Below, one piece after another: positions 1-64,000 of a stretch of 64,000 nucleotides of DNA. The stretch spans positions 36,556,819-36,620,818 of the forward strand of contig NC_089275.1 of the NCBI RefSeq assembly GCF_963678975.1, in the 5' to 3' direction. Below the pieces are notes generated by a model. The model was not told the origin of the DNA. It saw only the letters and a list, made by a program, of their open reading frames with translations, and made no database searches. The stretch comes from Dysidea avara. Lineage: Eukaryota; Porifera; Demospongiae; Dictyoceratida; Dysideidae. The stretch's first letter is position 1, and the number at the start of each line of letters is the position of its first letter. A program made the translations under genes and the position numbers.

Positions 1-14
1 TGAATGTGTACATG

Positions 15-442
15 TAGGGACCCGCCGATTATGCTCATAATTTTACCTATTATGCTATGCTGCACTGCTCAAAAATTTACATATTATACTCAAATTTATG
101 CTCAATACTTACCTATTATGCTCAAATTATGCCCAATTATTTATGCCTTAGTTCTCACTCGTGCTCTGCTATAAATAATAAGTGGCTGAAGCATCAACCG
201 TGGCTTACTTGTCAAAATGCATATCACAGAAAAGATCGATATACTCTAATAGAACAGTCAGCTTTGTGTTTGTTCTATTAGAGTTACTGATTGTTCTATT
301 AGAGTATATCGATCTTTTTGTGATAACTATTTTAGAATTCATACTATTACACAAATTTCTACCTATTATGCTAGCATTATGCTCAATGTTTTCAGACATC
401 TATTATGCTCATAATTATGCCAGCATAATCGGCGGGTCCCTA
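15..442. mobile_element. hAT-like miniature element, copy 1 (ATTATGC family)
   Basis: The ends are inverted repeats starting TAGGGACCCGCCGATTATGC at the left, with the reverse complement at the right. The flanks share TGTACATG (7-14 and 443-450), consistent with an 8-bp target duplication of hAT type. The inside has many copies of CCTATTATGCT and an internal palindrome of the TACTCTAATAGA motif. There is no coding capacity. Two related copies lie at 662-1177 and 23726-24153. Confidence 0.75.
226..322. repeat. TACTCTAATAGA motif, inverted copies
   Basis: The sequence reads AAAGATCGATATACTCTAAT then AGAACAGTCAG, followed by further copies in reverse orientation ending GTATATCGATCTTTTT. It forms a hairpin-capable core inside the surrounding miniature element. 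The same motif recurs at nine other places in the window. Confidence 0.8.
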
Positions 443-661
443 TGTACATGTTTATTTTTACCTTATTTGGTATTTATGTATAGCATTCTTGTTTGTAATT
501 TGCATATGGATGAATTTCATATATCTATGAACATAATAAATTATTCTGTGGTTCTATTAATTTTGCTGTATAGGTACATGCTGTAGCAATGTCAATTTCT
601 CTGTAAATTTACACTGCTGAATAACAGTAGCACAAACAATTTTCTGCTGTATACAGTATAC

Positions 662-1177
662 TAGGCACCAGCCTATTATGCTTTTCATTTTACCTATTAT
701 GCTATGCTGCAGTGCTCACAAAGTTTGCCTATTATGCCCATATATGTTTGCCGCAACTTTCATGTTTAACTAACAGTTATGCAATTTGCCAATTTCTGTA
801 TAATGGATAACAATAACTTTTGGCTTGTGAGAAATTGTTCTAAGTTAACCATTTAGAAATAATTCATTTAGCAGTTTATTATGTCAAATGTTTAAATTAT
901 GTAGTTCAGTGGTTCATTAGAATTACTAATAAGGCTACATACCACTATAGTTTAATTGTTTGTGTGCGTGCGTGTGTGAAGAGAATGTAAAGTATACACA
1001 CACAAAAAAGAAATAACTATAGGAAAGTATATTACACTCTAACTATAGATGGAGTAGCTAAGTATGTCAATCCTTTTCACTGATAACAGTATGGCAAAAA
1101 CCTACCCATTATGCTAGCATTATGCTTCAAGAACCTACTGTGCTCCAAATTGTGCCAGCATAATAGGCTGGTGCCTT
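662..1177. mobile_element. hAT-like miniature element, copy 2 (ATTATGC family)
   Basis: The left end TAGGCACCAGCCTATTATGC matches the reverse complement of the right end (GCATAATAGGCTGGTGCCT). The inner ATTATGC part is shared with copy 1 but the outer bases differ, and they differ in the same way at both ends. No convincing target duplication was seen. It is non-coding. Confidence 0.65.
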
Positions 1178-1866
1178 GTACACACACATGGTAAATTAGG
1201 GCAATTGGACTTTTCTAAGATTTTGGGGGTAAGAAATGTGATTGTATAGCTATGTTAGTTTTAAGTACATTCATGCAATGTTTTATACCAAAAATGTGAT
1301 GATTAGTTTGCATATACTTTGCAATCATATAGCCACAAATTTTAAAAACTACAGAAGTTGTTGCAGGAAGGTCACTTTATCCAGTAAATCTTGTCATGAG
1401 TCATTTTCATAAAAAAACTTCAGTTGGCTATGGTTAAGGCTACATAATACAGGCTTCAATATTATTGGTATCAGCCATTTTGGTTGGTATCTTATTGGAA
1501 TCAGTTATGGTTTAAGTGACCAATACCATAAGTGATATTGCATGACATCACATAATTGTTTTTCAAGATGGTGGCATATCTAGTGAGTGGAATGTACCAT
1601 CACAGGATAATATAGGTACGTATAACCACGAATTACTTGAAAAAAGCCAGTGATTATGATTGTTGGTACAGTTGAATGGGCAGTATAGCTATGAAACAAG
1701 ATTCTTTGAAACCATACATAATGGCTAATTGTCATTGCATGATGGCCACAAACCCAATTCAACAAGCATGAGAGACAATAACAAATTTATTGTATTTTAA
1801 GTAAGGTGGCTTTTTACAAAGCAGTCAATACAAAGTTCATTTGTCAAGTTGTTAGCTTTGCACAAG
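1178..1866. other. non-coding stretch, nothing recognised
   Basis: No exon-like reading frame, RNA gene or clear repeat boundary was seen. The sequence is AT-rich with short alternating phrases such as GGTATCAG near 1470-1510. Confidence 0.5.
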
Positions 1867-1926
1867 CAGTGCAAAGCTATAGAAATGCTTGTAAAGATAG
1901 CCCATTGTAACTAGGTGATGGCAAGG

Positions 1927-3699
1927 CTAGAAGACAAAAGATGGCAAATCTAGTTGTGTCAACCTCTCTGAGTAAGATTTGTCTTGAAGTTGTGGGATGA
2001 GACGAGTAGCCCTTCGTTGTATCTTCTCTACCTTTCTGTTGTCTAGAATATAATGAGGCCCCCAAATAGGATTATTGTATTCCAAGATAGGTCGAACTAA
2101 TGTATTGAACAGACAAGTTAGCATGGTAGAGTCAAGGTATTCAAATGATTTCTTAATCAAACCAAGTACTCGGTTAGCTTTGGTAGTAACTTGAGTGGTG
2201 TGATGGTGGAATTTGAGCTGATCGTCAAAAACAATACCGAGGTCGCTGTGCGTTGCATTGATGTCAATAAATATTCCGTTGAGACAGTAAGGACCATAGT
2301 GGTGGGCTGGGCCGAAGTGAAGGTGTTTGCACTTGGAAATATTAAAATTCAAAAGCCACTGTTGTGACCATCCTTGAAGTAAGTCTAAGTCACTCTGTAA
2401 TGCAGTATAGTCTTCTCTATTTCTAATGACTCGAAAGATTTTTGTATCATCAGCAAACAATAGCACCGGACTTGATACAATTGATGGTATCTCATTTACA
2501 AACATCGTGAATAGTAGGGGACCCAGCACAGAACCCTGGGGGACACCACTAGTAACTGGAATAGTGGAAGATTTATGGCCATTAAGTACAACTTGTTGCA
2601 CTCTGTTAGATAAAAAACTTTCAATCCATTTTAGCACATTTCCATGAATACCAAACGATGTTAACTTTTGCAATAAACGTCGGTGTGGAACAGTATCGAA
2701 GGCTTTTTGGAAATCTAAGTAGATTACGTCAATAGAATAGCCCTCATCAAGATGATGAGTTAAATAATCCAGCATCAGAAGCAATTGAGTGGAACACGAT
2801 CTTCCTGGTATGAAGCCAAATTGATAGGGAGACAGTAAGTTGTTTGTGGATAGGTGGTTCAGTATATGATCTTTGACAATGGATTCCATTAACTTGCTGA
2901 AAATAGAAGTGAGGCTGACTGGTCTATAATTGCAGGCCAGATTCCGTGCACCTTTTTTGTGAATAGGTGTTACATTGGCACACTTCCAATCTGAAGGTAA
3001 AGTGCCACTATTTAGCGATTTATTAAACAGGATAGATAATGGTACAGAAATAAATTCACTTACAGATTTGATAATAGTTATAGGCCATCCGTCTGGTCCA
3101 GAGGATTTATTACTTTGTAGAGCTATTAGCTTGCTGAAAACAGTTTCAGGAGTGATTTCAATGGAGTCATCAAGGAGAGGGGAACTAGTTGAATCAACTG
3201 TTGGAATACTTGTGGTGTCCTCACAGGTAAATACACTAGAAAAGTATTCATTAAAGTGAGTAGCCATTTCAGTATCGGAATGTATTGCAGAACCATCCGA
3301 GGAGACCAACTCGGTAACACCTGGGCGTACTTTTGTCCTTGAGTTAACATATTGCCAGAATGCTTTAGGCCTAGATCTGACACCTTGAGCCAGATTCTTT
3401 TCGTAGTCTTTTCTAAGGTTACGAGTCAAGCTTCTAAGCTGATTATTTACTGATTTAAAGTTTGCAAGGTCTATGAGAGAACGGGTCGAGAGGTACTTTT
3501 TCCAAAGATGATTCTTTTTCCTTTTCAAACTAAACACTTCAGAGTTACTGTATAGGCTTTTCTTCTCCTTGGGCTTGTAAGTAGGAACACAATTGTCAAG
3601 AGCATCCTGAAAGATTGACCTAAATTGCAACCAAGCATCGCTCATATCAAGGGGGTCCAATAAGGATACCCAGTCAACATCACCAAGAGTTTGCTTCAT
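1927..3699 (-). CDS. LINE reverse transcriptase (jockey/CR1-type), truncated element
   Basis: This 590-residue frame encodes the RT part of a non-LTR retrotransposon polyprotein. Residues 1-160 are the linker that normally follows the endonuclease. The RT core runs from about 195 to 460: SGPDGWP at 200-206, NYRPVSLTS at 258-266, YLDFQKAFD (catalytic Asp329) at 327-335, SGVPQGSVLGPLLF at 384-397 and FADD at 415-418. The thumb and connection region follow. The frame stays open upstream to about 3753, where a stop occurs, and no apurinic endonuclease domain precedes it, so the element is 5'-truncated. The frame ends abruptly after LDLPSFVF, where related proteins usually continue, so the 3' end is decayed as well. 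The catalytic residues are intact, so the loss may be recent. The family assignment (jockey versus CR1) is not settled by eye. Confidence 0.9.
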   Translation of the reverse strand: MKQTLGDVDWVSLLDPLDMSDAWLQFRSIFQDALDNCVPTYKPKEKKSLYSNSEVFSLKRKKNHLWKKYLSTRSLIDLANFKSVNNQLRSLTRNLRKDYEKNLAQGVRSRPKAFWQYVNSRTKVRPGVTELVSSDGSAIHSDTEMATHFNEYFSSVFTCEDTTSIPTVDSTSSPLLDDSIEITPETVFSKLIALQSNKSSGPDGWPITIIKSVSEFISVPLSILFNKSLNSGTLPSDWKCANVTPIHKKGARNLACNYRPVSLTSIFSKLMESIVKDHILNHLSTNNLLSPYQFGFIPGRSCSTQLLLMLDYLTHHLDEGYSIDVIYLDFQKAFDTVPHRRLLQKLTSFGIHGNVLKWIESFLSNRVQQVVLNGHKSSTIPVTSGVPQGSVLGPLLFTMFVNEIPSIVSSPVLLFADDTKIFRVIRNREDYTALQSDLDLLQGWSQQWLLNFNISKCKHLHFGPAHHYGPYCLNGIFIDINATHSDLGIVFDDQLKFHHHTTQVTTKANRVLGLIKKSFEYLDSTMLTCLFNTLVRPILEYNNPIWGPHYILDNRKVEKIQRRATRLIPQLQDKSYSERLTQLDLPSFVF

Positions 3700-3755
3700 T
3701 AGATCAATATTTGCCGCTCTTGTATTATATTTCAGTGTCTTGATAAAGCGTTCAG

Positions 3756-6200
3756 CTACGTTTATAATTTACTCAATTATATTACATTGCAAGTTATGCT
3801 ACAAACAAGTCACCCTGTAGTTCAGATCAGCTAGAAGAAGGTACCTAATAGAGAGTTCAGCTACAAAGAAACCATCATTTAGAGAGTTCTAGGGGCGGAT
3901 CCAGGATTTTTCAAGAGGGGGGTCTCTGAGCTGGGTGGAAGGTAACCCCCCAACATACAATTATTTAACTCAGTACACCCGACCTACGGCTGTACGTAGC
4001 ATTCATACATAAAATGTGCCCTTAGGCAAACTTTAACAAGCACGATGTGTGTATCTAGCTATAACTAGCTGGTAACCTACACTGCTCTTTGTGTAGCTTA
4101 TTGGCATACTATGCTATTGTAGACTTATAGCTTACTACATACACAACTTCTTGCCATACAGTATAGTCATGATGAACGATGGATCACTTGACACCTGTTC
4201 ATCGTACCAGATTTTCGATCACACTTCTTGCTTTCTGTCCGACACCCTCGCAAAAGTGGTACCAAAAGTGAACCTTGTACAAGTGCGAGTGTAGTTGGTC
4301 TTCCTGAACAAGTTGAAGGAACTACTGGAGTAGCTAACTCCTGTGTCACTGTAATTCATACTATCAAGTGCGGGGACCGGCATTGATTCTGTGCCTTCTG
4401 GGTGAGGTCTCAAGAACAGCCGAGTGATATCACGTGCCCACATTGACCAAAGGCTGAGTCAGGTGTATTATGCACCTATCAATGTATTGCCCCACCACCC
4501 CCCTCGGGGCGTAAGCGGGGCTTTACAGGGGAATTGACACGAAACTGCTGCCCCACTATGGGGCATTTGACGAACCTTACGTTCATGCAGTAACAGGGGC
4601 GTAGCTAGCCAGAACATGATGGAGGGGCAGGCATGCCCCCACGAAACGCTCAAAATATTCATGATTGCAAAAGGGGCTAATGACCGAAGGTGGGCTAGCC
4701 AACATACGGTGTTGTATTATTACAGCTTACACAACTAGCTACGTAACCATTCCAGTACTGATTGCTTATCACGTATCAATGATTCAATGGAGGTATAATT
4801 CGTCGAGCATCATCGCACGTGCCACAACTGTACTCAAACAAATTCATCCACAGTCCGGTAGAGCTATATTGTTACTATTTTAGTGTTAATACAATTACTG
4901 TACCTTACGTTAGCCACAGCTTTTGCTGCAGTCCTAGCACACCGCTGACAGGATGACACGTTCACTCACTTCACTCGGCGAAATCCGAGGGGTCCGTAAC
5001 GCAGTACTTAGATTTGAGATTTGAGAAATCTTAAGAAAAATTCAAGATTTTGACTGAGATTTGAAAAGATTTTACAAGATTTTAAGATTTCAGTTAAGAT
5101 TTGAAATACTATGTTGTAGTGCCGTGTTCTGTGCCTGGTATGAGTCGAGGTACGAGTCTACTGGAGAGGCTACTCTTTAGCTATTGCAATACTGCATACT
5201 ACCAGCAATAGAGCTTAGTATATGTGGCTAATTTGCCTAGTTAAATTGGCGGCTTTTCCCGCTGACACGTAGCAAGTTAGCCTATAGCTAATGGAACTAT
5301 TCCCAATGCATCTATACAGTTACCTCACATAGTAAGTAATCATGACTAAGAGCTAGCTCTCCTTGTAGTGATCTCAGTAGTGATTGAAAATGCCTAGATC
5401 TTGAGTTGTACATACTTCATTTGTACTGAGCAACCAAGATAGTGACATAGCAAACTACTTCAGTGCTGGTCACCGTAGCTAAAGCATTCAATCAAATCAA
5501 ATAGCCCTGCATGCGCACATAAGCTCAGTAAATCTCACACTAGAGTTGGCAAAGCTTAATTATACTATTATTAACTACTAATTTGCCCTAGCTTTTCATG
5601 CCATACATGCATAGCTGTATTATAATACTGTACATGTATGCATCAAATAATATGTCTAAAATCATCATGTTTTGCCATGTCCATGCAAGTTGTGTACATT
5701 TTAACTATATCATTATGTAGACATCTCTTGCAACTGCTAACAGTTGGGCTGCATAATTGTCTTGATAATTGTGTACAGGAACTTCAGCATATCAATGGTG
5801 TAGTTGACTTCAGCAAATGTGGAATAATATGATATCAAAGATACCACACAATTAGATTTTACACATAGATTCCACACTTATATATAATATAACTTATAGT
5901 GCAACTGTCTTTGAGACTGTCTACCTGAGTTAGCAAAGTGATGTGGACATTGACCCATTGAGATATAAATTATTAGCTAGTATATATATATGCTTGTTAA
6001 AGTTTGTGCGTGTATTGTAAATTGTATGTATATACATACGTACATAAACTCAGCTAAGCGAAGGTATCAGATGCGTTCATGCATTTCACTCATATGATTA
6101 GTTTCTACCATACACATACACAATCTCACAACTTAATATCTAATACAAAAATGAGTACACGAGTTCCTTATGATTGATCATAGTTACAAGTTATAATTAT
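3756..6200. other. intergenic region with transposon debris
   Basis: No gene was recognised. It contains phrases typical of hAT-like ends (GGGGCGGATCCAGGATTTTT near 3893, CAGGGGCGTAGCTAGCCAG near 4593), each without an obvious partner end, and a low-complexity AAGATTT stretch at about 5010-5105. The last 250 bases before 6201 are probably the 3' flank of the minus-strand transposon-like gene. Confidence 0.5.
5010..5105. repeat. AAGATTT/TGAGATTT low-complexity repeat
   Basis: Degenerate short units of GATTTGAGATTT and AAGATTTTGA type repeat over about 95 bases. Confidence 0.6.
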
Positions 6201-9200
6201 TTATGAGTCAATACAACTTGAACAAAACCATTTGTTCAGTTTAAATTCGTTTAGGCGACCACTTATACACTCTGCATGATACCATTTCTTGCATTTATCG
6301 CAAGCAACCATCACTTCACCGGTATCTGGTCCTCTACATGTACAATAAACATTAACAGGGAACCACGTTGATGCCTTTCTTCTTTGCCTGATAATGGGGA
6401 AAACAGACATTTTCTGCGTTTCTAAACAATTAAGTAAATGACGTCTTAAATGTTTCTGGTCATATACAACAGTAGAGGGATTTTCTCCAAAGGCCAAAGC
6501 AGTGCAGTAGGCTGCAGCAAAAACTCCACAGTCTTTTGTTCCAGATTGTTTGTTAACCTTTGATAATTCAACCTTAAATTGATCTTTCTGAGTGTTCAAA
6601 AGGCTTGCTAGAATTACTTGTGTATCAATGCTTACAACAGAGTTTAGAGAGTCATATATTGTAATGTCTGCCTTCTCACAGTTCACTGTCGAAGCAACAA
6701 CCCAATGGTTGTTGTTAATGTGAAAAATTTGTGCAGATCTTATCCCACTTTGAAATGGCTTGATATGGCTTCTTGATTGCAGTAGAATGGTATTTTGAAG
6801 ACCTCCTATGTGTGGAAATTGTTGTTTTAGCAAAACCTGCACAGCATTTAAGTGCAGATCTGTCAGCCACTCATTATTGCACAGCATATTTCTTTCAGCC
6901 TTACACAAAACAAATGAACCAATTTTCAGCCATATTTCTGACTTTTTACATGTCTTTGCAGCTTCACTACTTTCCCCACCATTATCATAATCAATTACAA
7001 TAGCTTCATCATGTACGCACGTCATTTGATCTCTCTTTAAAATCTTTTCACCACCAGAATCATCACTCTTCAGAACTTCCTTAGCAACAACATCTTCACT
7101 TTGTCCACAAAACTCAACCGTCTGAGTAAATGCTGTCATTTGGTCATCTTTTGGAAGCTCTTGGTCGCCAGGATTATTGCTCTGTTGACAAAGTTCTAAA
7201 TCACTGACATCTACTGTCATGGTGGAACTTGCAGTAACTGTGTTGTTAACAGCCACATCATCAACTTGTTCATGACAACAGTCTGAACTGCCTGCAATCA
7301 ATGTGTCCACTGCCATTGTGTCACTCTTGTTAGCTTTGTTAGCCACAGCATCATTATCCTGTTCATCATACTTCACAGCGGTAGTTTCCTTTGATTCATA
7401 AGTAGATGTGTATGGCTGTTTAAATCTAACTCTGAAGATGCGATCAGCTGAAACATATTCAGTTTCTTGAAATAGCCATATTGCAGTTGTTTTTCTAATA
7501 AGAACAACTTGTCCTTTCATGCTTACTTCAACAAATGGAGAAATCATTTGCTTTGCATTACTGCTAAGGCTGGCTAAATAACTATTAAGGTCATTATGAC
7601 CTTTCAGTGTATACAATGGTATTGTGTCAGATTTCAATTTATCAACAGGCAGAGATCGCTGCATTTTTTGCAAAGTTTTATGAGAAGCTTTGCTAGCTTC
7701 TTTGGTCACCAGACCTCTATCACATGCTGATTGAATATCCTCAGATACCTCTTTGTGTGTTTCTGACCACACTTCCTTAATAATTTCTAGGGAATTGTCA
7801 TCATTTTCATCAGTGCTGTCATCATGGCCATAGTCATCAATATTGTCAATATCATCATCGTCACCATTCTGCACACCAGCTAGATCTTCGGTCGTGTTTT
7901 CATTGTCCCACACAGAGTGTACTCTTAAAAGTTTGTCCATGCCAAGTTCACATAGGGTTTGTCTTGCTTTTGCTTTTGCTCTTTCCACAGCTTCAGAAAT
8001 TTCATTGTCTTTGATGTCACTTAATGATGACACAGAAACTTTGTTCTTTCCCTCTTTATTGCGATGCCTTTGCACACTTGGAAACTTAACAGTCTCCTGC
8101 AATTCAGCTTGCAATGCAAGTTGGATATTCATTCGATGAAGCCTTCTGAGCAGACCTAGCATGCTAAAATTGAGTACAGTTGAAAAAACACTGCTCATGC
8201 TTCTGACTGTCCGAAACATTCTTTCACAAGTCTGGGACCCAAGCATCCAAGGTAAAAAATTTCTGGCATCACCATGAAAATGATCTCTAATAGTCAATGC
8301 ATACACTATTATGGCATGTGCATTTAACTCTACACACATGTAACAATTACGTGTGATGAAGTTGTTTTTCAAGGTATAAGAGTGGTGGAGCATGATCCAC
8401 TTACGCCAATACCGCAGAAAGAAATTTGCATACCAAATTTTCTCTATCCTGCTAATGCAATCTAAGCTTTTGTCCTCATAACTGTCTACAACATTTTGGA
8501 TTAGTTCCACATAACATTTGGTTGCGAAAGCACCAGGTATTTTGTCGAGCAAGGGACATGCATTGATTATGTGCAATACTGCATCATAATTTTGCTTATC
8601 ATGATGGTTTAAATCTCTTTCCCTTAGAAAATGATCTTCTTTACCATATTTAGAGCGCAACTGTTCTAAATGATGCACTCCAGCTCCAAAGGTTGGTCCC
8701 AATTTAAGATTAACCCGAGGGTTTAATAGCCGTGCCTTAAACTTTACTGCAATGTGGACCACATCTTGAACATATGAAATTGAAGTTGGATTGATGCAAA
8801 ACCAATTCTTCCATGTTGAACTTATGTTAATTGAGGGCAAAGAAGGAAGGGTAAGATCATTGGGAGGATTTATCAGTGAAACTGATATTTTCATGGCCTT
8901 CATTACCCTAGAGTCTCCATCTCCCCCAAAGCTTATGACTGTAATGCCTCGTTTTGCACATTCTGAATATATGTGGTTCCAACGCTGTAGGACATGCTCA
9001 GCAGTAAACTTTTTGTCACTTCCAAAGCATGTCAAACAAAAGGGTGGCACATTAACCGCCAAAGGTTGTGCCATGTACACATATGCATACTTTGCAATAG
9101 ATCCACTTTTGAACATATTCTCTATTGCTGAAAATGAAGTGGCTAAAAATGAGTCAACTAAAGGTAGGCCACAGTCATCAACAGGGAGGACAAAACCAAC

Positions 9201-9572
9201 ACACCTATCTGTCTCTGAGTCATAGTCCACCCTTCCAATTACTCTTGTTGCATCTTCCCCAATAGATACTATTTTAGGTGCATTGTGATCATTGATATGC
9301 TCAATCAAATCACTAAACCTAAATCTACCTTCGTCCATAATCTTGTACTGCGAATGAATTATTCTTTGCACAGTCCTGAGAGATGGCAGTGCATGAGGCA
9401 TGTTCTGATGAATAAATTCATAGCACAGAGGACCACTGTAGATAAATAATGCTGTGGCAAACTTCTTGAGAAGCTCTGAATGCCTTCGTTGGGTTGGGTA
9501 TTTACAGACATTTTTATCTGCATTCAGCAACATTTGTTTCACTATTGGGGTAAATCCATGACCACCACCCAT
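6201..9572 (-). CDS. transposase-like protein with Ulp1/SENP protease and PHD finger
   Basis: This is a 1123-residue uninterrupted frame. Residues 1-470 resemble a DDE-type transposase core: GEDAT (Asp107), FGGDGDSR (Asp218/Asp220), DVVHIAVKFKARLL (a D-x2-H-x3-K element, Asp270) and QTCERMF (Glu450). Residues 560-900 are acidic and low-complexity. Residues about 900-1060 form a Ulp1/C48 cysteine protease domain with the complete catalytic set: His956 (NNHWV), Asp974 (IYDS), Gln1009 (KQSGTKDCG) and Cys1015. The C-terminus is a PHD finger of Cys4-His-Cys3 form (C1077, C1079, C1091, C1094, H1099, C1102, C1117, C1120). The frame is open upstream of the chosen Met to about 9790, encoding a further ~70 residues with a possible leucine-zipper-like stretch, so the true start may be an upstream exon or the neighbouring ORF. 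SUMO-protease and chromatin-reader roles are known for these domains. Whether this is a live transposon or a domesticated gene is not decided. Confidence 0.8.
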   Translation of the reverse strand: MGGGHGFTPIVKQMLLNADKNVCKYPTQRRHSELLKKFATALFIYSGPLCYEFIHQNMPHALPSLRTVQRIIHSQYKIMDEGRFRFSDLIEHINDHNAPKIVSIGEDATRVIGRVDYDSETDRCVGFVLPVDDCGLPLVDSFLATSFSAIENMFKSGSIAKYAYVYMAQPLAVNVPPFCLTCFGSDKKFTAEHVLQRWNHIYSECAKRGITVISFGGDGDSRVMKAMKISVSLINPPNDLTLPSLPSINISSTWKNWFCINPTSISYVQDVVHIAVKFKARLLNPRVNLKLGPTFGAGVHHLEQLRSKYGKEDHFLRERDLNHHDKQNYDAVLHIINACPLLDKIPGAFATKCYVELIQNVVDSYEDKSLDCISRIEKIWYANFFLRYWRKWIMLHHSYTLKNNFITRNCYMCVELNAHAIIVYALTIRDHFHGDARNFLPWMLGSQTCERMFRTVRSMSSVFSTVLNFSMLGLLRRLHRMNIQLALQAELQETVKFPSVQRHRNKEGKNKVSVSSLSDIKDNEISEAVERAKAKARQTLCELGMDKLLRVHSVWDNENTTEDLAGVQNGDDDDIDNIDDYGHDDSTDENDDNSLEIIKEVWSETHKEVSEDIQSACDRGLVTKEASKASHKTLQKMQRSLPVDKLKSDTIPLYTLKGHNDLNSYLASLSSNAKQMISPFVEVSMKGQVVLIRKTTAIWLFQETEYVSADRIFRVRFKQPYTSTYESKETTAVKYDEQDNDAVANKANKSDTMAVDTLIAGSSDCCHEQVDDVAVNNTVTASSTMTVDVSDLELCQQSNNPGDQELPKDDQMTAFTQTVEFCGQSEDVVAKEVLKSDDSGGEKILKRDQMTCVHDEAIVIDYDNGGESSEAAKTCKKSEIWLKIGSFVLCKAERNMLCNNEWLTDLHLNAVQVLLKQQFPHIGGLQNTILLQSRSHIKPFQSGIRSAQIFHINNNHWVVASTVNCEKADITIYDSLNSVVSIDTQVILASLLNTQKDQFKVELSKVNKQSGTKDCGVFAAAYCTALAFGENPSTVVYDQKHLRRHLLNCLETQKMSVFPIIRQRRKASTWFPVNVYCTCRGPDTGEVMVACDKCKKWYHAECISGRLNEFKLNKWFCSSCIDS

Positions 9573-9738
9573 ATTGAAGGAATTTAAACCACACTGCTTT
9601 ATTAGGTTTGATAACCTTTCATTCTCTTTAGCTAGAATTTCTATTTCATCTAAGATTTTGAAATAATCTGTAATTAAAGTTTGAGTGGGATCAAGTTCAA
9701 CTTTTCTTTGCTTTCGAGAAGTGCAAAAAGTTTGATTT

Positions 9739-9766
9739 GCCCCTCCTTCTACACTGAAGGAGGGGC
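9739..9766. repeat. perfect 11-bp hairpin between the two ORFs
   Basis: GCCCCTCCTTC and its exact complement GAAGGAGGGGC are separated by 6 bases. It lies in the stretch joining the two minus-strand frames, where the reading frame must change. Confidence 0.75.
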
Positions 9767-9840
9767 TTAGTGAAAAACCTGTTCTGGCTTGTCATTCAAT
9801 GACACTGAGCTGCTAATGGTTTTAGCAACAGCTGGTTTGG

Positions 9841-10587
9841 TCAGGCATTGGCTTGCTGAAGGTGCAACTGATTGCTTAGAAAACAGTGTGGATCAACGAC
9901 ATTGTGTAGAGCAGCACACTTCCTGACATGCCTAGTCCAATTTGAAAGTATGAAACGGCTATTTTGAAGTTGCAAGCGAATTGATTTATTGCACATACCA
10001 CAATTTACTGCAGCTGCAATTTTCCCATTGTTTTGACCTTTTACAACTACAGAGTAATGTGTTTTCTCCTTTAAGGAGCTCAGGTGCATTAATTTCGCTT
10101 TGCATATCCAGTCCTTTACGCTCTCAAGAACTTGACAACTAACATCATCCACTGACAATAAAGCCTGATTTGCAGCCTTGTCAACTAGCTTGGTCTTTTT
10201 AGCTGTTATGCATGGCTTGGTGTGCTGTGAACTAACTGCCTTGAGAGACAAATTTTTGCTCAATTGTTTGACCTCTTCAACAAATTTACAAATTCTAATG
10301 CGATGACCTGGCGGAAACTCAAATGGCAGTGAATTCATAGACTCCGGTGTGCAGCATGGTGGTAACATTTCTGGATTACTTTTGTGTGCCTTCTCGATAT
10401 ATCGCTCAATTGTACTTATACTGTTCCCCTCACCATCAGTTATGTCCATAGATGCTATTATCTTAAGTTCATCATATCCTGCTGCTTTCAGACAATTTGT
10501 GACATAAGTGGGCAACTGCTTGTCCATCAGTGCAAGTATATCAACTTCCAAACTGGTAGTGGATAGTGTCTGAGGTTGCTGCTCCAT
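9841..10587 (-). CDS. BED-like zinc-finger protein, first ORF of the transposon-like unit
   Basis: The frame encodes 248 residues starting MEQQPQTLST. Residues 17-50 look like a short helical SAM-like segment (LALMDKQLPTYVTNCLKAAG). Residues 196-224 hold C-x2-C then H-x3-C (C196, C199, H220, C224) around SNWTRHVRKC, a BED-like zinc finger of the kind used for transposon DNA binding. It lies directly upstream of the 1123-residue transposase-like frame on the same strand, with 268 bases between stop and next Met. Frame analysis shows the intervening bases are partly coding in the downstream frame. The two ORFs may therefore be exons of one gene, or one ORF split by a frameshift. The product family was not recognised by name. 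Confidence 0.65.
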   Translation of the reverse strand: MEQQPQTLSTTSLEVDILALMDKQLPTYVTNCLKAAGYDELKIIASMDITDGEGNSISTIERYIEKAHKSNPEMLPPCCTPESMNSLPFEFPPGHRIRICKFVEEVKQLSKNLSLKAVSSQHTKPCITAKKTKLVDKAANQALLSVDDVSCQVLESVKDWICKAKLMHLSSLKEKTHYSVVVKGQNNGKIAAAVNCGMCNKSIRLQLQNSRFILSNWTRHVRKCAALHNVVDPHCFLSNQLHLQQANA

Positions 10588-11282
10588 CTCCTGTTATCTT
10601 TCACTAAACAATAATAGATGAGATATATAGTAATTTAATCTGCTCGAATCTATTGAGCTAAGAGTGTGATATCATTTGGACACATTACTTGCTGGCATGG
10701 TAGAGTTAAGCTTACACATTACATAGTGCATGTTGCTACATAGCTAATTATAATTGGACAAAGCTTTCATACCTGAGCTTAATGATGTGGGATGCTGGCA
10801 CAAGATACCAGTGCAGGAATATTCAAAAGCATGCAAATTCTTTGTAACCAAAACCTTCAGAAACTCCGTGTTGTGACTTGATCCACAGCCACATACAATC
10901 AAGACATGTGCCTATGGTTATGGAGCCATAACAGGGATTATTAGTCTTCTCTGTATTCTTCTTGCCAGCATGTCTCTGACTCCCTATACTGACAAAGGCT
11001 TTCAGTAGCCTTCACAGCTGAGGTCCCATATGAGTGAGATAACAAATTAAACTACATAGCAAATATCACTACTCATATCACTAAAAGCAGGGGTCCCACA
11101 TGTGTAGCTAAACTTTTCATTTGCTGCATGAATGTTGACTAGTCTATATCGAGGTCTATACTATATCTAGGTCTATACTATATCTAGAATATAGAGATTG
11201 AGATGTGTTGATTATAATTACTGCATGATGATTTTCAAGAATGTGAATATTGACGAGACGCGAGACGAGACGTGCTAGCTAC
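10588..11282. other. upstream flank of the transposon-like unit
   Basis: No coding signal was seen. It may hold the promoter and end of the minus-strand unit. Short repeats are visible: CTATACTATATCTAG around 11155-11187 and GAGACGCGAGACGAGACG just before the gap. No terminal inverted repeat matching the other side of the unit was found by eye. Confidence 0.4.
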
Positions 11283-11482
11283 NNNNNNNNNNNNNNNNNN
11301 NNNNNNNNNNNNNNNNNNNNNNNNNNNNNNNNNNNNNNNNNNNNNNNNNNNNNNNNNNNNNNNNNNNNNNNNNNNNNNNNNNNNNNNNNNNNNNNNNNNN
11401 NNNNNNNNNNNNNNNNNNNNNNNNNNNNNNNNNNNNNNNNNNNNNNNNNNNNNNNNNNNNNNNNNNNNNNNNNNNNNNNNNN
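11283..11482. other. assembly gap (200 N)
   Basis: Exactly 200 ambiguous bases, a fixed size typical of scaffold joins rather than a measured gap. The sequence just to the right is strongly palindromic, which may explain the break. Confidence 0.95.
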
Positions 11483-12475
11483 GCCTGATATAAACGCACG
11501 AGCCTGAGGGCCGTCAGGCCCGAAGGCAAGTGCGTTTATACAGGCAGAGCACGAGTGCACGTTGTATAACTATTATGTACCACTCACCTAATAGGTGGGG
11601 AGAGTCTCACAAGACAGCTGTAACGCTTATAAAGGCCAGGTTTCTAACATCGATTGTGGGTAACCAAGCCTGACGTTGCGATGACGTTCCCCCTGCATTA
11701 CTGCAGCCACCTGAGATACTGAAAGCTAGTACGTACGCTATGGGATAATTATATCACTAACCTGCATTCGCTGTTCGACTCTCATCATGTAGTGCTCAGC
11801 ATGCCAGCATGATCACTCAATCGCCATATAGACTAAGCGCCAGTCTAATCGCCATAGTGATTCTCTCGAGCGAAAAAAAGCAGCTAAATAGATGGTTTAA
11901 GTAAACAAAACCTAACTACTAAACGATACTAGTCTAATTCTTACTATTCACACTGGCTAAACTCGAATCTGGTGGCATGACAAAACTGGTTACCACAATC
12001 GAACGTAAAGGTTAACATTATTTAGAATATATTTGTTTTATTGAGTCATTGTCGAAGTGGACTACAGTTTAATCTGGGCTAAGATGGCACCAGACTAGTA
12101 AGGTGTATAAGTACGTTTATATATATGTAGACTAGAGTTGTGGCCACCTGCGTTGGCTTTTTCGATCGCCATTGGCTGCTTGTAAACATTATACGTATTG
12201 GTGACATTATGGCCCACAATCGACCTTTACATGTCAGGCTATAAAAGAATTCGAGTGATCTGTGAAATGTCTTTCCACCTATTAGGTGAGGTGTCGTAGT
12301 GGTCTTTGCCACCGACACTTGAACTATGCTGCACAAAACCGCAGCCAGTGCAATATCTGTATATTGCACTGCGGTCGGTGCATTATAACTTATAATGTAC
12401 TCATTGTGGTCTATAAAACCGCAGCGAGTGCGTTATAAGTTATAATGCACTCGCTGCGGTCTGCAGCAGTGCAAT
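11483..12475. repeat. foldback/palindromic element next to the gap
   Basis: The left side has CTGATATAAACGCAC pairing with GTGCGTTTATACAGG (11485-11545). It then has CCACTCACCTAATAGGTGGG, with CATCGATTGTGGGTAACC further in. The right side repeats these phrases in reverse order and on the other strand: GGCCCACAATCGACC near 12210 and CACCTATTAGGTGAGGTG near 12277. It ends in palindromes at 12330-12475. This looks like a roughly 1-kb element whose ends are hairpins, with its left end possibly cut by the gap. Confidence 0.55.
12418..12460. repeat. near-perfect palindrome ACCGCAGCGAGTGC...
   Basis: ACCGCAGCGAGTGC, TTATAA, TTATAA and GCACTCGCTGCGGT form a 43-base palindrome with almost no loop. 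Similar GCACTC-containing palindromes occur at 12330-12380 and near 63.1 kb. Confidence 0.8.
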
Positions 12476-12648
12476 ATACAAATTATGGCACTGGCGGTGC
12501 CTTTGAACTTCCCACGCAGAGTGGTACATACTACAATGTGTACTGTGACTCATTCCGCCAGCACTCCTTCTTGCGTCCTACATCACCCACTCTGTTCCTT
12601 CCTAAAAACAGGCTTTGCCAATTTCCCTTAGATACCTTTACTAGAAAT

Positions 12649-13012
12649 TAGGACTGAAACAAATACTGCAAATACTCAAATACTCATTAGGCATTTTAGT
12701 ACTTGAGTAGTAAAATTGGTACTTGAGTACTTGTTAAGATCACATGACCCAGCTCACATGATGCATTTGCCATCAGGGAGTGACACAATAAAAGCTATGG
12801 GGTTTGATTGGCATTATTTCTTGTCAGGATTGGTACTTTAATACAATGCATGTATCATTGTTGTTACTTGAAAATGCTGTAATCTGCTTAAAGTCAGTAT
12901 AAAACATGTCAAATGGGTATGACTACAAGTAGCTAGTATTTGTGAGTACTTGATTGTTAACTCTAGACATAGTGTACTGGAATACTAGAAAACCTTGATC
13001 GTTTCATCCCTA
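12649..13012. mobile_element. hAT-like miniature element
   Basis: The left end TAGGACTGAAACAAATAC pairs loosely with the right end, whose complement is TAGGGATGAAACGATC. The flanks CTAGAAAT (12641-12648) and ATAGAAAT (13013-13020) agree at 7 of 8 positions, consistent with an aged hAT target duplication. It is non-coding. Confidence 0.65.
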
Positions 13013-13327
13013 ATAGAAATTGTTGTCCTCTAAAGAACTTCCCCCTTCTTGAGTATCACGCCAGTCTGCAGGTACTTTAAGTTTAACTACTATAGTTAGT
13101 AGTCTAGTATTATGTAGCTCTTTACCAATTCACCTTTCTGTGAATTTCAAAATAGTTTTATACTTATTTAATTGTGTCATATTGCTATACATTAATCTTC
13201 CTTTTACAACAGTTCCGTGTGTGCTCACGACAGTGGGTTATGTGTATCAGCACAGCTGCAGTTATGTATATATTATGTAGTGTACATGTACATACATATG
13301 TGTATTATGTATTTTATCTGGTTACAG

Positions 13328-13694
13328 AAAACCCTACTCAGATCTTATGTGACCACTACCAGTTTTTACTGCAAAACTTGGATCCCAATCAAATTACCAA
13401 AATGACATTTTTCAAGACATTGATAAGCTCTGATGAGCTGGATATGTTGTTATTGAACACACCTAACAGTTACATGAAGAACTCTTATATATTAGAACAC
13501 ATTCGAATTCTTGAGGCGCCAAATTTGTTTTTGTTTATTGATGCACTTCAAAGAATTGATAACCAGAAACACATTTGTGATACTGTGCTAGAAGGTGTGC
13601 GTGTGTGCGTGTGTGTGTGTGCGTGTGTGTGTGTGTACGGGTGTATGTATGTACGTACGTACATACATATGTGTGTGTTTGTATGTGTGTGTGC

Positions 13695-13729
<35 letters not shown>

Positions 13730-16700
13730 TGAGTTCATGTATTATACACGTGCATACATACAGTGTGTCTATATACATACAGATTTGAGCTCTAAAGGTT
13801 TTATTACATTATCACAAGATTGCAATGATTGGTTTGATGAATCTTATTATGATAACAGAAGTGATGATCCAGTACGTTTGGTTGACCACAATGAAAATGA
13901 AATGAAAAATTTTAAACTTTTTGTAACCAAACGGCAACGACCACTTTTGCCGGACTTAAATGCAATGGAATGGTCTCAGTATATACTACCATCTAATGTA
14001 GGATTAAAATACCTAGATTTGTTTGATAGCTTAGTAGAGTTGTTACAGATTGTGCATCCTGATATTATCATTGAAGCTTTGAATGATGTTATGGCTAGTG
14101 ATACTCAAAGACTGACTTTCTTTGCTCCTAAGTTCCAAAAAATGTTGGAAAAATTCACCAATGCCACAGCACTACTGAGAATATTGTTCCCATACACCAA
14201 CTGGTATGATCACTCCATTATTAGGGAGTTGGTAGAAGCTTGTGAGTGTCCTGAAGGTGTGAAGCTATTGGATGAATTTGACTCTCGGATTGATGTCACT
14301 CTACCCATCACATCATATCCCATACCTGCTCCATCTGATCTCATGATACCAGATGAGTCCAGTACTCACACTGTGATGGCTGTTAGGTGTGATCAACAAT
14401 TGTCTTCATTATCACTAAAACATATGGGAGTGGTAAAGTCACTGATGATGAACACATTCAGTATCACTAAACATGCTTTTGTGTTGCTAGCTATCAGCAA
14501 TAATAGCTCAGCTGTGATCTTCTGGTTAATTCCAAGGAGTGTTGTTCCAATGATTAATAATGCAATACAAGAAAGCTCAACTTCTTTGTATAACAATGGT
14601 TTGCTGGAAGTAGCCATATGGAGCCCCAACTTTTCATTTTCAACTGGTAGTACCAGTAGAATATGGATGATAGCCTACGGCAATGACTCCGCTGCCCTGT
14701 CTGACAATGTATGTGGTTCATTAGATCTAATTAACACCACAAAATGTGACCATCTGAGTGAAAACCTGACTTGTTTGCATAATTTTGTTTTTTAGATAAA
14801 TGCCATTGAAATGCATTCAACTTGGGTAAAAAAAATATGTGCTACATAAATAATTTTACGCTTGTGTTAATCGTTTCAGGAAACAGTGAAGGCAGACTTG
14901 AATTAAAATATCTAATATACCAATGGATTCGCCTCTTCATGTAAAGTAAGAATATCTTTTCTTTTTTTGTTTCTGTACCATGAAGCAAACATGAGTTACA
15001 TGTGTTTGTTTACATTGGGGTAAAAAGGAACTTTATTGTTGCCGTTTCTAAGGTTCAACAGCCTTCTTGCTTAATAGCATGGATGTATTTAGGCCAAAAA
15101 CTATAGTCTCACATGGCCAGACTGCTTTTTCTCGGCACGGCGTTTAATCAATTAGAATTATAAGCACCTGCTCGAAAAATGATCTGGTCCAGAAAAAATT
15201 ATGTCAACTCGTTTTCATACCCTGAGCTTGAGCTCTGGGTGTTTAATCAACTTTCAGCATAAAATGTATACTTCCTTTTAACTTTCAACCTACATGAACG
15301 ATTGTTGGTAGTGGTGATGCCTGAGAGACATTGAGGCTGTTTTTCTAAGGCTGAAAGGACACAGCTTGATTCCTTGTTCAGTTTGCCCTTAGCCTTTTCA
15401 TTTTCACAAGGAATCAATCCGTGTCCTTTTCAACCATAGAAGAACAACCTCGATGTCTCTCATCACTGCTACCGGAAATCATTCATGGAATTTCCAGTCC
15501 GTAGCTACATGGCTTGAAAGTTAAAAGAAGTATACGATTATGACAAAAGTTGAATAAATACCCCAAGCTCTAGCTCAGGGTGTGAAGACAAGTTGACATA
15601 TTGATTCTGTCTGGACCAGACCCTCTCTCAAATAGGCGCTTATAATTTAAATTGATAAGCACCGTGCCACGAAAAGCAGTCTGGCCATGCAAGACTACAA
15701 AAATTATACCTTGGTGAATGCCCCAGTTCATGGGGAATAGAATGACACAAGTTCCAACTCTGTACTCCATTGCGCTTGAGACTTATGATTGATTAAACAA
15801 GCACCTGTAATTTTTTGCTGTATAGGCACTGTACAAATTGATTGTTTTGCTGTTCTTGTTGCCTATCGCTATAAGTCCAAAAGCAATTACCAGATAAGGC
15901 TAAAACCTTAACAGCCCATTGGTTTTTCCCTCTAGACAACAAAAAAGTCATAAAACCAAAAATGCAAACAAGTCAGGTTTTCACTCAAATTATGTTTGTT
16001 TGTGATGAAGTGGGGACTATGTTTTCTAATATGTTTCTGAATCGGTTATGTTGTATCCCTACCCATCTGTGCATGTGATCACATTCATATAAGTATAGAC
16101 TTTGTGAACTTGCTCAAAGTAAATGGTAACATATGTTACAAAAGTGACACTTGTAATTTACTGTACGTCGCCAGTTTTCGGCATCATTTTCCCAAGTGAT
16201 TGTAATTCTTCATTGCATGCAATGACATATATGGACTTTGGTTTGAACTATTCAATATGGCAGTCCATAGTCTCTTACTGTAGCACACCAAACTGTAATT
16301 ATCTCGTGTGAGTGAACATCATGTTATAAGTGAAATCGCAAAGCCTATTGTGCACAAATTATCATTATAAGGTACTTATTGTGTGAATTTGTGAGTAATT
16401 ATCTCTCTGGTGCCTTGTTGGTTCTTTGTGAAATATCTGTGGGATATGCAGTCCTTGGATAGCTCCATTTCACAGAAGGTACAGCCCACAGTGTTACTGG
16501 GTAGCTTCTGTATACTCCATAGTCTGTATACTTTACACTTACAGGTGCCGATAATTGGTACCTGCCAATAATTGGCGACTTACACTAGTTCATGATGAAA
16601 ATTAATGAAGAGTAAAAAAGTTCTATTGTATAAGGGACTCCCCTTGAAATTGAATGAGTTAGTTTCTGCACAAGGGAAACATAGGTTGTACCCCTGGTTT

Positions 16701-19700
16701 TTTAAAGATGTACCTGTGGCCAAGAAAGCTGGAATGCCACTAAATTAACAGGAAAAGTAAAAAATGTGATTTCCATGCAACTATAACTCCATGGTCCCTT
16801 CTCAAAAAAACTACATAATGCAAGTCAATGCTTATTACCAATATGCCACACTAAGCTTGGGGCATGGACAGAATAGCAAATATTCAAATATTGATGTTTC
16901 ACAACTGAATGTGATGTTTAACAGTGTCCTTTTCCCAGGTTGGCCATTTATTTGTGTAGAATAGCTAGTGTAAACCTTGCTCACAAAGAGACATGGAATA
17001 CTAAAAATTTTACGCCAATACTAAAAACTTTACGCCAATATTAATACCAGTCCCATCTATAAGAAATCTTAGTGTGTGCTGCCAACACACACACACAATC
17101 ATCCATATTTTTGTGTTTGGAATATTTGTTAACAAAATAAAGGAAGGATTAGATGTCATATTCAGTATTTCTTCATACTCTACTTTGTGTGTATCATAAA
17201 TAATTGTCATAGGAACAAAGAAAGGTAAAAGACATGATAAGTAAACTGGAAGAAGATTTATCAGAAAAGAATGCTCACCTCAAGATAAATGAAGGTGAAC
17301 TATCCAAACTTAAGGAAGAAAAGAGATTATTTTCAAAGACACAAAGTGATACAAAATGTCAGGTAAACACACTATTGCTAAACCCCTCTGTATTGTACAC
17401 TTTTACTGTAGTGATTACACAATTAAGCATGATGGAAGGAAATTATGCATTAGTTAGCTCCCATGCAGTATACTTAAGTGAAAAATTCTTGTGCTCAAGC
17501 AACTGGTATAATTATATTAACTATCATGTAAATTCAAATTGTAGATGATGTCACTACGAAATGAACTATCTGACAGTAGAAAGATAAACAAGCAGTTAGA
17601 GGATGAGCTTGCTTCACTACAAAATGAACTATTTGACAGTAGGAAGATAAACAAGCAGTTAAAGGATGTTGCTCAAGCACAGCAAGAAATCAATTTACTA
17701 CCACAGGTACAGTATGCACCTGTGTTAACATTCGTAAAGCTGACCAGTTGTGATTACAGTATACACTCTTCTACTCATACACTGTACATTAACCACAATT
17801 TGTAATCAGAATTTAGACTTCAGCATATTTACTACTGAAATAAATTATGGCTGGTGGAAACATGGTTTCTAAACCCTATAGGTGCCACACTCGTGTCCTG
17901 TGGAGACCATGCATTAAGGCAATAGAAAACATATAGCAATTACGTGTTGTATAGCATTGGCAATACTTGGCCATTGAAATGAATAGCAACAGTTATTGGG
18001 AGATGGGAGATGCGAGGGAGATGCAATGCGCTTGTTTCTTCTAATTAATACTACATTCTTGTATGTACCACTTTCATACCTTAATGGGAAGAGAAGGTGC
18101 ATAAATGCCATATAGCACTGCTAACAGTGTACAGGAATTACAATGCATTATGAGGAACAGAGGTAATAAATCCCTTTTATACTATCGAAGGGTGGCTCCA
18201 AGAATTTTGGCGACAAGTTTCCAAACTGTCTGTTGTATACACACTTATATCTAGGGAGATCTAGGGGCATGCTCTCCTAGGACATTTTTGAAAATTATGT
18301 ATTTTGAAATTGAACCTGGTAACAATGTTCACCTAAAAACTTTTGAAGCTGATATTTTTTGAGAATTGGATATAGGTTGTAGTATCAGGAGCAGGCTAAA
18401 GAGTTCAGACATGGAGCTAAGTGAAGTTTGAAGCATACAACAGTAGGGATGTGATGATTATGCTGGCATAATTTTGTACATAATAGTCATGTGTGGAATC
18501 AGGAATTATGCTAGCCTTTTCAGGTGATTATAAAGCTTTAACAGTGGGAAAATCTTTAGATTGCACAATTCCATTATAAAAGATCGAGATACTCTAATAG
18601 AGCAGTCAGAAATTCTAATAGAACAGAGCAATTAATGACACAGCTGTGCTTTATTATGCATAATATTTTAAATCATTTATTAGGAATGGTGTCCATCTGT
18701 TGAAAGTGTGGATTCATAAAAATATCTTCAGATAAAGCAGCTCAATGTTGAGTTATCTGAGCTGCAGTCTAGGCTTGAAACAAAGTTAATAGCAATGGAG
18801 AAACTGAAAGAAGAGAACAAAGTTGTTCTTAAGCAGTACAGGCAGCTAAAGGCAAGGAATGCAAAAGCCATACCAGATTCATTAGAACCTGATCCAATGG
18901 TAAGTCTTGCCATTGTGTGATGCTTTTTACCTATTATGCATAGTAAAACAATACCTTTACATTTTTTACACAGAACATAGCAAATTGTTTTCAAGAAACA
19001 TTGGATGGTGCCAGCCTAGCTAAATGCTCTCCATGTTCCAGTTTGCCTTCACCAATGTACTATGCGCATGCAACATCAGACGATAACAACATTTACATTG
19101 GTGGTGGTGTGAGTCCAGACAAAGATGCCATCCATCAGGTATATGGTACACTATTCAAGGAGACAAGTGGTCCATCCTTCCAACACCTAATCAGGACTAC
19201 AGTATACCACAAGTTGTTGGTGGGAGAGTAACACTGTTTGGTGGACGGGACATGAAAAGTGGTAAAGTAACTGGTCAGGTTTCTACATTTCATGAGGAGG
19301 ATGATACTTGGAACAATGATTACCCACATATGCTAGTAGCCAGAACCCGACCAGTAGTGGTACCTCACAATGATGATGTGATAGTAGCTGGAGGAAAGGG
19401 AGAAGACACTACTGTAGTTTATGATGACATTGAAGTCCTAAATATTATTGGCAACAAATGGGCTAAGTTATCAGTGCAGCTGCCCAAACCAATGTGGGGA
19501 ATTTCAGTCACAGTCTCAACAAAGTTGTTTCACATTGTGGGATACAATGGGGCAGATGATCACTGCTATAATGATGCTTACACAATTGCTATAGATCACA
19601 TCACTTATGCATCAGCTTTAGACCAGCAACAGTCAACAGCGAAGGCACAAAATCCTTGGGTATCATTGCCTGATGCTCCTTGGTGGTACTCCGCACTTGT

Positions 19701-19979
19701 CCCACCTCATCTCCCCCAGTAATTCTTGGTGGTGAAAATGAAAATGGTGGAGTTGTCGCAACTGCTGCAATTTATGATCAAGCAACTCGACTCTGGAAAC
19801 AGATAGATTCTGTGACACTGCCTACCAATGTAGCCTATACAGCAGCAGCTCTGGCTGGAAAGAATGCTATCATTGTCATTGGAGGCTGCACTGATAGGAA
19901 GACAACAAATGTTGCATCATCTACCAGTCTCACAAAAGATACAAAAGTTGAATTTGAGACTCTAAAGTCAAACACTTGA
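13328..19979 (+). CDS. CARD-like / coiled-coil / kelch-repeat gene with two frameshifts
   Basis: I assembled six exons: 13328-13594, 13783-14708, 17213-17362, 17545-17706, 18732-18899 and 18974-19979. All junctions are GT-AG and all phases agree. Exon 1 encodes a helical, CARD-like domain ([20 protein letters not shown] ... [20 protein letters not shown]). Exon 2 encodes about 308 residues ending in a region with [20 protein letters not shown], of unknown function. Exons 3-5 encode charged coiled coil ([17 protein letters not shown] and similar). Exon 6 encodes kelch-type blades (IYIGGG, VTLFGG, VIVAGG, VILGGE, IIVIGG). Exon 6 needs a one-base correction near 19141-19165 and another in the C run at 19713-19717, so it is either a young pseudogene or carries assembly errors. 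The first coding exon, contributing one base of phase, was not found. Death-fold plus kelch suggests a cytosolic signalling scaffold, which is inference. Confidence 0.75.
13595..13735. repeat. (GT)n-rich microsatellite at a 5' splice site
   Basis: It begins at the donor of the CARD-like exon (GAAG/GTGTGCGTGTG) and continues as imperfect GT, GTAC and GA repeats. The long six-frame ORFs here are repeat artefacts. Confidence 0.9.
14745..15993. mobile_element. TGTGACC-family inverted-repeat element (with nested insertion)
   Basis: The left end reads TGTGACCATCTGAGTGAAAA then CCTGACTTGTTTGCAT. The same stem is found inverted at 15961-15990. It lies in intron 2 of the kelch gene, 36 bases after the exon-2 donor. 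The interior (GGGTAAAAA, TATACCTTGGTGAATG, CAGTTCATGG) is shared with elements at 41376-42014 and 54021-54664. A second foldback (15104-15696) is inserted in it. Confidence 0.7.
15104..15696. mobile_element. nested foldback element with ~300-bp arms
   Basis: The ends are TAGTCTCACATGGCCAGACT and the complement of AGTCTGGCCATGCAAGACTA. The arms pair imperfectly over nearly their whole length around a centre near 15390. For example, GAGAGACATTGAGG at 15322 pairs with CCTCGATGTCTCTC at 15449. Confidence 0.75.
18579..18630. repeat. TACTCTAATAGA motif, direct pair
   Basis: AAAGATCGAGATACTCTAAT AGAGCAGTCAG is followed by TTCTAATAGAACAG. Nearby are phrases like TGATTATGCTGGCATAATT (18456), suggesting a decayed copy of the ATTATGC element in intron 4 of the kelch gene. 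Confidence 0.7.
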
Positions 19980-21309
19980 TGAAATGCTATTAAATTCAGT
20001 TTTTGTATCATTATTATAGTTTTCTTTTTAATAAATTATGTATACGCGTATTTATGCACAATGGATATTATAATTATAATGGTACAAATTGTATACAAAA
20101 TGCACAATATTCTTGATTTTGAGTGCATACATAGGTATTAGTATAAAAAATTTGCAGTTTGTAAAAGAGGAGTAGACCACTTTGTACACTAAAATATAAT
20201 TGTAATGTAAATTGAATGCATATATAACAGTGGACAGGAAGAAAGAAAATGCGATTTTTTGTAATAGTTAACTTTGCAAGCGAAGACTTTACATACAATT
20301 ATATCATATATAATTAATTAGTTACAAGTTCATTTGATTGTATATGAGTTGATGCTAAAATTGGTTGATAGACGTAATTTCTTAGATGAGGTGATATCTC
20401 AATCGATCAGTGAATGAGATACACGTTAAGTTGTAAATGATCTTGAAGAAGAAACATGTAAGAGTACTAGTTTTGTGTATGGTAGTACAGGTTTCTAGTT
20501 CTTGCCATCCAAGGTAGTGAATCATGTTGGATACACTGCTAAAAATTATTGGTGACAAATCTTGTAACTCTGTGATTGCTTTTCTCTAGCTTTGTAACAT
20601 CTGTTTTGTGCAATGGTGGCCAAATTACATGCACATACATATTCTAGTTGTGGTCATACTAATTAAATAATAAGCTGTTTCTTTGAGGTGTTGGTTATTT
20701 AATTTGAGATTTCTTTGAAGAAAGGATTATAGTATCTTCACATAGTTGTAGAGATCTTATATAGGTCTTCTTGGAGTTGTTGAGCATCACTCACTATGTT
20801 CCACCTGCTATACATATTAATGAAGAATAGTATATAGCCAAAAACAAAATGAGCCATTTCGCTTTCAATAAGCATTGATAGGGGGAGGCGTTCAAATGCA
20901 AACTTGGAACTAGGTATGTGCAAATTCACCAGTCAACATTATGTTACAAAAAAGTAAACAAACAAGTATAGCTACAAGGATTCAAGGAATTGATAGTTTC
21001 AGGCTACATATATACAGATCAAAACTAGCTGAGGTCACCTATAGTACTCCCTTGTTTTGCTACTTATTATTTAAAATTCCTAATTTTCCCTTTTGTGTAC
21101 TTTATAATAAATACACTATAAGTTTAATTGCTGAAGTGACTTATCACACCCTCCCCACACATGTACATACTGTAGCTACCATTAATCTGTTCCGGGTTTC
21201 TTCTCCAAATTGCCTTTTTTTTTAAATGCATGCAATGACCTGTTAACATAAAAATGTAGTTACAAAACAGATTATAGCAATCACACAAGAAAACAATACA
21301 AATATAACA
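19980..21309. other. 3' flank of kelch gene and intergenic sequence
   Basis: The kelch stop is followed 50 bases later by an AATAAA polyadenylation signal. The rest, up to the stop codon of the convergent SLC6 gene, shows no gene or clear repeat. Confidence 0.6.
20030..20035 (+). terminator. AATAAA polyadenylation signal of the kelch gene
   Basis: AATAAA stands 50 bases after the TGA stop of the kelch frame, in an AT-rich 3' UTR-like stretch. Confidence 0.6.
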
Positions 21310-24300
21310 CTATAATTTAGTATATTCACCAGCAGATACTGGTGAACTATGGTCATTTGATCGTGACTCCTGATAATCCATCATCAGTGGTGTGGTGGCT
21401 ATCTCAGTCTCTGTACTGTCTGAAGGGATCTCACGACTCATCATTGGGACTTGAGTCTTAAGCTCAGGCTGAGCTACTGGCTTGATAATGAACTTCAGGA
21501 AACGATGGGGCCACGCGTTAACATCTCGGGGGTGATACTCCAATGGTTTCATCCACCAGTTTAGACCAATCAGGATTAAAAAGCTAAAGGCCCACTACAA
21601 AGAGACATTATATTGGTAAGTTCTAATACAAAAGCTATGCATTTGAAAGAATAGAACCTACCTGGCTTAGCACCATTAGAAGACTACCTCTGGTAAACTT
21701 GTACCACTTCTCATCATCATTCTCAACAATCTCATATACAATGTACCATATAAGAATACCAGCTGCTTGTATTGGACACAAAATGCTGTAAGACAACAGA
21801 CATATATGAGTGAGACTGTGCTTATTGAGATAAGTTACACTTGAAAAATTCTGATATGATTTTAATGTCCAAATCTATTGTGTATGCGTTGAAAGAATAC
21901 ACAGACAAACATTCTCATAATATGTACAAACATTATCACATACTGCACATGTTATGGGAAAAGACACTTACTAGATTATTAACAGCCAAATGCGTGGTAG
22001 CTTCCAGTCACCAATTCCATACTAGAAAGTAAACAATAACAACAATAAATTCTCCACCTGTGTGCATTTGCACACACTACACCCAACACCATTTGTAATT
22101 CACATATCCAATTACTTTCTGCTATAAACTTAATACAGCAATATCTCCCACTGAATTTCTCTAATGAACTCTATCTAAATCTATAGGTAAACTCCCAGTA
22201 TTATGTACAGTGTTCAAGAAATAGATTACCCAAATTTTATCCTATTATGGTTCTAGCTTTGCTAGACCAAAGAAATCGATTGCTAAGTGAAATACACTAC
22301 AGGCACCTAAATTTGCAGCCTTAACTTTCATGTACATTGGTCTATAGAGATGGCTTAAAGTGTTCACCATGAATTGGCAATAGGCAAATTGACCAAGGTA
22401 TAGCTTTGGCCTTATATTCACTTGCACATGCAAGTATGAAAGCATTTCAAATAATTAACTGCTCGGCTTGGAAAGACGTGGGCTAGATGCTGAGTTTCTG
22501 TTTAATGTGAATGTATTCCAACCTCACCAACTAGTCATTTATGGGATGATTATATGTGACCGTCTCAGCAAAAACCTACATAGTTTTCACCAATATACTT
22601 TTCTTAACAATGCATTTTAATTGAGCTATCACTCAAGGAAGCAAGCATCAATTATTTAAACATATAATACCACCTTATTTGCCTGCTCATGAAGAGCTCA
22701 AATGTATCTTTGCTTTGTTCCTCTAACCTAAAGAGCTTGTGTGGCACAAGTGTTTCTTAAAATGCAGTAGACACGACAAAAGATCGTAATCTTATCTTTA
22801 TTAAAATGAATCTCACTGCAGTTTATTCTTAACCATCTTGAGGGTAAGGTAGTGTGAACAAGGTGTTAAGAGTTACTGCATGTACTACTGATCGTTTTAA
22901 CAATCTGTGCAATATTAGCTACATACACACTTCTTCAAAAACCTTTGATATACAAGTGCAGCAGCAATGGTACTATACTGACCTGATTTACTATCTCAGT
23001 CCTAAACTTCTCACCACCATAACGGACCACCATGAACACACAGAATAGTCCACTAATTAGTAACGAATAGCTCCACACTGTGTCCTATATACATGTACAA
23101 CAATAACTACCACATCAGTAAGGATGTGCACATGTTTAAGCCAACAAATGTTTTTAAAATAATTTGTTGCAAAATAAAATGTACATGACTTTATTTTGAA
23201 TATATCGGTGTAGTGTAGACAAACATGCAGGCACACACTTTTCAATCTTGTGTTGAAGAAGCTTGCTTTTACACGTTGTGTTAAATGCTGGATAAAACAG
23301 TGCATATGTACATACACATACAGGGTGTATACTATTATGGATCTTGCTGTTCCTATGTAGCCTTTAACAAAACAAAAAATGTTTTAATCTGTTTACCATG
23401 AAACCCCAAGCACATGATAAGACTATATGATATTTTGTGTGGGAGAATTAATCAAAATTCCAAAGAGTGTTTTATTACTAATCAAGCAGCAAGGTTCGTT
23501 ATGATTAATAAAGAACAGTTATGTGGTGGACACAGTACAACCAAGATAGGGTAAGTAGGAAAATGGGAGAACGGAAAGCAGGAACAGGTGCGACCAACGG
23601 AAAATGCCTGATAAAGCTCATCGTGTTACTATGTAGTTGGATTATACAGTTGGATTTTACAGCACAATGCCTCTTTGCAGCATTGTTGAATCCTTCCACT
23701 TGAAAGATCGAAGCACCCTAAAAAATAGGCTTGAGCCAATTATGCTTTGAAAATAACCTATTATGCTTTTGAGCAGTGAAAATTCAGCCTATTATGCTCA
23801 AAATTATGCTTTAAAAATCAAGATTATGCTCTAGATTTGGCTGTTTTATTAGAGTATATCAGTCTTTCCTGACTTGTATTAGAGTAGGTGACTGCTCTAT
23901 TAGAGTAACTCAATCTTTTTTCTGTGAAGTGTAAATAATCAGCCAAGAAACAATAAAAATAATAACAAGGCACATTTTCTTGATATGAAATGCAGTATTA
24001 AGGTATAGTGTGTTCATGTTTTGCTGTTTTTGGCACAAGCGTTGTGCATTTAATTAAAAATCTTGAAAATCGTCCTATTATGCTGACATAATGCTTGATG
24101 CTTTTACTAGCCTATTATGCTTGAAATTATGCCGGCATAATTGGCGCAAGCCTACTAAAAAAGCAGTCACCTGCTACTTTAATAGAGTAGTCAAGAATGC
24201 TTTACCAGGAACTACATTGAAAGCCTGTGAATTGATGGACTACATTATAGCTGGCATATAAACTAGCCAAGTCATCAACTCTGAAAGTTAGCTACTCCCC

Positions 24301-27300
24301 TGAAACCATAAACATTTAAAAAGATTCAGCCATTGAGATTTACAAAACACTCTAACTGACAATGCCTGCATTATAGATGCGGGAGGTTGTACCTGCAACC
24401 TCATGATGGAGTATGTGTAGCTAGGTAACTCTAATGAGGAGACTAAGGAAAACATCACAAGTCATGGGGACACTTCTTGGAGCCACTTCAGCTTGACTAG
24501 CATACTGATGCATGCTTATTACCATCATGTGACTTCTATTCTGGGAGCAGCAGATGTGTACAGTTTCCAAAGTGTTAGTTAACTAGAATACATTGTGAAC
24601 CTCTTGATGCTCAAATCTTTTAAAATGTTTATGGTTTCAAAGGAGTAGCTAACTTTCAGTGTTAATGGCTAGTCTATATACATACTTAATCTATGCCAGC
24701 TATATTCACAGGCAGTCCCGGGTGGGATAATTAACAAAACATTTTGACTGCTCTATTAGAGTATTTTAAGCAGGTGACTGCTCTATTAGAGCGTTTCAAT
24801 CTTTTTAGCAGAAAGATCTAACAATGCTGCAAAAAACGCATTGTGTGCATTGTATATCGACATGATGACCTTTATCAGGCATTTTCCATTGGTCGTTCCT
24901 GTTTCCGCTTTCCCCATTACCGTTTTCCTTGAATTCTACTTAGCCAACTAAGAAAAGTATGCTAAAGTAAACATGAAAGTATTTACTGATAAACAACTAG
25001 CTTAATCCAATGCATCACACTAAAACTGGACCTATTTGTTAATTCTATGACTAGAAACAGTGTATGGACATTAACTAATGAAACAGTTCAAGTACTTGAG
25101 ATAAGTGAACACTGCAGAGATGACTCAGAAAATAACAAATACAGCACCGATTATGCTTTTGTGTATGAAAATACAGCACTCGGAAAGGATGAAGGTGGTG
25201 TCTTGAGATTCATGTTGTAGTAGTCTTTCAACATGTTCCCATCGTGGTGTTTGCGTGGCGGTACTTTGTGTATTAAACACACATTTTAATGATATAATTA
25301 CTAAAGATCATAGGATTATGTCTGTGCAGACAATGTACATACTTATACAAATACAAACCTGATTAACTAAGATATCAATGTTAATGGCAGATCCAAGACC
25401 AACAAAAAATATGATGAGGGTTATGATGATTGTAGCTGGTATACGATTAACTGAAAAATCAAACACGCTCAACATTATAGTACAATTTGAAGAAGTGTAC
25501 ATACTTCCAAAGTCGACAGAAAGAAGGATGACCCTCTCCAGTAGAGACACCATTGAACTAAGACTTGCTAGCGTAAGGCAGAGGAAAAACAAAATACAGA
25601 GAAATCGTCCACCAGACATACTATCATAAAGTATCGGCATCCTAGAGTGAGAAACAATGGATATGTTACATAGAACATATAACACATAGATAAGCAAAAC
25701 ACTATATACAGTGGTCCCTCCATTATCTGAACTCATTGGGCCCTAGGTGTGTTCAGATAATGGAAAAGTTCGGATAAACATATACAGAGCTCAGTTAAAC
25801 TACTCTAATAGAACAGTCACTTCCATAGTTGGATAACAGAATGTTCAGATAATCGATGGCCAGATAATGGAGGGACCACTGTAAGTAAGTAAATAAAGGA
25901 TCCTTCATTACACTGGAAACACACATGTGCACGGTTTTCAAATTTAAGTTTTAGCCAACAGATAATCAGCAAGACATAGTGTATTAGATCATGACAAACT
26001 GTAGTGTATTAACTGATGCAGAGTTTTTGAGACAAAATCACATAGAACAAGAACTAGATTTGTAAGTACAATCTAACCAATACATATACTGCATGACACT
26101 TTGAGTAACATGTTAACTTGACTCCCAAAAAGGACGATACTTACTTTTATACATAGTGTCATATTGGGATTACATACCCATAAGTAAATGTTCAGGTTGA
26201 ATACATACAGTAAGAGGCTTACAATAACTCCCTGCATTTATACACTTTAGCCTTCTTACAGGTCCCTAGTGAAATAGTGAGTACTATTGTGATCATTACA
26301 GATTGTGAATAATTCAATATTCATAAAGGTAATCACATGACTGGGTGGCTGTGACCACATGACATTAACCACACCAATCATTCTGACCAATCACATTCCA
26401 GTGGTCATGTCATGTGTCATGTGATAAGCCACCAGGACTGAAAGCTGAATTCACAGGAAGTGTACAACAGGAAGTACGTTTGGACCAGAATCTAGAAAGT
26501 TTAGCTCACAGCTCAATATGTACATAATATACTCTCACCCACGTACAGTGAGTGTTAAATAAACACTAGGATTAGCATACAGTACTTACTAGTTAAATGC
26601 CACATTAGCCATAGTCGCACTATGATTCCTAGCATAAACATTGTCCGTGAATAAACTCTGTGTGGAAGTGTTGTGATGGTAGGCCATTAGATACTGTATT
26701 ACCTTTAAGGTAGGAATGCCACACAGTATCTCTATATAACAAGAAGCTTAATTTGATATACTAAATAGTTGCTGTACTACCAGAAAACTACTAAACAGAA
26801 TTTCAAAAAAAACCATTGTAGATTCCTGCTAATTGTACAAGTGATCATAGGTTTAGCAGCAAAGAAAATGGGGAAATACAACACTTCACTTTTATTTCAG
26901 AGAAAACTTAGCCTGTGATGATCAAGACATTCTAGAGCAGTCGTATGCAATAACAAACAGTCAAATGCAACAAAATAAATTAGAGACTTTTTATCTGCTC
27001 CACACACATACTACACACATGCACGCACGCACACACACACGCACGCGCGCGCACACACACACACTTTACCATACAAAAGTCAGTCCAGTGTTAGCTGGTC
27101 CATTATCAGCAATAATATCCAGTATATGACCATTGCCATAACCTTGTCTTATCAACACAGAGAAGACACAAGAGAACACCAGAATACCACACAAGAAGCT
27201 AACAATGTTATTGCCTAGTGGAATAGAGGTACCAATCCTGACAGCACCGTTTGTTCTCTTCATGTAGGCAGCATAGGTTAGAAAACCAAAACCAGCCGCA

Positions 27301-30300
27301 CTGGTGTCCCAAGCATTCTGCGTTATAGCATCCAACCACATCCTAGAATCTGTCAGTGTACCTGTGGGGAAATGAAGTATGTGTATAACAAGTGACTAAT
27401 GGATATACACACAGCAGTGGTGGATCTAGCATTTTTTAAAGGGGGTTTCTGAAAGTTGGTATAGCTGAATAAGGCACCTGATGACATTTCTCCAGAAAAT
27501 GTTGAGATTTTAGAAGCGCTGAGCAGGATTTTAGGCTACTATTAATTAGTAATTACAATAAATCCAATGCTTTAAACTGTAAACACTATAGCTAACTATA
27601 GGGCAAAGATGGTGACTACAAGCTGTAGCTTTGATTGCTCTATTAGGGTAGTTACTTGACTGCTCTATTAAAGTATCTCGATCGTTTTGATGCAGTGGGA
27701 GATGAAAAGTGAAGTGTTGCTTTAAATGGTGTTAGTTAAGTGCAACTGCATGTATGCTACTGAAATACAGTGGTATATAGTTGTTTGCTATGACAAATTG
27801 TCAGTACAGCAATGTTTATGTATTTAGACTGCCACTGAGCCAATTTTAAACTGGGGTTTCTGTCGAAACCCCAAAACCCATCTAGATCCGCCACTGCACA
27901 GGTCCCACAGAGAGAGCAAATTTGGAAAGAAATTTGGTGGGTTTGGTGAATGTGGTTAAACCCACCACTGCCAAATACCCAATTTAAATGCACTATGAAT
28001 TTCTGCTCTGCTTGTATGCTATAGTCTACCACTATCATCTTTCCCTCTATAATATAGTACACACTACATTCTTATCTATTAACATACTCCAGTCTGGTGT
28101 GAAATACTTCTGAATGCCGATATGAGCGTAGGGTAGGAACAGGGCCCAGTAGACACTGAATATCACAATCAGCAGTAGTACTGGTACAGCAACATTGTTC
28201 AGTGGCTCAATGGTGGATACTCCTCGTGACACAGATATTCCTGATACAACCATCGACAACAAATGACACCAAACAGGCCAATGGCTATCCTACAACAGTA
28301 CAACAAATTATCATTACACTGTATGTACAATTGCAAACACTTCGAGATGGAGGGTATCTTGATTTCGTAGTGCAAATGAGACCATAGTTGTGTGTCATGA
28401 TTTCAAAATACAGTGAAACCTGTCTAATCAGGTTGCTGTGTAATAAGGTCACCTGTCTAACTGACCAAATAATAACCAAACATGTCATTTGTGTGCAAAG
28501 AAACCAGTCTAAGTGTTGGCTCAAAGGTGACTGGAATAAACAGGTTTAACTGTATTCACAAATCAGGGGAGTCCTTCTTAGACAAATCATACTGCATGTA
28601 CATGAGCCCACAAACACCACAAGGTACACCTTACACCTCCTGATATGTGATAGGACTATTGTCCACAAACAGTGCAGAATAGTCAAGGTGGAGGGATAGG
28701 GATTACATTATTATGCAGCACCTACATATAGCAGGTTCTATATCGTAGTGTATGTAATATCCATCTGCACTACACACACCTGTAGGTCATCCCAGGTCTT
28801 GATAGACTCTTCATAGCTGGAAGGAAGCTCATTGACCAAGTAGTATATGAAGTAGTAGAAACACCATCCAACAAGAACTGAGTAATAGCAACTACATACA
28901 GGGGAAAATGCAGTGAAGTTTCCTCATAAATTAGTCACATTAAATCAATCTCATGACCTCAATAAAAATACTACCCTGATATAGTGACCATATCAAGTTA
29001 ATCCAAAACCTACATAGATAAAGTTATTACTGCATTTTTAAAACCACACTGTTTTGGTCAGTCATGGAATACAACTTGTAGTATGTACGCGTTGAGCTGG
29101 ATCCTCAAAAACGTTTAATAACCCATGAATGGAATTTCACATGATCCTGAAATTTGGCTCATTTGTAGTAGTTTGATTGACTAATAATAGTTTAAAATCT
29201 TTTCATTCAAACAATATTTACAGTCAATCTAAATCACCATACATTTCCTAGGGGAAGCCATAAAACTAGTGTCTATTGTAACCCTTTCCTGAACTTGTAA
29301 TGGAGCCAAACCACATATGTCGTTGTGGTTGGCTGAAATGTTCATTGCCTGGAGAAAAATCCAATTTTCATATTTAGCTGTTTTTCAGGATCCAGCTCAA
29401 CTTGTACATACTATAGCTGTGTTTGAGATTCACATACTTGACATGGCCACAATACCAAAGCAATCATGGCCTCTACAACGAGGTGGTCATATAATAACAA
29501 GCCAACCACTAATCATAAGTGAGTTTTATAAATTGTCATGGAATGCTCACAAAGGGTTAGAGAAACATACAATGTGCATAAATTTCAAATCAGTGTAGTA
29601 TGATATGCAGTACACTGACAGATCACAGTAGTACTGTACACCCTATCACATACCCTATAGCACATGACACAAAGATCACCCATGCTCCCATCCAGCGGTG
29701 AGAAGGACCAGCTAGCTGAGCCATTGATTCAATACCACCCTTCCTTGTGAACCGACCAGCAGCAAACTCCAGGATGATGATCGGGACTGACCACAACCAC
29801 AGGAAACAAAACCAAACTATCAGGAATACCAGAGCACCTACATGGATAATAAACAGGTTGATAACACAACAGACCATTACTGTATATTTGTATGTATCAA
29901 AATCAACTGATAGCCTATATGTGACTACTACATGTGCAGGGGCGTAGCCAGGGGGGGTTCAAAGGGTTCGGACGAACCCCCTTTTCAGAGTTAAGTTTTT
30001 TAAATCGTGATACTGGTTAACTAGAACTGAATTAACTTACACAAATCCACTGAAATGGGTAGCTACAGGTCTTCAGGCAGAGGAATTCAAGTACCTCTAC
30101 TCGCTATTGCGAATGAATTTATAAGAATACACATGTTTACACGTGTACACGTGTTTACATGTGCACACCTACGAAATTCTATACTTAGGGCAGAACCCCC
30201 CTTTTGGAAATCCTGCCTACGCCCCTGATGTGTTACAGTTTAAACTGGTTAAACTGGTTAACAGTTGAAACTACCCTATGCTCAGTTTCCGGTTGTCTTT

Positions 30301-33300
30301 GGCCCACAATTTCCTGACCCTATTAAGCAGGTGGCTGTATTAGGCAGGTTAGTTTGTACACAAATTACACATTTGGAGACTACTACAATGGCTAGTTTCC
30401 ACAAGTGACCTTAATAGAATATATTTCACTGTATCAGTGTTTTCAAAATATAAAACAATGACAGGTCAGGAATTAAATATGCTTCCTTACAAAATAACAA
30501 ACATTTCTTACAAAGAATACAACATACAGTCATACATGTATGTAATTACCTCCACCAACAGCATGAATTGCCACTATCCTGGGGAAACGCCATATATTAC
30601 CAGTACCAACAGCTGTCCCAAGAGAACTCAACACTACTCCGATTCCTGAACGAAATGTGTTCTAAGCGAAGACAACATTAATTACATGATACATGTACAC
30701 ATGTGTTAATTTTTAAGAACTACACACATAAATACACAACAACATTTAGTGCTTAAACAGAATTTTGAACATATGATAGTCACATGTGCAGTTTTTTCAG
30801 AATTTTATACATGCACGGCAGGTGATCATTATGGAGATGATTAGAACGTATAAAAGTGCAAACAACAAAAGTGAAGCAAAACTGAAAATATTATCCAAAC
30901 ATAAACGACAAAGCTGTGAAAAAAATAAAAAGGGCGTAGCCTTCAACAACCTGGGTAAAAAAAGTTGTGAAATCAAAGGTGGGGGCCAAGAAATGGCTAC
31001 AATGATGTTAATGCTAATCATGCACAGAGCTATTAATTTCTATCCATTTGTAAATGCTATGTGAACGATTTACCAATAGTTCCCACCAGTGGATTAAACT
31101 ACAACTAAATAATAGGCCTTCTCATTTAAGGCAGTGGAGAATGTTGTGATTAGACTGTGATGACATGATATCACACTATGGAAAAGTGAAGGAGGTAATG
31201 ACATATTTTGGTTAGTTAAACAAAAAGGCCTATTATAGTGGCACTATATCATCATTGGTATAAATTACAGACATTCTTTTGATTAGCAGCATTGTTTGTG
31301 TTACTGTAACAAATTAAATCTGTCAGACTATGTCACATGTATACACACTACACACACTCCCCCCCCACCGTATGATGTACGTAAGTTAAAGCTGGGGTTT
31401 AACCTAAGTTAATTGATGGGCAGCTCTCCTCTTAGCTGTCGAATGGTGATACAGCTCCACAGCTCATCGAGACTATAGCTCCTCACATGATCCAGGGGGC
31501 AGTGGTGGTTACCTAACTGTCACATGAATTAATTGGCATGTGTTAGTGAATGAGAACCACAGCTAAGGCCTTAGCAACAGACTAAGCAGCCCCTCCCACC
31601 TCCCCAGATCTCATACTGGGCTATTATATAATTTGTCAGTGAGAGCTACTTACTGTGACCCGGTACTGGGCTCACTGAGGATCTCCATCCTCAGATGTCT
31701 CACCCAAGCTTGGTCCCAGGAATCACATGACCGAGAGGATACCATGCTTAAATCATGAAAGGCGGAGTGAGACCCAAAAAGCTCCACACGGTGTTCCAGC
31801 ACCAATGGGCAACACTGTAATAATTCTAGTATAGGTTTGGGTAGTGGCACTAAGCTCAGTTGCATCATGTGCGCCTACTAAATAATCACACAACATGTAT
31901 GTACACAGACACACAAACACACTCAATCTTTGCAATAATGGTATTACATCCATATACATCACAAATACTTAATGTCCATTGCTAGTCCATCACTTTGTGG
32001 TTCTAAACATTATCATTCATTGGGTCAAAAGCACTTGCTGAGTTAATAGTTAACAATATAGAAACTACACAAGGTGAACAAAAATTTGGCCAATAGCTCA
32101 GAAACAATAAGCTAAGTTGTTTTTTGTTGTTGTAGAAATTGACTGAAAGTAAATCTGAGCTAGCAACAACACATCAACAAAGATATTCCAAGCTGCTGGA
32201 CACTTAAAAATCAAGGCTACATAACTGCTACAGAGCAATTCACACATATCAGCTCCACAAAGCCCAGCAATCAATGATAAGAGAGAGAACCATCATTAGT
32301 AATAAGATGATACATACAATACATTATTAGTCCTCGGTCTCATGTGACCACAGTCAGATCAAGCAAAATGAGATCTTGTGGGCACGGCAAGGTGTGTGTA
32401 CATGTAAAAAAAAAGACAGCAACAACAATAATTACAAGACAAAATTAAGTTAAGTGCTCCGTTAACCAGTCACTACAATTCCTGGCCAAGAAAATCTTTT
32501 GCAAACATGTCATACATTGACGAGCAGCATTGTCAAGGATCTGTCGGATGGAAGATTTGGTGGTTACAAAAAGTTGTACACAGTCAATGAAGTTCTTGAT
32601 GTTCTGAATGGAAAAGGTAGGTAGTGACCTAGCACACTAATTTCAATAGTTTTATAATAGTTTGGGATTTGTAAGTGATCAAATTCCACAAGCAGTTGAT
32701 GATACTCAGCCTTGTTTTGTTTTCTAGACCTAGTAGATTGAGGTGAATGCTGTGTTCTGAGTCTAGAGGGCAGGTAAAGCAACAGAGGGTTTGCCTGAGT
32801 TACGCCCTGTATATACAACAATATCTGGCCTGTAAGGTGTGATTAGTAAGGTAGATGGAATAGTGGCTTGAGGTGCTTCACTAGCTCGTAAACCCTGAAG
32901 GTCAGCAAAAACATGGATAGATGGATTGCTACTAAACATTTCTTGAGTTTAGAGGCCAGAAGGTGAAGAACTTGATTGTGACGGTATGTATATCTCTGTT
33001 GCGTTATGGCAACAGGACAGCCACCTAGGATGTGAGCTGGTAGGACGACCTGAGTCACACAAAGTACACTTAACATCACACCAAGCAGTTAACTGCAGTT
33101 GGTAAGGTATCTGAAGGAGCCCGCAAAAGAAATGACAACTGCCCAGAATGAAAACCAGACATCAGCCGGTTGCATGTCTTGCACGATTTCTCTAACTTAG
33201 CAGAATCTCTAAACTTACACTGGACTGAAAGTGTCTGCATATGGGTATCACATTGCGACTTAATGTTGTTACATAATAAATGCTTAGCTTTAACATACAA

Positions 33301-35962
33301 AGATCGAGCAGTTGGGAATGAAGATAGTTGCTCATGAGCAGACAACAGCAAAGAGTAGCCATCATCTTGTATTTGTAAAGAGACCCTCGCAAGCTGCAGT
33401 TGCAATCCTAGTTCTTGAAGGCGATGGTGAGAAGAAGCACGGACAACAAGCTAGTAAGCTAAGCTTGGCTTCTCAGGAAACATGTGTAATACTAGGACAG
33501 CAAACACCAGGATATTATATTACTCTAGTTGCACTGCAAGGGAGGTTCAACTACTTCTTCAGATAACGAGTGGCAGTTGGTTCCATTTGTGAAATTGTCC
33601 CATTTGACACTGCATAAACACATAGATGAAAATGTAGCAATGATATGATGTAGTTTCTATATATCCAAAGCTTGTACTCTCCACGAATACATAATACATT
33701 GGGTGTCCATGTTATAAGTTTGTTTTTCTCATGCCTATGCTTCAACCAGTCACATCAAGAGACACTTCCACAAAACCAGACCTGACACCTAATTATAACC
33801 ACCCCCCTTTCCCAAGGAAACAGCTAAAATAAATGTTCTCGTAATTGATCATGACACATATTGTGTAAGTCGCATATTTTACTATCCCGCCTTTTTCAAA
33901 GGGGATAAAATGATTCAGCAAACACATTTGTGTTGGAGTTATTGGGTTCATGCACGTGAGATGATTTCAATCTGGGTACTTGTCTGATTATATCTATGGC
34001 ACTACTGAGATTACAATGGCTTAATTTGTAGGACACAGCTTACAACAACTAATAAAGCCCATGACTTGTCACAAAGATGTCAACAGCAGCTGCTACAAGG
34101 AGCAACACAATTATGTTTCAGCTGATAGGGTGTCATGAACATAAACCAGTCTATGGCATGCAAGTTTGTCCCATCAAATCTTGAAACATTTCAATCATAC
34201 ATACATGCTATCCCTCCAGGAGGGCTGTGAGAAGCCAAAAGCCTGTGAGTACGTGCAGGGAAGTCACAAGCTTGGCATTTAATTGGAAGGGGTGCTCCCC
34301 CCCTCCCCAAACTCTTACATACATACATACATACATAACTAGCTAGCTACATACTATACACATAGTCTGTTAGAGAACAAGTGAACATTGTCTGTTACAA
34401 TGGAACAAAAATCAAGACAGTAATGTTCTGATTAAAAGGTAATATTTAATGTAATGATGGCTATCCCAACTCCTCCAAACACAGATCAGGTGATTTAGTC
34501 CAACCAGACGGATCTCATCTGCTACCACATACCCAAAAGCAATGCAATGCTGGATATTTCGCAGTATCATTACAACATGGAATATATTTAATGAACAAAA
34601 TTTCTCCCAGTAGTAGGGCTTTGATTCCAGGTTTTGAATTGCTTAAAAAGAGCTTGTGGCCTGCAAATGAGCTTGTACTATATAAATAGTACAAGCTCAT
34701 TTGAAATAGTACAGGCCCATTTGCAGGCCACAAGCTCATACATGTGACATGAATCGCCTGTTGACCGTAGAGGGGATTAGTGGGGGGATTAGACAAACCA
34801 CTATGCCCTAGAAGTGTTCTCAAATCCCCACATAAGCCATACTGGGGGATTGGGGTCTAACACTGATAGGAGCATTAATGTACAAAAGAAATAATAGCTG
34901 GTCCGAGGAGTGCTAATTTGTTATTGGAATGTTTGCAGCAGTTGCTATCAGCACAATTTTAACATATGTAAAAATCCAAAAAATGGTCACGTGACCAAAA
35001 ATCCCTTCATGTAGGATTTCCACTGCAAAATAAGATGATGCCTTAGCCTTTTGCATTGTCTCTGATGATTTTCATGCAGGCTGACCTTAAGATAAAACAA
35101 ACAAGTGCTAATATATTATTAAACTGTCTATTACTTTCAATACATCCATACCAGTGCAGTTTTAACTATAAACCCACAAAAAGTGGTCAGGTTGCCAACA
35201 ATCCCATTACAGCTATATATAAAGGACGTGCTATAGCACTACAAGATGTAGAAGTCTTCATTATAAGGCAAGAAAATACACTAATTGTGACTTCGGTCAC
35301 CCTAAAATACAATGATTTGCTAATAAGATGTCCAATTTAACTATTATGATATTTTTGGTCACGTGACCACTTTTTGTATGTTTTTGTGTGTTAAACTTAT
35401 GCTGATACTCAATGCCACAAGCAATTCAATAATAAATTAGCACTTGTTTGCTTTATCTTAAAGGTCAGTCTGTGTGAAAATCACCAGAAACAACAAAAGG
35501 AAGCGCCTTCTTATTTTGAGTTGGAAACCCTAAAATAAGCCCTGGGACACCTCAGCCAGGCAGAAAACAGTATTCCAACCAATAGCCATGAACTTTCATA
35601 CAGTCTTGTGTCAGTTCGCAACGTTTGGTAACATTCCTCAGAGCCTGAAATTATGGTCAGACATCTGCCATTTTCTGACCATTTCTGGCCAACGCCTGAA
35701 CACTTTTAGGAAATTTTTGTACAGTACTATTGAGTATGTCCGACCAAATAGCAGGACTTGTCAGATCATTTCCAAAACACAATTTTGGGCCCTGTTCCTA
35801 ATGCGTTCCTAACTTTGCTAAACACTCAAATTAATGCGAACTGTCACGAGAATAAATACAAGACACGCCCACCTTTTCCTCTTTTTCTGCCTCCTCCTCT
35901 ACCACCTTTTCTGTTTCCCCGGTCTTCTTTTGAAGAAGACCTGATCGCTCCGTCGAAGACAT
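21310..35962 (-). CDS. SLC6-family sodium symporter, paralogue A (593 aa)
   Basis: Twelve exons, in coding order: 35873-35962, 30550-30661, 29654-29837, 28780-28891, 28088-28289, 27070-27361, 25505-25641, 25359-25450, 22983-23084, 21972-22021, 21662-21785 and 21310-21594. All introns are GT-AG and all phases close, giving 593 residues from MSSTERSGLLQKK to SAGEYTKL. TM1 has the signature GTAVGTGNIWRFP, TM2-3 has VPIIILEFAAGRF, TM6 has QNAWDTSAAGFG and TM8 has LASLSSMVSLLE. The extracellular loop after TM3 is short, unlike the long glycosylated loop of neurotransmitter carriers. Gly in place of the TM1 Asp of monoamine carriers fits an amino-acid-type substrate. Unusual residues are Trp76 at the TM2 Tyr position, Asp252 in TM6, and Asn284/Ser288 in TM7. 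Exon 1 is separated by a 5.2-kb intron full of repeats. It is the tandem partner of the gene at 39653-53108. The plasma-membrane location is inferred from the family. Confidence 0.92.
22554..22600. repeat. solitary TGTGACC-family end
   Basis: TGTGACCGTCTCAGCAAAAA CCTACATAGTTTTCACC has the layout of the paired ends seen at 41376 and 14745, but no inverted partner was found nearby. It lies in an intron of SLC6 paralogue A. Confidence 0.5.
23726..24153. mobile_element. hAT-like miniature element, copy 3 (ATTATGC family)
   Basis: The left end TAGGCTTGAGCCAATTATGC pairs with the complement of the right end, TAGGCTTGCGCCAATTATGC. It is flanked by a perfect 8-bp duplication CTAAAAAA (23718-23725 and 24154-24161). 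It has an internal TACTCTAATAGA-motif palindrome at 23841-23925. It lies in an intron of SLC6 paralogue A and is non-coding. Confidence 0.85.
23841..23925. repeat. TACTCTAATAGA motif, several copies
   Basis: TTATTAGAGTATATCAGTC, GTATTAGAGTAGGTGACTGC and TCTATTAGAGTAACTCAATC follow each other inside the miniature element. Confidence 0.8.
24200..24718. repeat. foldback element, ~150-bp arms
   Basis: GCCTGTGAATTGATGG, AGCTGGCATATAAACTAGCC, CTGAAAGTTAGCTACTCC and GAAACCATAAACATTT on the left (24220-24320) recur inverted on the right (24610-24715) in the same order. The centre is near 24460. Confidence 0.75.
24745..24815. repeat. TACTCTAATAGA motif, direct pair
   Basis: TGACTGCTCTATTAGAGTAT occurs, and 32 bases later TGACTGCTCTATTAGAGCGT followed by TTCAATCTTTTT. 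It lies just outside the foldback element and is not within any recognised terminal repeats. Confidence 0.75.
25709..25881. mobile_element. pogo/Tigger-like miniature element
   Basis: The inverted ends CAGTGGTCCCTCCATTATCT are flanked by TA on both sides (25707-25708, 25882-25883). The element is 173 bp and lies in an intron of SLC6 paralogue A. It carries one TACTCTAATAGAACAGTCA motif at 25801-25819. Confidence 0.8.
25801..25819. repeat. TACTCTAATAGA motif, single copy
   Basis: TACTCTAATAGAACAGTCA occurs inside the TA-flanked CAGTGGTCC miniature element, whose ends are unrelated to those of the hAT-like elements carrying the same motif. Confidence 0.8.
27009..27068. repeat. (AC/GC)n microsatellite touching an SLC6-A splice donor
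   Basis: On the coding (minus) strand it reads GTAAAGTGTGTGTGTGTG starting at the donor of the 27070-27361 exon, then GCGC and GT repeats. Confidence 0.9.
27415..27896. mobile_element. hAT-like element with 5-bp target duplication
   Basis: The left end CAGTGGTGGATCTAGC pairs with the complement of the right end (CAGTGGCGGATCTAGATG). The flanking direct repeat is CACAG (27410-27414 and 27897-27901). It contains two TACTCTAATAGA motifs at 27632-27690. Confidence 0.7.
27632..27690. repeat. TACTCTAATAGA motif, direct pair
   Basis: TTGCTCTATTAGGGTAG and TGACTGCTCTATTAAAGTAT with TCTCGATCGTTTTG following, inside the CAGTGGTGG element. Confidence 0.75.
28411..28552. mobile_element. TA-flanked miniature element (CAGTGAAACCTGT ends)
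   Basis: The ends CAGTGAAACCTGT and complement CAGTTAAACCTGT are flanked by TA. It is 142 bp and lies in an intron of SLC6 paralogue A. The type resembles mariner/pogo relatives. Confidence 0.65.
29937..30227. mobile_element. CAGGGGCGTAGCC miniature element, 5-bp duplication
   Basis: The ends CAGGGGCGTAGCCAGG and complement CAGGGGCGTAGGCAGG are flanked by the direct repeat ATGTG (29932-29936, 30228-30232). The size is 291 bp. A 5-bp duplication fits hAT5-type elements. Confidence 0.8.
32570..33405 (-). pseudogene. C-terminal remnant of a LINE-type polyprotein
   Basis: Minus-strand frames contain a Cys/His knuckle, CDVKCTLCDSGRPTSSH, then after a frameshift near 33025 ILGGCPVAITQQRYTYRHNQ (RH-x2-VL). 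Further on come ARSRKQNK-like residues (SRKQNKAEYHQLLVEFDHLQ) and YYKTIEISVLGHY. This order matches the region after the RT domain in retroelement polyproteins common in sponge and cnidarian genomes. No RT catalytic core is present, and the copy is broken by frameshifts. It lies inside intron 1 of SLC6 paralogue A. Family recognition is from memory of the motif order and is moderately certain. Confidence 0.65.
34313..34338. repeat. (ATAC)n microsatellite
   Basis: CATACATACATACATACATA repeats in intron 1 of SLC6 paralogue A. Confidence 0.85.
34650..34737. repeat. hairpin, 20-bp perfect arms
   Basis: GAGCTTGTGGCCTGCAAATG pairs with CATTTGCAGGCCACAAGCTC. The loop itself contains a second inverted pair (GAGCTTGTACTAT / ATAGTACAAGCTC). 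Confidence 0.85.
35013..35531. repeat. foldback element, ~190-bp imperfect arms
   Basis: Left-arm phrases AAAATAAGA, TGATTTTCATGCAGGCTGACC, AAACAAGTGCTAAT and AAAAAGTGGTCA recur inverted at 35345-35531. A partial third copy (GGTCACGTGACC) is at 34986-34997. It lies in intron 1 of SLC6 paralogue A. Confidence 0.75.
35639..35794. mobile_element. CAGAGCCTGAAATTATG miniature element, copy 1
   Basis: It is 156 bp with ends CAGAGCCTGAAATTATG and complement CAGGGCCCAAAATTGTG. It is homologous over its whole length, in opposite orientation, to 50648-50806. A TTCCT direct repeat flanks it. It sits about 80 bases downstream (in transcript sense) of the SLC6-A exon 1 donor. Confidence 0.75.
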
Positions 35963-36790
35963 GATCACTGTTTCTTAGGCCAGAAACAACAAGATGATGA
36001 TGCAACAATCATGTGATTGTGGCATTACGGAATTATACGGTAAACATTTCGATACTCGCTACTTTACGTTTTTTTCCAAACTGAAAGCCGGACATCTGTC
36101 AACTAGACATTTGTACAGGTCACTTTATTTAAGATTAGCACGAAAGACGAGATGACACTGAAAGCTAGTCAGTTTAGCTATTTATTTTATCCAATGCAGC
36201 TGCAGGACCATCTACACCACACTATTACAAATCAATTTACAATGATCAGTGTGATTGCTAATTTCTGTTCAAATGCTACACTAGACTCTATCTGATTCAA
36301 TTATCAAGTCTATTCCAATCTGGTATACTGTTCGTCTGGTAGGAATGGTTGGTATAGGGTACTAGTTTAAGGTTGTGTGATCGAGTCCTCAGTTGATCTC
36401 ATGGGAAGGTGACAATTTAACTGGGTATAATTTAAAAGTTGTGTAGTATTGACTAGTCTTGCTTATTTGTGACATTCTTGTAATGCTGGCCAATTTAAGC
36501 CGGTTTCAAGGATGTTTGGTGATGCTGGGTGCCTCTTTAATTTGCAATTGATTTCTCATGGTTATAAGCTACCTGCATGTCACAAAATGAGCAGCTCTAT
36601 GCTGGATCATCTCAACTATATACTGGGTAGGTTTGGTGGTAATAATCCCATATTGGTGAACAGTACTCTAATACCATGATAGCCGGGTATCATAAATTGT
36701 TTGTTATGCTGGCTAGCTCATGTAAAAAACGATGGTAGTGAAAATGTATGTAGTCCATGTGTGGTTTTCATGAAAATTTATGACTCCAAG
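35963..36790. promoter_or_regulatory. upstream flank of SLC6 paralogue A
   Basis: This is the region 5' of the minus-strand start codon at 35962. The promoter is expected here but no TATA box or initiator could be assigned with confidence. No coding exon was seen. Confidence 0.3.
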
Positions 36791-37082
36791 CAGGGGCGGA
36801 GGAAGTAGTTGATATGAGGGGGCCCAGACTTAGTCTCTGGTTTGGTATGGTGAGACCAAAAAAAAAAAAAAAGTGATAAACTACACTGATAAAAATCCTT
36901 AATACATAGCTTGCTACACACTGCTCTAATACTGTGACTGCTTTATTAGAGTGACTGCTCTATTAGAGTATCTCGATCTTTATCACGGTTTTCAGCCCCA
37001 CTCCACTGAAGAAGGATAACTTCGGCGTGGTATCATTCTGAGGGGAGCTAAGCCCCCTAACCCCCCCCCCTTTCCGCCGCCT
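36791..37082. mobile_element. CAGGGGCGGAGG miniature element with 11-bp direct repeats
   Basis: The left end CAGGGGCGGAGGAAG pairs with the right end TTTCCGCCGCCT. ATGACTCCAAG occurs exactly on both sides (36780-36790 and 37083-37093). It contains the TACTCTAATAGA motif at 36936-36982. Confidence 0.75.
36936..36982. repeat. TACTCTAATAGA motif, direct pair
   Basis: TGACTGCTTTATTAGAG is followed at once by TGACTGCTCTATTAGAGTAT and CTCGATCTTT, within the CAGGGGCGG element. Confidence 0.8.
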
Positions 37083-37377
37083 ATGACTCCAAGAAACAGC
37101 CGGTGTTGTTTGGTGACTGTCAGTGAAGTGCCATTCATTACATATATAAACTTTTGCTATAGTGGTTTGAAATATTTTACAATAATGTCATTTTTCTGTC
37201 CATTTTGACAACTTTATCAGATTTTGCTGGAGTTAGGTGATCAGTTGTGCTATGAATAACTTTGCATATAAAACATTCATCCACAAAGAATTTCGCATCT
37301 CAATTTTATCTGGCTATTAATACCTTCTGCTATAAATTAATATGTCATGACATTAGCTAATATGTAGTAAAAACTAG

Positions 37378-37544
37378 TGTATAGAACCCAAGACGGAGCC
37401 TTGTGGTACCCCTGATGTGACTTCACAAGGAGGAGAAAAGGAACCATCAAAGACAACTTGTTGGTAGCAATTGCTCAAGAAAGATTCTAACCATCGCAAA
37501 ATCTCATCTTTAATGCCATAGGATTCTAGCAGTACTTTTATGTG
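37378..37544 (-). pseudogene. LINE reverse-transcriptase fragment
   Basis: A 56-codon stretch without stops reads LLESYGIKDEILRWLESFLS, then QQVVFDG and TSGVPQGSVLG. It aligns with the RT palm region of the LINE at 1927-3699 (WIESFLSNRVQQVVLNG ... TSGVPQGSVLG). The rest of the element is missing. It lies in the 3.7-kb interval between the two SLC6 genes. Confidence 0.8.
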
Positions 37545-37559
37545 AGACTGGGACCGGGT

Positions 37560-39652
37560 TTACTAAAAGATATAACTTGCAGTGTTTATTTATTAATTTA
37601 ATTAAGGCTTTTTGTTACAATAAATGCTTTAGCAAAGTCATCAGTAGCAGTAAACAGTTGTGATTCACAGGATTAATGCTTTGCCACAAAGCTAAACTGT
37701 GAAACTGACAGGGGATTATTATGATGTTATGTAATTCCAAGTGTTTCATAATCTGGCTCAAGTTGTAATTGTATCATGCTACATTACATTGCTAACAATG
37801 ACATTATCTTACATGTTTTGGGAAGATATATAGTGAAGATGCAGTATACTGAGTTGTGGCTATAGGCCTAGTTGGAGCCTCAACTATAACCATGTATGTA
37901 TGCAGAGTTGGAGTGGTCACTTAGTAACCATGTAACAGGGGTTAGTTACTTTTTAAAAATAGAAAACTAAACACTAAAATTATACTTGTTTGTTAACTAT
38001 TTCATAACTATTATGCTCAGCAAGGGATGCAGAATATATGTGTGCACTGACAATAACAATTCTGTGGCCATGCATGCAGTTTCAATTATGTACATCTGTT
38101 GCTGAATCATTAAGAACAGAACAGAACACAGAATGTGGTGTATAGCATATAATAGGCATAAGTGCATGCTTTACATATATGACTAGCAGGCAATACAGTC
38201 ACTTTACTGTGGATTATGACTGGCGCTTACTGAGATTTTATATTATAGCTACACTGTTGGACTATAATATTATAATGATACCTTAATTTTTGCATTATTG
38301 TGTTGAAACATGGGAGTTTTCATAGTAATAGCCTAGACCCCCTTCCGTCATGCCAGTTTAACTTTTAACCTATAAACTATGCATTAACCTGAGGATTTTC
38401 AGTTTGTAGCAAGGTAAATACTGAGTCGAACAAACACATATTATAATTATGGATGTACATGCTAATATATATACACGGTAACTATAGTTATATATCTTAG
38501 TTACATGCTTTGTATAACTAGTAATAACTTGTATCTGTCTGCTAAGTTACAATAGTATATAATTACAATAGTTACAACCTAGCTAGTATAATTATACACG
38601 TATTATACCACACATCTTACTGTGTAAACACCATCTGATCACAATGCTTAATTTTGTTGAGCCTGGCTCATTGCAATCAACTAGTTGGATAACAGTGAAT
38701 GCCAAAGGGGGGTTTCACTGAATGCCGTCTGAATAAAATTAGTACTGATCATGATGTGTGCATGCTGATAAGGATAAAATATTTGGCTGATCGTGACTAA
38801 GGTCACTCAACAAGACCACATGATGACAGTTGACAAAACTACCTAATAGAGTGGCCATTATGGCAATGAGAATAGATTATTCACTTTGGTCATATGAGTG
38901 GATTATAATAGATATCCATCTTCTTGACTGATAATAAACTATATTTTGATATAAGATATCACTTTCATTATATAGTAAGACCAACACATCATATATGCAT
39001 ACATTACACCCTTACCTCAGTGTTCAACAGAATACAACCTACTGTGCATGCTATATAATAATTATTTTACATCACTTTTACACAGTCCCCAACAATAAAA
39101 AAGCTATTTGTCCACATGTATCCTCCAACCACAAACACAAGTACACGTAGCTGATTCCTAGTAACTAATATTATTATTGACTAATCCACGGAAGATTGTT
39201 AATTTTATTTCTGATTCCATTACAGACTCCTTCGATACCATCTCATCACTACCAATATTACCATACCAACTTCTCCATCATTAGACTGGATTTCTCAGTC
39301 TCAACATTATGGGGTATAGCTACTAATGGCGAGACCAGGGGATTGGCCAAGAACATGTGAACCAATACATTTCTACACTACCATATCAGTGACTCTAAGG
39401 CATACTGTCAGTATATGCATGCTCAAAAACAAACCTCACATGAACGTACATACCTCTATTAACTTACTTTTGTATGGCTTCAGTGGAATAAAAAATAATA
39501 TTTTGACACAAATCACATGTACACAGCCCAACACAAATAAAATTACTACACACAATTTATACAAAGTAGTCCATTACACATTATGGGCGTGTAGCTACAA
39601 AAAACACAATATGAACATTTAGGATAAAATATATTATTATTTATTTTAGTAA
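37560..39652. other. intergenic sequence between the SLC6 genes
   Basis: No exon-like frame was seen. It is AT-rich with no boundary I can assign to a repeat. Confidence 0.45.
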
Positions 39653-42600
39653 CTACAATACAGTATCTTCATCGGTTGATGCATACATGTTCTCATCAGT
39701 GGTAGGTCCATCTGATCTTGTTACTTGGTAATATTGCATCTTGTCTTCGTTCTCATCAGAGTCTGGAGTATGAGTAACATGAAGATGATGAGCTGGTATT
39801 GGTGCACTAGTTGATGACTTGATGAGGAACCTCAAGATTTGATGACTACGTGAACTGGGATCTTTAGGATAATATTGTATTGGCTTCATCCACCAGTTTA
39901 GTCCAATCACAATCAGAATAGTAAATGCCCACTACAGATACACACAATAACACTCATCTACCTATTATACTAACACACATGGACTATGGTCATTTTGATA
40001 TATAGTTAGATAGAACTTCATTATAGTGATAGTACATTTCATAATAGCCCTCAACCTTGAAAGTGGGTATCAATACAGGGCAAACGTAAGCACTACGACC
40101 ACTACAGCAGCAGCTATAGCAGGTTTCTGTTGGTTAAATAGATATACTCTAATAGAACAGTCAGGCAATCATATATACCCTAATTGAACAGTCACCATGT
40201 TTTATGGAGCTTAAAGATCTGATTGAACATTGACACACTCGTCACTTGGCCTAACCTTCCATTGGCCCTGTAATATTGTATCACTATCATAATCTGTATC
40301 TAAACTGTACATTGGTTGTTGCACTTATCACCACCAAATGTGTCTTAATAGCAACCTAGAAGGAAATCCGCTGTACTGTTAAGTTTATTAAAGCATTTGT
40401 TTTACTATAAACAGGAATTAGAATTTAATAAGGGTATAACTGCTGTATGTGTTAATGTCCGTTATTGTCATTACCTGTGTTAACACCATGATGAGACTAC
40501 CCCGGGTGTACTTGTACCACGTCTCATCCTCATTGTCAACAATCTCCCGAATGATATACCACAGGAGAATACCAATTGCTTGTAATGGACTTAGCACACT
40601 ATAGAGAGATCAAGGCACGCAAATTATAGACAATAGTCACAATACAATTTTAAATTTAAAGTAACAAGTTTACTAGTATAACACACTGTTTTTTAAAACA
40701 TACGACAACTAACTAGTGATGCTATTGACAACCTTTGAAGATCAAGCCAACTAGGGTTGGGAGGTATTTAGGTATTAGTAGTTAAAAAGGTATTTTTCAG
40801 ATACCATTGTGGCTTTCTAAAAATACTGAATATCGAATTTAATGAATTAGTTAAATTTTTGGTGGTTTAGTGGTGGCTACACATGAAGTCAAGCCCCATA
40901 CAACCATGTGTTTATGCTGTGGACAAGACAAACACAATAATTTACCTTTTGAGATATTCAAACCTTACTTTGTGGTACAATTGTCATTCATTTGTTCCTT
41001 TAAAAGATAACTTTCACTACTAGCACAATGTGGGTATAAGTGTAAATCATAGGTTTTTAAAAAGTGTACAAATGTAAAGGTATTTAGTGATACCGAGGTA
41101 TTTTTCGTAATACCGTACCGTTCTTCAAAAAGCGATACCGCCTATCCCTAAAGCCAACAACACCATTAAACATTCACTACAAGTTTCATATACATGGTCA
41201 TAGTTATGTGAACTCCATAAATAATTGCTACATATATTGTGACAAGGGTGAACTCAATATGGTGAACACTACATGCATTTTAAGTGCTTACTAAATAATG
41301 AATGTCCATAACCGAGGTAGTTTCCAATCTCCAATTCCATACTAAAGGGTAAAAATGTTGTACGTAAATGTTATTATGAGACCGGCTGAGCAAAAACCAA
41401 CCGTTTTTGCTAAAGTCTATTTTACCATAAAACTGTATCGAAATACACTGGGTAAAAATATGTGTGCTACATGAAAATTTTATGCACGTTTTAATCACAT
41501 TCATATGCACTGAAATTAAGACTAATCAATAAAACCAATATACCACCGGATTTGCCTGTGTATGGAGAGTAAGAAAATCTTTTGCTTTGTGTTCACACAG
41601 CAAAGGGTACGTGAGTTATGAGCGTTTATTTACAATGCAGTAAAAACAGTGTTCACCATCGTCTTTCTTAGTTGGAATGGCCTTCTTCTTTGTCAACATG
41701 GAGGAGTACAGAGAAAGCACTATACCTTGATTGATTTGCCAGTTCATGGTGCACAGATTGAGCCAAGTCTCATCTTCGTAGCTTGTTTCAATCATGAGTT
41801 ATGATCGATTATCTAAGTGCCTGTAATTTATTTCCCATATTGTTACTGTACAAATTGAATTTATCACTGTTCCAATTGTCAAGCACTATAACTCCAAGAC
41901 CATTCATCATAAATGGCTAAAGCTTTAGCTGTCCACTATTTTGTTACGATAGATCACAGAAATGGAATCTGAAGAATATGCGAAAACGGCTGGTTTTTGC
42001 TCAGCTGGTCACATACACACAAATATGTACAATACAGACCAGCAGTTACAACTACAGTACAAAGATACATAATTCTGTATACCACAAATCAGTGTTAGTT
42101 GAAGTTCAGTTAGACGAACATAGACGGACATGTCCCAGGAAGACAGTGCAACAGAAAAAAAAGTTTGTGTGTGTGTGTGCGTGTGTGTGATTTTTTACAC
42201 AAATGCATAGTAGACTAGTTCTTAGATTAGAGCAGGGCATTCCTGTCTCCTCTTTTTGCACACTTCACATAAAACTACGTCTGTACATGTACTGAGCTAA
42301 CTGCTCTAACCCCATTCTACTAAAGCCATACACATCAAAAATATAATGAGGAGCACAATATTTAACCCCTAACACTGGAAGTTATACCACCCAGGGCTCA
42401 ACCCAGAATATAAACCTAGAGGGGGCGAAGTAAGTCGCTTCGGATTCTAGGGGGGTCTGGGGGCATGCTCCCCCAGGAAAATTTTGAAAATTTAGGTGTA
42501 AATATACTCAATTCTGGTGAAATTTTACTGTGATGCCATTGAATATTGACTATTGGATTATACAACTTTGGGATCAATTAAACCTTTCCATTTCTCAAGG

Positions 42601-45600
42601 CTTTAGGTATAAACCTAGGGGGGGCAATAGCTAACCCAGAGGGGGCCTGTGCCCCCCCCCCCCCCGCCCCCCCTAGATTAACCCCTGCCACCCCACCTGT
42701 AGAAGTCAAACCCCAGAAGTATATTGACTAATTATTAGTACACTGGTAATGTTTACTGGCACTGTGGCACATTCTGTTTATAAACTAAAAATAAACCAGA
42801 CACTAGCCTAGCTGCCTTAGTTCGTTTTAAGTTAAGTATATAGGCAATTGCAATAGACAGGTATGTCACTTTATTTATTAAGTATCAAGTACATACCTTG
42901 TTCACAACTTCAATCCTGAACCTTTCACCACCATAGCGGATTACCATGAACACACAGAACAGTCCATTAAGTAATAAAGCATAGCCCCACACTGTGTCCT
43001 AAACAAGATAAAAAAAAAAACACCAAAAAAAAAACCCCAATACATGTACATATGTGACCGAATTTGACAAAACAAGTGTTCCACACACATCCAATTTTCT
43101 GACTTTAACAAACTGTAACATGACTATTCAGCCTAAAAGTTTCACACAATTCTTCCGTAGCATTGTAAAATACCAGGTCAAAATGTGAAACTTATGGCAT
43201 ACTCCTATACTGAATTATGGTGCTTCAAAGTCAAAAAAGTGGATGTGTGTGGAAGCCTTGTTTTGTCAAAGTTGGTCACATATATGCATGTACTCCATAC
43301 GTACAGATCATATCTCAGTACTAGTGTTGTACCGATAACCAAATTATCCAATTATTCCGATAACTGATATTAAGCAACATAATTAGCTGATACTGATAAC
43401 TGATCCGATATACACTGATAACACTAACACTCATTCTCATCATTACTAAATGACTCATAACCATTGATATACAGCTCATTCTAAGCTAAAATGTAAATAC
43501 GTCAAGCAAAAGCTACTGTTTACATAATAAAGTACAGTTATACACTGGCTGAAACCTAAAAACCTCAGTTAACCGTTGGGCATGGCCTAAAACCTGACAG
43601 TTTGCTATGGGCATGGCTTGTGGTCACCACCACACCATTACTACTTAACTAATTAAAATGCCAAATAGTTTATGTCTAGTTTTCTCCAAACTCATTATAC
43701 CACACAGTGCAGTGGAGATGAACATTGGCTTTGGTTTAATCAATACCGATTAATCGGCTGGTAGCCAATATCGATCCGCCAATATCGATTATTGAACCTA
43801 TATCTCAGTACTAGAATAGAGCATCTGTATTCTGTAACTTGTATTACGAAGTGAATTAAATGTTAATAATGTATGAATATTGTAAGGCCATATCATAACG
43901 GCATAAAAGGTTCTGAATGGCCCAGTCAACAATATCAGGTTCTTGTGACCGGATCTTGGAAAACCTACCTTTTGGGCACAAGCAAACTTTTTGGTAAAAC
44001 TTAATTGAAAATTTCAACATTTTTTTCAATATAAATTTTTTTTACACATTTGGATAAAGCAAGTATTAAACCATCTAGTTTCACACCCATAGCTTCTTTT
44101 TCTTAGGAGATATGGATGATTATATCAGACCATGTAGTAATTTTACATGCGTGGGACAACAATTAACTTACAAATTGGGTGATTTGTTCAAGTGCTGGAA
44201 TGGCTAAAACTTAGTCTTAGACAATAATACATGGGATTTAATTGCAGAAATGTACCAAGAATACTTCATTAAACTATCAGAAATGTCTTTTAAAGTATTC
44301 TAGATGGTAAAAATGGAATTATTGGTAAACAAAGTGATTTGTCACCATTTGTCACCCTTAATCACTCACAGAACTCAATACATTGCCATAAAAGTTAGTT
44401 TGTAATGTACAGGAAGAGAAAATTGGCCATATCTCAGGAATGCTTAAAGATATTAAGCTGAAATTTTGACACAAGATAGATGAGTACCCAGTACCTAATC
44501 TAAGCTATAAAACAGAAAATTGACCAATGTGCCAAAAAGGTAGGTTTTCCAAGATCAGGTCACAATACCGTTATCAAAGATGTAGGTTCACAGAAGGCGC
44601 TTGCGCTTATAGCCTGCAAATGTGCTCCCCACACACATACAGATAACATGTACACAGCACAAGTAACTAACTACACAGTTGCAAATAAAAACAGAACAGT
44701 CCACAATATAATTAAAATTTACAGTAAAAGAAGAAGAGCAGACCTAAAAGCAGTCCAATTTGTCAGCTGTAAAATGTGAATGGGAATAATGCTCCACAGA
44801 AAGGGAGTATCGACAAGAGAAGAGTATCAATAAGGATTAATAGTCAAGGATGGAATTAATAGGGTCAGTTAATGTGATCTAGTGACAGTAGAAGAAAATT
44901 GAAAGTATCTTGAAAATGGAACGATAATTACCTCTGTTGTGTAAAATATCATGAGTTAGACAAATAGCAGAAAATGATCTCTAGTCCTAGTATGGAGAGG
45001 AGACCATTAAAGTTCTTGAATGTATTATTTGAGAACTACTAGAACACTTTTTTGTTGAACAGTCATAGGCAAACAGTTTTGATTCTTGCAAAGACACATA
45101 GTATTCACGAGTAACACATACAGTATGTACATAGGCAACATCTATGTGATCACCTGATTGACTAAGATGTCAAGATCAATGGCTGATGCAAGGCCAATGA
45201 AAAAGATAATAATTCCCATCAATATAGTAGCTGGAATACGTCTAACTGTGAAAAAATACAATTACAACATGTAACTAAACAAACATGTGTATAGTAGTAT
45301 AAGTGTAACAAGAGGAAAATTTTGAAAATTTTCAGTTATACAAACACTTTTCCCTAGTTTGAATGATTAATTCTCCATTGTATATTGTTGACATGATTCA
45401 CACTTACTTCCAAAGTCTGACAACACATGTATTGGTCTCTCCATTAAAGACACCACTGAACTGAGACCAGCTAATGCCACACAGAGGAAGAATACAACAC
45501 AGAGAATTCGTCCACCAGTAATATTGTTGTAGAGTATCGGCATCCTGTAATACAGCCACCAATACCTCAGTCAGTACCAAATTACCAATAATATTACATA

Positions 45601-47355
45601 GCATACAAGTGTATACGTATGTACATAACTGTACAGACAGATAAAATAAAAAAGCACATGTATGCATGGCTACAAAGTCACATCAAGAATGTCGACTCCC
45701 CAAAGGACAGACAAGAGAAGGTGACAAATGGGGAACCTGTAGAAGTGCAGAGCAGTACACAATAGAGTGTGACTTTTATTAGACGTGGGCAGGTACCTAC
45801 TTTAGGATTTGAGGCCTAGCTGAATCTAGGGACTAACATTAAGCCAGTTTGAAACCTAGTGATTACACAAGGATAATCTCACAGTAAGGGACTTAGGGAC
45901 TTAACCATTTTAGACCAGCAACCTTGGGACCTAGGGATGACTGACAGATAATCCTTCAGTCCTTTAGTAGTTGAGTCCAGAGACCAAAGAATAGCTTCAA
46001 GAAACTAAAGGACATTTGTTGGCAAATCTGAAAGGTTATAATGCACACAGCGTTAGTGGAAAACCAAATGACTTGCCTAGTGTTGTAAAACACTTACACA
46101 GCCATCATGGACCACACTCACACACACAGACAGACAGACAGACAGACAGACACACACACACACACACACTTTACCATATAAAAGTCAGTCCAGTGTTAGC
46201 TGGTCCATTATCAGCAATAATATCCAGTATTCTTTCACTGCTGTAACTTTGTCTTATCAACACGGAGAAGACAGAGCAGAACACCAGAAGGCCACACAGT
46301 AGACTGACAATATTGTTACTGACTGGAATTAAGACACCATTTCGGACAGCACCGTTTGTTCTCTTCATGTACGTGGCATATGTCAGGAAAGCACAGCCTG
46401 CAGCTCCTGTAATATGGGACACATGTATGTAAGTAAGAATGGGCTAGATACATACATATATACAGAGTGACAAGATAGTGAGTCAACACTGGGAATTTGC
46501 TTAATACTTTATAAACTATTTACCTTATTGAGAGTATAATATGTACATAATGCATGTATTTAATGCTCATACTGCATACATTTGGTACAAAAACTTTTTT
46601 TTTACCACAAACATATTTCTAGCTACTAGCAGACAAACCTGTGTCCCAAGCATTCTGGGTTATAGCATCCAGCCACATCTTGGAGTCAGTTAGTGAGCCT
46701 GCATGAAGTAGATGAACCTTAAACAACCATATATTGTTGTATGTTCACAACTACACTTTTTGTGTGTAAATTATTTGTGACCACCACATCCACCAGAAGC
46801 ACTCTACTGTTCTTGAAGCCAAATGACAGTGAGAGTTCGCTCATTGTAGCACGCTCACACAGGCAGCACAGCATGAAGCTTCTAATGTGCTACACCCCTA
46901 AGGAAAACAGTAAAACTATCACGGTGTCGGTACAATGAAATGCCTTGATAAAATCTTTTGTGAGGACAGTAAATACAATTTAGTCTTCATTCCAATCTTC
47001 TATTATTAGCATGAAACATTTAGCTGCTGTGTATATTCAGTATTCATGAAGCAGACATTTTAGACATGCGTCCACAGCTGGCTTTAATAAGGGCTAATGC
47101 CTTACCAATAATCTATAAATCTGAGAACCCTTTACAAAGGATAAAATGACTTCTGAAGATATTTGACCTGCTGTATATAGATACGTATGGCACACAGCTG
47201 TTGGTTGACAATATTAACAACTACATCTATAAGATATGTAGTAAACAACGTGACAAAGTATCTCTACAGGGCGTACATGTATGCAGTGCATACCCTGTAT
47301 GTATGTATGTATGTATGTATGTATGTATGTATGTATGTATGTATGTATGTATGTA

Positions 47356-47398
<43 letters not shown>

Positions 47399-50300
47399 AT
47401 ATGTATGTATGTACAGTACAGTACAGCACAGCTAGTACATGTGTTCAATGCAATAATCATTCAGATGGACACATTCAAGGTTGAATAGTGAAACAAGACT
47501 TCTCTTCTTGTGATGACCACATCAGGTAGGTCAGAAAAGCACAATATTAGCTTCAAACCTCATTTAAGTAGCACAATAAAATGGATCCCTGTGTGTAGCT
47601 TTTAGAGCTATAGAGCATTGATAAAACAATAGCCGCATGACCTATGAAACTCTGTGGGTGAGTGTGTGCGTACATGCATGTGTGCGTACGTGTATAGTGT
47701 ACGTATATACACCATCCATTACAAGACTTTAATACACTCCACTGTACTTTATAAGCCAACTAACTCCAATTTGGTGTAAAGAAGCGTTGAATCCCAATAT
47801 GGGCGTACGGTAGAAACAGTGACCAGTAGAAACTAAACACCACTATTCCTAGTAGTAATGGCACAACAACTTTGCTCAGTGGTTCAATGGTGGATACTCC
47901 TCTTGATACAGCAAATGCTCCAAACAGTACAGAAAATAGGTGACACCAAACAGGCCAATGACTGTCCTATATATGTAGGATGTGATGACACATAACAAAT
48001 CTCATACAGTAACACACATACGTGCATGGCTATATATAGCAAATTAGCAATAGAGATGCTAACTATGGACAACATTTATCCATATAAATGCCAAGGCATT
48101 TAATTCCTAGTGATTTTGGAGTTGGCGTTTACACAACTATTCAGGCCCAGGTATTTATTGCTTATAGTGTACAAGGTGAAGAGTGACTGCTGACTACGTG
48201 GCGCTGATAGTCCTTACTTTACGTATATAGTTACAGTGTGAAATCTTCACTTGCAACACACAAACATGAGGTGAAACATGTTTATCTACTATATAAACTC
48301 TTTTATAGCATGCAACTCTGGTGTTCATTACAATTGTAGTGTAGTTTTTAGTACCCCAGTGTTTATACAGACCCAGCTGTAGTCTATAGTTTGGGATGAA
48401 GTACCTGACATGTATTAGAGCCCGGCTTTAATACGGATATATACAGTATGCATAGGGAGCACTGTTTACTTGAAGTTGAGATTAAATAACGCAGGTCCTA
48501 AACCAAGGCCAGAGCAAGGTACCAGTGTTGTGTAAACCTGTACAAACTACAATTCTAATCATTGATTGAGTGTAAATCAGCATTCTAGGTAGGATATTCC
48601 TATGAATAGAATGATGGACCTTATGTCTACACAAGAAAAATGTGACACATATATTAGGATTCACAGCACTTTTGTGTGCATAAATTGGTTAGGAAATTTG
48701 AAAAAATGATAATCACAAAAGAATAAACACAAATTTAATTTGGTAGCACTCAATATGCTCCTCAGAGTACTAGCTTGTTTATCCACATGCAACTCTATTT
48801 GAACGTTACCATACAAACAACACAACACAAACAATACTAGTACCTGTAGCCCATTCCATGTTTCATAAGATTCATCCACATTAGAGGGAAGATCATTGAC
48901 CATATAATATACAGTGTAGTACAGACACCATCCAACAATAACACAATAGTAACACCTACAGGGAGTGTACAGCACCATGATGTAGGATACAGTATGACAT
49001 ATGTACAATGGAATCTCGGTTAGAGACATTTTTGGGACCCAGAATTTTTGGCCACTTTTTGCTGTAATACCGTATTTTACCAGTTAATAGCCGCGGGTAC
49101 TATAACTTTCAGCAAGGAAAATGATGCGGCTACTATCTGAGGGAGGCTACTATGAGCTTGCGTGGCAGTAGCCTGCGGCGTTTATACGGATTTTCAAATG
49201 GCTGACCTTGTGTAACCATCCTTTAATACTGCTAATCCACTAGGCTCCTCTCAGAAATGCTATTTCCAGGCTTAAAACAACTCTTTTGCTTAGTTTCTCC
49301 TTCAAACGTGTGTCATCAACACTTGTATCAGCATATTCAGATACAAACTGTGGCTCTTATCCGAGGGCGGCTCTTATGACAGTAATTCAAGGCTGTGCTG
49401 CGGCTACTATCTGGGGGGACTATTATGTGAGCCGCGGCTATTAACCGGTCAAATACGGTATATTATATAAGTGTTATCCAACTAGGGACCTGTGAGAAGG
49501 CTAGGCCTGTAAATACAGGGAGTCAGAACATGTATCTAAAAATAGAGGTTTTCCTCTTTCAGAGGTAAAACAATATATTAACCAGACCTGTTGGGGTCCA
49601 AAACTTTTGTCCCTATTATGAAAGTTTTTTCTATTGTGTCCTTAATTCGGGGAGTTTGTAAAGAGAGGTTCCACTGTATGCATGTGTGCACTGAGCAAAA
49701 CCCACTATGTTTGCAAAACTCTGTTTCAGTTTTTAACTTTAATTAAAATACATAAAGTGTTGAAATGTGTGAACATGCTGGGTTTTCACTTAGCTAATCA
49801 GAGACAGAATATGCAGTACTATTTCAGGGTGGTATGACCACATGTGGGCTTGGATGTAAGTTTTAACCAGTCATTGACTTACCCTATTCCAGTTGGTACT
49901 ATAAACAGCCATGCTCCTAAGAACCGGAACGCTGGACCTGCCAGCCGATTCATAGACTCCACTGTACCAAACTTAGTGAAACGTCCAGTAGCATATTCCA
50001 ATATGATCAGTGGGACTGACCAGAGCCACAAGAATCCAAACCAGACCAATAGAAACACCAATGCTCCTGTCAATCAAGAAATGAAGTAAACTCAAATAAT
50101 AGTACAAGTTAGATTTCAATAACTTTTTTTGGGGGATATGCCTGAATAGTGATGCTATATAATTATAACATTCATCGGTCTAAGCACATAATGCTTTCAT
50201 CTCCATGCTCCTTCATTCATCATTTGCCAATATAGACAATTATTGAAATGAAATTCAAATTGTGCGATTCATTATTTCATATTCACTTGTGCCACTAGTA

Positions 50301-53108
50301 CAAGCAGGGGTTCACTACACGGAGGAAATACTATTTACTCGATGCCTGTGACATATCTGTTCTTATAAGGGTTTGAACAAATATCAACACCAATTCTCTA
50401 TCGTCACTATAAGTGGATTCGACTATAAAGGGCAAAACTAAGACAGTGCCTTGCATAGCAAGCTATAACAGCAGTTTACATGCACTTTCTAACATTAGCT
50501 CTCACTTGTTTCATTGATCAGTGACATGTTTGTTTAGCTAGATATGATTTAATTTGTTATTCAGAAGCTCTGTACCAAAAAGGTTGAGCACAAAATTCAT
50601 TAGCAAATATCCTGGTAACTTCGATGTTGATATCTGTTATAGTCTACCAGGGCCTGAAATTATGTTTTGGAAATGATCTGACAAATCCTGTTATGTGGTT
50701 GGACATACTCAATGTTACTGTATAAAAACTTTCTAAAAACGTTCAGACATTTGCCAGAAATGGTTGGAAAATGGCAGATGTGTCCGACCATAATTTCAGA
50801 CACTAGAGTCTACCATACACCCTTTGATCGCCTTATAATTTATGATAATTTGATGCAATCAACCAAAAAATGTGAGAATTAAAGAACCACACAGTGAACA
50901 GATCTGCACTACATGCATCAGTTGGCAGGTTCCAGTTGGCAGGCTCCAGTTGGCAGGCTCCAGTTGGCAGCCACCAATGTGTAGTTAAAATGGCAAGATG
51001 TGATCAGAATAAAAGCACATCATTAGAGACAAAAGGTGGGAGAAACGGAGGAAGGGAAATTTCTAAATAGTTAATCCACATAAAAATTGGGAGACAATGA
51101 TTTGTTGAATTCCAAATTTTTGAACAACAATGGATCCTAACAAGGCAAAACGAAATATATTTGATGGATAACATTTGAGTGATACATATAAGTACACGTA
51201 CATGCATAATTTACTAGTGCAATAATTCTTTCCCTCCAAATTTTGTACAGGACCAACCAGACACTTTCTAAGGAGATGCAGTCTCATTGAATAAGTACCA
51301 CCACTGCTATTGGGTTATCACCACTAGACATGGTTTATGCTATACAAACACAACACAATACTCACCTCCACCTGTAGCATGTATTGCAACGATCCTTGGG
51401 TAACGCCATATGTTGCCAGTACCCACAACAGATCCAAGACAGGACAGCACCAGACCAATACCACTGAATGTCTTCTGTAAAATAAGGAGTACACAAAAGG
51501 TAAATACACAAAAGGCCCAGCACAACTTGAAAAGATAGACATAAAAAAAAGAAATGCGCAATGGATATTGACAGTGGTACCATTTTTCTTATACAAGTAC
51601 ACAAAAAATTAGGAATTTTCAACTAGAGTAGGGACCATAGCACATTGATAAAAAGTACTGAAACAAGCTGGAGTAGTGCACGATATTAAATCACAGTAAA
51701 ACTATAAGAAGTGTTATATCCCTACTGGTATCTTGAGCACAGTAGGGATATAACACTTCTTATTGTTTTACTGTGATTTAATACCGTGCACTACTCCAGC
51801 TTGTTTCAGTACTTTTTATCGATGTGCTATAGTCCCTACTCTAGTTGAAAATTCCATTTTTTTGTGTACTCGTTTGTTGACTTTTTTGTAAAATAAAATT
51901 ATTATGACTGGTGTACCCACGCATACTGCATCAAAAGAAAGAAACGGTGCCATGTACCCCAGCTACCAAATATCATCTGAAAAGTGAAGTATCCATTACA
52001 CTTCGTTGTCAGCTATGTTCAACCCGTTACTCAGCATTACGAATCAAGAACTGTTCAAAAATCACCTCTGCAATCAAAGTAGCCACTATGAAGAATGCAT
52101 TGTACATACTGCGGTATGCCAAAAGGCACCTCTCGGGCTGAAGCGACATTGAACAGTGAAAAAATCAAGCCCGTAGCCTTAGCCGATATTGAGTTACACT
52201 TGTCTGAAGGCATCAGTCAATCAGGCAGTCAGTCAGTAGAAAATTTCGCTTTAAAATTTTATTTTAAAATTCCATAGCAACTTGTTGAAGCGTTTCGGGT
52301 CAATCTGAAAGCTTGTTTGTACCTCCTAACCAATACTGCCTCATTGCTGTCAGGGAAAATTGAGGCTAGTTTTTGGGTGATGTTTTTTTGTGGGCCACGC
52401 CTACACCTTTGTGGTTCCTACTATACAGTACTATTGTACTCCATGATACGTATCACATGATCAAAGATTTTTGTACCACTGGTGGCTGATCCTTAAATTT
52501 GGGAACTAGTTAGAGCAGTCACAGAAAACTACGTTCTGGGAGCCAGTAACAAAAATCTGCCCTACCACACTGCTATTTTGAGTATTGGAGAATAAGAAAG
52601 CAAAATTTTTACTGTATTCAACCTGTCCATCTTCGTCCTCGGTCAAAATCGAAAGATAAGCCTTGACCCTTGACTTACGCTAAAATTTACACTTAACTCT
52701 TGACCAAATTCTTGCATATTTTTTTTGTAAAATTATGCCACTCTAAAAGTATCAATTGTGGTATACAATTTACAAACGAAGCTTGTCTTTTGGCCTACTG
52801 AAAATTTCTTACTTGACTTGACTTTCGATTTGACCGAGGACGAAGATCAGAGTACAGGATATATTGGAGTGCCACCCCCTTGCGTACTTAGAGTTATTAA
52901 CAATCCTTCTATATGGAAGAACGGCTATGCCGAATATAGGAGTTTAAAACCAAATTCAATTCAATTCAATTCTGTAAAATAGACTTGTTAACACACTCAC
53001 CTTTTCATTTACTTCTGGCTCTACAGAGTCCTCCTTATCACTGCCAACTTCGCCTCCTCCAACAGTCAGTAGACTGGCCTGCTCCGAGGATCGCTTAGTT
53101 TCTGCCAT
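39653..53108 (-). CDS. SLC6-family sodium symporter, paralogue B (596 aa)
   Basis: Thirteen exons, in coding order: 53001-53108, 51366-51474, 49883-50066, 48844-48955, 47765-47966, 46639-46698, 46175-46406, 45408-45544, 45154-45245, 42897-42998, 41292-41341, 40475-40598 and 39653-39931. All boundaries are GT-AG and the phases close exactly (1791 coding bases). The start MAETKRSSEQASLL was chosen because it aligns with paralogue A. The frame is also open to an ATG at 53141. TM1 reads GSVVGTGNIWRYP, TM6 reads QNAWDTGAAGCAFLTYA, TM7 reads NNIVSFL-like residues (SNNIVSLLCG), and TM8 reads LAGLSSVVSLME. Trp81, Asp257, Asn289 and Ser293 occupy positions discussed for ion binding. Exon lengths match paralogue A except that its 292-base TM6 exon is here split into 60 + 232. 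The family moves amino acids or related solutes with Na+. The substrate is unknown. Confidence 0.93.
40141..40196. repeat. TACTCTAATAGA motif, direct pair
   Basis: GATATACTCTAATAGAACAG TCAGG, then ATATACCCTAATTGAACAGTCACC. It lies in an intron of SLC6 paralogue B with no surrounding terminal repeats seen. Confidence 0.75.
40752..41150. mobile_element. hAT-like miniature element, perfect 8-bp duplication
   Basis: The left end TAGGGTTGGGAGGTATT pairs with the complement of the right end (TAGGGATAGGCGGTAT). It is flanked by AAGCCAAC at 40744-40751 and 41151-41158. The size is 399 bp, in an intron of SLC6 paralogue B. Confidence 0.9.
41376..42014. mobile_element. TGTGACC-family inverted-repeat element
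   Basis: The left stem reads GAGACCGGCTGAGCAAAAAC CAACCGTTTTT. The right stem is its complement, ending CTCAGCTGGTCACA. The interior (GGGTAAAAATATG, GCACTATACCTTGATTGATT, CAGTTCATGG) is homologous to the elements at 14745 and 54021. It lies in an intron of SLC6 paralogue B. Confidence 0.75.
42393..42690. repeat. transposon-like repeat with G/C-run ends
   Basis: CAGGGCTCAACCCAGAATAT and GGGGGTCTGGGGGCATGCTC sit at the left and a run of C then CCCCCCTAGATTAACCCCTG at the right, forming loosely inverted ends. The phrase GGGGCATGCTC...TTTTGAAAATT is shared with 18262-18300. Confidence 0.5.
43053..43280. mobile_element. TGTGACC-family element, 228 bp
   Basis: The left stem TGTGACCGAATTTGACAAAA CAAGTGTTCC and an inverted right stem ending TTTGTCAAAGTTGGTCACA are flanked by TA. 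It lies in an intron of SLC6 paralogue B. Confidence 0.8.
43325..43800. mobile_element. probable hAT-like element (TGTTGTACCGATA end)
   Basis: It starts TGTTGTACCGATAACC and contains several CCGATA/TATCGG-type inverted phrases (GATCCGATATACAC, CAATATCGATCCG). TATCTCAGTACTAG occurs on both sides (ending at 43324 and again at 43802-43815). The exact right boundary is uncertain. Confidence 0.5.
43944..44574. mobile_element. TGTGACC-family element, 631 bp
   Basis: The left stem TGTGACCGGATCTTGGAAAA CCTACCTTTT and its near-exact complement are found at 44545-44574. The inside is AT-rich and non-coding. Confidence 0.85.
46118..46173. repeat. (AC)n(AGAC)n microsatellite touching an SLC6-B splice donor
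   Basis: On the coding strand it reads GTAAAGTGTGTGTGTGTG from the donor of the 46175-46406 exon, then GTCT repeats. It is in the same position as the GT repeat in paralogue A. Confidence 0.9.
47297..47415. repeat. (GTAT)n(GT)n microsatellite
   Basis: About 16 GTAT units, then GT repeats, then GTAT again, in an intron of SLC6 paralogue B. The ORFs here are repeat artefacts. Confidence 0.95.
49006..49676. mobile_element. TA-flanked element (CAATGGAATCTC ends), host of a nested element
   Basis: The left end CAATGGAATCTCGGTTAGAG and the complement of the right end CAGTGGAACCTCTCTTTAC are flanked by TA. It is interrupted by the element at 49080-49458. It lies in an intron of SLC6 paralogue B. 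Confidence 0.65.
49080..49458. mobile_element. CCGTATTTTACC miniature element
   Basis: The ends CCGTATTTTACCAGTTAATA (GCCGCGG follows) and complement CCGTATTTGACCGGTTAATA are flanked by TA. The size is 379 bp. It is inserted inside the CAATGG element. Confidence 0.85.
50648..50806. mobile_element. CAGGGCCTGAAATTATG miniature element, copy 2
   Basis: It is full-length homologous to 35639-35794 in inverted orientation (shared CATTTCTGGC, GAGTATGTCC, GTCAGATCATTTCCAAAACA). AGTCTAC occurs directly on both sides. Confidence 0.8.
50921..50970. repeat. 14-bp tandem repeat, 3.6 copies
   Basis: The unit GTTGGCAGGCTCCA is repeated, the first copy with one base changed. It lies in an intron of SLC6 paralogue B. 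Confidence 0.9.
51597..51870. repeat. foldback palindrome, 130-bp arms
   Basis: Arms 51597-51726 and 51741-51870 are almost perfectly complementary (for example TAGAGTAGGGACCATAGCAC against GTGCTATAGTCCCTACTCTA), with a 14-base loop. It lies in intron 1 of SLC6 paralogue B. Confidence 0.92.
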
Positions 53109-54020
53109 TTGCTCGGCGCGTGACAATCTCGACGAATTCACGCATTAGAACTAGTATAATTAATAATGCGGCGCCCGTAATTTATTAAGGTGGAAAGCGC
53201 GTCAGAAATTCTATTCTGTAACTATCTCCCACTAGCATGCGGTAACCATATCTATGCGGTAACGTTTATATGGTGAAGGATCAAGAGACAGGTCACAATA
53301 TGAGGGATAGTACAATGCTGTAAGCTCAGCTGTAAGGCGAGCTGTAAGGTGAGTGGATTGTTATTATCGTTCTTGAATCGATGTTTAGGTTTTGTTGTGA
53401 CGTCATAGTATTGTAGCAGTATTAAGAACTTGAGTGTAATACCTGACCGCAGTCCGTTGATTGGATACAGCTCTAGTAGTGCATCTAAAATGCTATTCAG
53501 TGGGGGCCATACATGGCTACAGATAGTCTTGCTGTGGGGTCCTACGGTAACTACCTGTGCATTATCTAATGAATGAGATCACAAAGGCACACCCAGTTAA
53601 ATGGATGGTAGTATGCAATTACAACCCTACCCATAACCAACACCCTGCTGAGCATGTTCATTAGCATAATTCAATTCCTACCCTGTAGTTATCTTGTGGT
53701 ACCCACTACCAGTGACACCTTGTCTGGCCATCTAAGGATGTTTACCAAAATTATGTCAATTAGCATAATAAAGGTACTGGTGTTATAGCCATTAGAAGAA
53801 GACCTGTGTATTTACATATATTGGTAGCTATTTGTCTCTGTAGCATTTTTGTATTCTGTGTGCACTCTTCCAAACGATTGTATGGAAGACTGGCTCTGCT
53901 ATGTGTATGAGTCTAATCAAATATTAAATATTGTAGATAAAATGTAACCAGTATACTAGAGATGGGACAATAAAGGATTTGAAAGCATTGATACATTGCT
54001 CCAATGATGCAATGATATAA
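53109..54020. promoter_or_regulatory. upstream flank of SLC6 paralogue B
   Basis: This is the 5' side of the minus-strand start. It holds GCGGCGCCCG at about 53169 and GCTGTAAGGCGAGCTGTAAG at 53328. The promoter is expected here but core elements cannot be assigned. No other gene was seen. Confidence 0.3.
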
Positions 54021-54664
54021 TGTGACCGAATTTTGGAAAACTGTCGATATACACACAATAGAACTTTTGTATTAAAATGCATTTAAAAACTATGGGTAAA
54101 AAATGCAAGTTCCAGAAAAATAATTATGTAATTTTTTATTGCCTCACTAGTGGGCGAATTAAGCCTCCAATGGATAAATCCTGGGCATCATCATGTTCAC
54201 CTGTCCATAGGGAGTACAAAAATGTTTGTTTCAACTCCATACGCGAAAGGATTTCAAAGTTACAGATGTTTGTTTATGTTGCGGTGACGAAAGAATTTAC
54301 CGACAATTGTTTTTTAACGAATTTGCCTCCTTCTCGAACACAGAAGCATTCCTGGGGTAAAAAGTATACTTTGGTGGATGCACAAATTCATGGCGAACAC
54401 AATGAACCAAGATTCAAACCCGTACGCCATTGTATCAGTAAGTTATGATGGTTTATGTAAGCACCTTTAGATTCTTTTCTCGATAGCTTCTGTACATATC
54501 AATTTATTTGCTTGTCCAGCTGTCTAGTGCTGTATTTCCAACACTGCTTAACTTATGAAACTGAAACTTAGCTAGTCGATTCCTCTGTCCCTATAGAAAA
54601 CAAATAAAAATAATGCATTTTGAAAATTGTGCGGATATCAACGGTTTTCTAAAATTAGATCACA
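54021..54664. mobile_element. TGTGACC-family element, 644 bp
   Basis: The left stem TGTGACCGAATTTTGGAAAA CTGTCGATAT and right stem ATATCAACGGTTTTCTAAAA TTAGATCACA are inverted. The interior is homologous to the elements at 14745 and 41376. It contains a 123-codon frame (54077-54448, plus) that is not evidently conserved in the other copies. Confidence 0.8.
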
Positions 54665-54716
54665 TATTGTGATACTACAAAGTAGTACATATACATTAGA
54701 TTTTATTAAAAGATAG

Positions 54717-55026
54717 TAGGGTTGTGTGATTACAATTGCAAGTGATTGCTACCCAGTATTTAAGATTATGCGATTAATTGCATTCTGAGATGAATGCCTT
54801 CATTTAGAAAAGTTTAACAGTTACTCATCTCTCATCTCTGATCTATTTTGTGACATGAGGCTTCCTTTGTTAGCATTACTTATGATACAGGTTGGTTCTA
54901 TGGTGATAGCAATTGTAGAATAATATGGCTCTCATGGTAGCTAGTAGGTTATAAGGAGAATGTACTATTTTAGATTAATCGATTTTTTTTTGCGATTATT
55001 GCATATCATGATTAGCGCACAGCCCT
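54717..55026. mobile_element. hAT-like miniature element (TAGGGTTGTGTGATTA end)
   Basis: The left end TAGGGTTGTGTGATTACAAT and the complement of the right end GAGGGCTGTGCGCTAATC form loose inverted repeats around a degenerate ATTGC-rich interior. The target duplication is unclear. Confidence 0.55.
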
Positions 55027-55172
55027 CAAAGCAGACAGTCACAGAATATATTCTCTAATCTAACTCTGTGGCATTATTAACTCAATCATTTGGTTGTAAA
55101 CTAGCGTCTGCATTTCAATCTTGAGCGGAACATGGTTATGTGTGTAATCTTCAAGTAAATACACCCAATATA

Positions 55173-55423
55173 TGTGACCGGATTTGCGAAAGGTACCTTT
55201 TTCACACATAAAATTTGACCCATTTTTTCAACTTCCAAACTTTGTAACTTTCATATCACTGCAAGCACGTATCTGTAATTTTCCATGAGTGTGCCTACAT
55301 TATGTGGCTACATTGTGATACAAAAAGAAAGTCAATCAGTGCAAGGAGTCAACAGTTATGACATTTTGTTTGCTGGTATGTCAAATGTGTGGAAAAGGTA
55401 CCTTTTCGCAAATCCGGTCACAT
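55173..55423. mobile_element. TGTGACC-family element, 251 bp
   Basis: The left stem TGTGACCGGATTTGCGAAAG GTACCTTTT and right stem AAAAGGTACCTTTTCGCAAA TCCGGTCACA are flanked by TA on both sides. Confidence 0.88.
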
Positions 55424-56633
55424 ATTGCGATACACAATATATCAATATATTAAAAATTGTGTCAATACCTGTATCACTGTCATGCGTACTGCAATACAGC
55501 AATGTATTGGGTCTTCCCACATATCCACTATAGCTTCTAAAACCCTTTAAATTACTGAGGAGACCTCTGTTAAAACTAGCGCTATTGCATCTTACTGGGC
55601 CATTAGCTAACAAACTTAATATAGCTATCACCCCTAATACAACAGTCAGTAACACTACAGTCATTCAATAAGAATCACGTGTACTTTTTTTGTTCATAAT
55701 ATACAAACAAGTGAATATAATATGTTAAGTCATGAAACAGAAGGCTTGGTAAAATTGTCTAATGGATATATTTTTAAATGGTTTTTTTTTTTTTTTTGGA
55801 AAATCCAATCGCAAATGTTTAGAAAAACTTTTTTTGAAAACGTCATAGTTTCTCCACCATCCTGCAAGCAGTATCTTTTTATTAAAGAATTGTCATGTTG
55901 TTATGGAGTTTTCATATCACCAAAGTTCTTCTTATTCAATGGATTTCGGTATACCATGTGTATGTGAGAGAATCTTGAGTTCCATTTTTGGATAGAACCT
56001 TCATTACGGTATGTCACTGTGAACTTAAATAATTGGTACTGAATCGCGTTTATCTGTTACGACTTGTGTATACACTGTTCATGCATGATTAAACCAGAAA
56101 CTTGTATAATTGATCACATCAAATGTTCAATGTACCATTTTCATCCAAAATGGTAGGGCTAGTGGAAATACTACGTGTGTATGGCTCAGTTTTTTTCTAA
56201 ATTGCAGGTACAAAAATTTTGTTTTAAAAGACACTTGCTTAAATTAAATTTCCCACTATAATACTAATGGGAAAACCCTTTGCATCAAAAATAAAAACTC
56301 AAGCCAAATCAGAAATTGTTCATCATTTTTACTTGTTTCACTAAGTATTTCCATGATAGTCATTTTGCATTCACGTTTCTGTGGACCTTTGAAGATCAGT
56401 AATATCACAGAAGTGAACATTTATCCTTTCTATGTGTGTATTCACAATCAAAGTTAATCTGTCATTACATGTGTAAGCATGCCAAACTATTAAGGGGCGT
56501 CCCAAACTACAGCTTTAAAAATCTTAAAAGTGTTTGTTCTGTGATTATGCATGTCTTTGAAGTTACTGTGTTTGTAGGTGTTGGTTCACATCGAGGCATC
56601 ATGGCTTTAGTGCTTTCATTTCTGTAGTGTGAG

Positions 56634-56832
56634 TAGATTGGTTGCAGTGGCGCTTCTCGCATTGTTCTTCATTTCTAATGCTGTAAATCAGGTGGAACAT
56701 ACGTAGCTGAAACTGAAGTGGAAATTCATGTTTCAGTAATTGATTAGTTGTCGTACACGTTCTGTTGTAGTTTCTATAGTGACTGGATTGGTTGCAGAGG
56801 TACTTTTTTGTGCTGTTCTTCATTAATGCTGG
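56634..56832. repeat. diverged direct repeats of a ~55-bp unit
   Basis: GATTGGTTGCAGTGGCGCTT ... TTGTTCTTCATTTCTAATGCTG and, 140 bases on, GGATTGGTTGCAGAGGTACT ... TGTTCTTCATTAATGCTG. A third, weaker copy is at 58302-58355 (GTGACTGGATTGCAAAGATG). Confidence 0.7.
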
Positions 56833-56895
56833 TTAATGGGTGACCTCTTTGTTAGTATTATCTGCAGCACAATGAAGTGAAGTCCTCTTCTGTGA

Positions 56896-56966
56896 TGTTC
56901 TACTCTAATAGAACACACAACACCCTCAGCCTCAGTATTTTCTGTGTGTTCTATTAGAGTAGTTAG
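56896..56966. repeat. TACTCTAATAGA motif, inverted pair
   Basis: TACTCTAATAGAACACACAA and, after 22 bases, GTGTGTTCTATTAGAGTA form a hairpin with about 18-bp arms. Confidence 0.85.
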
Positions 56967-59900
56967 GTGATAGGTTGGCCAGTTGCTAGCTATGTAAGGT
57001 TCATTTGATAAATTTAATATGTACATTAACAAAGAATGGTTGCAACTATTATTATCATCATAAATGCCATCCCACTAGGGACCTGTGAGAAAACTAAAGC
57101 TTGTTACTATGGGAAGTTATAATCCTATGATTACAATTCTGTTGAATCAAACTTACATGCAGTGGTGACTTAATTCTCTGGATGAAAGTTGTAGGATCAG
57201 CACTGCTGACCTGCTGACCTGAATAGTAGTCCTGATGGGACCCATTTCTGACCCATTTGTATAATTGAACCAGAGTATTTTATGAATGTTTACAAGTCAA
57301 CTACCTAGCTCTTTATATACACAACAATGTAAATTGTCTTATTCTATAATGATGCAGCTCTCATGTTCTTTTCAGTACCTTTGGAGGTGATAAATTTTAA
57401 AAAAAAATGTGGCTGTATATTAGAGTCAGGAATTGTCATAAAAGTGATAGTGATTGTTACTAAAGAGTGAAGAATGATCAAACAAGTTAACAAAAAGGCT
57501 GTAAATGATTTTAAAAAATAACACCTTTTCAACCACACAGATGTGGCGTGTGACTCAATATGTTTGACTCAATATGTTTGACACTCCCAAACACACTTGT
57601 CAATGAATGAAGCATGATCAAGAATTTTCATTTGTGCCATTCCAATCTTAATGGCTGTCAGTAAATAAATTTTATTGGCTTAAAATGTGAAATTCAATAT
57701 GCTTGTGTGATGGTTTGTTTAGTATACAATAAAAATAGAGTATTACAAGATGGCATAGTCTGGGTGGTCTTGGAGCCTAATTGGTACATGCATGTCACTG
57801 TTGTGTCTGCTGTTGTGAATTGATATCTCAATGACTTCCTTTGTAGCTGAACTTGCATACATTCCTACAGTATTTGCCAACACACATGAAATATTAAAAT
57901 CATTTTACTGGTACAGTACATACAGCAATAACTCTATCTTAGGGATCATGGAGGTTTGTTATTTTTCTGGCCAAAGACATCACCCAAAAACCAGCTTCAC
58001 CTTTCCCGGTGCCTTGTTAGGTATAACCAAATGAAAAGCTAAAAGTGCCTTCAGTATGATCCTAAATACTTCCAATAATTAATATGTAGATTGCTATGAA
58101 CTTTTTCAACTGAAGAACTGCCTGCCTGACCTGTCCTGCTTGCCTTTTGCCATACCGCAGTAAATACAATGCACGCATCATAAACTTACAATACCTCTGT
58201 CCTCCTTTGTGTCCCATTTTTTGCTGACAGCCAGAGGCATCAATTCACGGTAGCGCGATGGCTTCCCTACGTTTGTAATAGGAATTATCTGTATATTCTG
58301 TAGTGACTGGATTGCAAAGATGTTTCTCCTACTGTTCTTGGTTTGTAGCGGCTGAACATAGTTGAAAGTGGACGTTTAATCCCTAATTCAGTCATGAGTA
58401 GAGACTGAAGTAGGAATAAAATGTCCACTAGTGTATCTGTAGGTGTAGGCGACCTCCCTAGTTCCCTACTGTGTTTTCTATGATCCCTAATCAAACTTAA
58501 AATTCCTAATACTTGTTGTGTTTACCCATCATGCATTTTGCACTAAAATTTTCAAAGAATATTTTATGTTAATTGTGACCTGATTTTGAAAAACTGACCA
58601 CTCGGCACATTGACATAATTTTCCTCCTTAAACTACTTTCTAGAGCCACAATGTTATTGGCTTGTTTGCCTGGAAAAGTCACACTAACATAAAATCTGTA
58701 CGTGTATTACATTAATTTGTTCCATTGCATGCTGTTCATATAGAGCTCCTAGGGGCATGCAATTGGTACTGGAGCTTGCCATTACTACCTTCATACATTT
58801 TGAACCCTAAATGATGCCCGCCCCATCACCTCCCACACTCCATCCCTATGTGAGGACCCAGCAACACTTGTAAGTATTTTATGGTATAAAATGGTGGGTA
58901 ATTGTAGAGGCTGCTTCTTGTATTTGAAATATACTCTAAAATGCCACAAATACATAGCTGCTGAAGCCAGTTAGTTAATACCATTCAATTTGGCTGACAG
59001 TTTTAAAATTTATCAAATATATGGGCTGCAATGAGGAGACAGTAGTATGTTTACAAATTAAGCGAGTTACAGTTAATAATTGACCTTTCTAAATTCTACA
59101 GTTGTGTTTAAAATGTGTAACATCCAACTGTACAGATATGAATCATCAATTCATTACTTACTGACACCTGATTAAGTCTATTACTTTGTTACATGATATT
59201 GTACTGTAGATATACAGGATGTACACAAATAAGATTATATAATGATCAAGTTATTGTTTGGTCCTTACTTATGACAAAAGGTTAAGTAGGTGATAATAAA
59301 TTATAAAGTTCCAGAGTAAATTAAAGTTAGTAGAAACCTTAACACATTATGACCACCATGTTATTTTATCAATTATCAGCATACCTAACACTTAACTGTT
59401 ACATGTTTACTATGTAAACATTACATGTGATCACATGACCTCATTATGTGTGACTACTAATGACTTAAAGTTTCTGATGAACTGATAGTCAATCATGCAT
59501 GAAGCACACTGTGATAACTATCATTGAGTATTGCTGCATTGTGTGCTTGCTGTATTCATGTGTGTGTATAAACAAATACACACATCACATATCAATTCTA
59601 TATCAAGTAAATACGTACATCTTTGCCTCATTAATACGAGGAGAAAGGGATGAAGGTTTATAGGAGAATACACACATGAATTGTTTGATAGTAATTTATT
59701 TATACAAAGAAATTTGTCACATAACGAATGCAGTTATTGCAAGCACATTGTGTCCATGGACATTGTCATGTGGGTGTCTAGTTGCCTCAAATTCAGTTAT
59801 GGAACGCGTATAATGTCTCTTTTATGCCTTCGTGAAGTACCTTGTATTCCCCACTTTGTAAACCTTTTGTTAAGTAATTAAATATTTCAATAAATGCCAC

Positions 59901-60306
59901 CTGTTTAAACCATCATGTGATGGTAGGGTGTATGTATAAGATGAGCTATCATCTCACTTTGTGTAAATATTTCATGCCTTTCATGCCTACATGATAATTT
60001 AATATTTGATACACCTGGTATCCTAGCAACACTGTCCATTAGTCAGTGATGTTGTTATCATATTTCATGTTAATTGATGTTTGCACAGTTAAGTGATCTC
60101 CATGGAAATGTGGTAATTTAAGTGCCTGTGGCAATCATTTCACTTCGAAAAATAAGTGCTCATGCATAAGCATTCTTTTATTTGTGTTTTGTTTCCTTGT
60201 GTATATTTGTAGGTTACATCATGACAATCTAAAGGACCACTTAAATACTAGACTTTGCAGTAATTCCAGTCATCATCATCTTAATTGTATCTGTGATGTG
60301 ATAAGA

Positions 60307-60469
60307 GTTGTACGGATCAACAAGTCAAAGTTGTACAGATCAATAAGTCAAAGTTGTACAGATCAATAAGTCAAAGTTGTACAGATCAATTAAGTCAAAG
60401 TTGTACAGATCAATAAGTCAAAGTTGTACAGATCAATAAGTCAAAGTTGTACAGATCAACAAGCCAAAG
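60307..60469. repeat. 23-bp tandem repeat, seven copies
   Basis: The unit GTTGTACAGATCAATAAGTC AAA is repeated seven times. The fourth copy has one extra base, and the outer copies are slightly diverged. Confidence 0.95.
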
Positions 60470-60868
60470 GTAAGAGACATGAAAGTGACAATTCTGTATA
60501 AATTGTAAACTAATCTTTAAAGTGTGTACTAGTTATCCATGTATTAAAAACTGTAGTTCAGGTTGACAGCCCTATTCAATATGTAAATGCCCCACTATTA
60601 ACCAGTAAACTGATACTGGCCTAATATTATGCTCATGAACACTTGACAGTTGAAAGTTATGGGAAACTGGTACAAGTTACAATACTGTACATGAGTCAAG
60701 TTTAAAATATAGCTCTTTTTGTTTTCTAAGATTCCAGACTTATCTCATTTATTTATTTATTTATTGTACTGGGTAGTCAATAATTACTTACGTATGTATG
60801 TAATTACTCATCAGTTGCTTACGTGTTTATACTATGTGTGTTGAATGAAGTCAGTGTTCATTTTCCTA

Positions 60869-60944
60869 GTAAGTATGTCATACAGTATATATGTACGGGT
60901 GTCCGTATGTGCACTTGTACATATATACTGTATGACATACTTAC
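60869..60944. repeat. perfect 28-bp hairpin with 20-base loop
   Basis: GTAAGTATGTCATACAGTAT ATATGTAC at 60869-60896 and its exact complement at 60917-60944 could fold as a microRNA-sized hairpin. Confidence 0.9.
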
Positions 60945-62466
60945 TGTATGATATACACGTGTATGCATCTGTTGTAGCTGATATGTAGGTACGTAGTACT
61001 AATTCGAACATGCCAATTATAAATACTAAGTGTGACCCACTACAACAATGTCATGCATGAGTTGTGGAGAATTCTTCAAGTAATGTTATACACAAGTGTA
61101 GTGTAGTTGTAGTTAATCAGATTTGCACAAGTACAAATTAATGTGACCACTTGCAGTACTTGTACTAGAATGTTCTAATCCTATATATTTCATTAACACC
61201 TGAGAGTGGCAAAGTGCATTTGTACATACTGTACACACGTAGCACTGGAAAATAAATTTCGGGTACCACTATAAAGCAACACTCTAGAACTGAAACAGAA
61301 TTTGATTAGGTTTAGTTGTAGGATGTGCTTGAGGTTAAGGGACGTACTTGAGGTTTTCTTAATGAATGTACAAACCAAAGTATGTGACTTATTTTATGTT
61401 GCAAAGTTGTCCTGCTGCTGATGTGTTTATGGAGGTTATTTTAGGGAATGTGTGTAGAGTATACATAGACCACACCACAGAAATGTTGTAGTCAATACGT
61501 TCTCACAATTATGGAGGAACTTAATACCACTTACTAAACAAATGTTACACATGAAAGAGCAATCCTTTTATGATGTACGCTCTGGCAAGCAGCATCACCC
61601 CACTTATTTATAACTGGCTACTCATAGCATAATATGTTATAGTTGGAGAAGTATTGCATTTGTGATCACTGGCAGCTTGTTGGCTGTGTGTGTAGTTGTG
61701 TGCTTGACATTGTGAACTTCTGACTAAAAAAACAGGTCAAATGTCTATTTGCGTGTATTACAAGGTATTAAAGATGTTATAATTCTGAGCAGCTTTCAAT
61801 GCCATTTTGTAGTGAATTTTAACCTGGATAGAAGAATTCTTGATGCCACTTATGTAGTTGTTCACTTGATTGTTTGTTATTACTAAGTACCAATATTCTT
61901 ATCATGGGATACTGTACATACATGTAATGGCCAACGTATCAAATTGTTACGTGGTTTGTGTCTGCTTTTTTCTTATGCTATGCAAATAGTAACTGTCACG
62001 AGCATCGTTGGTGAGTTACTGTGAGTGGTTGTTTTGTATAGTATTACTTGATGGTATACTTCAGAAGCTGCAACTACTATTGGATGTACGTACGTCATAG
62101 TTTTGTAGACATCATCTATAGTGTAGTGTTGAAGTGACGATGAATTTTTGGTATATCTAAGTATTGAGCACTCATGGATGCTAGCTAGATACTTGTAGCC
62201 ACAGCTGCATGCATGTTACTGTATATTTTTTGAACTCTCAAAACTGCAGAATCAGTGAAATTCCCCCTTGAAATATTTAGGCTATACACTAATACTGGAC
62301 CATAAACAGTTTACATTTTTATAAAGTTGTAGCAGTGATTATCTCTCTTTTCCAGACGAGAAAACACCACGTATTAAATCTACAGCCCTGGTAATGTAAT
62401 TTGGTAATGGGAAATGTACATCATGCAAACTAGTCACATGATCTTAACAAAAGCTTGAGTATCAAG
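60945..62466. other. intergenic, nothing recognised
   Basis: No frame, RNA gene or repeat boundary that I can support. Confidence 0.45.
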
Positions 62467-62850
62467 CAGAGGAGGTTGGACACGCTCTAAGTGCCACATA
62501 AATATATTGCCCTTAATAGCATTGTTTTATTTGGTATTTCACATGACCCTCAATAGTCACAATAAAAATTTGAAAAACAATGGGGTTGGCTGGGGTTGAT
62601 TAGATATTCGGATGGTGCTTCACGTAAGCTTCAAGGTGATGTACTTTATTTTGTAAAGGCGCTTGGTGATTGGGGTGAAATTAATACAGTAAGTGTGTAG
62701 AACTTCTCCAGAATTGTCACGTACGTATTCTATAATCAGAACAATGATACTTTACCGAATTAAACTGAGATCGATGTATAAACCTCTTCAATAAAACTAG
62801 TTATGCATAGTTTGTTCTAGGGGTGCTTAAATCGTATCCAACCTCCTCTG
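62467..62850. mobile_element. CAGAGGAGGTTGG miniature element (hAT-like)
   Basis: The ends CAGAGGAGGTTGGACACG and complement CAGAGGAGGTTGGATACG are flanked by AGTATCAA on both sides (62458-62465; 62851-62858). The size is 384 bp. Confidence 0.85.
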
Positions 62851-63093
62851 AGTATCAAATTTACTAACCTAATGCCAAAATTATGTGAGTATTTGTTTCA
62901 GCCCTACTTCAGAGTATTTTTTTAGCTAAACAAAGTCCAGTGGATGGGATTGCCATTACAATGTTGAATAATATCTGTTAGATTGTTATTAACTTTAATG
63001 TACATTATAAAACTTTGCGTGGGCGAGATCAAAGGAAAAGGTGTACTTTAAATGTCATAAAGTACACTCTCAGCCGGCCAACTGCTTCATCGA

Positions 63094-63168
63094 CCACAAA
63101 GAGTGCTTTATTGCACCGCAAAGGTTCAATAAAGCACTCTTTGCGGTGCAATAAAGCACTCTTTGTGG
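63094..63168. repeat. perfect 29-bp hairpin
   Basis: CCACAAAGAGTGCTTTATTG CACCGCAAA pairs exactly with 63140-63168. The 17-base loop carries another copy of AATAAAGCACTC. Confidence 0.92.
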
Positions 63169-63651
63169 GCAAGAAAGCACAGTTGCCCACGTGCCTTAGT
63201 GTAGGCTAATAGACGGGACTAATCACCCAAGCCGGTGAAGGCTGATAGCCTCGCCACGCTGAGTGATCAACCACCCCAGCCAATACGAGTTCTACCACTG
63301 GATTGCTTTTATAGACATACCTAAATGCTTAGATGATGGGTGGGAGAAGGCAACGTTGCTGTTACGTTTGTTAATGTAAACAGACAAGTCCTGGAGATAT
63401 CATGGAAATACTTCACCATGTGACTCACAATAGAATCGATTGTGGGTTGCGAGCTAAACCTGCCAAAAGACGCAATGAATGTCTACCATGCCAAACTATG
63501 GTGAAATACGCGTGAGTTACTTTGTTAAACTGGTTTGTGTGTGTTCAGACTGCTAATAGTTCGTGCAATGCGTGTTAGTTACGAGTTGTAGTGTATGGTG
63601 AAGCTACACGAGTAGAAAGTTCCATAAATCATTTAAAGCAAAGCCTTGCTC

Positions 63652-63712
63652 GTGCTATATGAAAAATAAAGTACTCGGTCGCACGCCTCGTACTTTATTT
63701 TTCATATAGCAC
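63652..63712. repeat. perfect 23-bp hairpin
   Basis: GTGCTATATGAAAAATAAAG TAC pairs exactly with 63690-63712 across a 15-base GC-rich loop. Confidence 0.92.
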
Positions 63713-64000
63713 TCGCGGCTATGCTTTAACATATACGTATGTGTGTATGTACGTATATACATTCTCAGCTGACCCAGTATGTTGACAAGTAATAACTGAA
63801 GTTCTACAGCTAGTGTGAGAGCTTGTGTTAGTAGTACAAATTGTCTGTACATGACGTCCAGAAATGTATTTTCAACTTGTATTACTAAGCATTAAAAATG
63901 TGTTCAGTGTGAGTGGAACTTTATTTTGTAACATAACCCTGTGAGTCTTCTAGTGAATACATACTCCTGAGAAAAATAGTTTTATTATATTAAAAGGATG

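Follow-up and report, generated by a model that had tools for sequence, protein, structure and literature searches.

SINE families share the conserved central domains CORE, V, and Deu. An 18-base motif found in a dysideid sponge resembles these domains in that mobile elements without other relationship share it, while the SINE domains are longer and lie in RNA-derived elements. Central tandem repeats are common to non-autonomous elements such as DINE-TR1, Tetris, and the bivalve elements, in which they form regular arrays, and are present in some MITEs and Helitrons. The sponge motif is likewise a short repeat placed centrally in non-autonomous hosts that are unrelated to each other; it differs in having one to three copies with changing spacers, many of them without an extension. 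Bacterial REP/REPIN sequences are palindromic, and the inverted pair is their unit. The sponge motif is similarly very short and scattered, single or clustered, whereas direct pairs dominate among its copies. In rodents, CTCF sites with a degenerate motif were spread by B2 SINEs, one kind of retrotransposon. The likeness is a candidate protein site multiplied as transposon cargo; the sponge motif differs in its many hosts and its near-exact 18-base core.

PMC12221973 describes a placozoan loop-anchor motif lying inside Mutator TIRs, with loops or binding measured, and the CTEP1/CTEP2 zinc-finger motif of ctenophores; both animal groups are said there to lack CTCF. Compared with these descriptions, the sponge motif is similar in being short, present in many copies, linked to transposable elements, and lineage-specific (PMC12221973). 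The placozoan motif belongs to the ends of one transposon kind, whereas the sponge motif lies inside several kinds and is known from sequence alone. None of five motif strings was found in the text of the literature searched, and the motif was not found in the titles and abstract openings of publications on sponge repeats and shared modules.

Core motif and carriers in the window

The window, that is, the whole 64-kb stretch of DNA that was analyzed, contains 19 copies of the 18-base core ACTCTAATAGARCAGTCA with up to 3 mismatches and none of the reversed-pattern control. The 12-mer TACTCTAATAGA gave 16 matches with at most 1 mismatch (mean 0.45 and maximum 4 in 100 shuffles), and a 23-mer gave 8 matches with up to 3 mismatches (0 in shuffles). 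The conserved unit is 18–19 bases long, TACTCTAATAGARCAGTCA. Information falls sharply after CAGTCA. The 3′ end of the motif is sharp and the 5′ part is graded or missing; the module does not have two defined ends. At 35 bits, the motif is long for a binding site, which speaks against reading it as one. No Rfam match and no tRNA was found in the window.

The original prediction described a motif of ~30 bp at nine places in several transposon types. The motif is present at all nine, and it is far more abundant genome-wide than claimed. What is conserved is the 18–19-base unit; the 5′ extension AAAGATCGAKAT was found at only six of the nine places, being partial or absent at 25801, 40141, and 56896 (23-mer, up to 3 mismatches). 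Two further copies, the second core in the left arm of carrier D and a weak core, had been overlooked (Table 1). The proposed carriers were recovered in the window: ATTATGC hAT-like, TA-flanked CAGTGGTCC, CAGTGG, and CAGGGGCGG elements. For the direct repeats of 5 or 11 bp, the 5-bp CACAG holds, and for the CAGGGGCGG element the 8-bp duplication ACTCCAAG may be a better reading than an 11-bp repeat. No carrier element was found around module H; the copy at 40141 may not stand alone, because it may lie in the tentative TA-flanked CAGGGC element (carrier G).

Table 1. Carriers, modules, and cores in the window.
Feature	Position	Strand	Description
Carrier A	15..442		ATTATGC hAT-like non-autonomous element, 428 bp; TIR TAGGGACCCGCC; 8-bp duplication TGTACATG
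Module in A	231..317		Long form at both ends, convergent; three cores
Core in A	243-260	+	
Core in A	267-284	-	
Core in A	288-305	-	
Element J	662..1176		ATTATGC ends as in A; interior differs; no core
Module B	18579..18629	+	Long form, then second core 21 bp on
Carrier D	23557..24929		Long palindromic element; arms ~80% alike, module in each arm
Carrier C	23726..24154		ATTATGC element, 429 bp; 8-bp duplication CTAAAAAA
Module in C	23838..23918	-	Long form; three cores, of which one has an indel; spacing of first pair 21 bp
Second core, left arm of D	24176..24193	+	
Module in right arm of D	24745..24804	-	Two cores 30 bp apart and long form
Carrier P	25709..25881		TA-flanked CAGTGGTCC element, 173 bp; perfect 14-bp TIR CAGTGGTCCCTCCA
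Core in P	25801..25819	+	Single, short form
Carrier E	27415..27896		CAGTGGTGGATCTA element, 482 bp; 5-bp duplication CACAG
Module in E	27632..27686	-	Long form, second core 25 bp on
Carrier F	36791..37085		CAGGGGCGGAGG element, 295 bp; 8-bp duplication ACTCCAAG
Module in F	36918..36981	-	Long form and cores 17 bp apart
Carrier G (tentative)	40076..40270		TA-flanked; imperfect CAGGGC TIR, 3 mismatches in 14 bases
Module G	40146..40194	+	Pair of cores at a spacing of 31 bp; long form partial
Weak core	55631..55648	+	3 mismatches
Module H	56901..56961		Convergent pair of identical short-form cores, each with 2 mismatches

With TIRs and 8-bp duplications, carriers A and C are hAT-like. The left end of element J matches A over 82 bp at 83% identity, and no core was found in J even at up to 5 mismatches. 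Carrier C interrupts the left arm of carrier D, its insertion point lying inside the first core of that arm. Module B adjoins a remnant ATTATGC element, which has an end near 18444, and by look is possibly intronic. Judged by its TIR, carrier P is presumably pogo/Tc1-like. Genome-wide, carrier E gave 1,090 first-look candidates, 40 of which were scored.

Copies, flanks, and spacing across the genome

In the genome (550.8 Mb), ACTCTAATAGARCAGTCA has 53,836 exact copies (reversed-pattern control, 0), equally many on both strands, and 175,330 near copies (control, 1,022). This corresponds to one exact 18-base copy per ~10 kb and one near copy per ~3 kb, a density that is extreme for a motif belonging to no single repeat family. 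Arbitrary stretches totaling 200 kb contained 31 copies, about half of the genome mean for near copies; this lower density may reflect clustering of copies. The motif also occurs in DNA, apparently from a sponge, within a Lamellodysidea metagenome bin, which fits a dysideid sponge as the probable host. A bacterial or viral origin was rejected: of 45 loci (7 exact in genome contigs, 2 by the 18-mer and 36 by a looser pattern in viral contigs), none has a second copy within 200 bases, and all except L001 were read as chance. The ATTATGC-element pattern had no match in viral contigs.

The flanks of 77 sampled modules were compared. Loci L069–L098 were no random draw, being the first 30 places along contig C1, and L090 and L096, which overlap L089 and L095, were dropped from the flank-group, substitution, TIR-enrichment, duplication, and extension counts. 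The modules fall into 53 flank groups; 44 of these are single, with no in-register flank shared within the sample, and nine groups of 2 to 6 modules share flanks. The upstream extension (up to 3 mismatches) is present in 26 of 52 flank groups, the remaining groups being mostly near random there, and core-only copies occur between unrelated flanks. When cores beyond 3 mismatches are left out, 39 modules have one core, 28 have two, and 10 have three. The start-to-start spacing is 17, 21, 25, 27, 30–32, and other values including 51; the spacers vary in length and sequence while the cores agree, and arrays of constant period, as in a satellite or minisatellite, were not observed. Exact pairs within a 30-base gap are direct in 10,415 cases, convergent in 1,102, and divergent in 4 genome-wide, so the inverted pair is not the main unit as in REP/REPIN.

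A TIR with a duplication was detected for 8 of 77 modules and 39 of 600 random places, and at higher stringency for 6 of 77 and 51 of 2000 (p = 0.017). A non-local repeat was nearby in 15 of 34 modules, against 101 of 300 (p = 0.26). Modules are thus weakly or not enriched near recognizable elements, and transposons carry part of the copies. A simple transposon story is weakened by this result, which also counts against a binding-site reading by leaving the spread of the remaining copies unexplained.

Tolerance of substitutions and a putative binding site

Substitutions were counted in 97 copies, omitting the 18 copies with 4 mismatches among 115, and the exact copies through which L069–L098 were found. 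The tolerant positions are G15 (30 substitutions), G10 (23), T3 (18), and C2 (14), and the intolerant ones are A7 and A18 (0 each) and T8, A9, and C17 (1 each). The unevenness across positions is significant in the 97 copies (p = 3e-25) and when counted once per flank group (p = 2e-13; 52 groups after manual merging of two ATTATGC groups). Changes of the same type also differ 5–9-fold genome-wide, with 3,566 for T3>C versus 715 for T8>C and 404 for A9>G; the low count of T8>C had been foreseen from the sample and written down before the result was seen. Uneven positional tolerance of this kind is a mark of sequence-specific protein-binding sites. Old subfamily variants that were copied repeatedly could account for part of the differences. 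The mean core divergence, roughly estimated from the exact and near counts, is ~7% per site; since this is of the same order as in the carrier families, there is no clear sign that the core overall evolves more slowly. The seed of a small RNA would pair with position 15, where the variation is greatest, and a small-RNA target was dropped for this reason.

The motif is tentatively interpreted, with a probability of about 45%, as a putative protein-binding site that spread to ~10^5 copies partly as transposon cargo. This interpretation draws on the abundance of exact copies, the many flank groups, the positional tolerance, the agreement of cores across differing spacers, the extension present in only half of the groups, and the sharp drop after CAGTCA. 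A candidate sequence-specific DNA-binding protein, at a guess a multi-zinc-finger protein, would recognize the motif as a single site or in small head-to-tail clusters. Many non-autonomous DNA transposons unrelated to each other may have acquired the motif separately, perhaps through template switching while their interiors were being repaired, and would then have multiplied it. The putative binding would be the reason why the motif is kept.

Alternative origins and meaning for the sponge genome

A possible, if rather doubtful, alternative is that the motif is hitch-hiking filler, a functionless minisatellite-like stretch captured mid-element during repair and multiplied with its inverted-repeat hosts. 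The module often lies near the middle of its carrier, as filler would, with its center at fraction 0.61 in A, 0.59 in P, 0.51 in E, and 0.54 in F (0.36 in C), and the 21-bp period common to the modules of A, B, and C shows inheritance with the ATTATGC host. Among the matches listed, carrier E copies with both halves matching contain additional bases at the point from which the query lacked its module; judged by length alone, these amount to 20–59 net bases in seven one-piece alignments and 62–71 in most two-piece alignments. The spacing is not constant, however, about half of the flank groups have the core without the extension, and same-type changes are tolerated very differently by position, all of which argue against filler.

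It is quite unlikely that the module is self-moving, like bacterial REP sequences with a transposase in trans. Such movement would suit a very short sequence occurring singly and in small clusters at many unrelated sites with equal strand counts, and the 30-mer of module F is identical to that of module B although their hosts are unrelated. Against it, no target-site duplication at fixed ends and no enriched boundary were observed in the 70 same-strand modules of the 77 (the other seven have both strands or lie near a locus end). Matches of 6 bases around the module sum to 24 versus 12.6 ± 4.9 expected, at no fixed place, and repeats of at least 6 bases beside the 3′ end show no excess in these 70 modules. 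As target duplication around the module is absent, the idea that it inserted and made a duplication of its own was rejected. The module also has no fixed 5′ end, inverted pairs are far fewer than direct ones, and joined flanks revealed no empty site for L061:4824 or carrier E.

Very unlikely, too, is a single large element group whose transposase would bind the motif as a subterminal repeat, with all carriers as decayed or nested derivatives of that group. Carriers E and F and the CAGTGGCGGATCCAG group do have similar ends, whereas carrier P is TA-flanked with different ends, the terminal repeats of the ATTATGC family are peculiar to it, and most flank groups are single. That all copies belong to one transposon family or are its fragments is hardly credible, since the sampled modules fall into 53 groups and the window contains four kinds of ends, even if nine groups share flanks.

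The original prediction had named confinement to one family as its refutation, which the flank groups contradict, and its interpretation is partly supported overall. Its "selected site" gains support from the position-specific tolerance, and the "mobile module", taken as a self-moving element, is not supported: target duplication is missing, and the joined-flank searches for L061:4824 and carrier E revealed no empty site.

An unlikely extension of the protein-binding interpretation is that dysideid sponges have an architectural or silencing protein specific to their lineage, with ~10^5 near-identical docking sites. It would amount to a network resembling that of CTCF among animals said to be without CTCF, based on a label of 18–30 bases installed by many unrelated transposons and passing between them without a recombinase of its own. 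If nothing binds the motif, the entry of 18 bases into many unrelated sequences without insertion marks needs explaining. If a protein does bind it, the sponge would illustrate clearly how transposons can build a landscape of binding sites across a genome.

Abundance and form of the motif

The original prediction listed nine places in the window with a shared motif and expected enrichment over shuffled sequence. The motif was present at all nine, and the enrichment was borne out: allowing one mismatch, the window has 16 copies of the 12-mer TACTCTAATAGA, whereas 100 dinucleotide shuffles average 0.45 copies and never exceed 4. The commonest window 11-mer, among those passing a simple low-complexity filter, is ACTCTAATAGA (11 copies). 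The 18-base core ACTCTAATAGARCAGTCA was found 19 times with up to three mismatches, while the control, the same pattern reversed, was not found. The chromosome-level genome of Dysidea avara is reported as 575 Mb in 15 chromosomes (PMC12909245). The assembly searched (G000; 550,814,596 bases, 108 contigs; window at C4:36556819-36620818) contains 26,833 forward and 27,003 reverse exact cores (control 0 and 0), and 87,382 and 87,948 with up to three mismatches (control 533 and 489). Across 200 kb, in twenty arbitrary stretches of 10 kb each, there were 31 cores at the latter threshold and no control match, a density about half of the genome mean, perhaps due to clustering of the copies.

In 50 copies, information is high over bases 1-18, falls sharply 3' of CAGTCA, and tapers upstream over GATCGAKAT. 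AGATCGAKAT with up to three mismatches, a similarity seen in about 0.5% of 20,000 random 10-mers, lies upstream in 26 of 52 flank groups (modules with shared flanks in register). Because the other groups scatter towards random, two forms are distinguished, a long one (about 28-30 bases) and a short one (18-19 bases). Modules contain one (39 of 77), two (28), or three (10) cores. In this sample, neighbours within 70 bases are direct in 41 cases, convergent in 7, and divergent in none, and the direct ones start 17, 21-23, 25, 27-32, or 51 bases apart. Exact pairs with a gap of up to 30 bases number 10,415 direct (overlapping triples possibly counted more than once), 1,102 convergent, and 4 divergent in the genome. 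The divergent deficit is partly geometrical, because the long form fills most of the gap open to such pairs. A 61-base span, the arrangement seen in the ATTATGC family, occurs at 34 of the 50 convergent places listed.

Carriers of the module

Features of the window, with the module centre as a fraction of the carrier
Feature	Position	Strand	Description	Module centre
Carrier A	15-442		ATTATGC element, 8-bp duplication	0.61
Element J	662-1176		ends common to A and C, different interior, without core
Reverse transcriptase frame	1927-3768	-	613 aa, non-LTR type by look
Large open frame	6201-9791	-	matches to P-element-type HTH, Ulp1 protease, PHD finger; probably belongs to an autonomous DNA transposon
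Adjoining frame	9841-10593		no domain match
Look-alike exons	21310-21594, 27066-27395, 29623-29958, 39653-39931, 46171-46443	-	pairwise alike by eye, perhaps a tandem gene array; 29623-29958 matches sodium:neurotransmitter symporter below the curated cut-off
Carrier D	23557-24929		long palindromic element, one module per arm
Carrier C	23726-24154		ATTATGC element, 8-bp duplication	0.36
Carrier P	25709-25881		TA-flanked, perfect 14-base TIR	0.59
Carrier E	27415-27896		5-bp duplication	0.51
Carrier F	36791-37085		8-bp duplication	0.54
Module B			adjoins remains of an ATTATGC element
Inverted repeat	51604-51863		124-base arms, 94% complementary, 12-base spacer
Tandem array	60306-60469		23-base unit, about 7 copies

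A, B, and C keep a common 21-base period, which indicates that the module was inherited there with the ATTATGC family. An identical 30-mer is shared by the modules B and F, whose hosts are unrelated. The insertion of carrier C falls exactly within the first core on D's left arm, with the duplication CTAAAAAA. Outside the window, a CAGTGGCGGATCCAG-like group shows, by eye, the 5-bp duplications TGATT (L085), GTGCC (L097), and GGTAC (L075).

The 88-base query from P gave at least 42 matches (best 40 of 436 first-look candidates scored); 33 of the 42 stop at query base 68-73, that is, 20-25 bases 5' of the core, and 6, including P itself, extend to the query end. The E query, with the module excised, gave at least 71 matches (best 40 of 1,090 scored). 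All listed copies matching both halves have extra bases at the cut, net 20-59 in seven one-piece alignments and 62-71 in most two-piece ones, and no empty site was seen among the matches listed. Judged by length, the extra bases would correspond to the module. The genome search with joined flanks of a sampled locus (L061:4824) found no empty site; the right flank matched itself alone, and the left held a shared old repeat.

Flank sequence is shared in register by 40 of 2,926 module pairs, and the 77 modules fall into 53 flank groups, 44 of them singletons, which in this small sample may still be family members. The evidence for a general association with transposons is mixed. A TIR with a duplication accompanies 8 of 77 modules against 39 of 600 random places, and at higher stringency 6 of 77 against 51 of 2000 (p = 0.017); the stringent test undercounts, since F, G (a tentative carrier in the window), and the L085 group, all carriers by eye, fail it. 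A non-local repeat lies within 200 bases of 15 of 34 modules, as against 101 of 300 random places (p = 0.26). At six loci (L082, L083, L091, L093, L085, and L053), a module family adjoins a long tandem array (shifts of about 154 and 60 bases, by eye), with a likeness of about 65-87% between loci.

The motif in prokaryote genomes

Dysidea and Lamellodysidea belong to one family. The exact 18-mer occurs at seven loci in prokaryote genomes, six of which were read as chance in bacterial DNA. In bin SP12ARB1, an AT-rich stretch of about 1.1 kb (L001, JACOMT010000094.1, ~4250-5370) forms a contig end that looks non-bacterial, and L047 and L048 in the same bin look similar. The bin has three core matches with up to two mismatches, one with AAAGATTGATAT (long form) 5' of the core. 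L001 is apparently DNA of sponge origin present as contamination or a chimera; the source of the bin is a Lamellodysidea sponge metagenome (PMC7313196).

Constraint and possible function

Among 97 copies chosen without regard to exactness, substitutions are fewest at A7 and A18 (0 each) and T8, A9, and C17 (1 each), and most frequent at G15 (30), G10 (23), and T3 (18). Evenness across positions is rejected (p = 3e-25), also when a change that recurs within a flank group is scored a single time (p = 2e-13). C2>T is seen in 12 flank groups against one for C17>T, and T3>C in 13 against one for T8>C. Exact variant counts in the genome agree (T3>C 3,566; T8>C 715, its low value expected from the sample before the count was seen; A9>G 404). 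Each of these changes is an A:T to G:C transition at a non-CpG site. Even decay, at about 7% per site as roughly estimated from exact and near counts, would predict about 2,700 per variant. Two cautions apply: repeated copying of old subfamilies may account for the variants at tolerant positions, and the core and its carriers show mean divergences of similar order.

The core is tentatively read (probability about 0.45) as a putative protein-binding site, single or in short head-to-tail clusters. A protein would bind it, some benefit would come from it, carriers would acquire the module by a presumed route, and it would be multiplied in part as mid-element cargo of transposons. Because enrichment near recognisable elements is weak, two other readings keep some weight. 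That the module is a hitch-hiking stretch, simply multiplied with its carriers, is rather unlikely. That it moves by itself is improbable; no target duplication of its own was found in 70 same-strand modules.

For a protein-binding site spread by transposons, the nearest precedent, by analogy, is the transposon-linked loops of ctenophores and placozoans. CTCF is said to be absent in non-bilaterian animals (PMC12221973). The same source ties the loops of these two groups to transposable elements; the placozoan link is a motif inside Mutator TIRs. In its sponge, Ephydatia muelleri, it describes just 84 diffuse focal contacts, found by hand, an observation that hardly speaks for a looping role among sponges generally. 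In contrast to the placozoan motif, that of D. avara, as known from its sequence, is far more exact and is held by several kinds of carriers.
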